Below, one piece after another: positions 1-64,000 of a DNA stretch of 64,000 nucleotides; positions within the stretch are counted from its first letter, which is position 1, and every line of letters begins with the position of its first letter. This stretch comes from Sphingomonas kaistensis. GTDB lineage: Bacteria > Pseudomonadota > Alphaproteobacteria > Sphingomonadales > Sphingomonadaceae. The translations under genes were made by a program, and so were the position numbers. The stretch lies in the NCBI RefSeq assembly GCF_036884275.1, contig NZ_CP145607.1, positions 1,847,001 to 1,911,000 of the forward strand, given 5' to 3'. Below the pieces are notes generated by a model. That model ran no database searches. It was not told the origin of the DNA and was given only the letters and a program-made list of their open reading frames with translations.

Positions 1-937
1 GGGAGGTGGCGGCATCGCGGCCGACGATCATGCCGACATGGCCCGAAGGCGAGGACAGCCGCTCGCCGGTGGGAGCAGTCGCCGCGGGAACGATCCGATC
101 GCCGGTGGCGGTGACATGGAGCATCGGGCAGGCGGGCAGGGGGGCGATCATGCCCGCGTTGCCGAACAGGTCTTCCACCAGTTGGCGCGCTGCCGGCAGG
201 GGAAGGGGCTCGCCGCTATTGGCCCAATCTTCCAGAGCGACGAAACGCTGCGCCTGGCTCGACCCGAGGTCGGCGGTGGCGAAGTGGGCGAATTTGGCAA
301 CGATCCGCGCCGGGTCGATCTGCCAGAAGGCGGCCTGAAGCACTTCCATCGGCAGAAAGCCGAGGCGGCCCGCCGCCGTCTCGCTTGCCCGCCAAAGGGC
401 CAGCAGCGCTTTCCTGGCGCTTCCTTCGTAGGCGCCGAAATCATAAGGCGAGGCAAGGGTCGCGACCACCCGCACGGCCGAGGTTCGCGCTGCCGCCGCA
501 AGTGCGAGCGTACCGCCCAGACAATAGCCCGCCAGAATCGCGGGACCGGCGGCTTCGACCAACGGTACGAGCCGCTCATCGACATGGCCGTCGAGGCTGA
601 GCTCCTGGCGCGCCGCGGCCAGTCCCCAATCGAGCAGCAGGACCCGGTGCCGCGCCGCGAGCGCATCGGCGAGCGAGCAATCGGGGTCGAGATCAAGGAT
701 GGTCGGCGGATTGATCAGCGAAGGGACCAGGATCACCGTCGGCCCGGACCCTCCGCAATCGCGCAGGGTGACGCCGGCCACTTCCTGCACGACCGGTCGC
801 TCGCGCCGTGATGGCGGGGGCGGCGCGAACTGGTAGCGGCGCAGTCCGTCGAGCGCCGCGCGGCCCAATGCCGGGTCATCGATGGCCGCGTCGCGCAGCA
901 ATTCGAGGAATAACGGCAAAGGCCGTGGCCCGCGCAT
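1..937 (-). CDS. PhaC-like alpha/beta hydrolase (partial, 3' end outside window)
   Basis: This is a polyhydroxyalkanoate synthase-related alpha/beta hydrolase on the minus strand that stays open to the window edge. Translation from the ATG at 937 gives an MRGPRPLPLF N-terminus. The nucleophile elbow is G-Y-C-L-G-G with Cys about 139, the PhaC-type cysteine box rather than a serine lipase box. A GDRIVPA motif (Asp about 280) and a GHVGM motif (His about 300) complete a Cys-Asp-His triad. At about 312 visible residues it is shorter than classical class I PhaC (near 600), so it may be a PhaC-like hydrolase or depolymerase rather than a true synthase. It is divergent from phaR across 61 bp, which supports a PHA role. 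Confidence 0.8.
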   Translation of the reverse strand, partial: MRGPRPLPLFLELLRDAAIDDPALGRAALDGLRRYQFAPPPPSRRERPVVQEVAGVTLRDCGGSGPTVILVPSLINPPTILDLDPDCSLADALAARHRVLLLDWGLAAARQELSLDGHVDERLVPLVEAAGPAILAGYCLGGTLALAAAARTSAVRVVATLASPYDFGAYEGSARKALLALWRASETAAGRLGFLPMEVLQAAFWQIDPARIVAKFAHFATADLGSSQAQRFVALEDWANSGEPLPLPAARQLVEDLFGNAGMIAPLPACPMLHVTATGDRIVPAATAPTGERLSSPSGHVGMIVGRDAATS

Positions 938-998
938 TTGTTGCGGCGCAGTATGCGGCGGTGCTAGGTCGTGGGCCACGTCGCCGCAAGGACTGCCC

Positions 999-1535
999 AT
1001 GAATGCTTCGCCCCACAAGGTCACGATCAAGAAATACGCCAACCGGCGACTCTACGACACCGAAAGCTCGACCTATGTCACGCTGGATCGCCTGGCGCAG
1101 ATGATCCGCGAGGGGCGCGATTTTGTCGTGGTCGATGCCAAGACCGGGGAGGACATTACCCATCAGGCGCTGACCCAGATCATCGTCGAGGAAGAAGCCC
1201 GCGGCGGGGCGACCATGCTTCCGGCGAGCTTCCTGCGCCAGCTGATCGCGCTGTACGGCAACTCGATGCAGACGATGGTGCCGGGATATCTCGACGCCGC
1301 GATGCAGAGCTTTTCCAAGAACCAGGCCGCCTTCAAGGACGCATTCGGAACCAACCTGTTTGCCGACATGGCGAAGCGGCAGATGGCCTTGTTCGAGAAA
1401 GGCGCGAAGGCGTTCACCGGTGCAGCGGCGGCGCCCGCGCGGGCGGCGGAGCCGGCTCAGCCCAAGGACGACGTCGCGGCGCTCAAGGCCGAGCTCGACG
1501 CGCTTCGGGCCAAGGTCGACAAGCTGGGGAGCTGA
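999..1535 (+). CDS. phaR: Polyhydroxyalkanoate synthesis repressor PhaR
   Basis: PhaR is a DNA- and PHA-binding repressor of phasin and PHA granule genes. The N-terminal PHB_acc_N domain is clear (KKYANRRLYDTESSTYVTL, residues about 10-30), followed by the PHB_acc region with MLPASFLRQLIALYG. The C-terminus is Ala/Pro-rich and ends in a short coiled coil (about residues 155-178). The 178-residue length is usual for the family. I chose the ATG at 999 because the conserved domain starts directly after it; the upstream in-frame extension runs into the divergent PhaC-like gene. The 61-bp divergent gap probably carries both promoters and a PhaR operator, but I did not identify one. Confidence 0.93.
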   Translation: MNASPHKVTIKKYANRRLYDTESSTYVTLDRLAQMIREGRDFVVVDAKTGEDITHQALTQIIVEEEARGGATMLPASFLRQLIALYGNSMQTMVPGYLDAAMQSFSKNQAAFKDAFGTNLFADMAKRQMALFEKGAKAFTGAAAAPARAAEPAQPKDDVAALKAELDALRAKVDKLGS

Positions 1536-1540
1536 ACCGG

Positions 1541-1969
1541 GTGAGCCTTTTTGCATTGACGCTTGCCGCGCTGCAGACCGCCGCCGCGCCCGCGCTTCAA
1601 CCGCCGCCGGCCGACTGGCGGACCCGCGCGACCACCGCCGGGGTATGGAGCTGGCGCAACGCTTCCGACGCCAGCGAAGCGATGTTTTCCGATTCGCGCG
1701 GGGTGCAGCTGGTGATCCGATGCACCCGCGCGACTCGGCGAATCACCTTTTCACGCACCGGTGCGGCGCCCACGCAACGGATTCGCATCGCGACGACCAG
1801 CAGCGAGCGTCAGCTTCCGCCCGGCAACATGCTGCTGGCAAGCGATCCCTTGCTCGACGCAATCGCCTTCAGCCGCGGGCGGTTGTGGGTGGATGCGACC
1901 GGCGTCATGCCGCTGGTCCTGCGTTCGGCCCCGGAGCCGGCACGAGCGGTCGAGGATTGCCGAAGCTGA
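1541..1969 (+). CDS. Hypothetical exported protein
   Basis: I do not recognise this 142-residue protein. It begins with GTG five bases after the phaR stop, so it is probably co-transcribed. The N-terminus VSLFALTLAALQTAAAPAL looks like a Sec signal peptide, followed by a Pro-rich linker. The rest is rich in Arg, Thr and Ser and has two cysteines (in VIRCTR and VEDCRS) that could form a disulfide in the periplasm. No catalytic motif is visible. Confidence 0.6.
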   Translation: MSLFALTLAALQTAAAPALQPPPADWRTRATTAGVWSWRNASDASEAMFSDSRGVQLVIRCTRATRRITFSRTGAAPTQRIRIATTSSERQLPPGNMLLASDPLLDAIAFSRGRLWVDATGVMPLVLRSAPEPARAVEDCRS

Positions 1970-2033
1970 CGATCATTTCAAGGCTTGAACGATCCATACT
2001 TTCGCGCATTCTGCGGGTGCCAACAACACAGCG

Positions 2034-2047
2034 AAAGGAGGTGATCC
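2034..2047 (+). promoter_or_regulatory. Full-length Shine-Dalgarno (perfect anti-16S tail match)
   Basis: The sequence AAAGGAGGTGATCC is complementary over 14 bases to the universally conserved 3' end of 16S rRNA. Its AGGAGG core lies 7 bases before the ATG at 2049. Most genes in this window show only 4-6 matching bases, so this ribosome site is exceptional and fixes the start of the short reading frame behind it. Confidence 0.75.
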
Positions 2048-2048
2048 G

Positions 2049-2105
2049 ATGTCTCATGGTTCAGCAAGGGGCACGGTGAAGTTCGTTCGGGAGATGCAGG
2101 CCTAA
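2049..2105 (+). CDS. Short 18-residue leader-like ORF
   Basis: This is an 18-codon frame, MSHGSARGTVKFVREMQA, directly behind an extreme Shine-Dalgarno. The GTVKF segment resembles the start of cold-shock proteins but ends in TAA before any RNP motif. A 6-bp hairpin (GCAGGC 2096-2101, GCCTGC 2109-2114) holds the stop codon in its loop. A Rho-independent terminator follows at 2162-2195. The unit could be a regulatory leader peptide for the gene at 2280, a small translated RNA, or the remnant of a csp gene. No function is known to me. Confidence 0.4.
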   Translation: MSHGSARGTVKFVREMQA

Positions 2106-2161
2106 TCAGCCTGCCCGATGGTCTCCCGGGCTGGAGCTCTCCGGCCGCTGACCATGTCGAA

Positions 2162-2195
2162 GGGGCCGTTGTCTTACGGGACGACGGTCCCTTTT
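2162..2195 (+). terminator. Rho-independent terminator after the short ORF
   Basis: Bases 2162-2173 (GGGGCCGTTGTC) pair with 2180-2191 (GACGACGGTCCC) over 12 bp with two G-U pairs. The loop is six bases, and TTTT follows at 2192-2195. It separates the short ORF from the gene at 2280, so it could act as a terminator or attenuator. Confidence 0.65.
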
Positions 2196-2279
2196 ACGCG
2201 TCTGGAACGGCGTATTCGCGGGAACCGTTGCGGCGCTGCATCGTCTTGTCGGCAACGCATCCAACGGGGAGATTATCTC

Positions 2280-3041
2280 GTGGCCAGGTCCAAGACCTCG
2301 AAATCGAACAATCAGGGCGGCAGCAGCAGCTTCACCAGTCAGGAAGACAAGCTCGGCGCGGCCGGCGGCGGAGCCGGTTCCAGCGATAGCGGCAACGACG
2401 CCAAGGATGGCCACGACGGCAATCTCAACGAAACGCTCGACAAGCTCGCCAAGGCGGCGATGAGCAAGGAAATGCTTGCCGCGGGCCTCGCCGCCGCGGC
2501 TGCCGCGATCAGCGCGAGCCCTACGGTCCGCCGCAAGATCCGCGACGCCGGGCTGGACGCGGCCGATAGCGCGACCAATGCGGCTACCTCGATGGCGAAC
2601 AGCGTCGGAAAGCTTGGCTCGCTGATCGCCGAAGCCGTCGCCGACGCCGCGCAAAAGGTGCTGGGCGGTTCGGACTCGTCGTCATCTTCGTCGGGCAGCA
2701 GCCGCAGGTCGTCGGCCAAATCCGGTGCAAGCACTGCCAAACGCAGCGCCAGCCAGCGCGCCTCGGCGGCCAAGGAAAAGGCGACCGGCACGGGCCGCTC
2801 CACTTCGTCGCGCAGCAGTAGCGGCGCTTCGACCAGCACCCGCAAGAAGGCCGAAGGTGCCGCTGGTGCCGCCAAGAGCGCTGCGACCGCGCCCAAGCGC
2901 GCTGCCGCCAGCCGCAGCGGCACCGCTGCACGCACGCGTTCGACCACCGCGCGGAGCACGGGTACGGCCCGGCGCGGTTCGACCCGCAAGCCCACGGGTG
3001 GCGGCTCGAATGGCGGGGGCGAGGGCGGCAGCGACAGCTAA
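2280..3041 (+). CDS. Ala/Ser/Lys/Arg-rich low-complexity protein
   Basis: I do not recognise a named family. The GTG at 2280 is preceded by GGGGAG at a good distance; in-frame ATGs further upstream lie in or before the terminator and are unlikely starts. The 253-residue product has a Ser/Gly/Asn-rich head, an Ala-rich helical core (about residues 60-125, with SPTVRRKIRDAG), then about 120 residues of Ser, Ala, Arg, Lys and Thr repeats resembling histone H1-like or AlgP-type basic tails. The tail suggests nucleic-acid binding and disorder (inference). A strong terminator follows at 3065, so the gene is its own unit. Confidence 0.7.
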   Translation: MARSKTSKSNNQGGSSSFTSQEDKLGAAGGGAGSSDSGNDAKDGHDGNLNETLDKLAKAAMSKEMLAAGLAAAAAAISASPTVRRKIRDAGLDAADSATNAATSMANSVGKLGSLIAEAVADAAQKVLGGSDSSSSSSGSSRRSSAKSGASTAKRSASQRASAAKEKATGTGRSTSSRSSSGASTSTRKKAEGAAGAAKSAATAPKRAAASRSGTAARTRSTTARSTGTARRGSTRKPTGGGSNGGGEGGSDS

Positions 3042-3064
3042 GCTTCCCGCAGCAAGCGACAAAA

Positions 3065-3096
3065 AGGGCCTTCGTCCGCTGGACGGGGGCTCTTTC
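3065..3096 (+). terminator. Rho-independent terminator
   Basis: Bases 3065-3077 pair with 3081-3093 around a GCT loop (AGGGCCTTCGTCC against GGACGGGGGCTCT), with a few G-U pairs. A T-rich run follows. It lies between the low-complexity gene and glmU. Confidence 0.65.
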
Positions 3097-3129
3097 TCTT
3101 TGACGCGTCCTCTGCCACAGGCCGTGATC

Positions 3130-4476
3130 ATGAAGCCGCTTGCCGTTGTCATTCTCGCTGCCGGGCAGGGCACCCGGATGCGCTCGGACCTGCACAAGGT
3201 CCTTCACACGCTCGCCGGCAAGCCAATGCTGATGCACCTTCTCGATACCGTCGATACGCTTGATGCCGAGCGGCGGGTGGTGGTGGTCGGCAAGGGCCGC
3301 GAGCAGCTTGAAAGCGCGCTCGAAGGACACGGACTGACGCTGGCGGTACAGGCCGAGCAGAAGGGTACCGGCCATGCGGTCGCACAGGCCGCCGATGCGC
3401 TGGCCGGCTTCGAAGGCACCGTGCTGGTGCTGTACGGCGATACGCCGTGCGTCGATGTCGAGACGCTGCAGCGCATGCGTTCGCGGCTCGAGGCCGAGGA
3501 CGCGCCGGGGGTGGTTGTGCTCGCTTCCTCGCCCGCCGATCCCGCGGCTTATGGTCGGGTCATTCTCGGCGACGGCGATACGATCGCCAAGATGGTCGAA
3601 TATAAGGATGCGACCGAAGAGGAGCGCGCGGTTCGGCTTTGCAACAGCGGGATGATGGCGGTTGCCGCGACCAACCTGTTCCGCTGGCTGTCGCAAGTCG
3701 GCAACGATAATGCCGCCGGCGAATATTATCTCCCCGATATCGTGATGATCGCCAATGCTGAAGGGCGTCACAGTGTCGCGGTCGAATGCGATGCGTGGCA
3801 GACCGCGGGGATCAACAGCCGCACCGAACTCGCGCAGGTCGAGCGCGAGTGGCAGGGGCGCCGCCGAACTCAGGCGATGGTGGAGGGGGCGACGTTGCTC
3901 GATCCCGACACCGTCTGGTTCAGCGCCGACACCAGGCTCGGGCGCGACGTGCTGATCGAACCGAGCGTGTTCTTCGGTCCGGGCGTGACCGTCGCCGATG
4001 GCGCGATCATCCGCGCCTTTTCGCATCTCGAAGGCGCGCTGGTCGGGCCCGGCGCCGAGGTTGGTCCCTACGCTCGCCTGCGCCCCGGCGCGGAGCTCGG
4101 CGAAAAGTCCAAGGTCGGCAATTTCGTCGAGATCAAGAAGGCGCGGCTGGGCGCGAAGGCCAAGGCCAATCACCTGAGCTATATCGGCGATGCCGAAGTC
4201 GGCGCGGGCGCCAACATCGGGGCCGGCACCATCACCTGCAACTACGATGGCTTTTTCAAGTATCCGACGCGGATCGGCGAAGGCGCCTTTATCGGTTCCA
4301 ACTCTTCGCTGGTCGCGCCGGTGACCGTCGGAGCGCGCGCGATCGTCGGGGCAGGCTCGGTCGTCACCCGCGATGTGGACGGCGATGCGCTCGGCGTCAC
4401 CCGTGCCGAACAGAAGCAACTCACCGGTTGGGCGGCGCGCTTTCGCGAACGCCAGTCGGCCAAGAAGGGCAAGTAA
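3130..4476 (+). CDS. glmU: Bifunctional UDP-GlcNAc pyrophosphorylase / GlcN-1-P acetyltransferase
   Basis: GlmU acetylates glucosamine-1-phosphate and then uridylylates it to UDP-GlcNAc for peptidoglycan and LPS. The nucleotidyltransferase signature LAAGQGTRMRS is at residues 9-19, and YGDTP and NSGMM motifs follow in the N-terminal half. The C-terminal half is a left-handed beta-helix of hexapeptide repeats, with the acetyltransferase motifs NFVEIKKARLG, NHLSYIGDAEVG and CNYDG. The 448-residue length is standard. The ATG at 3130 places the first motif at the expected position. It lies 5 bp before glmS and forms an operon with it. Confidence 0.97.
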   Translation: MKPLAVVILAAGQGTRMRSDLHKVLHTLAGKPMLMHLLDTVDTLDAERRVVVVGKGREQLESALEGHGLTLAVQAEQKGTGHAVAQAADALAGFEGTVLVLYGDTPCVDVETLQRMRSRLEAEDAPGVVVLASSPADPAAYGRVILGDGDTIAKMVEYKDATEEERAVRLCNSGMMAVAATNLFRWLSQVGNDNAAGEYYLPDIVMIANAEGRHSVAVECDAWQTAGINSRTELAQVEREWQGRRRTQAMVEGATLLDPDTVWFSADTRLGRDVLIEPSVFFGPGVTVADGAIIRAFSHLEGALVGPGAEVGPYARLRPGAELGEKSKVGNFVEIKKARLGAKAKANHLSYIGDAEVGAGANIGAGTITCNYDGFFKYPTRIGEGAFIGSNSSLVAPVTVGARAIVGAGSVVTRDVDGDALGVTRAEQKQLTGWAARFRERQSAKKGK

Positions 4477-4481
4477 GCGTC

Positions 4482-6305
4482 ATGTGCGGAATTGTCGCCA
4501 TTGTCGGTCAGGAACCGGTTGCCCAGCGGTTGTTCGAGGGCCTCCGTCGCCTCGAATATCGCGGCTATGACAGCGCGGGCATCTGCACGTTGGTCGAAGG
4601 CGGCTTCGACCGCCGGCGGGCCGAGGGCAAGCTCGACAATCTGGGTGCGCGGCTGGCGGACAGTCCGCTTCCCGGCATCACGGGCATCGCGCACACCCGC
4701 TGGGCGACGCACGGGCGCCCGACCGAGGCCAATGCCCACCCGCACATCGCCGGGCCGGTGGCGCTGGTTCACAATGGCATCATTGAGAACTTCAAGCCGC
4801 TCCGCGCCGAACTGGTCGCCGGAGGCCGCACGCTGCTGAGCGAAACCGACAGCGAGGTGGTCGCTCATCTCGTTGCGCGCGAGGTCGAGGCTGGTCGCAG
4901 TCCCGAAGAAGCGGTCTCCGTCGTCCTGCCGCGACTGCACGGCGCTTTCGCCATGGCCTTTCTATTCCGTGACCACGACGGTCTCGTGATCGGCGCCCGG
5001 ATGGGCGCGCCGCTGACCGTCGGCTATGGCGAGGGCGAGAATTATCTCGGGTCCGACGCCATCGCGCTGGCGCCGTGGACCCGCCGCATCGCCTATCTCG
5101 AAGAAGGCGACTGGGTCGTCGTCCGCAACGAGGAGGTCCGCATCTTCGATCGCGACAATCAGGCTGTCGAACGCCAGATCGTGACCAGCGAAGCCAATGC
5201 CGAGACCATCTCCAAGGGCAATCACGCGCACTTCATGCGCAAGGAGATTTTCGAGCAGCCGCTGGTCGTCGCGCAGACCCTGCAAAGCTATGTCCGTGCG
5301 TTCGACGGCGAAGTCGCCATCCCCACCGCCGACTTCGACCTGAGCCAGGTCGACCGGGTAACGATGGTCGCCTGCGGCACCAGCTATTACGCCGGGATGG
5401 TCGGCAAATACTGGATCGAGCGCTTCGCCCGCGTACCGGTCGACATCGATGTCGCAAGCGAGTTTCGCTACCGCGACCCGGTGCTCGAAAAGGGCGGCCT
5501 TGCCCTCTTCATCAGCCAATCGGGCGAAACCGCCGATACGCTCGCCGCGCTTCGCCATGCGCGGGCTGAAGGGCAGAAGATCGCGGTGGTCGTGAACGTG
5601 CCGACCAGTTCGATGGCGCGCGAAGCGGATCTGCTCCTGCCGACCCGCGCCGGCCCCGAGATCGGCGTCGCCTCGACCAAGGCCTTCACCTGCCAGCTTG
5701 CCGTGCTCGCCGCGCTGGCGGTCAATCTCGCCCGCGCTCGCGGCCGGATCACGGCGGACGAGGAGCGCGAAATCGTCTCTCATCTCACCGAAGCGCCCGA
5801 GGCCATGGCGCGCGCGATCGAGCATGATGACGACATCAAGGCAATGGCGCCGCTGATCGCGCCGGCCCGCGACGTGCTCTATCTCGGCCGTGGCCCTGAT
5901 TACCCGATGGCACTCGAAGGCGCGCTGAAACTGAAGGAAATCAGCTATATTCACGCGGAAGGCTATGCCGCGGGCGAGATGAAGCATGGGCCGATAGCGC
6001 TGATCGACGATGCCGTTCCGGTGATCGTGCTGGCTCCGTCGGGACCCCTCTTCGACAAGACCGTCAGCAACATGCAGGAAGTGAGCGCCCGGGGCGGCAA
6101 GATCATCCTGATCAGCGATGCCGAGGGCATTGCTGCGGCGGGCGAGGGCTGTGTGGCGACGATCGAAATGCCGTCGGTTCACGAACTGATCGCGCCGCTC
6201 GTCTATGCCGTGCCGGTGCAATTGCTCGCCTATCATGTGGCGGTGTGGAAGGGCACCGACGTCGACCAGCCCCGCAATCTCGCCAAGAGCGTGACAGTGG
6301 AATGA
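4482..6305 (+). CDS. glmS: Glutamine-fructose-6-phosphate aminotransferase (isomerizing)
   Basis: GlmS converts fructose-6-phosphate and glutamine to glucosamine-6-phosphate, the entry to amino-sugar synthesis. The start MCGIVAIVG exposes the catalytic Cys2 of the class II glutaminase domain (about residues 1-220). Two SIS domains follow (VACGTSYYAG and LFISQSGETADT, then YLGRGPDYPMALEGALKLKEISY). The C-terminus DQPRNLAKSVTVE is the conserved family ending. The 607-residue length is normal. No glmS ribozyme is expected or seen in this Gram-negative context. Confidence 0.97.
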   Translation: MCGIVAIVGQEPVAQRLFEGLRRLEYRGYDSAGICTLVEGGFDRRRAEGKLDNLGARLADSPLPGITGIAHTRWATHGRPTEANAHPHIAGPVALVHNGIIENFKPLRAELVAGGRTLLSETDSEVVAHLVAREVEAGRSPEEAVSVVLPRLHGAFAMAFLFRDHDGLVIGARMGAPLTVGYGEGENYLGSDAIALAPWTRRIAYLEEGDWVVVRNEEVRIFDRDNQAVERQIVTSEANAETISKGNHAHFMRKEIFEQPLVVAQTLQSYVRAFDGEVAIPTADFDLSQVDRVTMVACGTSYYAGMVGKYWIERFARVPVDIDVASEFRYRDPVLEKGGLALFISQSGETADTLAALRHARAEGQKIAVVVNVPTSSMAREADLLLPTRAGPEIGVASTKAFTCQLAVLAALAVNLARARGRITADEEREIVSHLTEAPEAMARAIEHDDDIKAMAPLIAPARDVLYLGRGPDYPMALEGALKLKEISYIHAEGYAAGEMKHGPIALIDDAVPVIVLAPSGPLFDKTVSNMQEVSARGGKIILISDAEGIAAAGEGCVATIEMPSVHELIAPLVYAVPVQLLAYHVAVWKGTDVDQPRNLAKSVTVE

Positions 6306-6309
6306 TCGC

Positions 6310-7413
6310 CTAAGCGTCGAGCCAAGTGCGATAGGGGATCCAGTGGTCGCTATAGGTACCGAACGTCAGCCAGGTGAATAGCACCGCGGCGCTGTAGGCG
6401 GCGACCAGGAACGTTCCCAAACCGCGCTGCAGCAGCGTGCCCGGAATGCGCGCCAGGACGACGACCTGGATCGGCAGCAGGTAAAGCGCCACCCGGTCGA
6501 CCGCTGTCGATGAAGGCGAGACGACGAGGGCGACCGTGCTGGCGATCGCTACCAACGAGAAGTTGCGCCAAAGCTTCTCCTCGCTTTCGCTGAACCCGAA
6601 GCGCTTGCGATAAATGAGGAAGATGATCCCCGGCAGCAGCGACATGGAAATGCGGATCGCCGCGCCCGACGAGCTGTAGCGGGCGCCGATGTAATTCTTG
6701 ACCAATGCCTCGACGCTGTCCTGCAGCAACAATGTGTAAAGCCCGACGCCGGCGGTGGCGAGCAGGGCGATATCGACGATCCTGCGGCGGTTTCCAAGAA
6801 AGGCGACCATCGGCAGACACACCACCACGCTTTTGTGGAAAAGCGCGGCCATCCCGACCCAGAAGATGAAGCGCGGCAGGCTGTCGGTGCGCAGCAGGGT
6901 GGCGAGCCCCAGCATCAGAAACCCCAGCGCCGCGGCTTGCCGAGTATAGCCCATCGCGACAACGACGATCAGATACGGAACCGCCAACAGCAGCGAGAGC
7001 CATGGATTGGGCTCTCTGCGGACCAGCGCAGCAAGACCTCAGACGGTGATCGCCCCGCAGACGAGGTTGACCAGCCACACGTCCGCCCCGACCTGCTGGC
7101 CCAGCCAGTTCAGGAATTCGTAGCCGGGGTCGCCTCGCAGCAAGGTCTGGTCCAGCGTCCGGAAACCGGCGCGCTTGAACATGAATTCATAGGTTTCCCA
7201 GTCGCCGCCGACGTCGTAGCGAAGCCCGATCATCAGCGTCATGCCGATAAGGCCGATCACCGCGATGATCGACAAGCCGGGGCCATCCGTGGCGGAAAGC
7301 GCCCCTGGATATTGGTGACGGTCTTGGGGCGTTTGCCATTCCGGCGCACTGTGACGCTGCGACAACATCACGCCGAGAAAGAAGAACGCCCAAAGAGACC
7401 AGTAGGGGATCAC
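6310..7413 (-). pseudogene. EpsG-family polysaccharide polymerase interrupted by an in-frame TGA
   Basis: The minus-strand frame from ATG 7413 encodes an EpsG-like multi-span membrane protein, starting [14 protein letters not shown] and with [13 protein letters not shown] in the N-terminal part. It hits TGA at 7039-7041. Reading straight through in the same frame continues as [13 protein letters not shown] and then a hydrophobic stretch with [12 protein letters not shown], ending at 6310. The stop replaces what is naturally TGG (Trp), so one G-to-A change explains the break. Intact, the protein would have about 367 residues. It is likely the Wzy-type polymerase of the locus. Either it is a recent pseudogene or this base is a sequencing error. 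Confidence 0.8.
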
Positions 7414-7530
7414 GGGCGGCCACCGCTTTGCGAGACCTGCCGCCGGACTTTACGCTCGCTTTGGCAAAAGTCTCTGCTATCGGACGGTCGAAGCCTCATG
7501 GGGCGCGGCGTAGCGAAGCGGGGAGAAGCA

Positions 7531-8409
7531 GTGAAGGGGATTATTCTGGCCGGTGGGAGCGGGACCCGCCTCTATCCGGCGACTTTGGCCGCGTCGAAGC
7601 AGATGCTTCCGGTCTACGACAAGCCGATGGTATATTATCCGCTCGGCATGCTGATGCTGGCGGGGATCCGCGACATCCTGCTGATCTCGACGCCTCACGA
7701 TCTGCCGCTCTTCCAGCGACTGCTCGGCGACGGAAGCGAATTCGGCATTCGTTTGAGCTATGCCGTGCAGCCCGAGCCCAATGGTCTTGCCGAAGCCTTT
7801 ATCATCGGGCGCGAATTCATCGGCGACGACAAGGTCGCGCTCGTGCTGGGTGACAACATCTTCTACGGCGCCGGTCTTGGTGATCTCGCCCGCGAGGCCG
7901 CGGCGCGCGAGACGGGTGCGACGGTGTTCGCTTATTCGGTCGACGATCCCGAGCGCTATGGTGTCGCCACCTTCGATTCCGATGGCCGGGTCACCGATAT
8001 CGAGGAAAAGCCCGCCAATCCGAAATCGCATTTCGCGGTGACCGGCCTGTACTTCTACGACAATCGCGTGGTCGACATCGCCGCCAATCTCGCGCCCAGC
8101 CCGCGCGGCGAGCTCGAGATCACCGACGTCAATCGCGCTTATCTCGCGGACGGTGATCTGTACGTCACCCGGCTCGGCCGGGGCTATGCCTGGCTCGACA
8201 CCGGCACGCACGAAAGCCTCCTTGATGCGAGCAGCTTTGTCCGGACCATCGAGCATCGCCAAGGGGTGAAGGTGATGTGCCCCGAGGAAATCGCGCTCGA
8301 GCAGGGCTGGCTCGACGGCGCCGCCGTGTTGAAACGTGCTGAACAACTCGGCAAGACGCCGTACGCCACCTACCTTCGCCGCCGGGTGCAGGAGCTCGCC
8401 GATGCTTGA
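7531..8409 (+). CDS. rmlA: Glucose-1-phosphate thymidylyltransferase
   Basis: RmlA forms dTDP-glucose from dTTP and glucose-1-phosphate, the first step to dTDP-rhamnose and to dTDP-amino sugars. The signature [18 protein letters not shown] and [10 protein letters not shown] are in the first 40 residues, and GDNIFYG and EEKP motifs follow. I chose GTG at 7531, behind GGGGAG, because it gives the standard 292-residue protein; an in-frame ATG at 7498 would add 11 residues. It is the first gene of an overlapping rmlACBD run. Confidence 0.95.
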
Positions 8410-8953
8410 GGTGAGGGAAACCGGGTTGCCGGGCGTCCTTGAACTGCTGCCGCGAAAGATCGGCGATGATCGCGGATTTTTCTCCGAAGTGTGGAGCGAG
8501 CGCAGCTTTAAAGAAGCCGGGCTCGATTACAGCTTCGTGCAGGACAATCACAGCCGTTCGGCCAAGGGCGTGCTGCGCGGCCTTCATTATCAGCTCGAAC
8601 CCATCGCTCAGACCAAGCTCGTGCGCGTGACGCGCGGCAGCGTGTTCGATGTCGCAGTCGATATTCGCCGGTCAAGCCCGACCTTCGGAAAATGGATCGG
8701 CGTCACCCTGTCGGCGGACAGCTGGAATCAACTGCTGGTCCCGGCGGGTTTCGCCCATGGCTTTCTCGCCCTCGAAGACGGGAGCGAGGTGCAGTACAAG
8801 GTGGACGCGCCCTACAGCCCCGCCCACGACCGCGGCATCAATCCCGACGATCCCGCCATCGGCATCGACTGGCCGCTACCCCGCGACCAATGGCTGTTGT
8901 CGACCAAGGATCAGAACGCCCCCCATCTTGCAGAGGCCGAAGTCTTTTCATGA
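8402..8953 (+). CDS. rmlC: dTDP-4-dehydrorhamnose 3,5-epimerase
   Basis: RmlC epimerises dTDP-4-keto-6-deoxyglucose at C3 and C5. The cupin motifs are present: [17 protein letters not shown] with the catalytic His, and [14 protein letters not shown]. The C-terminal DWPLP is typical. It has 183 residues, the usual length. The start overlaps the end of rmlA by 8 bases, implying translational coupling. Confidence 0.95.
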
Positions 8954-10002
8954 GTGCCATTCTCGTCACCGGCGGTGCCGGCTTCATCGGTAGTGCCGTG
9001 GTGCGCCGGCTGGTCGCCTCCGGCCAGCGCGTCATCACCCTCGACAAGCTGACCTATTCGGGCTCGCTGACCAGCCTCAAGGAAGTCGAAGGGTCGGAAA
9101 ACCACCGCTTCGTCGAAGGCGATATCGGCGATCAAGCGCTGATCGGCGCCTTGCTGCGCGAAGAACAGGTCAGCGGCATCATGCACCTGGCGGCGGAAAG
9201 CCATGTCGATCGCTCGATCGACGGGCCTGGCGTGTTCATCGAGACCAATGTCGTCGGCACCTACAAGCTGCTTCAGGCCGCACTTGACTATTGGCGCAGC
9301 CTCGAAGGCGACGTGAAAGACGCCTTCCGGTTCCACCACATCTCGACCGACGAAGTGTTCGGCGATCTGCCGTTCGACAGCGGGTTCTTCACCGAGGAAA
9401 CGCCTTACGCGCCGTCGTCGCCGTATAGCGCAAGCAAGGCGGCGTCCGACCACCTTGTCCGCGCCTGGCATCACACCTACGGCCTGCCGGTGGTGCTGTC
9501 GAACTGCTCCAACAATTATGGGCCGTATCACTTCCCTGAAAAGCTGATCCCGCTGGTCATCCTGAATGCGCTCGAGGGCAAGCCGCTGCCGGTCTACGGC
9601 AAGGGCGAGAATGTCCGTGACTGGCTGTTCGTCGAGGATCATGCCGCCGCGCTGGAAACCATCTTCCGCACCGGCGTGGTCGGCGAAAGCTACAATGTCG
9701 GAGGGAAGGCCGAGCGTACCAATCTGCAGGTCGTCGAAGCGATCTGCGACGTGCTGGACGAGCGTCGCCCGCTGGCCGACGGCCGCAAGCGGCGCGAACT
9801 CATCACCTTCGTCACCGACCGTCCGGGCCACGATCGCCGCTACGCCATCGACTGCTCGCGGATCGAGCGCGAGCTTGGCTGGACGCCGTCGGTCGATTTC
9901 GAACAGGGTCTTGCCCGCACCGTCGACTGGTATCTCGCCAACGAATGGTGGTGGGGCCCGCTGCGCGAGCGTTATGCCGGCGAGCGGCTCGGCAAAGCGT
10001 GA
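8950..10002 (+). CDS. rmlB: dTDP-glucose 4,6-dehydratase
   Basis: RmlB makes dTDP-4-keto-6-deoxyglucose, the branch point shared by the rhamnose genes here and the fdt-like genes at 19.9-21.9 kb. The NAD-binding GGAGFIGS is at residues 8-15, the catalytic Thr-Asp-Glu lies in [11 protein letters not shown], and YSASK provides the SDR Tyr and Lys. [17 protein letters not shown] is diagnostic for the family. It has 350 residues, and its ATG overlaps the rmlC stop (ATGA). Confidence 0.96.
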
Positions 10003-10877
10003 TGAAGATCCTCGTCACCGGGCGTGACGGCCAGCTTGCGCGAAGTCTTGCCGAGGGGGCGTGCGATTACCCGGACCTTTCGCTGCACTTCGCTGCCCGG
10101 CCCGAATGCGATCTCGCCGTTCCGGGATCGGCCGCCGCGGTCATTCGCGAAACGCGTCCCGACTTGGTGATCAGCGCCGCCGCTTATACCGCGGTCGACA
10201 AGGCCGAGCAGGAGCCCGAGCTGGCGCGGCGCATTAATGCGCAAGCGGCGGGCGAGATCGCCGAGGCCGCCGCAGCGATCGGCGCACCGCTGATTCACGT
10301 CTCCACCGACTATGTGTTCGGCGGCACCGGCGATGCGCCGATGCGCGAGGACGAACCCATCGCCCCGCTCGGCGCCTATGGCCGGACCAAAGCCGAGGGC
10401 GAGGCGGCGGTGGGGGAAGGGCAGGGCGACCACCTGATCCTGCGCACCGCCTGGGTTTATTCGCCCTTCGGCGCGAACTTCGTGAAGACCATGCTGCGCC
10501 TGGCGCGCGGCCGCGACGAGATTGCGGTCGTCGCCGACCAGATGGGATCGCCCACGAATGCGCTCGATCTTGCCGACGTGCTCCTCGCGCTCGCTTCCCG
10601 CCGCGCAGGCGGTGACCGGACGGGTTGGGGCGAAACCTATCATGCGGCTGGCAGCGGGCAGGCGAGCTGGGCCGAATTCGCCGCCGAGATCATGCGGATG
10701 AGCGGCGCGCAGACTCGTATCCGGCCGATCCCGACCAGCGACTTCCCGACCCCGGCAAAGCGTCCCGCGTGGTCGGTGCTCGACGGGGCCAAACTGAACG
10801 AGACCTTCGGGCTCGCCCTGCCCGAGTGGAAGACCAGCCTCGCGCCCGTGGTGAAGAGGCTGCTGGACGAAGGCTGA
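10002..10877 (+). CDS. rmlD: dTDP-4-dehydrorhamnose reductase
   Basis: RmlD carries out the last reduction to dTDP-L-rhamnose. The Rossmann motif GRDGQLA is at residues 7-13, HVSTDYVFGG follows, and YGRTK is the catalytic Tyr-Lys pair. It has 291 residues. The ATG shares its A with the rmlB stop, and the gene's own stop overlaps the next glycosyltransferase start, so the run appears to be one operon. Confidence 0.95.
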   Translation: MKILVTGRDGQLARSLAEGACDYPDLSLHFAARPECDLAVPGSAAAVIRETRPDLVISAAAYTAVDKAEQEPELARRINAQAAGEIAEAAAAIGAPLIHVSTDYVFGGTGDAPMREDEPIAPLGAYGRTKAEGEAAVGEGQGDHLILRTAWVYSPFGANFVKTMLRLARGRDEIAVVADQMGSPTNALDLADVLLALASRRAGGDRTGWGETYHAAGSGQASWAEFAAEIMRMSGAQTRIRPIPTSDFPTPAKRPAWSVLDGAKLNETFGLALPEWKTSLAPVVKRLLDEG

Positions 10878-11941
10878 TGCGGGTTCTGGCGTTCACCCGA
10901 TACGATCGCGACGCCGCCAGCACACGCTACCGACTGCTTCAGTTCCTTCCTGAACTCGAAAAGGCGGGCATCGAAGTCGAATGGCACCCGCTGCTTGGGC
11001 ACGGCCACATGAAGCGGCTGGTCGACGGGCGCAGCGGGACCGGGAGCGGGGTCGCCGCAGCCTACGCTCGCCGCCTCGCGACGCTCGCCACGGCGCGCAA
11101 GCCCGATCTCCTGTGGATCTACGGGGAGTTGTTTCCCTATCTTCCGGCAGCATTCGAACAGGCCGCCATGCCGAAGGGGGCGCCGGTCATCTACGACTGG
11201 GACGACGCCTTTCATCTCGCCTACCAGGGGCATCGCAAAGCAACGGTGCGCGGCCTACTGGGCGAGAAATTCGATCGCCTCCTGAAAGGGGCCACGGCGG
11301 TTACCTGCGGCAACGAAATGCTCCGCGAGCATGCCGCGCGCTTCTGTGAACGGACGCTCGTCGTGCCGACGGTGGTCGATACCGAGCAATGGCGACCCTC
11401 TGTCTCGTTGGCGGAGCGACCGATCATCGGCTGGATCGGCAGTCCCACCACCTGGCCAAACATGCGCCCGTTGCTCCCCCTGCTGAAGCGATTGCACCGC
11501 GAGACGGGCGCCCGTGTCCGTGCCGTCGGGGCCGGCACGGCGGCCGAAGCGGACCGATTCGAGGGCCTCGATCTCGTCGAATGGAGCGAGGACAGCGAAA
11601 TCGCCGCCGTCCGATCAATGTCGATCGGCATCATGCCGCTGCTCGACCGACCGTTCGAGCGCGGCAAGAGCGGGTTCAAGCTCATCCAGTATATGGCCTG
11701 CGGATTGCCCGTCATGGCTTCGCCAGTGGGCGTCAACAACAGCATCGTGGAGGACGGGCGGAACGGCTTCCTCGCATCGAGCGACCAGCAATGGGAGACG
11801 GGCCTGCGCCGCCTGATCGCCGATCCTGCGCTCCGGCGGCAATTCGGTGAGCAAGGCCGCAAACGCGCGGTGACCGACTATTCCCTCGCCTCGCAGGCGC
11901 CGCGGCTGGTCAGCCTCTTCCGCGAGGTCGCAAGGCGCTGA
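10877..11941 (+). CDS. Glycosyltransferase, GT4-like
   Basis: This 354-residue cytoplasmic glycosyltransferase has a GT-B appearance. The C-terminal half carries PIIGWIGSPTTWPN, a nucleotide-sugar region, and FERGKSGFKLIQYMACGLPV, a conserved GT4-type donor-binding segment. The start overlaps rmlD, which suggests it uses a sugar made by this cluster, perhaps rhamnose (inference). Its 3' end overlaps the convergent glycosyltransferase by 32 bp. Confidence 0.85.
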   Translation: MRVLAFTRYDRDAASTRYRLLQFLPELEKAGIEVEWHPLLGHGHMKRLVDGRSGTGSGVAAAYARRLATLATARKPDLLWIYGELFPYLPAAFEQAAMPKGAPVIYDWDDAFHLAYQGHRKATVRGLLGEKFDRLLKGATAVTCGNEMLREHAARFCERTLVVPTVVDTEQWRPSVSLAERPIIGWIGSPTTWPNMRPLLPLLKRLHRETGARVRAVGAGTAAEADRFEGLDLVEWSEDSEIAAVRSMSIGIMPLLDRPFERGKSGFKLIQYMACGLPVMASPVGVNNSIVEDGRNGFLASSDQQWETGLRRLIADPALRRQFGEQGRKRAVTDYSLASQAPRLVSLFREVARR

Positions 11942-13148
11942 GCTCGTCGTAAATGGCGTCGTAGCGCCGGACGCCTTCGCCAAGATCGAACCAGCGCGCA
12001 CGGCCTTCGCGCCAGCGGGTCATATCCGGTCGCAAGGTCGCCAACTCGTCCAGCGCGCGCTCGTAACCGGACCGGTCGAGGGCGTCGATCGACACGCCCG
12101 CTCCGGTTTCCTCAAGAATGCGGTCGACGTCCCCCACGCCGGCATTGGTCACGATCGGCAGCTCCATCGCCAGGAGCTCGCCAAGTTTCACCGGTGAACT
12201 CGCCTGCTTGGAAAAGGTCGGGCGAATGAAGAACAGGCCATAGTCGGCGGCGGCCAGCAGGCGCGGGACCTCGGCCCGGGTGCCGCTTTGGATACGCAGC
12301 GCGGAAGCGGGGATGCCGCGCTCGGCTGCCGGCGCGAGGATTGGCTCGGGCGCGTCGCGCGTGACGAACAGCAGCACCGCGGCGGGATCGCGCGCGCGCT
12401 GCACCGCGAAGAAGTCGAGCATCTCGCCGAGCATGTACCAGGTGCCGATCGACCCCAGATAGGCGGCGACCGTGGCGTTCCCGGGAATTTCGAGCGACCG
12501 TCGCGCTGCGGCCCGCGCATCCGGCGTCACCGCCGGAAACGCTGCGAAGTCGGCGCAGCACGGGATGACCGTGACGGGAACCGACGCCGGCACCTGCCAC
12601 TCGCCGCGCAGGATGTCGCGCCCGGCCTCAGTCAGCACGACGACGTGATCGGCTTCAGCAAGGAGGCGCTTTTCCTGTTTCTTGAACCAGCCGTAGATCG
12701 CCCGATAGATCGGCTTGGCGAGGTCCCACAGCCCGCCCTCGACCCGCTCGTCGGCCCAAAAACCGCGCATGTCGAACAGGAATCTCGTGCCGCTCTTCCG
12801 CTTCAGCCGTGCGCCGACCAGCGCGGGCAGGTAGCTTCGGCAATGGACGATGTCGAACCACTGGCGCGCGTTTAGCCGCTCGGCGACCCGCGTCATCACC
12901 CGCAGATCCTTCATCGTCGACAGGATCGGCGGCGTCTTGGTGTAGGTCTGCGGATGCCAGTCGATCCCCGCCGCCAAGCATTGCGCGGCCAGCGCCTCGC
13001 GCTCCGCCGCCGACCGCTCGGGCTTCTCGAAGGTGACGAGACTAATGCGGTGCCCCGCCCTGGCCAGCTCGACCAGGTAGGCGAGCACCTGGCTCGGCCC
13101 CAGCGGATCGGTCAGGCCATCATAAGAGAGATAAAGAACGGCGGCCAT
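11910..13148 (-). CDS. Glycosyltransferase, GT4 family
   Basis: This 412-residue glycosyltransferase starts at [17 protein letters not shown]. That N-terminus and [14 protein letters not shown] look like the acceptor-side Rossmann domain of GT4 enzymes, and [20 protein letters not shown] is the donor-binding region. An in-frame ATG 45 bases upstream would run into the promoter space of the UDP-xylose synthase gene, so I start at 13148. It is tail-to-tail with the preceding gene and divergent from the next. Confidence 0.85.
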
Positions 13149-13206
13149 GACAGTGGCCCGATTAGAGACAAACCACGTCGCTGGACAGCCCACCCCCGGT
13201 GGGGCA

Positions 13207-14199
13207 ATGATCGCAGCAGTTCACTCCAATTTTCCGAAAGCCGCCGTGCCCCGCAATTATTCTTCCCGCAAGCGTGTGATGGTTACCGGCGGCGCCGGTT
13301 TTCTGGGTTCCCACTTGATCAAGCGATTGCTCGACGACGGCCACGAAGTGCTGTGCGTCGACAATCTGTTCACCGGGACCAAGGACAATCTGCGGGAAGT
13401 CGCGGGCAATCCGCATTTCGAGTTCCTGCGGCACGACATCACCTTCCCGCTGTTCGTCGAAGTCGACGAGATCTACAATCTCGCCTGCCCAGCCTCGCCG
13501 ATTCATTATCAGCACGATCCGGTGCAGACGACCAAGACCAGCGTGATCGGCGCGATCAACATGCTGGGGCTGGCCAAGCGCCTCGGCGCGCGGATCTTCC
13601 AGGCCTCGACCAGCGAGGTCTACGGCGACCCCCACGTCCATCCGCAGCAGGAAGATTATTGGGGCAACGTCAATCCGATCGGCCCGCGCAGCTGCTACGA
13701 CGAGGGCAAGCGCTGCGCCGAAACCCTGTTCTTCGATTATCATCGCCAGCACGGGATGGAGATCAAGGTCGTCCGCATCTTCAACACCTACGGCCCGCAC
13801 ATGCACCCGGCCGACGGGCGCGTGGTCTCGAACTTCATCATGCAGGCGCTGCGCAACGAGCCGATCACCATCTACGGCGACGGCAGCCAGACCCGCAGCT
13901 TCTGCTATGTCGACGACCTCATCAACGGCTTCGTCAAGCTGATGGATTCGCCGGCCGAGGTCACCGGGCCGATCAACATCGGCAATCCCAACGAATTCAC
14001 CATCCTCGAACTTGCTGAAATGGCGATCCGGCGAACCGGCAGCAGCTCGGAAATCATCCGCCTGCCGCTGCCCGCCGACGATCCCAAGCAGCGCCAGCCC
14101 AACATCAGCCTTGCCCGCGAGAAGCTGGGCTGGGAACCGACCGTGCCGCTGGAGCAGGGTCTCGCGCGCACGATTGAATATTTCCGCCGCTTTGTCTGA
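13207..14199 (+). CDS. UDP-glucuronate decarboxylase (UDP-xylose synthase)
   Basis: This extended-SDR enzyme converts UDP-glucuronate to UDP-xylose. [15 protein letters not shown] is the NAD motif, [12 protein letters not shown] is diagnostic for UXS, and SCYDEGKR contains the catalytic Tyr-Lys. [19 protein letters not shown] is also family-specific. From ATG 13207, preceded by GGTGGGG, it has 330 residues. Its substrate would come from the UDP-glucose dehydrogenase at 22.9-24.3 kb. Confidence 0.93.
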
Positions 14200-15307
14200 G
14201 AGCCCTGAGGCTCGTTCCAGGCCGCGGCGAAAGATCGCCTTCTTCCTGCCGGGCATGGACGGAGGCGGCGCGGAGCGGGTGCAACTCGAGATCATGCGGC
14301 ATCTCGTCGCCGCCGGCCACGAGGTGCATCTGGTACTGGCGTTCGGCGGCGGGGTGTTGCTTCCGCTGGTACCTGCCGGGGTCAAGCTCGTCGAGCTGCG
14401 CTCTTCGCGGCTGGCCGTCAGCGGGGTCGGGCTGATGCGCTATCTCAAGGCCGAGCGCCCGTGGTCGTTGCAAGCGATCATGTGGCCCTGCACCGTTATC
14501 GCCGTTGCGGCGAAGTTCCTGGCCCGCTCGACGACAAAGCTGGTCTTGAGCGATCACACATTCCTCTCCGATCATTATGCCGGGACCCGCAATCGCCTCG
14601 CACTGCGGCTGAGCATGAGCCTGCTCTATCCGCGCGCCGAACACCGGGTCGCGGCATCGAAGGGTGCCGCCGCCGACGTGGCCAAGCTTGCCGGTCTGCC
14701 GCCACATGCGGTCGAGGCGATCTACAATCCGGTCGCTCTGCCCGACGCGGTCGCATCGACGGCCGAGACGCGGCAGGCGTGGTCAGGCGCATCGCCGCGC
14801 ATCATTTCGGCGGGATCGTTCAAAGCCGAAAAGAATCACGAGCTTCTGATCCAAGCTTTCGCGCTAGTAGCGAGGCAGTATCCGGACGCCCGCCTGATCA
14901 TCCTCGGCGACGGCGCGTTGCGGGTAAAGCTCGAGGCGCTGCGCGATCGCCTCGGGCTTCGCGATCAAGTGGTGTTGCCCGGCTTCCAGCTCGATCCCTG
15001 GCCATTCTACGCCGACGCCGATCTGTTCGTCCTGTCGTCGGATTACGAAGGCATGTCGCTGGTCCTCGTCGAAGCGCTGCATGCGGGACTGCGCATCGTC
15101 AGCACCGATTGCGAAGCCGGGCCGGCGGAATTGCTCGAGGGTGGACGCTTCGGCCGCTTGGTTCCCGTCGGCGACGCGAACGCGCTCTGCCGGGCCATGC
15201 TCGACGAACTAATCGAGCCGCCGAACCCCGAGCGACAACGGGCTCGCGCCCTTGCGATCAGCGGGCCGGCCGCTCTCCAGCGCTACGAAGAACTGCTTGC
15301 CGGCTGA
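14192..15307 (+). CDS. Glycosyltransferase, GT4 family
   Basis: This 371-residue glycosyltransferase begins with a conserved [17 protein letters not shown] motif. That motif needs a start upstream of the internal ATG at 14254, and the only reasonable one is TTG 14192, which overlaps the end of the UXS gene. The C-terminal half has [28 protein letters not shown] and [15 protein letters not shown], the GT4 donor site with its Glu. It probably transfers a sugar of the local polysaccharide; specificity is unknown. Confidence 0.85.
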
Positions 15308-15331
15308 GGGCAGGGGGTTAAGCCCGCTTCC

Positions 15332-16279
15332 GTGACCGACGTCAGCATCATCATCCCCACCTTCAATCGCGCCCCCCTGCTTGGCGAAGCGATCGACAGC
15401 GCGCTGGCGCAGGGCGGCGACAATGAGGTGATCGTGGTCGACGACGGGTCCACCGACGATACGCCCGCTTTGCTGGCGCGCTATGGCGACCGGATCAGTG
15501 TGCTGCGGCAGCAGAACCAAGGTCCGAGCGCCGCGCGTAATCTGGCGGCGAACGCAGCACGCGGTGAATATCTGTTCTTCGCCGACTCCGACGATCTGAT
15601 CGAACCGGATGCGGTGTCGATGCTGCTCGGCGAAGCGCGTCGACTGGGACCCGGCAACATCCCGTTCGGACACGCGACCACGATCGACGGTAGCGGCCGT
15701 CCCTGCGCAGGTACGACCTACGGGTTCAGCTCTGCCCGAAATGGCGATGCATTCGATCTGGCGGCGTTGTTGTCAGGAACCATGCCGCTGGGCCTGACGC
15801 TGCTTCCCGCGCCGATGTTTCGTGATCTCGGCGGGCTTCGCCGCGATCTCCGGCTCGGCGAGGACCATGAGTTCTCGCTTCGCGTGTATGCCGCGGGCTT
15901 CCGCTATGTGGCGAGCGACATTCCAACCATCAGGGTGCGGCTGCACGATGCGCCGCGGCTGTCGGGCATCGCGAATGAGCGATTCGGACATCGAGCGATC
16001 ACCTTATGGTCCGCAATCAGCGAGCTGGCGGCCAGGCTTCCCGACTTCGACGAGCGGGCGCGCGAGGCCTTGGCGACCCTGATCTGGATCGCGGGGCGGG
16101 ACGCGGCGCGCGCCCGCTCGCGACAGGCCGCAAACCACTTGTTCGCCATGGCCAAAGCCATCGATCGCCGCGCCGGAAGGTCGGACCCGTTGTTGCTGCG
16201 GGTACTCGGCACCGGCATCGGTGCGTACCGTACGGAGCGCGTCGCCGAGAGGATCAAGCGCCTGGTTCGCCGTCGCTAG
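15332..16279 (+). CDS. Glycosyltransferase, GT2 family
   Basis: This is a GT-A fold inverting glycosyltransferase. SIIIPTFNRAPLLGEAI, VVDDGSTDDTPALL and FADSDDLIEP (the DxD-type metal site) are in the first 110 residues. It has 315 residues from GTG 15332. The basic C-terminus (RIKRLVRRR) may contact membrane phospholipid. Its 3' end meets the convergent GT2 gene whose frame has shifted, so the two tails overlap. Confidence 0.87.
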   Translation: MTDVSIIIPTFNRAPLLGEAIDSALAQGGDNEVIVVDDGSTDDTPALLARYGDRISVLRQQNQGPSAARNLAANAARGEYLFFADSDDLIEPDAVSMLLGEARRLGPGNIPFGHATTIDGSGRPCAGTTYGFSSARNGDAFDLAALLSGTMPLGLTLLPAPMFRDLGGLRRDLRLGEDHEFSLRVYAAGFRYVASDIPTIRVRLHDAPRLSGIANERFGHRAITLWSAISELAARLPDFDERAREALATLIWIAGRDAARARSRQAANHLFAMAKAIDRRAGRSDPLLLRVLGTGIGAYRTERVAERIKRLVRRR

Positions 16280-17279
16280 AGTCGGCCGAGCCGCCGCTTG
16301 GCTTCGAGTTGCAGGCTCCACAAGGGCGGCGCGAGATACATAAGCGTGGGGCGAAGCCGATCCCGCCAGGAAGCTCGCGATTCCGGAGCACCCTCGCCGC
16401 GCACCGAAATCGTTTGCCGTAGGAAATGCTGGCAAGCGCCAGCGGCGCGGCATGGCGCGCTTCCTGCCGGGCCAGGAGATCGCGCAAGGCAGGATTTACG
16501 GTGAGGTCGGGCCGGGCGTCCAGGTCGCGCTGCATCTGCGCAAAACCGTCGCGCAGCCAGCGCTGTACCTTCAGCCCGCTGCCCCACAGGGCTTCGCGCG
16601 CACCGTTGGAAAGGAAGTCGGCCGAGATACCGCCCGTACGATACCGCACCAGCGGCTCCGCGACATAGGCGATCCCCCCGCCCAGCGCGGCCCGGAAGGG
16701 CAGGATGCGATCCTCGCAATGAATGTCACGGCCAAGCGGCGGAAATCGCTCGAACAAGCGGCGCGACCAGGCTTGGGTCGCACCCATCACGCCTTCGCCG
16801 CCCGCTGCCAATTGCAGCGGAGTGGAGTTGGTGCGCAGCAATGCAGACGGCTTCATCACCTCGCCCACAACTCCGTCGGGCGAAAGGCTGCGCGCGTCGC
16901 TGTGGAGAAGGTCGGGTCGGGGTGACCCTGCCAACCATGCCGCAACCAAGCGCTCGACGCGATGGGGCTCGGACAGGTCATCGCCCGCATTCACCACAAT
17001 CAATTCGCCCGACGATAGCTCGGCAACCTTTTGGATGTGCGCGCCGATGTGAAGGTTTGACTCGTTGCGGTTCAGCCTGACCCGGTGCGGACCGCGGTAA
17101 GTGGCGACGAGTTCCTGCATCCGGGCAAAGGTCCCGTCCGGCGAGCAGTCGTCGCTGAGGATGATTTCGAGTGGCTGATAGGTCTGTGCGAAAGCCGCAT
17201 GCACGGCCGCTTCGACGTAATCTTCCTGCTTGAAGGCAAGCAAGACAAGAGTCACCAGGGGGGCCTCTGGAACGCTCAT
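16254..17279 (-). CDS. Glycosyltransferase, GT2 family, with a C-terminal frameshift
   Basis: This is a paralogue of the neighbouring gene at 17413-18417. VTLVLLAFKQEDYVEAAV, ILSDDCSPDGTFARMQ and VVNAGDDLSEPHRV mark the GT-A domain. Up to LRNRELP it aligns with the neighbour. Beyond that its frame reads GGIGFAPRLCISRR, while a different frame continues as WRDRLRPTLMYLAPPLWS and ends KRRLGRL at 16276, exactly like the neighbour's C-terminus. A one-base loss near 16366-16371 explains this. The altered tail runs to 16254. Catalytic residues lie before the shift, so activity could survive. Confidence 0.8.
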   Translation of the reverse strand: MSVPEAPLVTLVLLAFKQEDYVEAAVHAAFAQTYQPLEIILSDDCSPDGTFARMQELVATYRGPHRVRLNRNESNLHIGAHIQKVAELSSGELIVVNAGDDLSEPHRVERLVAAWLAGSPRPDLLHSDARSLSPDGVVGEVMKPSALLRTNSTPLQLAAGGEGVMGATQAWSRRLFERFPPLGRDIHCEDRILPFRAALGGGIAYVAEPLVRYRTGGISADFLSNGAREALWGSGLKVQRWLRDGFAQMQRDLDARPDLTVNPALRDLLARQEARHAAPLALASISYGKRFRCAARVLRNRELPGGIGFAPRLCISRRPCGACNSKPSGGSADSSDGEPGA

Positions 17280-17412
17280 GGCAGGCGGGTCGCAACCTCG
17301 AAATTCGTGCCGACCGAGCACCTTTTATATGAAGGGACGATTGGAACAAGAAAAGAGGGAAAAGCGCCCTTCGCGATCGAGTGCGGCCTGCAAAGAATGC
17401 TCGTTGTTGCGC

Positions 17413-18417
17413 CTACAACCGGCCCAACCGCCGCTTCACCCCCAGCTGCAGGCTCCACAGGGTGGGCGCGAGATACATGAAGGAATATCGCAAGCGATCG
17501 GCCCTGCTTATCTCCGCATTGCGCAGGAGCCTGCCGGCAACGGCCCACCTCGCTGGCCATGATACCTTTGCGAGATCCAAGGGCGCCTGATGCCGCGCGA
17601 GCTGTGCTGTCAGGGTGGTTCGAAGAGTGCCGTCGCGATCGAGGTCCGGCCGTGCGTCGATGTCCCGCAACATCTGCTCCAAGCTACTGCAGAACCAGCG
17701 CCTGACTTTCAGGCCACTACCCCAGAGGGCGTTGTGCGCACTGTCCGACAGAAAGTCCGCGGAGATGCCGCCGACGCGATGCCTGACGAAGGGCTTGGCG
17801 ACATAATGATTGCCGCCCAGCAGCGCGGCGCGAAAGGGAAGCACCAGGTCTTCCGACGTGATCTCGCTGCTTAGGGCCGGAAAACTGTCGAACAGGCGCT
17901 TGGTCCATGCCTGGCTGGCGCCGATCACGCTTTCCCCTGCCATGGCAAGTGCGGCCGGCCGGACAGACGATCGCATCAGGGGAGCGGGTTTTGCGATCAT
18001 TCCCAAAGGCGTCCCGTCCATTGCGATCTTGGACACGTCGCTGTGCAGAAGATCAGGCTTCCTGTCCTCCGACAGCCAGGCAGCGACGAGGCCTTCCACG
18101 CGGTCGGGTTCGGAAATGTCGTCCCCGGCGTTGACGACGATCAGATCCCCGTTGGATAGACCGGCGACCTTCTGAACGTGCCCGCCGATGTGCAGATTTT
18201 CTGCATTCCGATTCAACCTGACGCGGTGCGGACCTCGATAATTGGCGGCGAGATCCTGCATACGGGCGAACGTGTCATCCGGCGAACAATCGTCGCTGAG
18301 GATGATCTCCATGGGCGAATAAGTCTGGGAGATCGCCCCCGCAAAGGATTCGGCGATCAGATCTTCTTGATTGTAAGCGAGAATGACAAAGCTCACCAAC
18401 GGACGCGTCGGGGTCAT
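17413..18417 (-). CDS. Glycosyltransferase, GT2 family
   Basis: This 334-residue GT2 enzyme carries VSFVILAYNQEDLIAESF, EIILSDDCSPDDTFARM and VVNAGDDISEPDRV. It is clearly a duplicate of the gene at 16254-17279 and keeps the intact family C-terminus (MYLAPTLWSLQ, then KRRLGRL). The ATG at 18417 overlaps the Wzx stop (ATGA), so the two are probably coupled. Confidence 0.87.
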   Translation of the reverse strand: MTPTRPLVSFVILAYNQEDLIAESFAGAISQTYSPMEIILSDDCSPDDTFARMQDLAANYRGPHRVRLNRNAENLHIGGHVQKVAGLSNGDLIVVNAGDDISEPDRVEGLVAAWLSEDRKPDLLHSDVSKIAMDGTPLGMIAKPAPLMRSSVRPAALAMAGESVIGASQAWTKRLFDSFPALSSEITSEDLVLPFRAALLGGNHYVAKPFVRHRVGGISADFLSDSAHNALWGSGLKVRRWFCSSLEQMLRDIDARPDLDRDGTLRTTLTAQLARHQAPLDLAKVSWPARWAVAGRLLRNAEISRADRLRYSFMYLAPTLWSLQLGVKRRLGRL

Positions 18418-19889
18418 CGACCCGGCAGCCGTATCCTGATCCCGGCGCGCGCGCTCAGGCTTCGCACGGCGACGAGGGCAAGCACGCCCGCGGCAAGGAT
18501 CGCGGCAAGGGCTGCGACCCAGAAATTCCAGCTCGCAAGGACCATGAGGGCGGCGCCCGCCCCGACGAGCGCCAGCAGCAGCTTTCTGTTGCCGGCGTCG
18601 ATAGAAACCGAAAATCCGCGGGCGCAGACGATCAGAAGCACACCGGCATAGACCAAATAGGAAAGGGCGTAGGCCATGCCGGCGCCGGTCAGTCCGAAGG
18701 TCGGAACCAGCAGGAACGACGAGGCGACGAGCACGGCGGTGTAGAGGAACTCGACCGCCATGAAGGCGCGGCGATTGTCGCTGGTCAGCAGTACAAAGCC
18801 GAGCGCCCATCCGGCGATCTTGAGGAGATCGCCGAGGAGCTGCCACCGGAGCATCCATTCGGCGCCCTGAAAAGCCTGGGAATAAAGGAGCGAAAGCACC
18901 AGAGGCGCCGCTCCGATCATGCCGACGATCAGCGGCGCGGCGAGCAGCAAGGCCGAATGTAGCTGCTGATTGACGATCCGGGACCGCTCGGCGCTATCCA
19001 TTGCGGCGGCGCTGATGCGCGGAAAATAGTCCGCGGCCATCGCGCCCAGCACCAGGGTGATGTTCATCGAGGTGATTGCGATCACCGCCTGGAACAGGCC
19101 CGCCGCTTCGGTGCCGCCGTCGCGCGCCACCACCGCACGCACCGCGGCAAGCGAGAGCAACTGAGCGACGGAGGTAATGGTAAGCGGTACCCCGAGCCGA
19201 AGAAGCGCCTTCCATTCGCGGCCGATGCCAGTCCGCGAAGTCGCTGGGGCACGCGGCAATTCCCTGGGAGCGACCGCGATGGCGACAAGCCAGGTCGCCA
19301 AGGGCACCGCGACGACCGCGATCAGGATGCCCGTTTGCCCGAGGGAGTAGACGGCGGGAAGGGCGATCAGCGTCGCTAGCAGCGCGCCGCCGACCTTGAC
19401 CATACTCAGCGCCTTAATCCGCTGCAGCCCCTGCAGAACCCCTTGCTGGGCGGCGCCGAGGATGGAGAAGGCGACCGCCAATCCCGACAGACCGACCAGA
19501 AAGGCCAGCGAGGGATCGTCGGCGGCCAGCCGCGTCGCGGCGTCCCGGAAGAACCACAGCCCCGCTGCGCCAAGGAACGCGAGGGGAATGGTGGCGAGCC
19601 ACAGCGCATGGCGGACCGTGGCCTGTTGCCGCGGTGACGGCGCCGCGGCGATTTCGCGCACCGCGGCCGCCGAAAGTCCAAGGCCAAGCACCGCCGAAAC
19701 GAGACCGCTGACATTGGCGAGAATGCCCATCAGCCCGATACCGGCGGGGCCGACCATCAGGGCGAGAAGCTTCACCCGAACGATGCCGATAAGGATGGTT
19801 CCGACGGTGGCGCCGCCGACGATAGAGGTCGACGTCAGGATGCGGCGATAGGAGGATTGTTCGCTGGTCGGCGCCGCGCCCGCGCTCAC
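18414..19889 (-). CDS. O-antigen/polysaccharide flippase (Wzx-like)
   Basis: This 491-residue polytopic inner-membrane protein has roughly 12-14 hydrophobic segments. The N-terminus YRRILTSTSIVGGATVGT and SLLYSQAFQGAEWMLRWQ are typical of O-antigen translocases that flip undecaprenyl-linked repeat units. Its place between fdt-like genes and glycosyltransferases fits a Wzx/Wzy-type pathway. Its start overlaps the end of the acetyltransferase gene. Confidence 0.88.
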   Translation of the reverse strand: MSAGAAPTSEQSSYRRILTSTSIVGGATVGTILIGIVRVKLLALMVGPAGIGLMGILANVSGLVSAVLGLGLSAAAVREIAAAPSPRQQATVRHALWLATIPLAFLGAAGLWFFRDAATRLAADDPSLAFLVGLSGLAVAFSILGAAQQGVLQGLQRIKALSMVKVGGALLATLIALPAVYSLGQTGILIAVVAVPLATWLVAIAVAPRELPRAPATSRTGIGREWKALLRLGVPLTITSVAQLLSLAAVRAVVARDGGTEAAGLFQAVIAITSMNITLVLGAMAADYFPRISAAAMDSAERSRIVNQQLHSALLLAAPLIVGMIGAAPLVLSLLYSQAFQGAEWMLRWQLLGDLLKIAGWALGFVLLTSDNRRAFMAVEFLYTAVLVASSFLLVPTFGLTGAGMAYALSYLVYAGVLLIVCARGFSVSIDAGNRKLLLALVGAGAALMVLASWNFWVAALAAILAAGVLALVAVRSLSARAGIRIRLPGR

Positions 19890-20353
19890 GCCAGCCGTCT
19901 CGCCGGATTACCGACCCATGTCTCGCCCGGCGGGACATCGCGGGTAACGACGGCGCCTGCTCCGATCATCGCACCCGCGCCGATACGAAGCCCGGGGAGG
20001 ATGACCGCTCCCGCCCCGATCGACGCCCCGCGTTCGATCACGGTACGGGCATAGTCGGCCGGATGCTGGCGCGAGCGGGGCTGCTTGTCGTTGGTGAACG
20101 TGGCGTTGGCGCCGCAGAACACATCGTCCTCGAGCGTGATCCCGTCCCAGACATAAACCCCGCACTTCAGCGTCACCCGGTCGCCGATCACCGCGCCGCC
20201 TTCGACCAGGGTGTGGGCGTTGAGATTGCAATCCGCGCCGATCCGCGCGCCGCTCAGGACGATGGCGAATTGCCACACGCGGGTGCGGGCGCCGATCTTG
20301 GCATCGGGCTGGACCTCGGCGCGCGGATGGATCTGGGCGGCGGGATCGATCAC
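19886..20353 (-). CDS. fdtC: dTDP-3-amino-3,6-dideoxyhexose N-acetyltransferase (FdtC/QdtC-like)
   Basis: This left-handed beta-helix acetyltransferase is built of hexapeptide repeats. IHPRAEVQPDAKIG, VWQFAIVLSGARIGADCN, GVYVWDGITLEDD and FTNDKQPRS match the sugar N-acetyltransferase group containing FdtC, QdtC and WbpD. The GTG at 20353 overlaps the aminotransferase stop (GTGA) and gives 155 residues; longer upstream readings have no homology-like content. Context makes acetylation of a dTDP-3-amino sugar most likely. Whether the product is Fuc3NAc or Qui3NAc cannot be told from sequence. Confidence 0.82.
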   Translation of the reverse strand: MIDPAAQIHPRAEVQPDAKIGARTRVWQFAIVLSGARIGADCNLNAHTLVEGGAVIGDRVTLKCGVYVWDGITLEDDVFCGANATFTNDKQPRSRQHPADYARTVIERGASIGAGAVILPGLRIGAGAMIGAGAVVTRDVPPGETWVGNPARRLA

Positions 20354-21453
20354 GTTGCGGCGGCCCGGCGGACGGCCTCGACCACCAGCTCGGCCTGCTC
20401 TCGCGCGAGGTGCGGACCGATCGGCAGGCTCAGCACCTCGTCCGCCAGCCGTTCGGCGATGGGGAAGGCGCCTTCGCCGTAGCCGAGGTCGGCATAGGCC
20501 TGCTGGCGGTGCGGCGGGATGGGATAGTGGATGAGGGTCTGAATGCCCGCTTCGGCCAATTGCGCCTGCAGCCGGTCGCGCTCGGGGCTGCGAACTACGA
20601 AAAGGTGCCAGCAAGGGTCGGCCCATGCGGGCACCTCGGGCAGGACGAGGTTCGTCTCAACCAAGGCGTCGAGATAGAAATTCGCGGTCACTCGCCGGCG
20701 CTCGTTCCACTCGGCAAGATGCTTCAGCTTGACGCCAAGCACCGCGGCCTGAACCGGATCGAGGCGGCTGTTCACCCCGCGCACCTCGTTCACATAGCGC
20801 CGGTGACTGCCGTAATTGCCGAGCGTGCGGATGCGGTCGGCAAGCTCGGCATCGTTGGTCGTCACCGCTCCAGCGTCGCCCAGCGCGCCGAGGTTCTTGC
20901 TCGGGTAAAAACTCCAGCACACGACATGGCCGTACGCGCCGACCGGGCGTTCCTTGTAGCGCGCGCCATGCGCCTGCGCCGCGTCTTCGATCAGCTTCAG
21001 ACCGTGCCGCTCGGCAATCTCCAGCATGGGATTGAGGTCGGCGGGCTGGCCGTAGAGATGCGTGGGAAGAAGCGCGCGGGTACGGATCGTGATCGCCGCC
21101 TCGATCTTGGCCGGATCGAGGTTGTGCGTGCGCTCGTGGGGTTCGACCAGCACCGGGGTCGCCCCCACCATGCTGATTGCGAGCAGGGTCGCGATATAGC
21201 TGTTGCTGGCGGTAATCACCTCGTCGCCGGGACCGATCCCCAGCGCGCGCAAGGCAAGGTGCAGCGCATCGAGGCCATTGGCGACCCCGACACAATGCGC
21301 CGCATCGACCGAGGCTGCGAACGCCTGTTCGAAGGACGCGACCTCCGGGCCGCCGATGTACCAGCCGGACCCAAGCGTCCGCGCGACCGCCGCGTCGATA
21401 TCCGTTTGCAGCGCGTGGTAGGCGGCGCCGAGATCGAGAAAGGGCACGCTCAC
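20350..21453 (-). CDS. fdtB: dTDP-3-amino-3,6-dideoxyhexose aminotransferase (DegT/DnrJ/EryC1 family)
   Basis: This PLP-dependent sugar aminotransferase of 367 residues has ASNSYIATLLAIS, EDAAQAHGARY and SFYPSKNLGALGD, where the Lys of PSKN forms the internal aldimine. It would aminate the 3-keto sugar made by the FdtA-like isomerase next to it. It overlaps fdtA by 4 bases on one side and fdtC on the other, so the three genes form a tight unit. Confidence 0.88.
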   Translation of the reverse strand: MSVPFLDLGAAYHALQTDIDAAVARTLGSGWYIGGPEVASFEQAFAASVDAAHCVGVANGLDALHLALRALGIGPGDEVITASNSYIATLLAISMVGATPVLVEPHERTHNLDPAKIEAAITIRTRALLPTHLYGQPADLNPMLEIAERHGLKLIEDAAQAHGARYKERPVGAYGHVVCWSFYPSKNLGALGDAGAVTTNDAELADRIRTLGNYGSHRRYVNEVRGVNSRLDPVQAAVLGVKLKHLAEWNERRRVTANFYLDALVETNLVLPEVPAWADPCWHLFVVRSPERDRLQAQLAEAGIQTLIHYPIPPHRQQAYADLGYGEGAFPIAERLADEVLSLPIGPHLAREQAELVVEAVRRAAAT

Positions 21454-21779
21454 CCCGCCGCGCCTTCGACCAGCGCCAGAAAATCGTCGTGGTTACGAAT
21501 ATAATCGGCTTCGTCGTAATGGTCGTCGGCCAGCACCAGCAGTACGCAGCCGGGCGAAAAGTCGTGCATCTCGTGCCAGACCATCGGCGGCAGAGTTAGT
21601 CCGCGGTCGGGACGGTCGAGGGTCACGCGGACTTGCTGCGTGCCGTCGTCGAGCAGGATCTCGCACGACCCGCTCACCGCCATGATGATCTGCTGCAAGT
21701 GGCGATGCGCATGAAAGCCGCGGCTGACACCTTCCAGCGTGCCGAAAATATAATAAGCGCGGCGGATGTCGAAGGGCAC
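21450..21779 (-). CDS. fdtA: dTDP-4-oxo-6-deoxyglucose 3,4-ketoisomerase (FdtA/QdtA-like), start unclear
   Basis: This cupin-type sugar ketoisomerase has RRAYYIFGTLEGVSRGFHAH, where the family's catalytic His residues lie, and VWHEMHDFSPGCVLLVLA and DDHYDEADYIRNHDDFL, all typical of the group. The listed start is GTG 21779, but conserved residues continue upstream in the same frame (RIIDFALRGDERGGLVALEE) to about 21887, and no ATG, GTG or TTG occurs in that stretch. The true start may be CTG, or a small indel has disconnected it. The gene lies directly before fdtB. Confidence 0.75.
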   Translation of the reverse strand: MPFDIRRAYYIFGTLEGVSRGFHAHRHLQQIIMAVSGSCEILLDDGTQQVRVTLDRPDRGLTLPPMVWHEMHDFSPGCVLLVLADDHYDEADYIRNHDDFLALVEGAAG

Positions 21780-21935
21780 GTCCTTGCCCTCTTCCAGCGC
21801 GACCAGCCCACCGCGCTCGTCCCCGCGCAGGGCGAAGTCGATGATCCGGCAGCCGGCAGGAAGGGTTGGCAGGGTAAAGCGGCACTCCGGAAGGACTCTG
21901 CCGCCGCTTCTAGAGACCGGGGGGGAGGTGGCAAT

Positions 21936-21956
21936 CCCTCTCCAAAATGGAGAGGG
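21936..21956. repeat. Perfect inverted repeat
   Basis: CCCTCTCC at 21936-21943 pairs with GGAGAGGG at 21949-21956 around an AAAAT loop. It lies between the epimerase gene stop and fdtA. It could form a hairpin in either transcript and may be a dispersed sphingomonad palindrome. There is only a short T tract on the plus strand. Confidence 0.5.
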
Positions 21957-21958
21957 TT

Positions 21959-22954
21959 TCAGCGATTATGATAGTGGCGGAACCACTCTACGAAGCGCGG
22001 CACGCCTTCGTCGAGGCTGGTCCGGGCTAGGAATCCCGTATCGCCAGCGATGGCGCTGGTGTCGGCGAAGGTGTCGGTCATGTCGCCGGGCTGCATCTCG
22101 GCATAATCGACGATGGCAGTGCGGCCGGTCGCCTGCTCGATCAGCGAGACGAGGCGGCCGAGTTCTTCCGAGCGACTGTTGCCGATATTGTAGATGGCGT
22201 GAGCGCTGTGGCTTCCGCCGGGCTTCGCGCTGCCGTCGGCGGCGGGCGGGCGGTCGAGGGTGCGGATCAGGCCGTCGACGATGTCGTCGATGAAGGTAAA
22301 ATCGCGCCGCATCCGGCCGTGATTGAACAGCTTGATCGGACGCCCGGCGAGGATCGCGTCGGTGAATAGCCACATCGCCATGTCGGGCCGCCCCCACGGA
22401 CCATAGACGGTGAAGAAGCGCAGGCCCGTCTGCGGCAGGGCGAACAGGTGGGCGTAGCTTTCGCTGAGCAGCTCGTCCGATTTCTTGGTCGCGGCATAAA
22501 GCGACAGGGGCCGGTCGGCGCGCTGGTCGACCGACATCGGCAGGGTCGTCCCGCCGCCATAGACCGAGGAGGAGCTGGCATAGACGAGATGGCCGACCTC
22601 GCGCTGCCGCGCCAGTTCGAGGATGTTGGCATGGCCGACGAGGTTGGAGCGGATGTAGGTCGCCGGCGCTTCGAGGCTGTAGCGGACCCCGGCCTGCGCC
22701 CCGAGATGCACGATGCGGTCGATCTCCGCGCCGGCGAGTGCCGCTTCCAGCGCCTCGGCATCGGCGAAATCGAGCTGGTGAAAGGTGAAATCGCCGCCCC
22801 GCCGGTCAAGCTCGGCCAGCCGGGCCTGCTTCAGCGCCGGGTCGTAATAATCGTTGAGATTGTCGATCCCGATCACGCGCTCGCCGCGGGCGAGCAGGGC
22901 GCGGGCGACATGCATCCCGATAAAGCCCGCCGCGCCCGTGACGAGAACCGCCAT
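21959..22954 (-). CDS. UDP-glucuronate 4-epimerase-like NAD-dependent epimerase
   Basis: This 331-residue extended SDR has GAAGFIGMHVARALL, DNLNDYYDPALKQARL, HLGAQAGVRYSLEAP and the catalytic YAATKK. The DNLNDYYD and GAQAGVRYS motifs are characteristic of UDP-GlcA 4-epimerases, which form UDP-galacturonate. The adjacent ugd gene makes the substrate. It therefore likely supplies GalA for the polysaccharide. Confidence 0.9.
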   Translation of the reverse strand: MAVLVTGAAGFIGMHVARALLARGERVIGIDNLNDYYDPALKQARLAELDRRGGDFTFHQLDFADAEALEAALAGAEIDRIVHLGAQAGVRYSLEAPATYIRSNLVGHANILELARQREVGHLVYASSSSVYGGGTTLPMSVDQRADRPLSLYAATKKSDELLSESYAHLFALPQTGLRFFTVYGPWGRPDMAMWLFTDAILAGRPIKLFNHGRMRRDFTFIDDIVDGLIRTLDRPPAADGSAKPGGSHSAHAIYNIGNSRSEELGRLVSLIEQATGRTAIVDYAEMQPGDMTDTFADTSAIAGDTGFLARTSLDEGVPRFVEWFRHYHNR

Positions 22955-22963
22955 GCCGGTCGA

Positions 22964-24280
22964 TCAGCCCTGCCGCTCGCCGCGCCCGATGCCGCGGTAG
23001 GAGAGGCCGGCCCGCTCGACGTCCGCGCGGTCGTAGACGTTGCGCAGGTCGATAAGATGCTTGGAACGCATGGTGCCGGCGAGACGGCGCAGGTCGAGCG
23101 CGCGGAATTCGTCCCATTCGGTGACCAGCACCAAAGCGTCGGCCCCGGCCGCGACTTTGTAGGCGTCCTCAGCGAAGGTGACGCCCGGCAGCATCGGTTC
23201 GGCCTGCTCGCGGCCGACGGGATCGAACGCGATCACTTCCGCGCCGCCTTCCTGCAGCCGCTTGATCAGGGCGAGGCTCGGCGCGTCGCGCATGTCGTCG
23301 GTGTTGGGCTTGAAGGTCAGACCCAGCACCCCGACCTTCTTGCCCGTGAGCTCGCCGCCGATCGCCTCGCGCACGCGGTCGGCCATCGCAGCCTTGCGGG
23401 CATCGTTCACCTCGACGACCGAATTGACGATGCGCATGCCCACACCCTCCTTTTCGGCGGTCTGAAGAAGCGCCAGCGTGTCCTTGGGGAAGCAGCTTCC
23501 GCCATAACCGGGTCCGGCGTGCAGGAACTTGGGCCCGATGCGATTGTCGAGGCCGATCCCGCGGCTGACTTCCTGCACGTCGGCGCCGACCGCTTCGCAG
23601 AGGTCCGCGATCTCGTTGATGAAGCTGATCTTGGTCGCGAGAAAGGCGTTGGCGGCATATTTGATCAGTTCGGCCGTGCGGCGGCCGGTGAACAGGATTG
23701 GAGCTTTGTTCAGGAACAGCGGGCGATAGACCTCGCGCAATACCTCGCGGGCGAACTCGTCTTCGGCGCCGACCACGATCCGGTCGGGAATCTTGAAGTC
23801 GCGGATGGCGGCGCCTTCGCGCAAGAACTCGGGGTTGGACGCGACGCTGGTACCTTCGGGCGCGCCGTTTTCCAGCAAGATGCGGGTGATCTCATCCCCG
23901 GTGCCGACCGGGACGGTTGACTTGGTCACCACCACCGCCTTGCGGGTCAGCGCGCCGGCAATCTCCTTGGCCGCGGCATAGACGAAGCTGAGGTCCGCAT
24001 GACCGTCGCCACGGCGGGCGGGAGTGCCGACCGCGATGAATACCGCGTCGGCGTCGCGGATCCCCTCGGCAAGATCGGTGGTGAACTTGAGGCGGCCATG
24101 CTCGGCGTTGTGCTTGACCAACGCCTCGAGCCCCGGCTCCCAGATCGGCATCTTGCCCGCGAGCAGGCCTTCGATCTTTTCGGGCATCTTGTCGACGCAG
24201 GTCACGTCATGGCCGAAATCCGCGAAGCAGGCTCCAGAAACCAGGCCCACATAGCCGGTGCCGATCATGCAGATGCGCAT
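22964..24280 (-). CDS. ugd: UDP-glucose 6-dehydrogenase
   Basis: This enzyme oxidises UDP-glucose to UDP-glucuronate. The N-terminal NAD motif GTGYVGLVSGACFA, NPEFLREG, KYAANAFLATKISFINE and the catalytic GYGGSCFPKD with its Cys are all present, as is GLTFKPNTDDMRDAPS near the C-terminus. It has 438 residues. ATG 24280 puts the glycine motif at residue 7, as usual. It feeds both the 4-epimerase and the UDP-xylose synthase of this locus. Confidence 0.95.
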   Translation of the reverse strand: MRICMIGTGYVGLVSGACFADFGHDVTCVDKMPEKIEGLLAGKMPIWEPGLEALVKHNAEHGRLKFTTDLAEGIRDADAVFIAVGTPARRGDGHADLSFVYAAAKEIAGALTRKAVVVTKSTVPVGTGDEITRILLENGAPEGTSVASNPEFLREGAAIRDFKIPDRIVVGAEDEFAREVLREVYRPLFLNKAPILFTGRRTAELIKYAANAFLATKISFINEIADLCEAVGADVQEVSRGIGLDNRIGPKFLHAGPGYGGSCFPKDTLALLQTAEKEGVGMRIVNSVVEVNDARKAAMADRVREAIGGELTGKKVGVLGLTFKPNTDDMRDAPSLALIKRLQEGGAEVIAFDPVGREQAEPMLPGVTFAEDAYKVAAGADALVLVTEWDEFRALDLRRLAGTMRSKHLIDLRNVYDRADVERAGLSYRGIGRGERQG

Positions 24281-24384
24281 CGTATTCCTTATTCTCTTCC
24301 CTGTTTTGCCGGGCACTAGCGGGGGCGAACGCCGCTGGCCAGCCCGCTTCCCTGCCACGACAGCGGCGGGTAGAGGCTGTGGCC

Positions 24385-26355
24385 ATGTGCGGTATCGCGG
24401 GATTGCTGGGCCCCTCGGCGGGTGACGAACGGCTGCTTGAGGCGATGGCCGGTCCGATCAGGCATCGCGGGCCCGACGCGGGCGGCGTGTGGGCCGACCG
24501 CGAGGCAGGCATCGGCCTTGCGCATCGCCGCCTGGCGATCGTGGACCTAAGCCCCCAGGGCGCGCAGCCGATGGTCTCGTCCAACGGCCGCTATGTGCTG
24601 AGCTACAATGGCGAGGTCTATAACCACCGCGACCTGCGTGCAGAGCTCGATGCCGCGAGCGCGACGCCGGATGGCGGCTGGCGCGGGCATAGCGATACCG
24701 AAACGCTGGCCGAGGGTATCGCGCATTGGGGCCTGACCGCGACGCTGGAACGCGCGGCGGGGATGTTCGCGATTGCCGTGTGGGACCGGGAAACCCGGAC
24801 ACTCAGCCTCGTGCGCGACCGGTTCGGCGAGAAGCCGTTATATTACGGGTGGATCGGCAAGGATCTTGCCTTCGCGTCCGAGCTGAAATCGCTGCGAATC
24901 CTGCCGGGCTTCGTCGGCGAGATCGACCGGGAAGCGGTCGCGGGCCTGTGCGCCCGGTCCTACATTCCGGCGCCGCTCTCCATCTATCGCGGCATCTTCA
25001 AGCTGCTGCCGGGCTGCATCCTCGAAGTGACCCCCGCCGCTGCTACCCGGACCGAACCGCCACGCGTGGGCGAAGCAGGGCAGGGGCTGCGCTTGACCCG
25101 TTATTACGATTATCCAGCGGTCGTCGCGGCGGGCCTCGCCGATCCGATCGCCAGCGAATCCGACGCGCTCGACGCCGCCGAAGCCGCCTTGCGCCAGGCG
25201 ATCGCCGATCAGGCGGTGGCCGACGTGCCGGTGGGCGCCTTTCTGTCGGGTGGGTTCGACAGCTCCACCGTGGTCGCGCTTTACCAGCAGGTGTCGGGCC
25301 GCCCCGTCCGCACCTATTCGATCGGCTTCACCGAAGCGGGCTTCGACGAAGCGCCCCATGCCAAGGCGGTCGCCGCGCATCTCGGCACCGAGCATCACGA
25401 ACTTTACGTGACGCCGCACGAGGCGATGGAAGTGCTGCCGCTCCTCCCCTCCATGTACGACGAGCCGTTCGCCGACAGCTCGCAGATTCCGACCTATTTG
25501 GTCAGCCGCTTTGCCAAGGCCGGCGTGACCGTGGCGCTGACCGGCGACGGCGGCGATGAATTGTTCGGCGGCTACAACCGCCACGTCATCGGCCCGGCGA
25601 TGTGGAAGCGCTTGCAGCCCATTCCGGCGGGCCTTCGAGCCCTCGGCAAACCACTCGGCAGCCTGCCGCAGCGGTGGTTCGAGCTGCTCGTCCGCAACGG
25701 CCCGCGCGGCAGCGGCGCCGCGCGCATCGCCAAGGGCTTGCGCGTCGCGACCCACGCGCAAGGCCCCGACGACATCTACCGCGCCTTTATCGACGAATGG
25801 GCGTTCGAGCGCAGCCCGGTGCTAGGCGCCGCGCCCGTGCCGGACGTGCCGTTTTCGCTCGCAGGCGCCAGCCCGGCCGAGCGAATGATGGTCGGCGATG
25901 CGCTCGGCTATCTCCCCGACGACATCCTGTGCAAGGTCGATCGCGCGTCGATGGCGGTCAGCCTCGAGACCCGCGTGCCGTTCCTTGACCATCGGCTGGC
26001 GGCGGTGGCGGCGCGGATCTCGATCGGGATGAAGATCGCCGACGGCCGCGGCAAGCTCATCATCCGCAAGATCCTCGACCGCCATGTGCCGCGCGAACTG
26101 ACCGACCGGCCCAAGGCGGGCTTCGGCATTCCTGTTGGCGAATGGCTGCGCGGACCGCTCAAAAGCTGGGCGGACGACCTTTTGTCGGAAGAACGCCTTC
26201 GCCGCGACGGCCTGTTCGATGTCGCTGCGATCCGCGGCCGCTATGCCGAACATCAGGCCGGCCACCGCGACAGCACGGTTGCCTTGTGGTCGATCCTGAT
26301 GTTCGAAAGCTGGCTGGACGCGCAAGGCTCGACCGGCCTGTCCGACGCCGCCTAG
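24385..26355 (+). CDS. asnB: Asparagine synthase (glutamine-hydrolysing)-like
   Basis: This is an AsnB-family amidotransferase of 656 residues. MCGIAGLLG exposes catalytic Cys2, which decides the start at 24385 over the ATG six bases upstream. Class II glutaminase motifs (RHRGPDA, SYNGEVYNH) precede the synthetase domain with the PP-loop LSGGFDSSTV, GDGGDELFGGYNRH and CKVDRASMAVSLETRVPFLD. In polysaccharide loci such enzymes often amidate a uronic acid or modify a precursor. That is a contextual inference; ordinary asparagine synthesis is also possible. Confidence 0.88.
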   Translation: MCGIAGLLGPSAGDERLLEAMAGPIRHRGPDAGGVWADREAGIGLAHRRLAIVDLSPQGAQPMVSSNGRYVLSYNGEVYNHRDLRAELDAASATPDGGWRGHSDTETLAEGIAHWGLTATLERAAGMFAIAVWDRETRTLSLVRDRFGEKPLYYGWIGKDLAFASELKSLRILPGFVGEIDREAVAGLCARSYIPAPLSIYRGIFKLLPGCILEVTPAAATRTEPPRVGEAGQGLRLTRYYDYPAVVAAGLADPIASESDALDAAEAALRQAIADQAVADVPVGAFLSGGFDSSTVVALYQQVSGRPVRTYSIGFTEAGFDEAPHAKAVAAHLGTEHHELYVTPHEAMEVLPLLPSMYDEPFADSSQIPTYLVSRFAKAGVTVALTGDGGDELFGGYNRHVIGPAMWKRLQPIPAGLRALGKPLGSLPQRWFELLVRNGPRGSGAARIAKGLRVATHAQGPDDIYRAFIDEWAFERSPVLGAAPVPDVPFSLAGASPAERMMVGDALGYLPDDILCKVDRASMAVSLETRVPFLDHRLAAVAARISIGMKIADGRGKLIIRKILDRHVPRELTDRPKAGFGIPVGEWLRGPLKSWADDLLSEERLRRDGLFDVAAIRGRYAEHQAGHRDSTVALWSILMFESWLDAQGSTGLSDAA

Positions 26356-28010
26356 ACCAGCCGCCCGCGCTCCAGCCGCAGCACCCGGTCGCAGCCGGCG
26401 AGCATCGTCTCGCGGTGCGCGATGACGAGGATGGTGGTGCCGCGCTGTTGCAATTCGTCGAGCGCGCGAAGCACATGCGCTTCGGATGCGGGATCGAGCG
26501 CACTGGTTGCTTCGTCCAGCACTAGCAGCGGCGCCGGGGCGTAGAGCGCCCGGGCCAGCGCGAGCCGCTGGCGCTGGCCGCCCGACAGCAATTGCCCGCG
26601 ATCGCCGACGCGGGTTTCGAGGCCCCGCGGCAGCGCGGCGACAAGATCGTCCAGCCCGGCGAGCCGCACCGCTTCATCGACCCGCCCGCGGTCGGGCGCG
26701 GGGTCCATGAAGGCGATGTTGGCGATGAGAGTGGCATCGGCGACGAACGGCGCCTGCGGCACATGCGCGACATTGCGCTGCCACGAAGGCACGTCGGCAG
26801 GCTGCAACGCCCGGCCGTCAACCAGCACCTCACCGCGCGAGGGGAGAAGCAGCCCCATGACCAGATCGGCAAGCGTGCTCTTGCCACTGCCGTTGGGCCC
26901 GACCAGCGCGATCCGCTCGCCGCGGCGAAGGAAGAGGTCGATGCCCGCAAGCGCCGGCTCGTTGCGTCCCGGATAGATGAAATCGACGTCTTGAAGCGCG
27001 AGGGTCGCGGTGAAGGGCAGGGGCGGCGGTGGCGGTGAGAGATCGAGATCGGGCTCGGCCAGCATTGCCGCCATCCGTTGCTGGATCGCCCCGGTCGAGG
27101 TCAGGGCGTTGAGGCTGTGATTGATCGTCTGAAGAAGCGGAAGCAAGCGCTGCGCCCCGAGCCCCAGGGCGGCGAGCGAGGGGAGTGCCGCGATCAGCCC
27201 CCCGCCGCGCTGCGCCAGCCACCAGGCGGCAAGCGCCAACGCGGCAAGTCCGACGCTCTCGACCAGGATACGCGGCACGCCTTGCGCGATAAGCATCCGG
27301 GTGCGGGCGTCGGCGAACTCGCGATCGATCCGGGTGAAACGCTTGGCGGCGGCGGCGCGCGCGCCGGCAAGGATCAGTTCGCGCATCGCGCCGACGTTGT
27401 GCTGCACCGCCGCGATCCGCTCCTCATAGCCGTCGCCAAACGCGGCCCCCGACCGCCTCATGCTTGTGCGCACGAGGAGATTGGCGCCGGCGAACAGGGC
27501 TACGAGCAAACCCGCGGCGGCGAGCGCGATGGGGGCGTCGTACCACAGGAGAGCAGCCAGAATGCCGAGCGCGAGGACCGCCGCGGCGCCGGCCTGCAGC
27601 AGCGGAAGCAACACTCCGTAAAGCCATTGCTCGGCAAACTCGATCGCGGCGAGCGGACCGCTGGTGTGGGCGGCGACATGGGTCGGCCAGTCGCGCGCAA
27701 GCACCCGACGTTGCACCGCGACGATCAGCCGGTGCCCTGTGTCGAGGGCCAGCCGCTGGGTCAGCACCAGCAGGGCGAAGCGGATCACACCCGTCGCCAG
27801 CACCGCGCCGACGAACAGCAGGATGGAACCTGTCTCCGCCGCGCCCGCCGTCCCGCCGAGCCACTGGCGAAGCAAAGCGACCAGGCTGGCAAGCAGCGCG
27901 AACTCGAACAATCCGCCGATGACGGTAAGCGCGGCAAGCAGCGCCAGCCGCCGCCGTCCGCCGGCCGACAGCGCGCCGAGCACCGATCGCAACGACCGGA
28001 GCGGGCTCAC
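26352..28010 (-). CDS. ABC transporter, fused permease and ATPase
   Basis: This is an MsbA/exporter-type half transporter. The N-terminal 310 residues hold about six hydrophobic segments. The nucleotide-binding domain has GPNGSGKST (Walker A), LLSGGQRQRLALARAL (signature), LLVLDEATSALD (Walker B) and an IAHRE switch. The start I prefer is GTG 28010, which overlaps the upstream stop (GTGA) and gives 552 residues. It is convergent with asnB with a 4-bp overlap. It may export a glycolipid or polysaccharide of this locus; the substrate is unknown. Confidence 0.87.
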   Translation of the reverse strand: MSPLRSLRSVLGALSAGGRRRLALLAALTVIGGLFEFALLASLVALLRQWLGGTAGAAETGSILLFVGAVLATGVIRFALLVLTQRLALDTGHRLIVAVQRRVLARDWPTHVAAHTSGPLAAIEFAEQWLYGVLLPLLQAGAAAVLALGILAALLWYDAPIALAAAGLLVALFAGANLLVRTSMRRSGAAFGDGYEERIAAVQHNVGAMRELILAGARAAAAKRFTRIDREFADARTRMLIAQGVPRILVESVGLAALALAAWWLAQRGGGLIAALPSLAALGLGAQRLLPLLQTINHSLNALTSTGAIQQRMAAMLAEPDLDLSPPPPPLPFTATLALQDVDFIYPGRNEPALAGIDLFLRRGERIALVGPNGSGKSTLADLVMGLLLPSRGEVLVDGRALQPADVPSWQRNVAHVPQAPFVADATLIANIAFMDPAPDRGRVDEAVRLAGLDDLVAALPRGLETRVGDRGQLLSGGQRQRLALARALYAPAPLLVLDEATSALDPASEAHVLRALDELQQRGTTILVIAHRETMLAGCDRVLRLERGRLV

Positions 28011-28345
28011 CGCCGCCGACCGCCGAGGAGTCGCGGGTGGCGGCTGGCAATCCACCAGAGGAGAGTGGGCAAGAGCATGGTGCCGAGAAGATCCCGCGCC
28101 CCCTCGCCAAGCTGCATCGCCAGGGAAGGCCAGCGCTCCAGCCACAGGTCATAGGCTTCGTTGGCAAGCTCCAGCCCGAGCACGATCAGCCACGGCCATT
28201 TGCTCGCCAGCGAGGTGCGCAGCAGCGCGGCGACTATCAGCTGAAGGACCACGCCGCCCATCACATGCAGCGTGTCCATCGGCCAGCCCGTAGCGTGCCG
28301 CACGAACTCCTTGATCTCGAACCAGACCGCGGGGTCGAAGCTCAT
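28007..28345 (-). CDS. Small predicted membrane protein
   Basis: I do not recognise this 112-residue protein. It starts MSFDPAVWFEIKEFVRHATG and has two or three hydrophobic stretches (MGGVVLQLIVAALLR, WPWLIVLGLELANEAYD, LGTMLLPTLLWWI). It sits between surE and the ABC transporter with 4-bp overlaps on both sides, so it is translated as part of that unit. Confidence 0.7.
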   Translation of the reverse strand: MSFDPAVWFEIKEFVRHATGWPMDTLHVMGGVVLQLIVAALLRTSLASKWPWLIVLGLELANEAYDLWLERWPSLAMQLGEGARDLLGTMLLPTLLWWIASRHPRLLGGRRR

Positions 28346-29112
28346 CGGTTGGCGAAGCGATCCGCCAGCGCCTGCAGCGATGCGTCGTGCGTCAGGTCGA
28401 GGTGGAGCGGGGTGACCGACACATGCCCGTCGGCGATCGCCTCGAGGTCGGTCTGGTGGCCGGGCGTCTCGATCGAAGGGCCGAGCCCGAACCAGTAATA
28501 AGGATAGCCGCGCGGGTCGGTCCGCTGGACGATGCGGGTGCGGCCGTAATCGCGGATCCCCTGGCGGACGACCTTGATGCCCTTGACCTCTTCGGGTGCC
28601 AGCGCCGGGAAGTTGACGTTGACCAATGTGCCGGGCGCGTGCGGGATTTGCAGCAATTGCTCGAGCACGCGCGGCGCCCAATGCTGCGCGGCGGCGAAGG
28701 GCACGGTGTCGCCCATGCCTTCGCGGGCATAGACCTGGCTCAGCGCGATCGAGCGCACCCCGGCCAGCGCCCCTTCCATCGCGGCCGAGACCGTGCCGCT
28801 GTAGGTCACGTCCTCGGCCAGATTGGCGCCGCGATTGATCCCGGAGATGATCACGTCCGGTCGCTCGTCGGGCATCAGGTGGAACAGCGCCATCAGCACC
28901 GAATCGGTCGGCGTTCCCGCCACCGCAAAGCGCCGCTCGCCAAGCCGGCGAAGGCGGACCGGGCGGGTCAGGGTCAGCGAATGGCCGGTGCCTGACTGCT
29001 CCTCGGCCGGTGCGACGATCCACAGGTCGTCGGTAAAGGCGCTGGCGACCTCCTCGAGCAGCTTCAGGCCCGAGGCGTTCACCCCGTCATCGTTGGTAAG
29101 GAGAATGCGCAT
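28342..29112 (-). CDS. surE: 5'/3'-nucleotidase SurE
   Basis: SurE is a metal-dependent nucleoside monophosphatase. The N-terminal MRILLTNDDG supplies the metal-binding Asp pair, and SGINRGANLAEDVTYSGTV is the conserved active-site loop. It has 256 residues; ATG 29112 is fixed by the N-terminal motif. It is the first gene of a minus-strand run with the small membrane protein and the ABC transporter. Confidence 0.95.
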   Translation of the reverse strand: MRILLTNDDGVNASGLKLLEEVASAFTDDLWIVAPAEEQSGTGHSLTLTRPVRLRRLGERRFAVAGTPTDSVLMALFHLMPDERPDVIISGINRGANLAEDVTYSGTVSAAMEGALAGVRSIALSQVYAREGMGDTVPFAAAQHWAPRVLEQLLQIPHAPGTLVNVNFPALAPEEVKGIKVVRQGIRDYGRTRIVQRTDPRGYPYYWFGLGPSIETPGHQTDLEAIADGHVSVTPLHLDLTHDASLQALADRFANR

Positions 29113-29415
29113 GGCCTCGCTATGCGCGAAGCCAATGCTGCGGTGCAACCTCCACCGGCGACCCGAAGGTTGCGTTATTTTGGCAACATGGTGAGCGAAA
29201 GCTGTTTCAGCGCTTGTTCACGACCTTGGCTTTAAGTAGAGGCGCGGCAGAGCTCGAAGTGGGCTTGTTGATGGAGCTAAGCTCCGGAAATGCCTTGTGA
29301 TCGCTCCTTGCGGTCCTGCGTCTGAGCAGGGGCAAGCGGCGGGTGTGCTTTGGGTTGGTACCGGCGCGCCATGGTGACCATGCCGCCGGTCTCCGACCCG
29401 TTTGGGGAGGGGAAA
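29113..29415. other. Intergenic region between surE and dksA
   Basis: This ~300-bp divergent gap should hold the promoters of surE and dksA. I see no convincing gene, hairpin or promoter match in it; the only strong signal is the GGGGAGGGG ribosome site at its right end. Confidence 0.4.
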
Positions 29416-29877
29416 ATGGCTACCGCTTTGAGTGACGTGTACGACACACCGGAACCGTTTGACCGCATCATCCTCCCCGACGGCTATCGCCCAAGCGACG
29501 AGGAAGAATTCATGGGGTCGACCCAGCGGGCTTATTTTCTCGCCAAGCTGCGCGCCTGGAAGGAAGCGATCGTTGAGGAAAGCCGGGCGACCATGGCTCA
29601 GCTCCAGGTCGACACGCTGCGCGAACCCGACCTTGCCGACCGGGCTTCCAGCGAAACCGATTGGGGAATCGAGCTTCGCACCCGCGACCGCCAGCGCAAG
29701 CTGATCGCCAAGATCGACGCCGCCATCCGCCGCCTCTACGCGGGCGAATATGGCTATTGCGAAGTCACCGGCGAACCGATCAGCCTTGGTCGGCTGGAAG
29801 CGCGCCCAATCGCGACCATGACGCTCGAATCGCAGGAGCGTCACGAGCGGATCGAAAAAGTCAGCCGCGACGATTGA
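29416..29877 (+). CDS. dksA: RNA polymerase-binding transcription factor DksA
   Basis: DksA acts with ppGpp in the RNA polymerase secondary channel. A coiled-coil region (about residues 35-110) is followed by the truncated zinc-finger-like motif YAGEYGYCEVTGEPISLGRLEARP, where only one Cys remains of the usual four; this is the normal alphaproteobacterial form. ATG 29416 is preceded by GGGGAGGGG, giving 153 residues. Confidence 0.93.
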   Translation: MATALSDVYDTPEPFDRIILPDGYRPSDEEEFMGSTQRAYFLAKLRAWKEAIVEESRATMAQLQVDTLREPDLADRASSETDWGIELRTRDRQRKLIAKIDAAIRRLYAGEYGYCEVTGEPISLGRLEARPIATMTLESQERHERIEKVSRDD

Positions 29878-29963
29878 TCGGCGGCGCTACCCTGCAGAAG
29901 GGAAGTCGCGGTTCCGACTGGCACCTCCCCGCCGCGCGAGCGACAGGGAGGCGGTTTGTCAGC

Positions 29964-30128
29964 TCAATGCACCGTCAGGCCGAGCATTTCGTCCTTGAGG
30001 CGGAGCTTCTCTTTCTTGAGTTGGTGAAGAAGGATGTCGTCGGGGTTGGGTCGCCGCTCTTCCGCGTCAATCTGTGACTGGATTGCGGCATGCTTTGATT
30101 CGAGTGCCTCGACGTGAGCCTTTTCCAT
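29964..30128 (-). CDS. YdcH family protein (DUF465)
   Basis: This 54-residue alpha-helical protein starts MEKAHVEALESKHAAIQSQI and carries LKKEKLRLKDEM near its end, the YdcH/DUF465 hallmark. The function of the family is unknown. It is divergent from a second YdcH gene at 30285. The protein is too short for most gene callers but the family match is clear. Confidence 0.85.
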   Translation of the reverse strand: MEKAHVEALESKHAAIQSQIDAEERRPNPDDILLHQLKKEKLRLKDEMLGLTVH

Positions 30129-30284
30129 CGTGCGTCATTCCCTTTCATTGGTGTGACAGCCACAAGAGAAAACCATGAATCGGCCCGTTTGTCCCGCGCA
30201 ATTTGCGCCACCCGCCGCGCGAAGCCTGCGTTTTGGCGCGCTGGCGCTTACTCCTTCTTCGCAGCTTTGCGGTAACGGTTCGGA

Positions 30285-30479
30285 ATGAACGACGACCAGC
30301 CCACCGAGCGATTGCAGGCGCTTCGCACCGAACACCGCATCCTCGACGCCGAGATCGCGGCGCGGATCGCGGCGGGCGACGATATGCTGGCCGTGGCGCG
30401 CATGAAGAAGCGCAAGCTTCGGCTCAAGGACGAAATCCAGGCGCTACTCGACGACTGCGTCCCGGACATCATCGCGTGA
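30285..30479 (+). CDS. YdcH family protein (DUF465)
   Basis: This second 64-residue member has EHRILDAEIAARI and MKKRKLRLKDEIQALL, the same KLRLKDE signature as the divergent copy at 29964-30128. A 156-bp divergent spacer separates them. The family's role is unknown; both probably form short helical hairpins. Confidence 0.87.
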   Translation: MNDDQPTERLQALRTEHRILDAEIAARIAAGDDMLAVARMKKRKLRLKDEIQALLDDCVPDIIA

Positions 30480-30482
30480 GAT

Positions 30483-30499
30483 CGTCCCGCATCGGGACG
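30483..30499. repeat. Hairpin after the ydcH gene
   Basis: CGTCCCG (30483-30489) pairs perfectly with CGGGACG (30493-30499) around a CAT loop, four bases after the ydcH stop. There is no following T tract, so it is a stem-loop rather than a clear terminator. Confidence 0.4.
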
Positions 30500-30564
30500 C
30501 GCGGGAGCCGGAACGCCGCTGCGGCTTTCCTCTCCCGAGCCCCTGCGCTTATGGTGAGCCGCCT

Positions 30565-31062
30565 ATGAAAGACGTGTCCAACTCCGAAGCCGCAACAGCA
30601 GGCAGCCGCATCACGCCGCGCCTGGTGGAAAGCCTGTACACCGAGGCGATGCTGCTGGCCGACGAGGCGCGGACCTATTTCGACACCGCCAGTCGCGCGG
30701 ATCGCGACGCGCTCGACCCCTTCGTACGGGTCGGCTTCGCCTGCGAATCGCTCAAGGTGACCACCCGGTTGATGCACATCATCGCCTGGCTGCTGACCCA
30801 GCGCGCGGTGGAGACCGGCGAGCTCAGCGAAACCTGCGGCCGCCGGCCGGAGCGCCGCCTCGGCCATGCCGGCGCGAGCGACCCGCAGGTGCTGGAGCAG
30901 CTTCCCGCCGCCGCCAAGGCGCTGATCTCGTCGAGCATCGACCTGTATGAGCGGGTTGGCCGCCTCGACGAGGAGCAATTAAGCGACCAGCCGGTGCCGA
31001 GCCCGGCGCGCGCCTTGATGGGCCGGCTCGAACGCGACCTCATCTGGAACGCGCCGCGCTGA
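30565..31062 (+). CDS. DUF1465 family protein (RcdA-like)
   Basis: This 165-residue helical protein contains LYTEAMLLADEARTYFD, ACESLKVTTRLMHIIAWLLTQRAV and RLGHAGASDPQVLEQLP, the DUF1465 layout. In Caulobacter, RcdA of this family is a ClpXP adaptor in CtrA proteolysis. Family assignment is from memory of the conserved TTRLM..WLL.QRAV core. It is upstream of the Fe-dependent dehydrogenase, probably not functionally linked. Confidence 0.82.
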   Translation: MKDVSNSEAATAGSRITPRLVESLYTEAMLLADEARTYFDTASRADRDALDPFVRVGFACESLKVTTRLMHIIAWLLTQRAVETGELSETCGRRPERRLGHAGASDPQVLEQLPAAAKALISSSIDLYERVGRLDEEQLSDQPVPSPARALMGRLERDLIWNAPR

Positions 31063-31079
31063 GCCGCTACGGCTCGGAT

Positions 31080-32225
31080 GTGACGAATAGCCAAATCCTC
31101 CATCCCGGTCCGCGGCTGCTGATCGGCCACGGCCGCACGCCTGAGCTTGCGGGCCTTCTTCCGGGCGGCCCCGTACTGCTGGTCACCGACCGGTCGGTGC
31201 GAACGATGGGCCTGCTCGACCCGCTGCTCACCGAACTGGAGCGCGAGCGCGAGGTGGTCCTGTTCGATGGCGTTGAGGCCGATCCCAGCCGCGCCACCCT
31301 GATGGCAGCGGTCGAGGCGGGGCGGGCGGGCGGCGCCACGTCGGTCGTCGGCTTCGGCGGTGGCAGCCCGATGGATGTGGCAAAGCTTGCGGCCTATCTC
31401 CTCGGCTCGGGCGACGATCTCGACACAATCTGGGGCGTGGGGCTGGCGCGGGGGCGGCGCCTGCCGCTGGCATTGGTCCCGACCACCGCCGGGACCGGCT
31501 CCGAAGCGACGCCCGTGGCGATCATCACCGTCGAAGGCGCGGAAAAGAGGGGCGTCAACGCCGCGCCGCTGATCCCCGACGTCGCCGTGCTTGACGCTTC
31601 GCTGACGCTGGGCAAACCGCGCGGCCTGACGGCGGCGACGGGCATCGACGCCATGGTCCATGCGGTCGAGGCCTATACCTCGGCCAAGGCTAAGAACCCG
31701 GTGTCGGACATGCAGGGGCGCGAGGCGTTGCGCTTGCTGTCGGCCAACCTGATCACCGTTTGCGAAGAGCCGAGCAATGTCGCCGCCCGCGAAGCGATGC
31801 TGGTCGGCGCGCACCTCGCCGGGCTGGCTTTCGCCAACGCCCCGGTCGCCGGCGTCCATGCGCTCGCCTATCCGCTCGGCGGCATTCACCATCTGCCGCA
31901 CGGCCTCAGCAATGCGCTGATGCTGCGCCCCGTACTGTCCTTCAACGCCGAGGCCGCGCGTGAGCCTTATGCCGAACTCGCCGCCATCCTCGACCCTGCG
32001 GTCGCCACGCTGGGCACCCAGGCCGCGGCTGCGCAATTGGTCGAGCGGCTGGAGGAACTGGTGATCGCCAGCGGCCTCAAGCCGCGGCTTCGTGATCACG
32101 GCATTGGGCGGGAGGAAGCCGCGATGCTGGCGCGCGAGGCGATGAAGCAGACCCGCCTGCTGGTGAACAATCCGGTGCCCATCAGCGAAGCCGACGCCCA
32201 GCGCCTGTACGAGGCCGCCTGGTGA
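31080..32225 (+). CDS. Iron-containing alcohol dehydrogenase
   Basis: This 381-residue group III dehydrogenase has GFGGGSPMDVAKLAAYL for NAD binding, PTTAGTGSEATPVAII, and the metal ligands in DAMVHAVEAY and HHLPHGLSNALML. It starts at GTG 31080 and overlaps the thioesterase gene (GTGA). The substrate is not clear; maleylacetate reductase-like or alcohol oxidation are both possible. Confidence 0.9.
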   Translation: MTNSQILHPGPRLLIGHGRTPELAGLLPGGPVLLVTDRSVRTMGLLDPLLTELEREREVVLFDGVEADPSRATLMAAVEAGRAGGATSVVGFGGGSPMDVAKLAAYLLGSGDDLDTIWGVGLARGRRLPLALVPTTAGTGSEATPVAIITVEGAEKRGVNAAPLIPDVAVLDASLTLGKPRGLTAATGIDAMVHAVEAYTSAKAKNPVSDMQGREALRLLSANLITVCEEPSNVAAREAMLVGAHLAGLAFANAPVAGVHALAYPLGGIHHLPHGLSNALMLRPVLSFNAEAAREPYAELAAILDPAVATLGTQAAAAQLVERLEELVIASGLKPRLRDHGIGREEAAMLAREAMKQTRLLVNNPVPISEADAQRLYEAAW

Positions 32226-32656
32226 GCCGCCCGGTCCCGCCGCGCCGCGATCCATTTGGGCGCTGGCACGACGTTTCGCTCCGCTGGTCGGACAACGATG
32301 CCTACGGGCACGTCAATAATACGATCTATTACCAGTGGTTCGACAGCGCCGTGAACGCGTTTCTGGTGGGCGAAGGGCTGCTCGACATCGTGGCCGGCGA
32401 TCCCATCTGCCTGGTGGTCGGCACCGCCTGCGATTATTTCGCGCCGCTCAGTTTTCCGGGCGAGGTCGAGATCGGCCTGCGCGTCGTCGAGCTGGGTCGC
32501 TCCAGCGTGCGCTATCATCTGGGCGTATTCGCCAAGGGGGCTGAGGAAGCGGCCGCCGCGGGAAGCTTTGTCCACGTGGCGGTGGACCGCTCCGGACGGC
32601 GTCCGGTGCCGTGGCCGGACAATTGGCGACAGGTGCTGGAGGCTTTTCGCGCCTAG
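32222..32656 (+). CDS. Acyl-CoA thioesterase, hotdog fold (4HBT)
   Basis: This 144-residue hotdog enzyme carries LRWSDNDAYGHVNNTIYYQWFDSA, the YbgC/4HBT motif with the catalytic Asp. It begins with GTG 32222 overlapping the dehydrogenase stop. Its tail overlaps the convergent nitronate monooxygenase by 4 bp. Confidence 0.9.
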   Translation: MSRPVPPRRDPFGRWHDVSLRWSDNDAYGHVNNTIYYQWFDSAVNAFLVGEGLLDIVAGDPICLVVGTACDYFAPLSFPGEVEIGLRVVELGRSSVRYHLGVFAKGAEEAAAAGSFVHVAVDRSGRRPVPWPDNWRQVLEAFRA

Positions 32657-33606
32657 CCGCAGACCCGCGACCTTGCCGCGCGATATTCCTCGCTCCACCG
32701 TGCGATGAGGTCGGCGGCGGGCTGGACCTTATCGATCGCGCCGATGCCCTGGCCGGATCCCCAGATGTCCTTCCACGCCTTGGCGCTGCTGCCACCGCCG
32801 AAGCTCATTGCCTCCGCGCTGCTTTCCGGCAGATTATCGGGATCGAGCCCGGCCTTTTCGATCGACGAGCGCAGATAATTGCCATGCACGCCGGTGAACA
32901 GGCTCGAATAAACGATGTCCTTGGCCGATCCGTCGACGATGCCCTGCTTGTAGTCGCCTTCCGCACGCGCTTCGTCGGTGGCGATGAAGGGTGAGCCGAC
33001 ATAAGCGACGTCCGCGCCCATGGCCTGTGCCGCCAGGATCGCGCCGCCGGTGGCGATCGAGCCGGACAAAGCGAGCGGGCCGTCGAACCAGCTGCGGATT
33101 TCCTGGATCAGCGCGAAGGGCGACCAGCGGCCGGCATGGCCACCAGCCCCCGCCGCCACCGCGATCAGGCCGTCGGCGCCTTTCTCGATCGCCTTGCGGG
33201 CGAAGCGGTCGTCGATGACGTCGTGAAGCGTGATCCCGCCCCAGCCATGGACGGCCTGATTGAGCTCTTCGCGCGCACCAAGCGAGGTGATCACGATCGG
33301 CACCTTCCACTTGGCGCAGGTCGCCATGTCTTCCTCGAACCGGGTGTTCGAACGGTGGACGATCTGATTGACCGCAAACGGCGCGGCGGGCGCATCGGGA
33401 TTGGCGCGATCGTGCGCGGCCAGGGCCTCGGTGATCTCGTGCAGCCATTCGTCGAGCTGCGCCTGCGGCCGCGCGTTCAGCGCCGGAAAGCTGCCGACCA
33501 CGCCCGCCTTGCACTGAGCGATCACCAGCGCCGGATTGGACACGATGAACAGGGGCGCACCGATGACCGGCAGGCGCAGAGTGTCGAAAACGGGCGGCAG
33601 AGACAT
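32653..33606 (-). CDS. Nitronate monooxygenase (NAD(P)H-dependent flavin oxidoreductase)
   Basis: This FMN-dependent TIM-barrel enzyme of 317 residues has LPVIGAPLFIVSNPAL at the N-terminus, AAGAGGHAGRWSPFALIQEI with the catalytic His, and ATGGAILAAQAMGADVAYVGSPF for FMN phosphate binding. It would detoxify alkyl nitronates. ATG 33606 is supported by the conserved start. It is divergent from the large hybrid kinase. Confidence 0.92.
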   Translation of the reverse strand: MSLPPVFDTLRLPVIGAPLFIVSNPALVIAQCKAGVVGSFPALNARPQAQLDEWLHEITEALAAHDRANPDAPAAPFAVNQIVHRSNTRFEEDMATCAKWKVPIVITSLGAREELNQAVHGWGGITLHDVIDDRFARKAIEKGADGLIAVAAGAGGHAGRWSPFALIQEIRSWFDGPLALSGSIATGGAILAAQAMGADVAYVGSPFIATDEARAEGDYKQGIVDGSAKDIVYSSLFTGVHGNYLRSSIEKAGLDPDNLPESSAEAMSFGGGSSAKAWKDIWGSGQGIGAIDKVQPAADLIARWSEEYRAARSRVCG

Positions 33607-33745
33607 GGACTTCCCCGGCTGATCAGCAATGGCTCTCAGCGCTAGGTCGGGCGCCCAAACGGTGCAAGCCCCGTCCTTCGGCCCCGTTTGCCAATCTTCA
33701 GTGCGCAAGGCTATGAAGCGTGGTGCCCGAAACGAGTGTCTTTGC

Positions 33746-36700
33746 ATGGATGCCTTGAACAACGCCGGGTCCGACCAGTTTCCGCCGTCCTTGTGGCGCG
33801 ATCTCGCCGACCAATTGCCGCAGCTTGCGTGGATCTCGGACCGCGACGGGCGCGCCCTGTGGTTCAACAAACGCGCGCTGGACTATCTCGGGTTGAAGCC
33901 TGAGGAGATGATCGGGAACGGCTGGTTCAAAGCCCTTCATCCCGATGCGCGCGCCGGCACGGTCGAAACGTGGCGGCAAGCGTTGGAACACGGTATCCCT
34001 TACGAATGCCATTATGCCCTGAGGCGTCACGATGGCGTGTATCGGGATTTCCTGGCTCGGGCCGAACCACATCGTGGGGCCGGGGGCGAGATCGACTATT
34101 GGTTCGGCACCACCACCGATGTCACCGACCAGCGCGCCGAGCAGGAAACGGCCCGTCGTGCCGCCGAGGAGATTGAGGCGATCTATGCCACCGCGCCGGT
34201 CGGCCTCACCGTGCTCGACAAGGAGATGCGCTTTGTCCGCATCAACGAGCGGATGGCCGAGCTCAACGGCATCCCGGCAGCCGACCATCTCGGTAAATCC
34301 GTTCGCGAGCTGCTACCCGCGCTTGCCGATCAGGCCGAAAGCGCGCTCCAGCGGGTTTTCGCGGGCGAAGATATCATCGGCCTCGAGCTTAGCGGCGAAA
34401 CGCCCGCGGCGCCGGGCGCCGTCCGAACCTGGCGGGAAAATTGGCTACCCATGCGAGCGGCCAACGGCGAGATTACCGCCGTGGCCATTTCGGCCGAAGA
34501 GGTTACTGCGTCCAAAGCGGCCGAACGAGCACTCGCCCGCTCCGAAGCCCAATTCCGGACCCTCGCCGAGGCGATTCCCGGCATGTTGTTCGTCACCGAC
34601 AGCGATGGCGGGAACCGTTACGTCAATGAGACTTTTGCGACCTTTTCGGGCCTGCCCAAGGAGCAGCTGCTTGGCAAAGGCTGGCTCCAGCTTCTTCATC
34701 CCGATGATCGCGATCGCACGTTGGCGGCATGGGCCGACGCCAACGCCCAGGATCGCCCGTACGAAGTGGAATACCGGCTTCGCAATCACGCCGGCGACTA
34801 TCGCTGGATCGCGGCTCGTGCCCTCAGAATCCCAGCCTCCGACGGCGAGGGCGGTGAGCAGTGGGTCGGCACCTGCATCGACATTCACGACAGCAAGGTC
34901 GCCGAGCAGGAGCTGCGCGAAAGCGAAGCGCGGGTTCGGATCGCCAGTGACCATTCCGACGTGTCCTTCTGGGACGTCGATCTCGTGCACCATACAGTGG
35001 TATGGCCGAAACGCCTGAGGGCGATGCTTGGCATCTTTAGCGACCGACCCGTGTCGCTTCAGGATTTCTACGACACGATCCATCCGGACGACAGCGAACG
35101 GGTCATCACTGCATTTGCTGCAACCATGGATCCGGACAGGCGTGCGGTCTACGATGTGGACTATCGGGCGATCGGCAAGGAAGACGGCATCGTCAGGTGG
35201 GTCACCGCCAAGGGGCGCGGCTTGTTCGACGCCGAGGGCCGCTGCGTGCAAGTGCTCGGCACCGCCGTCGACATCACGCAGCGCAAGCAGGCCGAAGAGG
35301 ACGTTCGCCGAAGCGAAGAGCGGTATCGCGCCCTGTTCAACTCGATGGAGCAGGGCTTTTGCATCATCAATTTGAGCTTCGATGAAGACGGACAGCCGTG
35401 CGACCATCGCTTCGTCGAGATCAATCCCGCATTTTCACGTCAATCGGGACTTCCGCAGGACGTTCTGAACAAGTCGATCCACGACGTGGTGCCCGGCCTC
35501 GATAATAGCTGGACCGAACGCTATGGAGAGGTTCTGCGCACCGGCCACTCCAAGCGTTTCGTCGATTATGCCGAGCCGCTTGGACGCTGGTTCGAAGTCT
35601 ATGCCTTTCCCCTCGGCCGTGCCGCAGAAAATAACGTCGCGCTTCTGTTCAGCGACGTGACCGAGCGGATGGAGCGCGAAGAGGCCCTTCGCCGCAGCGA
35701 GAACGAACTTCGCCTCCGCCTCAACGCCATTCCGCAGATGGTCTGGTCGACGCTGCCCGACGGTTATCACGATTTCTACAACGACCGCTGGTACGAATTT
35801 ACCGGAACCCCGCTCGGCTCGACCGACGGCGAAGGGTGGAACGGCATGTTCCATCCCGAAGACCAGGCGCAGGCCTGGGCGCGGTGGAACGAGTCGCTGG
35901 CGACCGGCCAGCCCTACGAAATCGAATATCGTCTGCGGCACCATACCGGCAGCTATCGCTGGGTACTCGGCCGCGCGCTGCCGATCCGCAATGAAGCGGG
36001 CGAGATCGTGCGCTGGATGGGGACCTGCACCGATATCGACGACCGCATCGCCGCCGACCGCGCGTTGCGTGACAGTGAAGCACGGCTCCGCGCGATCCTT
36101 GAAGCCGTCCCGGTCGGTCTGATGTTTGCCGATTCCTCCGGGCGGCTGACCGGCTGGAACCACCAGATCGCGGAATTCCTTGGGCATGACCTGGTCGAGA
36201 GCAGCCGGGTCGAGGATTATCGCGACGACTATGTCGCCTTTCACGGCGATGGGCGCCAAGTCGAAAGCGACGAATATCCGCTGGCCCGCGCGCTCGCCGG
36301 CGAAGCACGGCCCGAGCTCGAGGTGCGAGTCCGGCGCGGCGACGGCTCGCTGCGCTGGCTGCGCTACGTCGCGGCGGCCATACGCGACGAGCAGAGCGGC
36401 GAGATCACCGGCGGGGTGGTTGCCTCGATCGACGTCGACCGCGAACGGCGGCTTACCGAGGGGCTGGAGCGCGAAGTCGAAAAGGTGATCGCCGAGCGCG
36501 AAGTGGCGCAGGAAGCGCTTCGTCAGAGCCAGAAGCTGGAAGCGATGGGCCAGTTGACCGGCGGTGTCGCGCACGACTTCAACAACCTTCTGACTCCGAT
36601 CATCGGCAGCCTCGATTTGCTGCAGCGCAAGCAGATCCTCGACGAACGCACCGGCCGGCTGGTCGAGGGCGCGCTCGCCTCCGCCGAAAAGGCACGGGTG

Positions 36701-37621
36701 CTGGTCCAGCGCCTGCTCGCCTTCGCCCGCCGCCAGCCGCTGAAGCCGCAGGCGATCGATCTCCGGCGCGTGGTGTCGGAAATGAGCGAGTTGGTGGATT
36801 CGACCTCCGGGCCGCGCATCCGGGTTGTCACCGACCTTCCCGACAGCCTGCCCGCGGCGCTTGCCGACGGTAATCAGCTCGAAATGGCGCTGCTCAATCT
36901 CAGCGTGAACGCGCGCGACGCCATGCCCGAAGGCGGCACGCTCAGCATCGGCGCGCGAAGCGAGGAGGCGGGGGCGGGCACGAAGCTTGGCCTGCCTGCG
37001 CAGCCGCATGTTGTGCTGTCGGTCAGCGATACCGGCACCGGCATGGACGAAGAAACCCGCCGCCGCGCGATCGAGCCTTTCTTCTCGACCAAGGGCCTCG
37101 GCAAAGGCACCGGGCTTGGCCTGTCGATGGTGCATGGCCTCGCCGCGCAGCTCGGCGGCGCGCTCGACATCCGCTCGGCGCACGGCATGGGCACCACCAT
37201 CGAATTATGGCTCCCGCTCGCCGCAGAAGCCGCCGCCAGCAACGTGGCAAGCGGCTCCGAGCCCGACGCGCACGGGGCGGGCACCGTGATGCTGGTCGAC
37301 GACGAGGAACTGGTCCGTGCCTCGACCGCCGGAATGCTCGCCGACCTCGGCTACCGCGTGGTCGAGGCCGATTGCGGCGAAGCGGCCCTGTCGCTCGTAG
37401 CCGATGGGTTGGTTCCGAGCCTGCTGATCACCGACCAGTTGATGCCCGGGCTCAGCGGCACCGACCTCGCGGTTCGCCTGCGCGAGCGCTTCGCCGGGCT
37501 GCCGGTGCTGGTGGTGTCGGGCTATGCCGACCTTGAAAGCCTCTCGCCTGCCTTCCCGCACCTCAGCAAGCCGTTCCGCCAAGCCGAACTTGCCGCCGCG
37601 CTGGAGAAGGTGACGGTTTGA
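33746..37621 (+). CDS. Multi-PAS hybrid sensor histidine kinase with receiver domain
   Basis: This 1291-residue soluble-looking kinase has about seven consecutive PAS/PAC domains (repeats of W...LHPDD...W and YRW...R...G), with no obvious membrane segment. HisKA follows with [11 protein letters not shown] (His943), then HATPase_c ([36 protein letters not shown]). A C-terminal receiver has VMLVDDEE, the phospho-acceptor in [10 protein letters not shown] (Asp1230) and a HLSKPF lysine. The start is ATG 33746; an in-frame ATG at 33713 is an alternative. The signal is unknown; a cytosolic redox or light cue is possible. It lies 26 bp upstream of argH. Confidence 0.92.
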
Positions 37622-37647
37622 AGCGCAGGCCTTATGAGCCGCTGCCC

Positions 37648-39021
37648 ATGAGCCAGAGCAACAAGATGTGGGGCGGCCGGTTCGCCGCGGGCCCGTCCGA
37701 AATCATGCAGACCATCAACGCCTCGCTGCCGGTCGACCGGCGGATGTGGCGTGAGGATCTGGCCGGCTCGCGCGCCCATGCCACCATGCTGCGCGATCAG
37801 GGCATCGTCGGTGCCGAAGACGCCGCGGCGATCCTCGCAAGCCTCGACACCATCGAAGCGGAGTTCGAGGCGAACGGCCCGCCGACCGACCTTGCGCTGG
37901 AGGACATCCACATGGCGGTCGAAAGCCGCCTGGCCGAGCTGATCGGCCCCGCCGCCGGGCGCCTCCACACCGCGCGTTCGCGCAACGATCAGGTCGCGAC
38001 CGACTTCCGGCTGTGGGTGCGCGGTGCGTGCCGGGAGAGCGCCGAGGCGATCGTCCGCCTGCAATCGGTACTGATCGCCTGTGCCGAGGAGCATGCCGAC
38101 ACCATCATGCCCGGCTTCACCCACCTCCAGGTCGCGCAGCCGGTGACGCTCGGCCATCACCTTCTCGCTTATGTCGAAATGCTGCAACGCGACGTGTCGC
38201 GCTTCTTCGCCGCGGACGAACGGGCAGGGGAATGCCCGCTGGGCGCCGCGGCGCTGGCCGGCACCGGCTTCCCGATCGACCGCGAGGCGACCGCCGCCGC
38301 GCTCGGCTTTGAGCGGCCAACCGCGAACAGCCTCGACAGCGTGTCGGACCGTGACTTCGCACTCGATTACCTCGCCGCCGCCGCGCAATGCAGCCTGCAC
38401 CTGTCACGCCTCGCCGAAGAACTGATCAACTGGGCCAGTCCGCCGTTCGGCTTCGTCCAGCTCAGCGACCAATGGTCGACCGGCAGCTCGATCATGCCGC
38501 AGAAGCGCAATCCCGATGCGGCCGAGCTGGTGCGCGGCCATTCGGGGCGGATCGTCGGGCTATTCACGGGCCTGATGATCACCATGAAAGGCCTGCCGCT
38601 GGCCTATTCAAAAGACATGCAGGACGACAAGGCGCCGACCTTCGAGGCGCATGACCTGCTCGCCCTCAGCCTCGCCGCGCTGGCCGGGTCGGTCGAAAGC
38701 GCCGCGTTTAACCCAGCCCGGATGCGCGAAGTCGCCGCGCAGGGCTTCGCCACCGCGACCGATCTCGCCGACTGGCTGGTGCGCGAGGCGGGCGTGCCGT
38801 TCCGCGAGGCACATCACATCACCGGCCGCGCGGTAAAGGCGGCGGAGGACGCGGGTTGCGATCTCGCCGACCTCTCGCTCGATACGTTGCAAGCCATCGA
38901 TGCCCGCATCGACGACCGCGTCTACGATGTGCTGAGCGTCGAAGCCTCGGTGAACAGCCGGACCAGCCACGGCGGCACCGCGCCGGTCCGGGTTCGCGAG
39001 CAGGTCTCTCGGTGGAAGGAG

Positions 39022-39036
<15 letters not shown>
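37648..39036 (+). CDS. argH: Argininosuccinate lyase
   Basis: ArgH splits argininosuccinate to arginine and fumarate. [12 protein letters not shown] near the N-terminus, [33 protein letters not shown] and the signature [19 protein letters not shown] are all present. It has 462 residues from ATG 37648. It is convergent with argG, overlapping by 15 bp at the 3' ends. Confidence 0.97.
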
Positions 39037-40248
<1,212 letters not shown>

Positions 40249-40254
40249 GGTTGT

Positions 40255-41115
40255 TCAGTCCTGCTGCAAAAGCCACATCAGCGCGCCGCGCGCCGTGTGC
40301 ATGCGGTTTTCGGCCTGGCGCCAGATCGCGCTCTTCGGCCCGTCGATGACCCCCGCGGTCACTTCCTCGCCGCGCCGCGCCGGGAGGCAGTGGAGGAACC
40401 AGGCGTCGGGCGCCTGGGCCATCAGCGTCTCGTCGACCTGATAAGCGGCAAGGTCGGCCATCCGCCGCTCGGTCTCGCTGTCCTGACCCATCGACACGAA
40501 CACATCGCTGTAGACGATATCGACCCCGGCTACCGCATCCCGGTCGGCGGTCTGGACGACACCAGCGGGCGCGTCCGACAGCTGATAGCCTTCGGGCGCG
40601 ACGATCGTCAGCTCGGCGCCCAGCGCGGCGCAGCCCTGCGCCAGGCTGCGCGCGACATTGTTGTCGCCGTCACCGACATAAGCGATCCTGACCCCCTCAA
40701 TCCGGCCGCATAGTTGGCGGATGGTGAGAAGGTCGGCGAGCCCCTGGAGCGGATGGTCGGTGCCCGACAGCATGTTCACCACCGGCACCGGGCTCGCCGC
40801 TGCCAGCGCCTGCAGGAGGCCGTGGTCGAACACCCGCGCGCAGATCACCCCGTGATAACAGGCCAGCGTTCGCGCGACGTCCTCAACGCTTTCGCGGGTG
40901 CCGATGCCAAGCTCGCCCTGCGTCAGATAGATCGGATGTCCGCCGAGCTGGTGCACCGCCAGCTCCATCGAGTTACGGGTCCTGGCGCTCGGCTTCTCGA
41001 AATACAAGGCCGCGCCTGTGCCGGCGAGCAGCGGGGCAGGGGGCGCTTCGGCCAGCGCCAGCATCGCTTCGATGTCGGCACGGCTGACGTCCGCGAGGGT
41101 CAGGAGATGGGTCAC
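40255..41115 (-). CDS. argF: Ornithine carbamoyltransferase
   Basis: ArgF forms citrulline from ornithine and carbamoyl phosphate. The carbamoyl-phosphate site FEKPSARTRNSME, the HPLQ loop (SGTDHPLQGLADL) and the HCLPARRGEEV ornithine/catalytic motif are intact. At 286 residues it is somewhat short for the family (usually 305-335), mainly at the N-terminus. It overlaps argB by 4 bases. Confidence 0.93.
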   Translation of the reverse strand: MTHLLTLADVSRADIEAMLALAEAPPAPLLAGTGAALYFEKPSARTRNSMELAVHQLGGHPIYLTQGELGIGTRESVEDVARTLACYHGVICARVFDHGLLQALAAASPVPVVNMLSGTDHPLQGLADLLTIRQLCGRIEGVRIAYVGDGDNNVARSLAQGCAALGAELTIVAPEGYQLSDAPAGVVQTADRDAVAGVDIVYSDVFVSMGQDSETERRMADLAAYQVDETLMAQAPDAWFLHCLPARRGEEVTAGVIDGPKSAIWRQAENRMHTARGALMWLLQQD

Positions 41116-42020
41116 CAGTTGGCCTCCTGCCGGATCATGGTGCCAATACCGTGCCGGGTGAGCAGCTCGATTAGCAGCGCATGTGGCACGCGCCCGTCGA
41201 TGATGTGGGCATAAGGAACGCCGCCCTCCACCGCGTCGAGGCAGGCGGTGAGCTTGGGGATCATCCCCCCGCCGACGCTGTCGTGGGCGATCCGCTCGCG
41301 CAGCTCGGCGGCGGTCAGGCGCGGGACCAGGCTGGTCTCGTCCTTGGCATCCTCGAGCAGGCCCGGCGCGGCGGTCAGATAAACGATCTTCTCCGCCCCC
41401 ATCGCAATGGCGATCGCCTTGGCCGCTTCGTCGGCATTGACGTTGAACGGCTGCCCGTTCTCGTCCGCGCCGATGGTCGACACGACCGGGACCATCCCGC
41501 CGTCGAGCAGCTTCAGCAGGTGCTGCGCCCGAACCTCGGTCACATCACCGACGAAGCCTAGCGACGCATCGCGCTGCGTGACCCGCAGCAGTCCGGCATC
41601 CTCGCCCGACACGCCGAGCGCCACCGGCTCCGCGCCAGCCTCGCCATTGATGGTGGCGACCAGATCGCGGTTGATCTTGCCGACCAGCACCATGCGGACG
41701 ATTTCCAGCGTCTCGGCATCGGTGACACGAAGCCCGTCGCGAAACTCGGGCTGCTTGCCGACCCGGCGCAGCATCGCATCGACCTGCGGACCGCCGCCAT
41801 GCACCAGCACGCAGCGCACCCCGACCGAACGTAGCAGCAGCACGTCCTGCGCCAGAGCCCGGTCGCTCTCGGGATCGATCGCCGCGCCGCCCAGCTTCAC
41901 GACGACCGACTTGCCGGCGAACTCCTGGATGTAGGGCAGGGCCTCGACCAGGATTTCGGCGGTGCTGGTGGGAGTCAGCTGGCTCTTGGCAAGCGACGCG
42001 GGGGAGGCAAGTGCAGTCAT
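41112..42020 (-). CDS. argB: Acetylglutamate kinase
   Basis: ArgB phosphorylates N-acetylglutamate. VVKLGGAAI at the N-terminus, VLVHGGGPQVDAML, NVNADEAAKAIAIAMG and GGMIPKLTACLDAV are characteristic of the amino-acid kinase fold. It has 302 residues and overlaps both argJ and argF by ATGA junctions. Confidence 0.96.
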   Translation of the reverse strand: MTALASPASLAKSQLTPTSTAEILVEALPYIQEFAGKSVVVKLGGAAIDPESDRALAQDVLLLRSVGVRCVLVHGGGPQVDAMLRRVGKQPEFRDGLRVTDAETLEIVRMVLVGKINRDLVATINGEAGAEPVALGVSGEDAGLLRVTQRDASLGFVGDVTEVRAQHLLKLLDGGMVPVVSTIGADENGQPFNVNADEAAKAIAIAMGAEKIVYLTAAPGLLEDAKDETSLVPRLTAAELRERIAHDSVGGGMIPKLTACLDAVEGGVPYAHIIDGRVPHALLIELLTRHGIGTMIRQEANW

Positions 42021-43180
42021 GACGTCACGCTATTCTCTTTTATGTAACCGGGGCCGAGATCGACCCCGATCACCCGCGCCTGGCCGCTTCCGGCACCGAG
42101 GTGAACCTCGATCCGAAATTCCTGACCCAGCATATGCTCGGTCAGCGCCTGCGCATCATGCGCGCAATTGGTGCCGCCTTCCGCCACTCGGATCCCGCCA
42201 TAACTGACGAAGCTGCGGTCGACATCGAGCGCGACGCCCGCCGAGCCCGCCGCCGCCAGCAGCCGGCCCCAATAAGGATCGGCGCCGTACCAGCTACATT
42301 TGACGAGATTGTTCTCGGCGATGTTCTTGGCGGCGATCCGCGCCTCGGCGTCGCTGGCGGCGCCGGTGACGTGGAGATGGGCGAGGCGGGTCATGCCCTC
42401 GGCGTCATGCGCCATCTTGAGCGTCAACTGGCGGCAGGCTTCCTCCACCGCGCGGCCGAAGCCGTCGAGATCGGCAGGCGCGCCCTTGCGCCCGCTGGCG
42501 AACAGCATCGCCGTATCGTTGGTCGAGGTCGCGCCATCGACGTTGAGCGTATTGAAGGTCGCATCGCTCGCCGCCTTCAGCATCGCCTGAAGCATCTCGT
42601 GCGGCACATCCGCGTCGGTTGTCAGGAACGCCAGCATGGTCGCCATGTTGGGCGCGATCATCCCGCACCCCTTGGCCATGCCGCCGATCGACCAGCCGTC
42701 GCCCTGTACGACGACTTCCTTCGACACATGATCAGTGGTGAGGATGCCCTTGGCTGCCTCGGCGCCGCCTTCGACCGACAGCGTGTCGCCAAGCTTCGGG
42801 ATCGCCGGCAGGATCACGTCCATCGGCAACGGCGTGCCGATGATCCCGGTTGAACAGACCAGCACCGCCGCCGCATCGATCCCCAGCGCCTGCGCGGTCG
42901 CGACGCCCATCGCCCGCGCGTCGTCGAGCCCGGCCGCGCCGGTCCCCGCATTGGCGTTTCCGCTGTTGACCACTACCGCCGCTGCCTTGCCGCCATTGGC
43001 CTGCAGCAGGTCGCGGTCCAGCGTCACCGGCGGCGCGCAGAACTTGTTCTGGGTGAAGACCGCGGCGCAGGTGACCGGCTGCCGGTCCTCGGTCGCGAGC
43101 AGCGCCATGTCGGGACGAGACTCCTTGATCCCGGCATGAAGCCCGGCGGCGACGAAGCCCTCGGGGGCGGTAACGCTCAT
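42017..43180 (-). CDS. argJ: Bifunctional ornithine acetyltransferase / N-acetylglutamate synthase
   Basis: ArgJ recycles the acetyl group from N-acetylornithine to glutamate. The self-cleavage site is visible in GMIAPNMATMLAFLTTDA, where the Thr after MA becomes the N-terminal nucleophile. NSGNANAGTGAAGL, CSTGIIGTPLPMD and TSTNDT are conserved. It has 387 residues from ATG 43180. The cyclic arginine pathway explains the absence of a separate argA or argE here. Confidence 0.96.
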   Translation of the reverse strand: MSVTAPEGFVAAGLHAGIKESRPDMALLATEDRQPVTCAAVFTQNKFCAPPVTLDRDLLQANGGKAAAVVVNSGNANAGTGAAGLDDARAMGVATAQALGIDAAAVLVCSTGIIGTPLPMDVILPAIPKLGDTLSVEGGAEAAKGILTTDHVSKEVVVQGDGWSIGGMAKGCGMIAPNMATMLAFLTTDADVPHEMLQAMLKAASDATFNTLNVDGATSTNDTAMLFASGRKGAPADLDGFGRAVEEACRQLTLKMAHDAEGMTRLAHLHVTGAASDAEARIAAKNIAENNLVKCSWYGADPYWGRLLAAAGSAGVALDVDRSFVSYGGIRVAEGGTNCAHDAQALTEHMLGQEFRIEVHLGAGSGQARVIGVDLGPGYIKENSVTS

Positions 43181-44193
43181 GGAAACACTCCTTCGGCCGA
43201 CAGGCCAGCGGCCTCGTCCAGCCCGAACATCAGATTGGCGCACTGGATCATCTGCCCGGCCGCGCCCTTGCCCAGATTGTCGATCGCACCGAGCGCCAGC
43301 ACACGCTTGGTCCGGGCGTCATAACGGGCGGACACCACCGCGCCATTACTCCCCGTTACCCACTTGGTTGCAGGCGGCGCGTCGCTGACCCGGACGAACG
43401 GCTCGTCCGCATAAGCCGCGCGCAACGCTTCGAGCGGTTCGTCCGCCGTCATTTCCCGTGCCGCGGTGGCATAACAGGTCGCAAGAATGCCGCGCGTCAT
43501 CGGCGCGAGGTGCGGGGTGAAAAGCACGGTCGCGCCCAGCGCCTGTTCCATCTCGGCGGTATGGCGGTGATTGAGGAGGCCGTAAGCGGCAAAGCTGCCG
43601 TCGACGGTATTGAACGCGGTGCCTTCCTTGACCGCCCGACCCGCGCCGCTGACCCCGCTCGCCGCATCGACGATCAGGCTGTTGGACTCGACCAAACCGG
43701 CATCGATCAGCGGCTTCAGCGCCAATATGGTGGCGGTCGGATAGCACCCAGCCGCTGCCACCGCCTGCGCGCTGCAGATGGCGTCGCGATGCAACTCGGG
43801 AATGCCATAGACGAAGCGGTCGAGCAGGTGCGGCGCCGCATGCGCTTCGCCATACCAGGTTGCATAATCTTGTTGATCATGCAGCCGGAAGTCGGCCCCG
43901 AGGTCGACCAATTTGGCCCCGGTTGCCAGAATCGCTTCGGCCCATTTCTGGCTTTCGCCGTGGGGCAGGGCGGCAAACACCAGATCGATGCCGTCGAGCG
44001 CTTCCAAACTGAAGCGCTCGACCTCAATTGCCCCCGTCGGCCCGCCGATATGCGGATGTACCACGCCGAGCCTCTGCCCGGCCTTGCTGTCGCCGAACAG
44101 GCGCGCCGCCTCGATGCCCGGGTGGCGGGCGAGAAGCCGAAGCAGTTCGCCGCCGACATAGCCGGAGGCTCCGAGGATCGCGGATCGAATCAT
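43177..44193 (-). CDS. argC: N-acetyl-gamma-glutamyl-phosphate reductase
   Basis: ArgC reduces acetylglutamyl phosphate to the semialdehyde. GASGYVGGELLRLLARHPG is the NADP motif and AAAGCYPTATILAL carries the catalytic Cys; HRHTAEMEQ and HLAPMTRGILATCY follow. It has 338 residues. It is the first gene of the argCJBFG operon, 24 bp from the ARG-box-like palindrome. Confidence 0.96.
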   Translation of the reverse strand: MIRSAILGASGYVGGELLRLLARHPGIEAARLFGDSKAGQRLGVVHPHIGGPTGAIEVERFSLEALDGIDLVFAALPHGESQKWAEAILATGAKLVDLGADFRLHDQQDYATWYGEAHAAPHLLDRFVYGIPELHRDAICSAQAVAAAGCYPTATILALKPLIDAGLVESNSLIVDAASGVSGAGRAVKEGTAFNTVDGSFAAYGLLNHRHTAEMEQALGATVLFTPHLAPMTRGILATCYATAAREMTADEPLEALRAAYADEPFVRVSDAPPATKWVTGSNGAVVSARYDARTKRVLALGAIDNLGKGAAGQMIQCANLMFGLDEAAGLSAEGVFP

Positions 44194-44216
44194 GGGAGGG
44201 CGCCTATGGTCCCGTT

Positions 44217-44241
44217 TGCATCATTATGCAAGTTCATGCAT
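44217..44241. promoter_or_regulatory. Putative ArgR operator (ARG box)
   Basis: TGCATcattATGCA at 44217-44230 is a perfect 5-bp inverted repeat with a 4-bp spacer, and a further ATGCAT lies at 44236-44241. The layout matches the E. coli ARG box (TGAAT-N4-ATTCA) with one changed position per arm. It lies in the argC-argR divergent gap, where a shared, autoregulated operator is expected. Confidence 0.6.
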
Positions 44242-44715
44242 ATGGACCGCATGACCGACAGCCGAAATCGTCGCCTCGCAGCTCTGGCCGACCTGCTCCG
44301 ACGCCTCAGCCTCACCCGTCAGGACGAGCTCGTTGCGGCGCTTCGCGAGGCCGGCCACCAAGTCACGCAGGCGACCGTCAGCCGCGACCTCGATCAATTG
44401 GGAGCGGTCAAAATCCGCCGCGGCGGCGAGACGCGCTATACCTTGCCCGATCGCTGGGACGTGGTCCCTGCCGATGAGACGCGCGTGCGTGCGCTGTTCG
44501 CCGAATGGGTCCGCAGCGCCGAGCCTGCGGGCAGCCTCGTCGTCTTGAAGACTCCGCCGGGATCGGCGCACCTCGTGGGGGTCGCACTCGACGCCAACCC
44601 GCCTGCCGCCGTGGTCGGCACAATCAGCGGCGACGACACCCTCTTCATCGCCTGCCGCTCCCCCGCCGACGCCGCCGCACAGGCGCAGGAATGGAAAGCC
44701 TGGCTCGCAAGCTGA
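44242..44715 (+). CDS. argR: Arginine repressor ArgR
   Basis: ArgR is the hexameric arginine-dependent repressor. The N-terminal winged helix has TRQDELVAALREAGHQVTQATVSRDL followed by LGAVKIRR; the C-terminal domain has PPGSAHLVGVALDA and VVGTISGDDTLFIACRS, the arginine-binding GDDT motif. In-frame ATGs occur at 44236, 44242 and 44251 with no decisive ribosome site; I list 44242 (157 residues), but 44251 is equally likely. The first two overlap the operator-like repeat. Confidence 0.9.
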   Translation: MDRMTDSRNRRLAALADLLRRLSLTRQDELVAALREAGHQVTQATVSRDLDQLGAVKIRRGGETRYTLPDRWDVVPADETRVRALFAEWVRSAEPAGSLVVLKTPPGSAHLVGVALDANPPAAVVGTISGDDTLFIACRSPADAAAQAQEWKAWLAS

Positions 44716-44801
44716 CCGCCGGATGGATGGAGTGCGGCAAGAACCATCGCCCGATCAGGCAACAGTCGTCACCCGCTGAAACTGTTTCGTATGGTGGAAG
44801 G

Positions 44802-44848
44802 TGGTGGACGCACTTGGGCTCGAACCAAGGACCCGCTGATTAAGAGTC
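44802..44848 (-). other. 3' half of tRNA-Lys(CTT): putative att site
   Basis: On the minus strand this reads from GACTCTTAATCAG (anticodon CTT and 3' anticodon stem), through the variable bases GGGTC and a T-arm with a 5-bp CTTGG/CCAAG stem and loop TTCGAGC, to acceptor strand TGCGTCC, discriminator A and encoded CCA. The 5' half is absent; the sequence beyond 44848 does not pair as an anticodon stem. A tRNA 3' half cut at the anticodon arm is the classic scar of tyrosine-recombinase integration. The intact tRNA should lie at the other end of the element, to the right and beyond this window. Confidence 0.75.
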
Positions 44849-45113
44849 CTGCGCGTCTTCAATGTTTTCAGTGGCCATTCCGACATTTCGTGCTTTGTTC
44901 ACGCTCATATGGATCAATGGCTTAGCGACTTTGTCGGAATGGAATGAGGCGCTTCCCGGCACGACTTCACGTCCGCTTTGCGCCCTTTGCGGGCGCTCCG
45001 AGCAACAGCGCCGGCACCGATAAGCGGACGTTGGCCAGCTAAGGGACTATTGTACGTTGCCGAGGCAATTTCGCTTCTCCGAGAGGGCGGAGTACCGAGA
45101 GCCAAAGCGTGCG
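44849..45113. other. Intergenic start of the accessory region
   Basis: I see no supported gene here. The DNA is clearly less GC-rich than the arg genes, and it contains degenerate GTCCGC/GCGGAC pieces like the dispersed palindrome. A short minus-strand frame ends within the tRNA fragment but looks fortuitous. Confidence 0.4.
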
Positions 45114-45278
45114 TCAGTCTCCCTCTTCCTCGCACTCCCGGCGGTGGCGCCGCATCATCTCGTCGGCTTCATCGAGCAGGTCCTGCGTCTTCTTGACGCT
45201 ATCTCGCAGACCACGTTGACTTTTTTCCACCTCAACCTGCTGGCGATCGCGCCGCTCTTCTCGTGTTTCCTTAGCCAT
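45114..45278 (-). CDS. Small charged helical protein
   Basis: This 54-residue frame starts MAKETREERRDRQQVEVEKS, continues LRDSVKKTQDLLDEADEM and ends in a cluster of Arg, His and Glu with a single Cys. It is predicted to be a continuous, highly charged amphipathic helix or coiled coil. I do not recognise a family. Its composition is protein-like while the antisense frame is not. Confidence 0.55.
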   Translation of the reverse strand: MAKETREERRDRQQVEVEKSQRGLRDSVKKTQDLLDEADEMMRRHRRECEEEGD

Positions 45279-45638
45279 CTCAGTCACTCACTCAACGTAG
45301 CTAATTTGCCGAAGATCGATCGAGTTCGCAACAGCGGAGGCCGGCTTGTTGCTCGCGAATCGTGCGTGCTCGCCCGCTGCGATCGAACGTTGAGTGGCCA
45401 CATATTCGAGCCGTTCCGACCACCACAGCCCATGTAAGGAGGATGGGCTCAGCGACTGCCTTCTCGAGTTTCCATTTTTCGTAATGATTCGATGCAGCTG
45501 CGCCGGGCACTGTTTTGTGCTTCAGTGGCTGACGCACCGAAAATCCCCGAGGTAGTTCCCTGATCCCAAAAATTGTAGTTTGATTGGGTCGTAAACGGAT
45601 ATTAACTTGAAACAGGCCTGGTGCCGAGGGGAGCAACC
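45279..45638. other. Intergenic region
   Basis: No supported gene is visible in these 360 bp. The left part is the upstream region of the minus-strand small protein, and the right part leads to the GTG gene at 45639 with a GAGGGGAG ribosome site. Confidence 0.4.
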
Positions 45639-45833
45639 GTGCGTGAGTTTGAAGAGATAGTGAAGCTTCAGGAGGAAGCTGCTCGTTTCTATGAACGGGC
45701 AGGGAATGCGGTGGGCCCGACTGCTAGAGTTGCTGCGCGTCGCTTAGCTGCAGCTGCTCGACTCGACGCAGAAGCGCGTATCAGCGATGAATCTCCCGAG
45801 AAAGAGGAACGCTCAGACCAACGAAGGCGATAA
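45639..45833 (+). CDS. Small helical hypothetical protein
   Basis: This 64-residue protein starts VREFEEIVKLQEEAARFYER at GTG 45639, behind GGGGAG. It is predicted to be all alpha-helical, with an Ala/Arg-rich middle (ARVAARRLAAAARLDAEA) and an acidic, charged tail. I do not recognise it. It is convergent with the PAS kinase gene. Confidence 0.55.
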   Translation: MREFEEIVKLQEEAARFYERAGNAVGPTARVAARRLAAAARLDAEARISDESPEKEERSDQRRR

Positions 45834-45870
45834 ACATCTCTACTTGGCAGCTTCAATGCGCCGCTGAGCT

Positions 45871-46977
45871 TCACTTGCGAACGGTAGTGACCTTGCTGTT
45901 CACAGCTGCTGGCAAAGTGAAGCAGAACTTTGTTCGCGACGGCTCTGACTCGCACCAGATTCTACCCCCATGATTCTCTATGATCTCGCGGCAAATGGAC
46001 AGTCCGATACCGAGGCCGCCCTTCTTGGTAGAAGTGTTTGGCGAGAAGAGTTTGCTTCTTGCTTCCTCCGGAACTCCAGCGCCGTTGTCCGCTATGCAGA
46101 TTTCTACGAAACTTCCGACACGACGCGCTGAGCAATCAAGGCGGGGGTCAGGGTGTCCAATCAAAGCTTCCGCAGCGTTCTTCAGAATGTTCAAGAGCAC
46201 CTGCTCTGCTGGACCCTTGGCGACCAAGACTACTTCAGAACCCGGGCTGATGGTAATCACTGGCTCGACAGGCAAACTGCTCTTGATCAACGTCAGGCTT
46301 TCGCTGATCAGAAGGCTAAGGGGAACTCTTAAGCGGCGGAGAGGGCGTGCGCCTACTATGTCGCGGATTATCTTTAACACTTCTGCAGCCCGAAAGATGG
46401 CGGCCTGCGCTTCGGATACACTACTTAAGAGTACGTCGGCATTCCGGTTGGAGTCGCTGAGTGCGCGTTGACAGATGGAAAGGTAGTTTGTCGCAGCAGC
46501 AAGCGGCTGACTGAGCTCGTGCGCAATCATCGAGGCTGCTGTGCCCATCGCGTTCAAGCGAGATAGCTGCAAAACTTCGGCGTTGAGGCGCCGAATGTTT
46601 GCTTCGGCCTCCATCTCCGCCGTGAGATCACGCACAAAGCCAAGAAAATGGCGGCCGCCAACCGCACTGTGCATTGTTACTGCTAGTTCAACTGGAATCT
46701 CGTGGCCGGCACGATGAAGTGCTGCCAGCTTCACCCGCCTTCCTAGGATACGAACCTCGCCTGTCAGCAGAAAACGTGACATTCCTGCTTGATGCGCTGC
46801 TCTATGTTCCGGAGGAATAATGACATCCCTCATCTGCCTGCCTACGGCATCTCCTGCCGCATAGCCGAATATCTTCTCGGCGTTGCCATTCCAGGCAGTG
46901 ATGATCCCCGCGTCATCGATGACCATGACGGCATCGAGCGAGGTCGAGAGGACTGCTTCGGTGATTGGATCAGACAT
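45871..46977 (-). CDS. FixL-like PAS sensor histidine kinase
   Basis: This 368-residue kinase has one PAS domain (about residues 8-125: DAVMVIDDAGIITAWNGNAE, FLGFVRDLTAEMEAE), then HisKA with RLNAMGTAASMIAHELSQPL and HATPase_c with NILKNAAEALIG, ADNGAGVPEE and GGLGIGLSICREIIENHGG. The layout is that of soluble FixL. Where FixL has its haem-ligating His (SDPHIIG) the aligned segment here is GEVRILG, so it is probably not a haem oxygen sensor. ATG 46977 is used; TTG 46980 is adjacent. No membrane segment is seen. Confidence 0.9.
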   Translation of the reverse strand: MSDPITEAVLSTSLDAVMVIDDAGIITAWNGNAEKIFGYAAGDAVGRQMRDVIIPPEHRAAHQAGMSRFLLTGEVRILGRRVKLAALHRAGHEIPVELAVTMHSAVGGRHFLGFVRDLTAEMEAEANIRRLNAEVLQLSRLNAMGTAASMIAHELSQPLAAATNYLSICQRALSDSNRNADVLLSSVSEAQAAIFRAAEVLKIIRDIVGARPLRRLRVPLSLLISESLTLIKSSLPVEPVITISPGSEVVLVAKGPAEQVLLNILKNAAEALIGHPDPRLDCSARRVGSFVEICIADNGAGVPEEARSKLFSPNTSTKKGGLGIGLSICREIIENHGGRIWCESEPSRTKFCFTLPAAVNSKVTTVRK

Positions 46978-47244
46978 CAAGCAGCAAGCCCCCTGCCCAT
47001 CCTTGTCAAACTTGAGGAGCAGAGGCGCAAGTGCGAGGCAGCGAAACCTCGGGTGTGACGACCGAAGCGAAAGAGGCTGTGAGGAAAATCGTCAGCTCCG
47101 ACCGTCAATGATCTTCTGCTTCAGATTGGTTTAGCAAGTTCTAGCGACCCCTCCGAAATGGACCCTTTCTCGTGAGAATACGGTATTTTCTCGCCGAGTG
47201 ACTTGCCGTTACGAAGGCGTTTCAATCATGTGAGGAGAAGGCCG

Positions 47245-47406
47245 ATGACTAATCCCGATCTCAGCGCGTGTTTGCAAAACGCGCTTACGCATGCCCTTGC
47301 TGCGCAGAACCCGCGGGTGCGCATCGCCTACATGGATCTAGCCGAGTTCTATGACGCGCAAAGGCGGCGTTTAGCGGCTCCTCGGCAGTCCAAACCCATC
47401 CTCTAA
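47245..47406 (+). CDS. Small conserved protein, RVRxAYxDLAxFY family
   Basis: This 53-residue protein starts MTNPDLSACLQNALTHALAA behind AGGAGAAGG. Its RVRIAYMDLAEFYDAQ segment is mirrored by RVRMAYIDLADFYERQ in the gene at 60906, and the preceding Leu/Ala pattern also aligns, so the two are paralogues. Both lie beside a FixL-like kinase. I do not recognise a named family; a small two-helix adaptor is my guess. Confidence 0.65.
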   Translation: MTNPDLSACLQNALTHALAAQNPRVRIAYMDLAEFYDAQRRRLAAPRQSKPIL

Positions 47407-47504
47407 GTTGGTTGAGGTTACGCCGGCAGAAGCAGGCGTGCCAGCAAGGACCCACAAATTCAGACGCGGCGGTGGGGCGCGGCGTGGACCCGAATGGAGC
47501 CGCT

Positions 47505-47876
47505 ATGCTCGAACGAAAAGGCTGGATCGATCGCGAGAGCCGCTCACCTTCGTGGGCAAAGGTTCAGCTTGCGGACGCGTCGCGAACAATCGAGGCGGTC
47601 ATCACGAACATCTCCTCTGGGGGCTGCCGGATAAGAGCAGATTGGCCACTGCGGGTAGGACAATGCCTTAGGGTTCGCGTTCCGGGGGTAGGCAGTCTCG
47701 CGGCGTATACCCGCTGGAGCAGGCCGCCTTACGCAGGGCTGGCCTTCATCGCTGACAGCGAAATCTGGGAGGGGAGAACTGAAGACCCATTGGCGCCAGC
47801 TAGGCGCATGGTTGCCAGGGCTGGTCCAGCTCCCTCATCCCTTTTGGAGCAGACGGAAGCGTTAACGAGATTCTAA
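47505..47876 (+). CDS. PilZ domain protein
   Basis: This 123-residue protein matches the PilZ c-di-GMP-binding fold. It has a basic N-terminal segment ERKGWIDRESRSP standing for the RxxxR motif, VITNISSGGCRIRAD for the [D/N]xSxxG motif, and AYTRWSRPPYAGLAF in the last strand. It starts at ATG 47505. It lies between the small RVRxAY protein and a BLUF gene, suggesting a c-di-GMP output for that module. Confidence 0.78.
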   Translation: MLERKGWIDRESRSPSWAKVQLADASRTIEAVITNISSGGCRIRADWPLRVGQCLRVRVPGVGSLAAYTRWSRPPYAGLAFIADSEIWEGRTEDPLAPARRMVARAGPAPSSLLEQTEALTRF

Positions 47877-47894
47877 AGCGTTGGGAGCCGCCGC

Positions 47895-48368
47895 ATGAGC
47901 ACCAGAGAAGACCAGATACTTCAGGTCGGGTACGTTAGCACTGCTGTTCGTCTTCAAAGTCCTGAAGTAATGCATGCAATTCTTGCCGCCTCTCGCCGCA
48001 ACAATTCGGCGCTGAATGTAACGGGTTTGCTGGTCGCCGGCCGCCGACGCTATCTTCAAGTTATTGAGGGACCGGCCGAGGCGATCGAAGACTTGCTGTC
48101 GAAGATCGAAGCTGATGAACGCCATAAAGGCTTAGTCATTTTCCTGCGCCGAATTGTGCAGGAGCGGAGCTTTGGCGAATGGTCCATGGCGTTCCGCGGC
48201 AGTCCAACCCTTAGCTTCGAGGGTGATTACCGCCGAGCGCTAGAGTGGATGACGCGCGGCATGGAGGAAGGCCGGCTCAAGCAACAGATACTCGCCTTCG
48301 CAAGGCTTTGCGATCTGAAGCAGGGTGGCTTCCCGAGCCACCTGCAAGCAATCTCACAAGCCGCCTGA
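47895..48368 (+). CDS. BLUF domain blue-light sensor
   Basis: This 157-residue protein is a short BLUF protein. The flavin-binding residues have the spacing of AppA: Tyr13, Asn37 (ASRRNN), Gln55 (YLQVIEGP), Trp96 and Met98 (FGEWSM). The canonical NVTGLLV and ADERH motifs are present. After the domain about 50 helical residues remain, with no fused output. It starts 18 bp after the PilZ gene stop, so signalling is probably by protein contact. Confidence 0.92.
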   Translation: MSTREDQILQVGYVSTAVRLQSPEVMHAILAASRRNNSALNVTGLLVAGRRRYLQVIEGPAEAIEDLLSKIEADERHKGLVIFLRRIVQERSFGEWSMAFRGSPTLSFEGDYRRALEWMTRGMEEGRLKQQILAFARLCDLKQGGFPSHLQAISQAA

Positions 48369-48632
48369 CGTTCGATCGCCGTGGGCTGCTTATGCTCCGC
48401 AACGGGTCGGCAGCAACCATCGCGCAGGCTCCTGAGCGAGCGTCCTCTTCTGGTGAGTTCACGGACACCTGAGTGCTCGCTATGGGTCGCAAGCGGACTC
48501 TCGCCACTTAGCTGAACGAGCGCCCGCTTCGGCCAACCTAGCTGCAAGAAGCAGACCTTCTGCTCCCGGCCATTCCTCGCCTTGCTGACGCCCACAAGTC
48601 AGGCTTCGTCGGTTCGAATTTTTTCGTGCCGG

Positions 48633-48659
48633 TGTCACATCGGTCGGGTCTGCATCGTC
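48633..48659 (+). promoter_or_regulatory. ECF41-type promoter
   Basis: TGTCACA at 48633-48639 is followed after exactly 16 bases by CGTC at 48656-48659. This is the promoter consensus reported for ECF41 sigma factors (TGTCACA-N16-CGTC), and it stands 42 bp before the carboxymuconolactone decarboxylase gene that leads the ECF41 operon. It therefore looks like an autoregulated promoter. Confidence 0.8.
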
Positions 48660-48701
48660 ATGGTTTCGAGCGCTTCGATGCTCGTGACAAGGAGACCAAT
48701 C

Positions 48702-49169
48702 ATGATCCCTCGCCTCGACAACCCATCCGCACTATTCCCCGCCGGCTTCAAGGCAATGGTCGCGCTCGAGCAGGCGCTCGCGCAGGCGATCGATCCGGAG
48801 TTGCTCGAACTGGTCAAGCTGAGGGCGTCGCAAATCAACGGCTGCGCCTTCTGCATTTACATGCACACCACCGACTTGCGTAAACGCGGAGTCGACGAGA
48901 TGAAGCTTTACTTGCTCAACGCCTGGCGTGACTCATACCTCTATTCCGGACGAGAGCGGGCGGCGCTTGGTTGGACCGAAGCCCTGACGCGAGTTGCAGA
49001 TGATGGCGCCCCGGATAACGAGTATAATGCGCTCGCCGAACAGTTCAGCGAAGAGGAACGGGTGCAACTGACTTTCGCCATTGGCGCAATCAACGTCTGG
49101 AACCGCCTTCAGGTCGGTTTTCACGTCGCTCATCCGCCACGTGGCGCAGTGATGCGCGATGCCGCCTGA
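48702..49169 (+). CDS. Carboxymuconolactone decarboxylase family protein (AhpD-like)
   Basis: This 155-residue AhpD-fold protein has the redox-active pair in GCAFCIYMHTTDLRKRG, the CxxC-x3-H motif. It begins at ATG 48702 behind AAGGAGA and overlaps the sigma factor start by 11 bases. Genes of this type are the commonest partners of ECF41 sigma factors. It may act as a peroxidase-like reductase, but its target is unknown. Confidence 0.9.
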   Translation: MIPRLDNPSALFPAGFKAMVALEQALAQAIDPELLELVKLRASQINGCAFCIYMHTTDLRKRGVDEMKLYLLNAWRDSYLYSGRERAALGWTEALTRVADDGAPDNEYNALAEQFSEEERVQLTFAIGAINVWNRLQVGFHVAHPPRGAVMRDAA

Positions 49170-50025
49170 CCAGCACCTGGCTGATTTTAAGGCGCAGCGG
49201 CCGCGGTTGCTGCGCCTTGCTTACCGCATGCTCGGTTCACTGAGCGAGGCTGAGGATGTGGTCCAAGACGCCTGGCCGCGCTGGGCAGCAGTGAACGGCG
49301 GAGTCGACGTACCGGCCGCCTATCTCACCCGGATCGTGACTCGCCTGTGCCTCGACCAGCTTAAATCGGCGCGGGTACGACGTGAGGAATATGTTGGCGC
49401 TTGGTTGCCGGAGCCGCTGTTGCAGCAAGCCGACGAGGAGGGGATCGCCGACGACGTAACTCTGACGCTAATGATGGCGATGGAAAGGCTGTCGCCTCTC
49501 GAGCGCGCGGCATTCCTGTTACATGACATCTTCGAAACGCCGCTGAACGAGGTGGCGTTAACGCTGGATCGCGACCCTGCAGCGGTTCGCCAGCTCGCAT
49601 CTCGCGCCCGACGCCACGTTAGCGAGGCGCGGCCGCGATACGTGCTATCCCCGGAAAGTGCCTCGCAGCTTGTGCGCGCATTTCATGAGGCGAGCACGAA
49701 AGGCGACCTCAAGATGCTGAGCGGTATCCTTGCCGACGAGGTTGCAGTCTTCTCCGACGGCGGCGGAAGGGTCCTTGCTTTCCGCAATGTTGTCCGAGGA
49801 ATGGATCGGGTCCTGCGCCTCTTTCAAGGGCTGGCGCGCAAAGCGGCGTACCGACCGCAATTGCTTCGCACCGTGATGATCGATGGCCTTCCCGGCTTCG
49901 TCAGCGTCGATCGCGGGGCGGTGCTGCAGACAACCGCCCTCGAGGTTCGCGACGGCAAGATCACTGCTCTCTACATAGTGCGCAACCCAGACAAGCTGCG
50001 GCACGTCGAAGAGATGCTGGTTTAG
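49159..50025 (+). CDS. ECF41-family RNA polymerase sigma factor (SigJ-like)
   Basis: This 288-residue ECF sigma factor has region 2 with LAYRMLGSLSEAEDVVQDAW and region 4 with LSPLERAAFLLHDIFETPLNEVA, followed by a SnoaL-like C-terminal extension. The ECF41 hallmarks are all present: the linker YVGAWLPEPL, the DGGGR motif in the extension, and the terminal NPDKL. In this group the extension controls activity instead of an anti-sigma factor. It is coupled to the AhpD-like gene and a matching promoter lies upstream. Confidence 0.94.
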   Translation: MPPDQHLADFKAQRPRLLRLAYRMLGSLSEAEDVVQDAWPRWAAVNGGVDVPAAYLTRIVTRLCLDQLKSARVRREEYVGAWLPEPLLQQADEEGIADDVTLTLMMAMERLSPLERAAFLLHDIFETPLNEVALTLDRDPAAVRQLASRARRHVSEARPRYVLSPESASQLVRAFHEASTKGDLKMLSGILADEVAVFSDGGGRVLAFRNVVRGMDRVLRLFQGLARKAAYRPQLLRTVMIDGLPGFVSVDRGAVLQTTALEVRDGKITALYIVRNPDKLRHVEEMLV

Positions 50026-50400
50026 CAAGTCGACCAGGCAAGTTGCTGTAATCGAGCCGAAATTGGGCCGTCCGCTTCCGGCTCGTTCCGCCGCGAAGCA
50101 GACGGTCGGCTAACGGCCAGGAGTAGCCGCACAGTCGCAGAGGGCTGAGTTGCGCCCGTTACGGACGGTCATGGCGGCCGAGCGACCGCCAAAAAGCGGT
50201 CGTCCGTTCAGCTATGGCAATTTCCTCCTATGAGAGAGCAGCAACCCATGCTGCGAAAGCGAGGGTCAGCGGGACAGCGACGATAGCGAGCTTGTCGAGC
50301 AGCCTTTGCTTTCTCTTCCTTCGCGCCTTCTCGCGGCTCTCAACCAATCCAGCCCTCCAAGGTGGCAGCCGACGTGACGAACTAGTCAGTCCGGTGCCGC
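50026..50400. other. Intergenic region
   Basis: Apart from a possible 39-codon membrane peptide at 50228-50347, I see only GTCCGC-type fragments (50070-50210) that resemble degraded copies of the dispersed palindrome. No tRNA or terminator was found. Confidence 0.35.
50228..50347 (-). CDS. Possible small membrane protein
   Basis: A 39-codon frame begins at TTG 50347 behind TTGGAGG. It encodes a very basic head (ESREKARRKRKQRLLDK) followed by one hydrophobic segment (LAIVAVPLTLAFAAWVAALS) that would span the membrane. The positive-inside layout is protein-like. There is no homology support and the start is non-ATG. Confidence 0.35.
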   Translation of the reverse strand: MVESREKARRKRKQRLLDKLAIVAVPLTLAFAAWVAALS

Positions 50401-50772
50401 TTAAATGCGGCAGGCTCGTGCTACCCTTCGGTCGTTGTCGTAACGCTGAATGTAGCGGACGCCTGAGATGCGGAGCATTCGGCAGTTCAGATTGACCCGG
50501 CCTGCGAAGGCCATGCCCAAGAGGCGTCCATACCGGTCTCGGCCTACCGGTTCAATCCGAACGGGGCCTAGCCGCAGCGCTGAGCGCATAGCTTCCTTTG
50601 CCACGCGTGCCTGCCGATCGCTGCAAACGTGATCCCCGAACCTCTGCCGGCATGGTCGCGACTTAGTCGGGTCGGGAGCATCGATTCCGAGCAAGCGCAC
50701 CTCGCCCAAATTACGACAGCGTATCCCATCACCGTCGATCACCGTGGCAGCGAGGCAAAGCAGCAAAGACAT
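50401..50772 (-). CDS. Thermonuclease (SNase) family protein
   Basis: This 123-residue SNase-like OB-fold nuclease has TVIDGDGIRC, VRLLGIDAPD and GRDRYGRLLGMAF, which carry the metal-site Asp and the two catalytic Arg positions. The usual DAPE is DAPD here, changing the general-base Glu to Asp, so activity may be lowered. The N-terminus is short and only weakly signal-like. It stands alone between intergenic stretches. Confidence 0.82.
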   Translation of the reverse strand: MSLLLCLAATVIDGDGIRCRNLGEVRLLGIDAPDPTKSRPCRQRFGDHVCSDRQARVAKEAMRSALRLGPVRIEPVGRDRYGRLLGMAFAGRVNLNCRMLRISGVRYIQRYDNDRRVARACRI

Positions 50773-50913
50773 GCCCCCAGGTCTAAAGGAGTAAGTGGTG
50801 GCCGGAAAGCGGGCCGAGCGCTGGTCTGCCCCGGGGACTGTCTATCCGCACGGTCAGGCTGAGCGGTGTCGCGGTCGTGATCCGCATTTTTCCGAGGGGC
50901 AGCCACAGAAGCT

Positions 50914-50943
50914 AATGTCTGCTTTCGACCCATTTCAGACATT
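50914..50943. repeat. Dispersed palindromic repeat, copy 1
   Basis: AATGTCTG and CAGACATT arms enclose CTTTCGACCCATTT. This is one of at least six related 30-bp palindromes between 50.9 and 56.8 kb. Confidence 0.75.
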
Positions 50944-51099
50944 CGACAGCGTGAGCCTGCAAAACTTCACAAGCAAGTGGCCATGGAAAGCTCAATATAG
51001 CATTGCGCCTCCTCGCGAGCTTCGCCTTAGGCCCAAATCGGAAGTTCCGGTAAATCTCGCTTAAACTCGCCGTGGTGAATGGGTCTTTGGAGGCCCATA

Positions 51100-51573
51100 A
51101 TGCACTCAGCTGATCTTACTCACATGTCTCTCGACGGTCTCTTTCAGAAGCTGAAGGCTGCGCACGTTGAGCTTCGGACTTGTATCGACGAGATGGAAGC
51201 GCTCACGACCGGCCCAGCAATCAGTAGGCCGGTCTACTGTTCGGCCAGGTTTCGGATCAGCAATGCAAGCTTGAAGCGTCGCGCAACCTTTAACTTCGTT
51301 TGCGACAAGCTAAGCGAATCGGCGACGGCCGAAGAAGCAGATATGATCGCCCGTTTACGCAGTGAGGATCTTGCCTTGGTAGGGCGCTCAGCTCAGCATG
51401 TTCGCGATTGGCCGGCAGAGCAAATCGAAGCTGACTGGCAAGGGTATTGCAAGGCTTCGCGATCGATCAGAGCCGCGATGGCGAGAGAGCTCAAACATGT
51501 CGAAGAAACTCTCTTCCCAATTCTTCTGCGACACAGCCTCAGGCACCGCAGTCACATACCAAAAGCTGCATAG
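51100..51573 (+). CDS. Hemerythrin-like helical protein
   Basis: This 157-residue all-helical protein starts at ATG 51100, behind GGAGG; an in-frame ATG at 51079 has no ribosome site. The first helix contains LKAAHVELR and the last ELKHVEETLFPILLRHS, which resemble the first and last iron-ligand helices of hemerythrins. The middle His ligands are less clear (SAQHVRDW). It is therefore a divergent hemerythrin-like protein at best. Confidence 0.55.
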   Translation: MHSADLTHMSLDGLFQKLKAAHVELRTCIDEMEALTTGPAISRPVYCSARFRISNASLKRRATFNFVCDKLSESATAEEADMIARLRSEDLALVGRSAQHVRDWPAEQIEADWQGYCKASRSIRAAMARELKHVEETLFPILLRHSLRHRSHIPKAA

Positions 51574-51662
51574 CCGCAGCTTACCCGCCGTTGCTTCGAG
51601 GCGTTCACGCAGCGCTTGTGACTAAGAACTTGGACAAGGTGACCAGAACGCCTTGCAACTCG

Positions 51663-51824
51663 TCAGTTCTCTTTGTGGGTTCGCGCTTCGTTGCGCTCCT
51701 GATCGGAAGCGTCCTTGTCTAACTGGCTGGCCACTAGTTTGACCTGAGCGGCTAGGATGTCGCTCTGGGATGCAGCCCACTCGCGAAGTTTTCTTGCGCG
51801 TTCTCGTTTGTTTTTGGGGGTCAT
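51663..51824 (-). CDS. Small charged helical protein
   Basis: This 53-residue frame starts MTPKNKRERARKLREWAASQ and continues SDILAAQVKLVASQLDKDAS with a charged tail. It is predicted to be a single long helix. AAAGGGTGG precedes the ATG. I do not recognise it, but composition and ribosome site support it over the overlapping longer frame, which is Ser/Pro/Arg-rich. Confidence 0.55.
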   Translation of the reverse strand: MTPKNKRERARKLREWAASQSDILAAQVKLVASQLDKDASDQERNEARTHKEN

Positions 51825-52370
51825 CAGCCACCCTTTAGGTTGTTGAGTTCAGTCCGGGGTGGCAGCCCATGCCGAGAGTTGTTGCCGAGTCAGAAGTAGG
51901 GCCGCCAATTGCAGATAGGCAGGTGAAGCTTACCGCCTCGTTATCAGGCGCAAGCACCTTTGTTCTCGCGTCTGTAGAGCCACGCTCCAGATAATTACCC
52001 ACCTTCAGCCACGAGCGACTTGCATAATCGTTCTTGATCCGTCTCAAAGGGTTGTGAAGCGACTCGGACCAGAGAGCGTTCGAGAGCTCGCGCTTGAGGC
52101 GCTTGAGAAGCCGCCGCTGCCTCTCACCTTGGGCCCGTCCGGCAGACGCGTGCTTTCGCGTTGGCGCTTGCTTGGCTGCGCCACTGCGCCACGGATGATG
52201 TTCTACCGCGATCTACCTGGCGGTGGGAGTGCCGCGACCGCTTGCCATCTCCGACTTTGAGGATCGATCGCGGGCAGCGACCTGATGTCCACTTCCGACC
52301 CAAAGAAGACATTTCGCTTACGACTTTGAAACGGAAGGCAGACACAGAGATGCACTCCGCGCAAGCGTGG
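51825..52370. other. Long intergenic region with one palindromic repeat
   Basis: No well-supported gene is visible in these 546 bp. A 70-codon minus frame at 51835-52047 is open but has no ribosome site or recognisable motif. The region includes palindrome copy 2. Confidence 0.4.
52284..52313. repeat. Dispersed palindromic repeat, copy 2
   Basis: GATGTCC..TTCGACCC..AGACATT with several mismatches between arms. It has the same orientation as copy 1. Confidence 0.6.
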
Positions 52371-52697
52371 TCAGAAGAGCGCCATCTGGCCCTGTATGCC
52401 ACGTCGCCTTAGGCTAGCGAGCTGTTCGGGGCTGAGAGGCTCCCGGAGCTCGATTCCACATGAGTTCCCAACCGACCACGCGACCCGTCCAGCAAGAGGA
52501 AGATCACCGACCCGCAACAGAATTTGCGTTTCCTGTTCTGGCAGCTCGCTTCCTGAAAGGCGGACACCCCGATCGCTCACATCGCTGACGATCACGGCTA
52601 CCCACGTTGGCGGCGCAGCTTGGCCGAAGACCGCGGGCTGAACACTTCCACCAGGAACGATGCGATCTCGACATAGCAATTCGAGCCCTTCGGCCAT
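52371..52697 (-). CDS. PilZ domain protein
   Basis: This 108-residue protein has VIVSDVSDRGVRLSGS, the DxSxxG motif, and GRVAWSVGNSCGIEL in the last PilZ strands. An Arg pair in the N-terminal region (CRDRIVPGG) may stand for the RxxxR motif. It starts at ATG 52697. It is the second PilZ protein of the accessory region and stands alone. Confidence 0.75.
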   Translation of the reverse strand: MAEGLELLCRDRIVPGGSVQPAVFGQAAPPTWVAVIVSDVSDRGVRLSGSELPEQETQILLRVGDLPLAGRVAWSVGNSCGIELREPLSPEQLASLRRRGIQGQMALF

Positions 52698-52984
52698 CGT
52701 TTCACTCCACGCAAAGAACTGGCGCTCGCAAGGCCAGCAGAACGTGTTCTAGTCGACGATTGTTGCGGTGCGATGAGCAAGCCTCGATCTGGCTTATTAT
52801 GAGACAATGAGGAGGAGACTTCGCCCTACGGGGTGCATGCCTCGCTTCTCTTACAGAGACGACACGTTTCACCGTCAGGTTGTATGCATTGGCTGTCCCA
52901 ATCAACACAAGATGTGCACCCTCAGCATCTTGGGTGCCATTTCCGTGGTAGGAGGAGTGTAAGTCACTCAGTTTAGGAGCATCC

Positions 52985-53491
52985 GTGTCTGATCGGCGTA
53001 GCACTCGTAGTGACCAGCGCAGCGCTAACGAGGGGAGCGGGCAGCCTAAAAATTGCCTTAAGTCTGAGCGTTCGAACTTGAAGAAGGCGGTCATCAGCGC
53101 AGAGGCTCTTCTTGCGCAAACCGGAGAGACTGCTCCAGCGAAGGTGAATATAGATGGATGCCTTATCCGCAGGATGTTGAGGGCGCGACGTTCCCGTGAG
53201 CAGCAGTTTGGCCCGAACCTCTTTGCGGACCCAGCTTGGGACATCCTACTGGAAGCGTACGCGGCAGAACTGGAACAGCAAAGGATTTCTGTAACTGCTC
53301 TCAGTGAGGCCTCAGCCGTACCACCTACGACGGCGCTGAGGTGGCTAAGCAAACTTGAAGAGGACGGCTGGTTGCGGCGGAAAGCGGATCCTTACGACGG
53401 GCGGCGCTTCTGGGTTGCCCTGACTGAGCAAGCCTCAGTGCAACTCCGAACCTACTTCGACAATGTCGAACCGGGGTTGTTCCTGGTTTGA
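52985..53491 (+). CDS. MarR-like winged-helix transcription regulator
   Basis: This 168-residue protein starts with GTG 52985 behind TTTAGGAGC. The first 70 residues are polar and probably flexible. The second half is a winged helix: ISVTALSEASAVPPTTALRWLSKLEEDGWLRRKADPYDGRRFWVALT, with the recognition helix and the DxR wing of MarR proteins. The ligand and targets are unknown. Confidence 0.82.
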   Translation: MSDRRSTRSDQRSANEGSGQPKNCLKSERSNLKKAVISAEALLAQTGETAPAKVNIDGCLIRRMLRARRSREQQFGPNLFADPAWDILLEAYAAELEQQRISVTALSEASAVPPTTALRWLSKLEEDGWLRRKADPYDGRRFWVALTEQASVQLRTYFDNVEPGLFLV

Positions 53492-53653
53492 GTCATCTTC
53501 TCTGCCAAGCGCCAGGAGACGACACCTAGCCATGTCGAGGTGAGCGCCTACGTTGGCCGGGAGACCCAGACGGTCTACCATCTCGATGGCTTTATCCACG
53601 TGGTTCCGAACCGTGCGGATGTCTTGAGTTTGAGGCTCGCCGCCATATCGCAT
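53435..53653 (-). CDS. Small hypothetical protein
   Basis: This 72-residue frame from ATG 53653 contains NHVDKAIEMVDRLGLPANVG and AHLDMARCRLLALG, which look like two packed helices of a real protein. Its 3' end overlaps the MarR-like gene tail by 57 bp. No family is recognised. Confidence 0.45.
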   Translation of the reverse strand: MRYGGEPQTQDIRTVRNHVDKAIEMVDRLGLPANVGAHLDMARCRLLALGREDDSNQEQPRFDIVEVGSELH

Positions 53654-53795
53654 CTCGAAACGAGACCGACAACAAGGATTTGTGGCTGTGTCTCACTTCG
53701 GTGCAGTGGCTCTAGAGGCTTGGAGTTGGCTACCGTAGGTCCAAGGATTAGCGAAGATAGTGTTTGCAAGCGGTCGAACTCAGACCCTCGAACGC

Positions 53796-53825
53796 AATGT
53801 CGCAAATGGGTGGAAAGCGGACATT
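53796..53825. repeat. Dispersed palindromic repeat, copy 3
   Basis: AATGTCGC and GCGGACATT arms around AAATGGGTGGAAA, opposite in orientation to copies 1 and 2. It lies 48 bp upstream of the gene at 53874. Confidence 0.7.
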
Positions 53826-53873
53826 GCAGAGGTGTCTATTGATTGCAGTTATCCGGTGCGCCAACACAACCTC

Positions 53874-54269
53874 ATGAATGATCATGAGCGCGGTCTCCTA
53901 GCCTTTGTGGCTGAACCCAATCGAAGCCGCATGGAACGCTTGCTTCAACTCGGCCCTAAGCGTCGAGGCGATGCACGAAGTTTGCTGCGTTCAATAGAAC
54001 TCAATCCGCGTTTCTCCGAACACCTCAAGGGAAGCGAGGCATTCCCGCTGCCGGCCGAGGTCAATCTGCGCAGAAGAGGTGCCCCTTCCACCTGCTACGT
54101 CTTTGCCTCGGATAGCGGATTGGATGGCCGCGAGATGCTACTCGGTGAGGCGCTAGAAGCTGTAGTTGGAATGGGTGAGGCCGCCCTTATTTCCTGCATC
54201 CCCGGCCATCTGGCCTTCTACGAAGGCGATTACATGAAGATGTCCTACGTTCTGTCAAAGCCACGGTGA
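53874..54269 (+). CDS. Hypothetical protein
   Basis: I do not recognise this 131-residue protein. It starts MNDHERGLLAFVAEPNRSRM at ATG 53874, since the upstream part of the frame is made by a palindromic repeat. It contains LGPKRRGDARSLLRS and the distinctive CYVFASDSGLDGREMLLGEAL. The stop codon overlaps the first bases of palindrome copy 4. Confidence 0.65.
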   Translation: MNDHERGLLAFVAEPNRSRMERLLQLGPKRRGDARSLLRSIELNPRFSEHLKGSEAFPLPAEVNLRRRGAPSTCYVFASDSGLDGREMLLGEALEAVVGMGEAALISCIPGHLAFYEGDYMKMSYVLSKPR

Positions 54270-54297
54270 TGTCCGCAATGGGTGGAAAGCGGACATT
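54268..54297. repeat. Dispersed palindromic repeat, copy 4
   Basis: GATGTCCGC and GCGGACATT arms enclose AATGGGTGGAAA. The arms are nearly perfect, and it begins within the stop codon of the preceding gene. Confidence 0.75.
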
Positions 54298-54372
54298 CGG
54301 CTTGGATGCCCGAAGGAAGAGTCTCGGCACGGTTCAGGCTAGCTTTCAAACACTGCTTGCAGCGTGGAAAAC

Positions 54373-55320
54373 TCAAAGGCGTCCTCGTATGCCAACCTTG
54401 ATTCTGCACTCCGAGACAACCCGCTGCAACACCACAGAGTCATGGGGTATCTCATACGGATATGGTCCAAAGCGAACAGCGATCGTTCCACGCTGAGGCT
54501 TAGCTAGGGCATCGATGACCGAATGGCTCAGCGGGATGTCAGCGCTGATGGTATGCCCTTTTGACTTCGCGGGACCTGTCCAAGTGACGCTGCCAACCCG
54601 AATGGAGAACTCAGTCTTGTCGTCCGAATAGACGAAAGGCGTCTCCTGGTAGGTTAGCGCGACCCTTTGAGGCTGACACGTAAAGCCCACACTTTGGAAC
54701 CATGCATTCGGCCCAGGATATGCAATCGGATCGCCGCCCTGTTCAGAGTAGATCCAGCCTTGTTTAGGGGGGGTGGGCGAAGCTTCCCGCTTGATTTGGC
54801 TGTCAGCGCCTGCCGGTGGAAGTTCAGCAGTTTGCTGGGCTGGTAAGGGCGCCTTGAACGCAGGCAGCGCGGGAGAGCCCAAGGCAACAGATAACTCTTC
54901 CAGAGCCTTTTCATAGCTCTGAATGCGCCTTTCGAATTCTGCGGGGGACGGACAACCTGGTAGGTAGATATTGCGGGGATCCTGCAGAGTATCTGCTAGA
55001 AGAAAGCCAAATCGCTCACCGCCAAGTTTCTCAACAGCGATCTTTTCCAGCGCATTGGTCCTTTGCGTGGCAAGGCGGATCCGGGTTTCGGCAGCTGCAT
55101 TTGCACACATCGTGCTATACTGTAGAGCCAATGAAGCCTTGAATGATCTCTGTACAGTCAGTTCGAGTTGGCGAGCGTCAAAGGAGTAGGAGCCTGGCTT
55201 CTCCTCCCGCTTCTCGACAACTTGGCGTGGGGCCGCAGCACCTAAGACATTCGGCTCAGCACTGGCGACAGTAGGTTGCATGACGGCGGCTGCGAGGAAG
55301 GTGAGGCGCTGAAGTTTCAT
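54373..55320 (-). CDS. Hypothetical exported protein
   Basis: I do not recognise this 315-residue protein. ATG 55320 gives a signal peptide (MKLQRLTFLAAAVMQPTVASA) with a plausible cleavage after ASA. The N-terminal half is helical (about residues 45-165, with two cysteines), followed by a Pro-rich linker and a beta-rich C-terminal part with GWIYSEQGGDPIAYPG and FTCQPQRVALTYQE. It is probably periplasmic. It is divergent from nothing obvious and stands alone. Confidence 0.65.
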   Translation of the reverse strand: MKLQRLTFLAAAVMQPTVASAEPNVLGAAAPRQVVEKREEKPGSYSFDARQLELTVQRSFKASLALQYSTMCANAAAETRIRLATQRTNALEKIAVEKLGGERFGFLLADTLQDPRNIYLPGCPSPAEFERRIQSYEKALEELSVALGSPALPAFKAPLPAQQTAELPPAGADSQIKREASPTPPKQGWIYSEQGGDPIAYPGPNAWFQSVGFTCQPQRVALTYQETPFVYSDDKTEFSIRVGSVTWTGPAKSKGHTISADIPLSHSVIDALAKPQRGTIAVRFGPYPYEIPHDSVVLQRVVSECRIKVGIRGRL

Positions 55321-55372
55321 CACCCCTGTTTCGCTGACGAGGGCGTCGACCGCAATGCGTGGAAAACGGACT

Positions 55373-55769
55373 TCAAAGATCGTTCCGGAACTCTCTACGA
55401 AGCTCCGCCGCTCGACTATAATTCATGGCTGCTGTGCAAGCGATAATGCTCGAACTGTTCATGGTGTTACCTAGGTAGCCATCTGCCTTTGGCGCGCACT
55501 CTGCATCACGGAAAGCGAGCCAGACTTTGTGCGCCTTCACGATCAAGGCGCCCCGCATGGGCGACTCGCTTCTTCGCAGTTGTGAGAGAGCAACGGTGAG
55601 TTGCCGCTGCGAACTCGCGAGATTGGACGTGCACGTAACCATCTCGACTGGTGGATCTTATTGCAGGCTGAAGCCGAGAACACTCCTCCTCGCTTCGCTC
55701 TTGCGCTTGGCTCGCACTACTAAGAACCATTAAAGCACAGAAAGCGGAGGCGAGTAGCAAACGTCCCAT
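55373..55769 (-). pseudogene. LprI/DUF1311-like lysozyme-inhibitor protein, frameshifted
   Basis: One minus frame supplies a signal peptide from ATG 55769 (MGRLLLASAFCALMVLSSAS, then EECSRLQ). A different frame carries the family body: MVTCTSNLASSQRQLTVALS, WLAFRDAECAP, MNSSSIIACTAAMN. Joining them needs a one-base shift near 55650. WLAFRDAEC is the LprI/DUF1311 hallmark. The gene is therefore broken, or the base call is wrong. A shorter protein from internal GTG/ATG starts would lack the signal peptide. Confidence 0.7.
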
Positions 55770-55793
55770 TCTGCTGTTTTCGCAGCGCAAGCT

Positions 55794-55823
55794 AATGTCC
55801 GCAATGGGTCGAAAGCAGACATT
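55794..55823. repeat. Dispersed palindromic repeat, copy 5
   Basis: AATGTCCGC and GCAGACATT arms around AATGGGTCGAAA. It lies between the frameshifted LprI-like gene and the small gene at 55858. Confidence 0.75.
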
Positions 55824-55857
55824 CGCGTCAAGCATCGCGCTCGGCTAAGCACCGCGA

Positions 55858-56046
55858 ATGTCGATGCCTGATGCTGTTGAACGCGCGTTTGCTCTTGCCC
55901 GATCGGGTCAGTGCCGCAGCGTTGCAGCCATTGTCCGGCGGTTGGCCGCGAAAGACCGGATGGCGGTCGAGGACTATCTTCAGGCGCCTCAGGCTAGACG
56001 AGAGCTCATTCTAGTTTGCAGCGATGCTTGGCTTGCGGTGCAATAA
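55858..56046 (+). CDS. Small hypothetical protein
   Basis: This 62-residue protein starts MSMPDAVERAFALARSGQCR. SVAAIVRRLAAKDRMAVEDY resembles a helix-turn-helix-like helical pair. No family is recognised. The codon use is protein-like, and it is convergent with the glutathione transferase gene. Confidence 0.5.
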   Translation: MSMPDAVERAFALARSGQCRSVAAIVRRLAAKDRMAVEDYLQAPQARRELILVCSDAWLAVQ

Positions 56047-56067
56047 GGTTTCCAACGCCTGTCTAGG

Positions 56068-56694
56068 CTAAGCGTAAGCGTATGGACCGCCCGCGCGCAG
56101 GGCAGCCTGGTAGGCGGGGCGGGCGTGGATACGGCCAAGCCAAGCGGACAGGCTGGGGCGACCTTCGCGGGCGTTGGCGCGTGCGGCTGCGGCTTCCAAG
56201 GGAAAGCTCATCATGACGTCCGCAGCCGTGAACTCGCTGCCGGCGAACCAAGGCCGCTGTGCAAGCTGGGCCTCAACATAGTTGAGGTGGACATCGACCA
56301 TCGGTCTGAACTTGCGCAGCCCAGCCTTGCCGAACAGCGGGATGCGGGCGAGCACCAGATTAACCAGCAGCGGCGGCATCAATGAGCCTTCCGCATAGTG
56401 CAGGAAGTGACGGTAGAGCAGCGCCCCCTCGCGCTCGGCCGGCGCGCCCAGGCGGCCAGCGGCCTTGTCCACCAGATACTCGACGATCGCGCCGGTTTCG
56501 GCAACGACTTGGCCATCATCCTCGATCAACGGCGACTTGCCGAGGGGGTGGACCCGCTTAAGTTCGGGCGGCGCGAGCATCGTCCGCTTGTCGCGCTGGT
56601 AGCGCCGCACCTCATAGGGCAGCTCAAGCTCTTCCAGCAGCCACAACACCCGCTGCGAACGCGAGTTTTCGAGATGGTGGACGACAATGGTCAC
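56068..56694 (-). CDS. Glutathione S-transferase
   Basis: This 208-residue GST starts at GTG 56694 behind GGAGCGG. The thioredoxin-like N-terminal domain has VHHLENSRSQRVLWLLEEL, HPLGKSPLIEDDG and the ETGAIVEYL glutathione-binding segment. The helical C-terminal domain has FTAADVMMSFPLEAA. Its base composition is closer to the core chromosome than to its neighbours. Confidence 0.92.
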   Translation of the reverse strand: MTIVVHHLENSRSQRVLWLLEELELPYEVRRYQRDKRTMLAPPELKRVHPLGKSPLIEDDGQVVAETGAIVEYLVDKAAGRLGAPAEREGALLYRHFLHYAEGSLMPPLLVNLVLARIPLFGKAGLRKFRPMVDVHLNYVEAQLAQRPWFAGSEFTAADVMMSFPLEAAAARANAREGRPSLSAWLGRIHARPAYQAALRAGGPYAYA

Positions 56695-56754
56695 ACCCGC
56701 TCCTCAGCACTGCTTTCGCAAGAGATCAACACGTAGGGGACGTGGGAGAGGCCG

Positions 56755-56784
56755 AATGTCCGCTTTGGGTCGAAAGCAGACATT
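56755..56784. repeat. Dispersed palindromic repeat, copy 6
   Basis: AATGTCCGCTTTGGG and TCGAAAGCAGACATT; the two halves are nearly complementary. A partial copy (CGTCCACTTGAAAGCGGACG) follows at about 56821-56840. Confidence 0.7.
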
Positions 56785-57186
56785 AGCAAGCTAGCTGAAC
56801 GAACGTCAGCTATCCGCTGGCGTCCACTTGAAAGCGGACGTTCCCGCTTTCACCATCAGGGGGCCCGAGCAACAAGGGTGGCGACCCATCGAGGATTGTT
56901 CCGAGCCATCAAGGAGCCGCCGATCACAAAAGTTACATGAGACCGGCGTATGAGCAGGCAAAGGAACGGGCCGATTGAAGCGAGGTGGTGAGTCCTCTGC
57001 TCGGCCCTGATTAGCGGGCGTCAGGGAACGGATCGCTTGGCTACAAGCGTGGTAGAGCAAGCGTCCTCATCTGAGAAAGCGCGAGGTGCCTCTAGATGGA
57101 TTGGCGGAGGGCAGGACCGTCCACGCCGTCGAGAACCGCTTCCACCGGGATGGAGACTGAGTTAGGCTACGTGTGGGCGTCGCTCC
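56785..57186. other. Intergenic region
   Basis: This ~400-bp stretch holds a partial palindrome near 56821 and nothing else that I can support. Confidence 0.35.
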
Positions 57187-57606
57187 TCAGCCTGCGGAAG
57201 CCACACTCTGCAATTCCGCAAAGCCGTTGAACTGAGCTCTAAGATCTGGATCAGCGAGGTCACATGTCAACGCCTCGACGCTCTGTGCCAGCGTGGCGCC
57301 GACCGGACCGTCACTTACCGCCTTGATTGACGCCATGCTCCACGTCCCAAATTGACGCTCATCGGCATACCGCTCCGCAAGCAGCACGCAAGCATAGTGC
57401 CGCTGATCTCGCTGAATGCGAGCATAGGTCGCCCGCACTGCGTCAGTTGGCCCCTCAAGAGCCTGCAAGAAGCGACGCTCCCCCGCTACAAGGAGCCCCG
57501 TGACGTTCTGCCGATCATTGTTGCGGCGCGAGACCGCAAGGATGTCCAAACAGATATGCGGTGTGATCACCCCACGAGACGAGCTGATGTAGACAAGTTG
57601 AAGCAT
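57187..57606 (-). CDS. BLUF domain blue-light sensor
   Basis: This 139-residue short BLUF protein has Tyr6, Asn30, Gln48, Trp89 and Met91 at exactly the AppA spacing, and NVTGLLVAGERRFLQALEGP. Only about 45 residues follow the domain, predicted helical. It is most similar in layout to the BLUF protein at 47895. It is divergent from a hemerythrin-like gene. Confidence 0.92.
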   Translation of the reverse strand: MLQLVYISSSRGVITPHICLDILAVSRRNNDRQNVTGLLVAGERRFLQALEGPTDAVRATYARIQRDQRHYACVLLAERYADERQFGTWSMASIKAVSDGPVGATLAQSVEALTCDLADPDLRAQFNGFAELQSVASAG

Positions 57607-57770
57607 GCGAGATCCCCACGTGGCTAGCGTGGTACCCCATGCTTCTTACGTTCGGGTAAATAGTCGCAACGGCGTTACCTAGCTGTAAGGCCACCTAAGA
57701 ACCTGTTCGGCGCTTGTTTAGGTCATCGTCATCGCACGCGATTTCGGCGTGCAATCGACGAGGCGCAATC

Positions 57771-58214
57771 TTGAGACGAACAGACTCGCTACGAAGGCAG
57801 CACGACGCAGCTGGCAGCCTGGTGCAGAAGCTAAGCACCGCGATAGGCAACTACTCCGGATCAGCAGACGCGTATCCGATCGCGATCGATCTGGCCAAGC
57901 TTACAGGCCTTCTGCGGATACACTTCGCTCAGGAAGATCGCAGTCTCTATCCGGAGATGATGGCCAGCTCGAGCAACGAGGTTGCAGCTACGGCTGCAAC
58001 TTTCCAGCGCGAAATGGGAGACATCGGTCCGATCTTCGAGAAGTTCGTGGAGCGGTGGGGGACGTCAGCCGCGATTGCTGCCGCTTTCGCCACATTCAGG
58101 ATTGAAGCCAGCGTCCTTTTCGCCAGGCTAGCTGATAGAATACGACGCGAGAACGAAGAGCTCTATCGTCTGGCTGACGAGATGCATCAGCCTCAACAAC
58201 CACGCGATGCTTGA
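57771..58214 (+). CDS. Hemerythrin domain protein
   Basis: This protein of about 147 residues carries SLRRQHDAAGSLVQKL and LLRIHFAQEDRSLYPEM, which match the first and central iron-ligand helices of bacterial hemerythrins (H..., HxxxE). The best start is TTG 57771 after a GAGG; an earlier TTG at 57714 has no ribosome site. It could sense oxygen, nitric oxide or redox state. It is divergent from the BLUF gene. Confidence 0.75.
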   Translation: MRRTDSLRRQHDAAGSLVQKLSTAIGNYSGSADAYPIAIDLAKLTGLLRIHFAQEDRSLYPEMMASSSNEVAATAATFQREMGDIGPIFEKFVERWGTSAAIAAAFATFRIEASVLFARLADRIRRENEELYRLADEMHQPQQPRDA

Positions 58215-58259
58215 TTGATCAGCACAACTGAATAGGTCTTCCCGCGGCACACACACCCG

Positions 58260-58480
58260 GACCGGGAGGATCACCTCCAGCTCTACGAGGCTATGCCGGT
58301 GTTTATCACCTACCTTACAGCCTTACCCGATGGTGCGGCCACTACGCTGTTCCGCCCAGATCCGTATGAGCGTAATGCGAAGGTCCTGGCGCGCTTCGGC
58401 GATGATGAGCCGCAGATGCGGCCCGCAAGACCGCCACTCACCATCGATCTGAATGCTTTGCCGTCAAACCTTGCCGCAAG
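58260..58480 (+). pseudogene. Remnant of an L,D-transpeptidase (YcbB-like) C-terminus
   Basis: The frame from 58260 reads DREDHLQLYEAMPVFITYLTAL and then FRPDPYERNAKVLARFG, which matches the C-terminal end of YcbB-type L,D-transpeptidases after the catalytic domain. The catalytic HGC region is absent and the frame then degenerates into Arg-rich sequence. It is a fragment left by deletion or recombination. Confidence 0.55.
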
Positions 58481-58527
58481 AGCAGCTTCGAGATCCTTAC
58501 CGCCCAGCGGCAGAATGGCGACAGGCC

Positions 58528-58563
58528 GGCGCCGAAGGGCCCGGCGCCGAAGGGCCCGGCGCC
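58528..58563. repeat. Short tandem repeat
   Basis: GGCGCCGAAGGGCCC occurs twice in tandem (period 15), followed by another GGCGCC. Each unit is itself partly palindromic. It lies just after the transpeptidase remnant. Confidence 0.55.
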
Positions 58564-58622
58564 ACGTAAGACGTCACGGTGAACGGTCATGCCTATTCAG
58601 CAGGAAAGTGGTTTCCGCGTGA

Positions 58623-59155
58623 CGCTTCCACTTTCCAAGCTGCATGGGGGCAGCAACGCTCAGCAGCAACCGTCCGCTTTCGGCCACTTACCGAAGCGTC
58701 GACCAGATGAAGCTGCACTCCTAATACTGGTGGATAGCGGAATGGCCGCTTGCGGGTGAGCACCAATGAGTATCATACGCTCGTTCATGCGGAGGCTGCG
58801 TGTTAGCTTAGCGCCCGATCCGGACTCAGGTCACGCGCTACGTTGCCCTAGCGGACGCTCAAAGCACAGACATCACGCAAACTTTCCTACGCTTCACATT
58901 GTTGCCGGAGTGCTGGCTCGCCTCATCCCCGGAGCTTAAACCCAGTCCGCTTCTTCCTTAATCCTGCCGAGCAGCCACGGCTACAAAAGCCCGGTCTGGC
59001 GCAAGCCGCGACAAATGACCTCGCGCTCCAGCTTGTTCGCCTGACCTAATTTGGTGCAATGGTCCGGCGGTCTGCCGATCGTTCGTCGAATTAGATATGC
59101 TAGTCAGCGACCGGCTGTTACCGTCGACCTTGTTTACTCCGGGGGGAGATGAAGC
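58623..59155. other. Long intergenic region
   Basis: No supported gene is visible in these ~530 bp. Fragments of the dispersed palindrome occur near 58672, and a minus-strand piece reading NKLEREVICRGLRQTGLL looks like a protein scrap without a start. The right end has the GGGGGGAG ribosome site of the next kinase. Confidence 0.4.
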
Positions 59156-60670
59156 TTGGGCTATGCACAGCCGATCACGGTCGACCACTCGAACTTGGCC
59201 ATCGAGAAGCTTCCGGTAGCTGCTTACTTCATCGACAAGGACGGTTTCATCTCTGGGTTCAACCAGAAAGCACGGGACCTATGGGGACGTTCACCCGAGG
59301 CAGGTGAACGCTGGTGCGGGTCCTACAAGTTATTCACACCCGCAGGTTTGCCGATCGACCGGCGGGATTGCCCCATGGCGCAATACCTGCGCGATGGGAT
59401 GTTTCCCCCAACAGGAACTGCCCTGCTCCAACGGCCGGACGGTGATTTTCGGATGATCAAGCCGCATCCAAGCCTGGTGAAAGGCGAAAACGGAGAAATC
59501 ATCGGCTTCATGAACGTGGTTATCGACGTCACCGATCTGGAACCATCGTCCCGCATCAGCGACAGCGAGGAGATGCTGACCAGCGTCCTGTCATCGAACT
59601 CGGTCGCGTTCACCGTCTTTGACTACGAGAACCGGCGCGTGACCAAGGCCAATGACAGCTGCTTGCGCCTGATGAACCATGAGCGGGCCGACCTCGATGC
59701 GAGTACATCCGGCTATCGTGACTTCATGAGCAACTGCGAACAGCTCCTGGACGCGGCGGCGATCGACGAAGCACGGGTTAAAGGTTGCTGGTCGACCTAC
59801 GAAAAAAGGTTCGATCGCCCCGACGGTCGCAGCCTGGCCGTGCGGGTCAGCTCGGCGCCCATCACCGCCTTACCTGGTCATTGTCTTGTTTGCATTGAGG
59901 ACCTCACGGCCCACAAGGAGACCGAGCAAGAGAACCAGATCCTGAAGTCGGAAGTGCATCATCTGTCCAGGCTGTCAGCCATGGGAACGATGACCGCGAT
60001 CCTTGCACACGAAGTCGCCCATCCCTTCTCGATCATCAAGAACGCTCTGTTTCTGATCGAGAATGATGAGGAAGTAGGGAAGCAGGTTGAGATCTCTGAC
60101 ACACTGAAACAGGCATTTAAATTGATCAAGCACGAGGCGGACCGGGGACACCGCCTTGTCGAGCGGATGCGCAACTTCTCCCGTCCTGACCTCGCCAACA
60201 AGAGCAAGGTGATTATCAGGGACGTTATTGACTGTTGCGTCGAAATGATTTCACTCCGGTTCCCTGGCTTATGTGTGAACACCAGCATCAGTCGCAAGGT
60301 CGGTTGTCTGATCGGCGATCCTGTTCAGATCGAGCAAGTGCTCCTTAACGTCATGCGAAATGCTGCCGAGGCCATGGACGGAAAAGGATTCTTGCAAGTC
60401 GATGTAAGGCAACGATCAGGCTCCGTAATAATCTCGATTGCCGATGAAGGAACTGGCTTCAGTGATCAGGCGCTTGCGACAGCCTTCACTCCGTTCAAGT
60501 CCACGAAGATGAACGGGACCGGACTCGGCCTGTCGATCTGTCGCTCCATCCTTGAACAGCACGGCGGAACCATTGCCATTGTGCCTCGCGAGCGGGGAAG
60601 CTGCATAACCATGCGATTGCCAAGTGTCGACCAGCAGGTTCCAACGGTTCAGGCATTGGACCTCGACTGA
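59156..60670 (+). CDS. PAS sensor histidine kinase
   Basis: This 504-residue soluble kinase has two PAS domains (about residues 10-125 with YFIDKDGFISGFNQKARDLW, and 140-255 with FTVFDYENRRVTKAND). HisKA follows with RLSAMGTMTAILAHEVAHPF and HATPase_c with NVMRNAAEAMDG, ADEGTGFSD and GTGLGLSICRSILEQHGG. The kinase half closely matches the gene at 45871. The start is TTG 59156 behind GGGGGGAG; an out-of-frame ATG at 59149 could mislead. A FixJ-like regulator downstream is the natural partner. Confidence 0.9.
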   Translation: MGYAQPITVDHSNLAIEKLPVAAYFIDKDGFISGFNQKARDLWGRSPEAGERWCGSYKLFTPAGLPIDRRDCPMAQYLRDGMFPPTGTALLQRPDGDFRMIKPHPSLVKGENGEIIGFMNVVIDVTDLEPSSRISDSEEMLTSVLSSNSVAFTVFDYENRRVTKANDSCLRLMNHERADLDASTSGYRDFMSNCEQLLDAAAIDEARVKGCWSTYEKRFDRPDGRSLAVRVSSAPITALPGHCLVCIEDLTAHKETEQENQILKSEVHHLSRLSAMGTMTAILAHEVAHPFSIIKNALFLIENDEEVGKQVEISDTLKQAFKLIKHEADRGHRLVERMRNFSRPDLANKSKVIIRDVIDCCVEMISLRFPGLCVNTSISRKVGCLIGDPVQIEQVLLNVMRNAAEAMDGKGFLQVDVRQRSGSVIISIADEGTGFSDQALATAFTPFKSTKMNGTGLGLSICRSILEQHGGTIAIVPRERGSCITMRLPSVDQQVPTVQALDLD

Positions 60671-60905
60671 ACTGACGCAGTGGCTTGCCGAGCGGAGGTC
60701 TTCGTTCGCACCATTGCCGGAGAGAGGACGTCTGATTTGTCTTGGATGCCAAGCCGCGCGAGGTGTTCAGAAATCTTGTAAGAGCCTAGGAGCTGCCGAA
60801 GCTGACTTCGTGGGACGCTGCGGAATCCACCATCGGGTCAAACCTATATTAACCGCGCGCCCGCCTGAGCATAGCCTAACTTGATCATAGTCGGGAGTGC
60901 TGGCC

Positions 60906-61070
60906 ATGGGACGAGAAGAACTTCGCACGTCTTTGGACGCCGCATTGACCAAGGCGTTCGCCGCTCGAAACGAGCGGGTCCGCATGGCTTACATTGACCT
61001 TGCCGACTTCTACGAGCGGCAGCTTCGCAAGAACTATGGTGCGGGCAGCGGTTCCGTTTTCCTGCGCTAA
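60906..61070 (+). CDS. Small conserved protein, RVRxAYxDLAxFY family
   Basis: This 54-residue protein starts MGREELRTSLDAALTKAFAA and has RVRMAYIDLADFYERQLRK, aligning throughout with the gene at 47245. Both copies are next to a FixL-like kinase and upstream of a c-di-GMP gene and a BLUF gene. The family is unknown to me. It is too short for most gene callers. Confidence 0.65.
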   Translation: MGREELRTSLDAALTKAFAARNERVRMAYIDLADFYERQLRKNYGAGSGSVFLR

Positions 61071-61193
61071 GCTTTAGCAATGACGAAGGCGCTCCGTGTC
61101 GGCAGGGACTACTGAAAGACCACCGGGAGAACCCGGTATTTGATGTTACCAGCCGGCCGGGTAGCTTTCTGCTGACCATTAGCAGGCTAGACG

Positions 61194-62618
61194 ATGATGA
61201 TGGCGACGACTGCCCTAACTGCCTCGATGCCATGCCTGCCCGTCACGAGCATCAGGCCGGAACTGCACGGCCTTAGTTCACAGTTAGCGTGCAACTGGAA
61301 CCTGCTCCCGGTGAAGGCGGTACGCGAACTCGCCGCTCGGCCGCAACCGTTGGCTGTGTTCGAGGACGCGATCACGGGACTGGCCAACATCTTGGCCCTG
61401 CGGCACATGATCGACGGCTTGATCGAAGCTCGGCGTGACTTTGGATTGATCCTCCTTGAGGTTCATGATCTTTGCACGGGTAAAGACGTGGCGAACTATG
61501 GTCGTCAGCAGCAGATTGCCTCCGCGTTGGACGGCATGGTCAGGATCGACGGAGCTGTTGCGCGGCTGAACGAAAGCACCTTCGCGCTGCTGCTCCCCGG
61601 CGTGACATCCCGCCGCACGCTGGAGCGCTGTGCGGCAAAGACATGTGTCAGGATCAAGAACGCATTGGCCGACGGACAGCTGATCCCCGTGCAAGCTATT
61701 GCCGGAGCTGCGATATACCCTTTGCACGGCCGCACCCGCGAGGACGTGCTGCGGTCCGCCGGCGCCGCCCTCGCCGAGACCAGGAACCCGGACCGGCAGC
61801 AAGTAAAAGTGTTCACCCGGTCGTTGGAGCTTCGAGCGAGACAGCACCAAGCAGCGCTCCAGCGTGCTGCAGCATGCATTGCACGGCCAGATGGTTTAGC
61901 CCTGGTCTATCAGCCGAAAATCAACCTCAAGACCGGGCAGGTCGCGGGGTACGAGGCCCTATTGCGCTGCCAGGATTCGCTTGGCCGCAAACACCCTCCG
62001 ATGTGGATCGCGCCGGCTTTTTCGATACGAGACCTGTCCGTGACGATCGGCACGCGAGTGTTGGACCAGGCACTTGATTTCCTCGGCAAACTTTGTCGCT
62101 CGAACCGGACCGATGCTCATGTCGCGATTAACGTCACGGCGACGGAATTGTCTGATCAGCATTGGGTTGCCAGCGTGCTCCGTAGCCTTGAGCGAAGCGG
62201 CATCTGCCCATCGGCGCTCGAGATCGAAGTTACTGAAACCGTTCTCCTTCATGGATCGTCCACCACTGTGATTCGCAGCCTGCAGAAACTTCGCAGCGCC
62301 GGCACCAAGGTCAGCCTCGACGACTTTGGCACCGGCTATGCGTCGCTTACTCACCTGCGTTCATGCCCTGTCGATACTCTGAAGGTCGACCGCAGCTTCG
62401 TCCGCTGCCTTCACGAGTCAGACTCGGCTGCGATTGTCCGCAGTATGGTCGACCTTGCAAGCGACCTACAGTTGAACGTCGTCGCCGAGGGCGTGGAGAA
62501 TGCCTCCCAGCATCGCCAATTGACCGATTGGGGCTGTCGTCAAGGCCAAGGCTTCTACTACGCTCGCCCTGCCGGCGCCGAGTATTGGCTGAAATCCAGC
62601 AAGATCACGAGCCGGTGA
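61194..62618 (+). CDS. c-di-GMP phosphodiesterase (degenerate GGDEF + EAL)
   Basis: This 474-residue protein has a degenerate GGDEF domain (about residues 55-205) in which the active motif is replaced by LNESTFALLL. It is followed by an EAL domain with intact catalytic residues: YEALLR (Glu254), INVTATEL, EIEVTET, LDDFGTGYAS (Asp376-377), LKVDRSF (Lys397) and VAEGVEN. It should hydrolyse c-di-GMP. No membrane segment is seen. Its stop abuts the ATG of a BLUF gene, suggesting light control in trans. Confidence 0.92.
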   Translation: MMMATTALTASMPCLPVTSIRPELHGLSSQLACNWNLLPVKAVRELAARPQPLAVFEDAITGLANILALRHMIDGLIEARRDFGLILLEVHDLCTGKDVANYGRQQQIASALDGMVRIDGAVARLNESTFALLLPGVTSRRTLERCAAKTCVRIKNALADGQLIPVQAIAGAAIYPLHGRTREDVLRSAGAALAETRNPDRQQVKVFTRSLELRARQHQAALQRAAACIARPDGLALVYQPKINLKTGQVAGYEALLRCQDSLGRKHPPMWIAPAFSIRDLSVTIGTRVLDQALDFLGKLCRSNRTDAHVAINVTATELSDQHWVASVLRSLERSGICPSALEIEVTETVLLHGSSTTVIRSLQKLRSAGTKVSLDDFGTGYASLTHLRSCPVDTLKVDRSFVRCLHESDSAAIVRSMVDLASDLQLNVVAEGVENASQHRQLTDWGCRQGQGFYYARPAGAEYWLKSSKITSR

Positions 62619-63113
62619 ATGCTCCGCTTCTGCCTCTACGTCAGTACATGTCGCTTGGCGCGGGGAAGTGCGATGGAGGAGGTGTATCACCTGGTCGCCG
62701 GCGCCCGTGCATCCAACCGGCGCCTTTCGGTCAGCGGTACGCTGATTTTCTCGGGGACGTACTTTGCACAGTATCTTGAGGGACCCGAGGAAAACTTGTC
62801 GTTGCTTTTCCAGCGCATTTGCCGCGATCCAAGGCACGGCCAGATCAGAGTTCTGCTGGACAGCCGGCGTGAGAGACGGGAGTTCCCCCGCCGGTCACTC
62901 CAGTTCTCGGGTCCCTCGATGTTTGTTGACCGGCACATCGGCCAGTTCTTCGACGAGGACTTGCAAGGACAACAACGCAAGCTTGCCGTTGGACAGCTCC
63001 TCCAAATGATGCGGGGCACTACTCAAGCAATTGCCGATGGTCGGCGCTTGCCGCCGCGAAGCAATTGTTCCGGGTCGGAGGTCGATCAATTTCTGCTGGA
63101 GTCGCCCGCGTGA
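62619..63113 (+). CDS. BLUF-like protein with altered Trp/Met motif
   Basis: This 164-residue protein has the BLUF core: Tyr7 (CLYVST), Asn33 (ASNRRLSVSG) and Gln51 (YFAQYLEGP), with two extra residues between Tyr and Asn. The usual FGEWSM segment is FPRRSL, so Trp and Met are replaced by Arg92 and Leu94. Flavin binding is therefore plausible but the photocycle may differ. The gene starts directly after the EAL stop and overlaps the FixJ-like gene. Confidence 0.85.
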   Translation: MLRFCLYVSTCRLARGSAMEEVYHLVAGARASNRRLSVSGTLIFSGTYFAQYLEGPEENLSLLFQRICRDPRHGQIRVLLDSRRERREFPRRSLQFSGPSMFVDRHIGQFFDEDLQGQQRKLAVGQLLQMMRGTTQAIADGRRLPPRSNCSGSEVDQFLLESPA

Positions 63114-63811
63114 GCAGCATGGGAGATGCAAAATCAGTCGATCCGAAGGTCCCAGGTCCAAAGATCGCCTACGTCGTCGATGATGATCCGACGTTCAGGC
63201 GGTCGCTGCTGCTGTTGCTTGAAGCGGCGGGATGGGCCGTCCAGGATTTTAGCTGCGGCGAAGATTTCCTTGCCGAGGTCGATCAGCTGAGGCCAGGCGT
63301 GCTCCTGTTGGATCTTAGGATGCCTGGCATGAGCGGTCTCGATCTGCTGGAGAAAGGCGGTGCTCGCCTGCTCAATTTTGCGATTATCATCCTAACTGGA
63401 CATGGCGACGTCGACGCGGCGGTCCGTGCGCTCAAGGGTGGTGCGGTGGACTTCTTGGAAAAGCCCTTCGACGGCCTTCAGCTGCTCGCCATGCTCGACA
63501 GCAATCTCGCCCAACTACTCAACAGCTTGGAATTTGCCCGGCGCGAACGGGAAGCCGTGGCGCGCGTCGGGCAGCTCAGCAATCGAGAGCGCGACGTCCT
63601 CAGCGGTCTGTTGGCAGGCGCACCCCACAAGGTAATTGCGAGGCATCTCGGGATCAGCGATCGAACCGTCGAAATGTATCGCAACAACATGGTCCGGAAG
63701 CTAGGCGCTAAAAGCACCAACGAAGCGCTTCATCTTGGCATGCTCGCCAAGGTTCAGCCTGCCGAGGTCAGCGGGGGGTCTGTTCAAGTCACTACCGGGA
63801 AATCCCCTTAG
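63110..63811 (+). CDS. FixJ-family response regulator
   Basis: This 233-residue regulator has an N-terminal receiver (YVVDDDPTFRRSL, phospho-acceptor in LLLDLRMPGMSG, ILTGHG, LEKPF) and a LuxR-type C-terminal HTH (QLSNRERDVLSGLLAGAPHKVIARHLGISDRTVEMYR). GTG 63110 overlaps the BLUF stop and has CTGGAG upstream; ATG 63119 is the alternative. The FixL-like kinase at 59156 is its likely partner. Confidence 0.92.
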   Translation: MSSMGDAKSVDPKVPGPKIAYVVDDDPTFRRSLLLLLEAAGWAVQDFSCGEDFLAEVDQLRPGVLLLDLRMPGMSGLDLLEKGGARLLNFAIIILTGHGDVDAAVRALKGGAVDFLEKPFDGLQLLAMLDSNLAQLLNSLEFARREREAVARVGQLSNRERDVLSGLLAGAPHKVIARHLGISDRTVEMYRNNMVRKLGAKSTNEALHLGMLAKVQPAEVSGGSVQVTTGKSP

Positions 63812-63885
63812 CGACAAACCGGTCTACCTCCAGAATGGTTGTTTCTGCACAATTGTCGAACGATCCAATTCCAAGGAGCAGTTCG

Positions 63886-64000
63886 ATGTTCGAGAGTATG
63901 GTCGGTGGGGCCGCGGAGCCGGTGAATTGTCCGCCCCTTCCTATCCGCATTCGTGACACCGCGCCCGTGATTCCAGAAAAGATCGAACGAATACGGCGGA
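63886..64000 (+). CDS. Partial gene of unknown function
   Basis: An open frame starts MFESMVGGAAEPVNCPPLPI at ATG 63886 behind AAGGAGC and runs off the window end. Too little is visible for assignment. Confidence 0.45.
   Translation, partial: MFESMVGGAAEPVNCPPLPIRIRDTAPVIPEKIERIRR

Follow-up and report, generated by a model that had tools for sequence, protein, structure and literature searches.

The 64,000-nucleotide stretch of Sphingomonas kaistensis DNA analyzed here (the window; G000:C1:1847001-1911000 of a 2.79-Mb genome in one contig) carries a single low-GC signaling region near a chaperone-usher operon, and at the core of this region are genes for an EAL-domain protein, a short BLUF protein (BLUF_B), and a FixJ-like response regulator that, judging from their spacing, constitute a tight operon. 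The best explanation we can offer, held tentatively and with somewhat less than even confidence, is that the region would convey a light input to two destinations, c-di-GMP and a FixL/FixJ-like pathway with effects on surface structures.

The EAL gene (61194..62618, + strand) ends in a TGA at 62616-62618 that abuts the ATG of BLUF_B at 62619 (62619..63113, +), and the regulator gene begins either at an ATG 5 bp after BLUF_B (63119..63811, +) or at a GTG at 63110 that overlaps the BLUF_B stop codon. Just upstream are a kinase with PAS domains and HisKA/HATPase (HK_B; 59156..60670, +; Pfam and NCBIfam) and a small protein of 54 residues (smB; 60906..61070, +) that AlphaFold2 predicts to be a two-helix hairpin. 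Pfam matches and an alignment of the EAL protein to 5m3c show that the EAL blocks, at residues which we take to be the catalytic ones, are kept and that the GGDEF domain is degenerate, so the protein is a likely c-di-GMP phosphodiesterase. At the flavin site of BLUF_B, whose residue roles we likewise assume, Tyr, Asn, and Gln are kept, while the usual Trp is replaced by Arg and the usual Met by Leu, and both substitutions count against the favored explanation. Leu is found at this position in 29 of 42 members of clade B, the BLUF group associated with FixJ-like regulators, in which tree analyses place BLUF_B, versus 5 of 51 other BLUFs; the Arg occurs in 1 of the 42, namely, BLUF_B itself. The regulator (receiver plus LuxR helix-turn-helix by Pfam) scored 199.9 bits against the NCBIfam FixJ model, under its cutoff of 255, and HK_B and a second kinase of the window, HK_A, scored 125.1 and 239.1 bits against the FixL model, both under its cutoff of 850; these scores also weigh against the favored explanation. 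The best-scoring named relatives of the regulator include proteins from Sphingomonas and other sphingomonads, as well as from Bradyrhizobium.

Clade-B BLUFs and FixJ-like genes are neighbors well beyond this genome. Within the genus, a FixJ-like gene lies within 5 kb of all four clade-B loci (G000, G429, G437, and G433) and of none of the 51 other BLUFs (Fisher test, 2.9e-6). Across the family, a clade-B profile matched at least 193 of 397 genomes at E≤1e-12, many of them weakly, with the best 10 candidates per genome scored (the best 18 and 7 in two other profile searches). Among the best-ranked 37 family matches outside our own genome (L230-L266), 35 had a called BLUF; within 5 kb of these BLUFs lay a FixJ-like gene in 12 loci, a kinase gene in 11, and an EAL gene in 5. 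The remaining 23 of 35 had no FixJ-like gene within that distance, which counts against the favored explanation. The EAL gene lies at most 18 bp upstream of the BLUF gene on the same strand in four family clade-B loci (L230, L231, L233, and L265), and L233 has EAL, BLUF, regulator, and kinase together, as in the window. All 18 regulator-linked BLUFs of our table fall on one branch of 41 rows (SH-aLRT 97), in a quick tree built from few columns. Approached from the regulator side, the linkage is far sparser, with a clade-B BLUF at 1 of 80 named FixJ-like loci, a Novosphingobium metagenome-assembled genome (L156), and this also tells against the explanation. The table comprises 55 genus and 38 family rows with genes called by a simple codon-usage script; genus loci L063, L070, L076, and L098 and family loci L240 and L258 were left out for having a BLUF profile match and no called BLUF, and the regulator (58 bits) and kinase (74 bits) of L076 were below the cutoffs used. 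The 40 family loci fetched were the top 37 plus three from further down the list, at ranks 40, 41, and 46 (ranks 38 and 39 were passed over). Two of these three, L268 (rank 41) and L267 (rank 46), were chosen with their FixJ-like neighbors already known, so that the count over all 38 called family rows is 14, and the count used here, without the three out-of-order loci, is 12 of 35. As a separate observation, a KaiC-type ATPase (Pfam KaiC) lies in or by the regulator-kinase set neighboring a clade-B BLUF at L241:3685-5175 and L268:4211-5725, and a third family genome with a clade-B BLUF has one at L263:3057-4562, recognized by inspection of the sequence only.

Pairing of an EAL protein with a short BLUF is known in kind. 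In Rhodopseudomonas palustris, a short BLUF protein, PapB, is reported to act with an EAL phosphodiesterase, PapA, that is a solo EAL (PMC8846402). The window resembles this system in encoding its short BLUF and its EAL protein in separate, adjacent genes and in keeping the catalytic EAL blocks. It differs in that, in contrast to PapA, a degenerate GGDEF accompanies the EAL domain and in that a FixJ-like regulator follows in the operon. A narrower reading, which we consider unlikely, is that BLUF_B acts on the EAL protein only, as in this precedent, and that the cotranscribed regulator would answer to its kinase alone. The abutting EAL and BLUF_B genes, like the close EAL-BLUF spacing at the four other clade-B loci, fit such a pair; however, 13 clade-B loci (12 among the 35, plus others in the genus, e.g., G437) have a FixJ-like gene with no EAL gene directly beside the BLUF, which argues that the regulator link is independent of the EAL. 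One long-branch BLUF that is not in clade B (L097:6642-7028; G304:C2:532797-533045) is 11 bp from an EAL gene, and EAL-BLUF pairing may therefore have arisen more than once.

Other described systems share some of these components. The PAS-HisKA kinase and receiver-LuxR regulator recall FixL/FixJ, although here the scores fall under the NCBIfam cutoffs, and BLUF and EAL partners are added. In Synechocystis, a short BLUF, PixD, pairs with a response-regulator-like protein, PixE; PixE is a PatA-type protein not known to have a LuxR output, whereas the receiver partner here carries a LuxR helix-turn-helix. In Escherichia coli, the blue-light pathway of BluF, BluR, and ycgZ-ymgABC is reported to use a BLUF fused to a degenerate EAL that acts on a MerR-like repressor (PMC3509220). 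As portrayed there, that region likewise combines small proteins with a BLUF, an EAL-type domain, and output through a phosphorelay, but in the window the two domains are encoded by separate genes and the EAL retains its blocks. Short BLUFs have been recorded in sphingomonads, with Sphingobium xenophagum listed with two (PMC4844311). In the titles and abstract openings searched, we found no description of a BLUF/EAL pair with a FixJ-like partner or of the small protein. The arrangement is real and partly conserved, and what is new in it is the FixJ-like partner and the hairpin protein.

A second set of genes lies to the left. HK_A (45871..46977, - strand) is a FixL-class kinase with one PAS domain and HisKA/HATPase by Pfam, NCBIfam, and solved-structure matches; its best structural matches include FixL kinase chains, and its PAS domain matches FixL heme-PAS chains. 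It is followed by smA (47245..47406, +; 53 residues; ORF scan, alignment, and profile search), a PilZ-domain protein (47505..47876, +; Pfam and motif), and the short BLUF_A (47895..48368, +; Pfam and trees), the last three on a common strand and separated by 98 and 18 bp. ORF and Pfam scans recover, where it placed them, all of the genes that the earlier note named, but its list omitted a third short BLUF between the two sets (BLUF_C; 57187..57606, -; Pfam and tree), a PilZ-like ORF (52371-52697, -; BLAST and motif only), and genes past the window end, where a MarR-like gene, a PAS kinase (L099:1533-2660), and further MarR-like genes precede a chaperone gene and an usher gene.

The earlier note took the two sets for parallel modules of the same order, and we consider it very improbable that both arose by duplication of one block. 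The similar gene order and the small proteins, which are indeed paralogues at 45% identity, are what such an origin has in its favor. The kinase blocks, described as near-identical, proved to be only 34% identical between HK_A and HK_B over 270 residues, the common ground being FixL-class motifs, and HK_A is closer to other kinases, with 38% identity over 361 residues to one from another genome (L119) that has a FixJ-like gene as its neighbor. BLUF_A and BLUF_B are 32% identical over 92 residues and belong to different lineages; in trees of 54 and 93 BLUFs, BLUF_A, BLUF_B, and BLUF_C fall in three separate places. EAL and PilZ are unrelated families, and smB is closer to a protein of G411 (57% identity) than to smA. 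No 9-mer is common to the upstream regions of the smA and smB genes. Duplication of one module was accordingly rejected on kinase identity, small-protein identity, and BLUF tree placement, and we propose that the smA-PilZ-BLUF_A set is a separately assembled neighbor within the region. The right-hand set stands as a real EAL-BLUF-regulator operon whose parts are found again elsewhere in the family and on plasmids of Sphingobium, although not as a copy of the left-hand set; overall, what the earlier note observed is partly confirmed and its interpretation is partly supported.

PilZ proteins that bind c-di-GMP typically carry RxxxR followed by [D/N]xSxxG. Neither of the two PilZ-like proteins of the window has RxxxR before its NxSxxG or DxSxxG (the PilZ-domain protein keeps NxSxxG), so a receptor role is not assured, which is a further point against the favored explanation. 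Both motifs occur in order in PilZ proteins of L034 and L252 and of plasmids pEP1, pTK1, pTomMM15b, and pTomRC1a, and in the L092 PilZ they lie in different halves of the protein. A tblastn search with BLUF_B reached Sphingobium plasmids, and one with the pEP1 BLUF matched 17 Sphingobium records at E≤1e-20, of which we viewed 9 together with one Sphingosinicella plasmid. On pEP1 and pTomMM15b a regulator and a PilZ gene are divergent from the BLUF gene; pTK1 adds to this arrangement a MASE1 protein and a second regulator; and on pMSHV and pTomRC1a a regulator is near the BLUF. No regulator is near the BLUF on pTomTYG65a, 73a, 64a, and 46a (4 of the 9 Sphingobium plasmid loci viewed), and these count against the favored explanation, while the Sphingosinicella match has a regulator 2.2 kb from its BLUF. 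Plasmids pEP1, pTK1, pMSHV, and pTomMM15b are typed as conjugative. Genes annotated SigJ and AhpD (L276:9336-10405) lie ~4 kb from the BLUF of a Sphingobium plasmid, and in the window an AhpD-like gene and then a SigJ-like sigma factor gene follow BLUF_A (48660-50025).

The small protein belongs to a little-known accessory family. A two-row model matched only our own genome among 397 family genomes at E≤1e-3, and a six-row model (A2) gave 19 matches at the same threshold in 16 of the 61 genus genomes, in which there are 43 FixJ-like matches. A FixJ-like match lies within 2.5 kb of 9 of the 19, with 0.06 expected, and of 6 of the 13 that are not in the model; model A2 holds 6 of the 19, L038 and L039 having been added after their loci were viewed, and the loci viewed cover all but two of the 19 (G433:1653721 and G404). 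Expected numbers here and below were computed from match lists and rounded genome sizes. Of the best 11 matches (E≤2.2e-6), 10 lie within 7 kb of a FixL-like kinase or a FixJ-like regulator, the exception being G411, where the small protein is alone; BLUF genes are that close to 3 of the 11, and Pfam-confirmed EAL or PilZ genes to 4. The count of 10 of 11 excludes G416 and G415, which were tabulated with their regulators already known, and a PilZ-like BLAST call in L039 that Pfam did not confirm was excluded from the counts. The small protein's association is therefore with FixL/FixJ-like genes and not, as the earlier note had it, with BLUF genes. Two of the next 8 matches (E up to 3.4e-4) are by a FixJ-like match and 6 are not, and those in G422:C107 and G434, perhaps with others of these 6, look like members of another short family. 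A 13-row model (best 18 candidates per genome scored) had matches at E≤1e-4 in 8 of the 397 family genomes, 3 of them in the genus, and no plasmid match was found at E≤0.01. AlphaFold2 predicts a two-helix hairpin (mean pLDDT 87; ~96 to 98 over residues 11 to 40), and a fold search returned no PDB match at E≤0.001. Under the favored explanation, the small protein would assist kinase/regulator pairs, most likely as a connector or brake binding one of the two. In G435 and G399 (L038:260-2587 and L100:479-2836) it lies between a similar protein of 415 to 422 residues, with no Pfam match in the L100 copy, and a FixJ-like gene, and a 1541-residue ORF follows in both genomes.

These counts also bear on whether the small protein is itself the center, as a FixL/FixJ-like connector or brake in the genus to which the BLUF and c-di-GMP genes are incidental neighbors. 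We judge this improbable: kinases or regulators near 10 of the best 11 matches against BLUFs near 3, and a hairpin predicted to be stable, would suit it, yet it leaves the EAL-BLUF-regulator spacing unexplained, and the protein is solitary in G411 and away from FixJ-like matches in 6 of the next 8. For the favored explanation, the scarcity of BLUF neighbors is again a point against.

Composition raises a further alternative. GC content is 65 to 69% left of 45 kb, 55 to 62% over 45 to 64 kb, and 68% ~12 kb past the window end, and the region might be a hot spot gathering signaling genes, in which co-location would reflect gene gain and paralogue buildup rather than one pathway. The drop in GC at 45 kb agrees with this, as does the clustering of three kinases and several MarR-like genes with three BLUFs from separate lineages, but the same tightly spaced pairs reappear on plasmids and beyond the genus, and the small-protein/regulator neighborhood is far above chance, so that we regard it as unlikely. 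ARAGORN over the window and Rfam over 40 to 64 kb (up to E 0.5) found no tRNA and hence no such insertion site. An EcfG-type promoter pattern with at most 1 mismatch gave 8 matches in the window versus 13.7 expected, i.e., no signal. Other genes of the region, at 57714-58214 and 51100-51573, encode a hemerythrin-domain protein (E 1.2e-12) and a second, weak candidate (E 0.003, under the Pfam cutoff). Four related MarR-like genes lie at 52985-53491 in the window and at L099:836-1327, 3919-4368, and 5007-5504, and similar genes adjoin FixJ-like genes in G145, G416, G415, G353, G433, and G429. A second short ORF family (window 45639-45833; L034:8386-8586) adjoins the same signaling genes in the window and in G429.

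The usher gene lies 7.4 kb past the regulator in the downstream chaperone-usher operon, and because this operon is ~7 kb downstream, surface attachment is a likely target. A similar usher is present in 20 of the 61 genus genomes, with a FixJ-like match within 10 kb in 5 of the 20 (G000, G145, G416, G353, and G440; 0.23 expected) and not in the other 15. Outside the genus, in G091 (L236), a BLUF-regulator-kinase set abuts SCPU, chaperone, usher, and SCPU genes. Together these neighborhoods suggest pili as a possible target. SCPU was rejected as a pilus marker, as the two PF05229 matches of our genome are elsewhere and the usher downstream of the window belongs to the TcfC/CooC_C type.

Returning to the favored explanation, the working core would be the EAL-BLUF_B-regulator operon, preceded immediately by the genes for HK_B and the small hairpin protein. 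BLUF_B, by its fold and residues, may sense blue light via a flavin and act in trans on the EAL enzyme, altering c-di-GMP breakdown as PapB does with PapA, and also in trans on the FixL/FixJ-like pair, altering transcription, with surface attachment as the likely target and the small protein as a possible connector or brake. In its favor we count the packing of the three genes, the kept EAL blocks, the clade-B linkage to FixJ-like genes, the regulator, PilZ, and BLUF sets on pEP1, pTK1, and pTomMM15b, the EAL genes within 18 bp at four family loci, the small protein by FixJ-like matches in 9 of 19 cases, the usher by them in 5 of 20, and the pilus neighborhood of G091. What the analysis shows are the genes, their spacing, and the neighborhoods that recur; the mechanism, including a light response, its direction of effect, the binding partners, and the target genes, is what we infer.

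A wider possibility, which we regard as real but doubtful, is that the sphingomonad short-BLUF clade comprises detachable light-sensing subunits of FixL/FixJ-like systems that would gate in trans, by light, a kinase responding to another cue, with EAL or PilZ proteins tying the switch to c-di-GMP and pili and the 54-residue hairpin serving as a connector in the genus. If the favored explanation holds, a single blue-light protein would feed a second messenger and a transcription factor alike, providing a compact and testable case, and orphan short BLUF proteins would gain candidate partners. If the small protein does act on kinase/regulator pairs, its family would open a new way into the tuning of FixL/FixJ-like systems.
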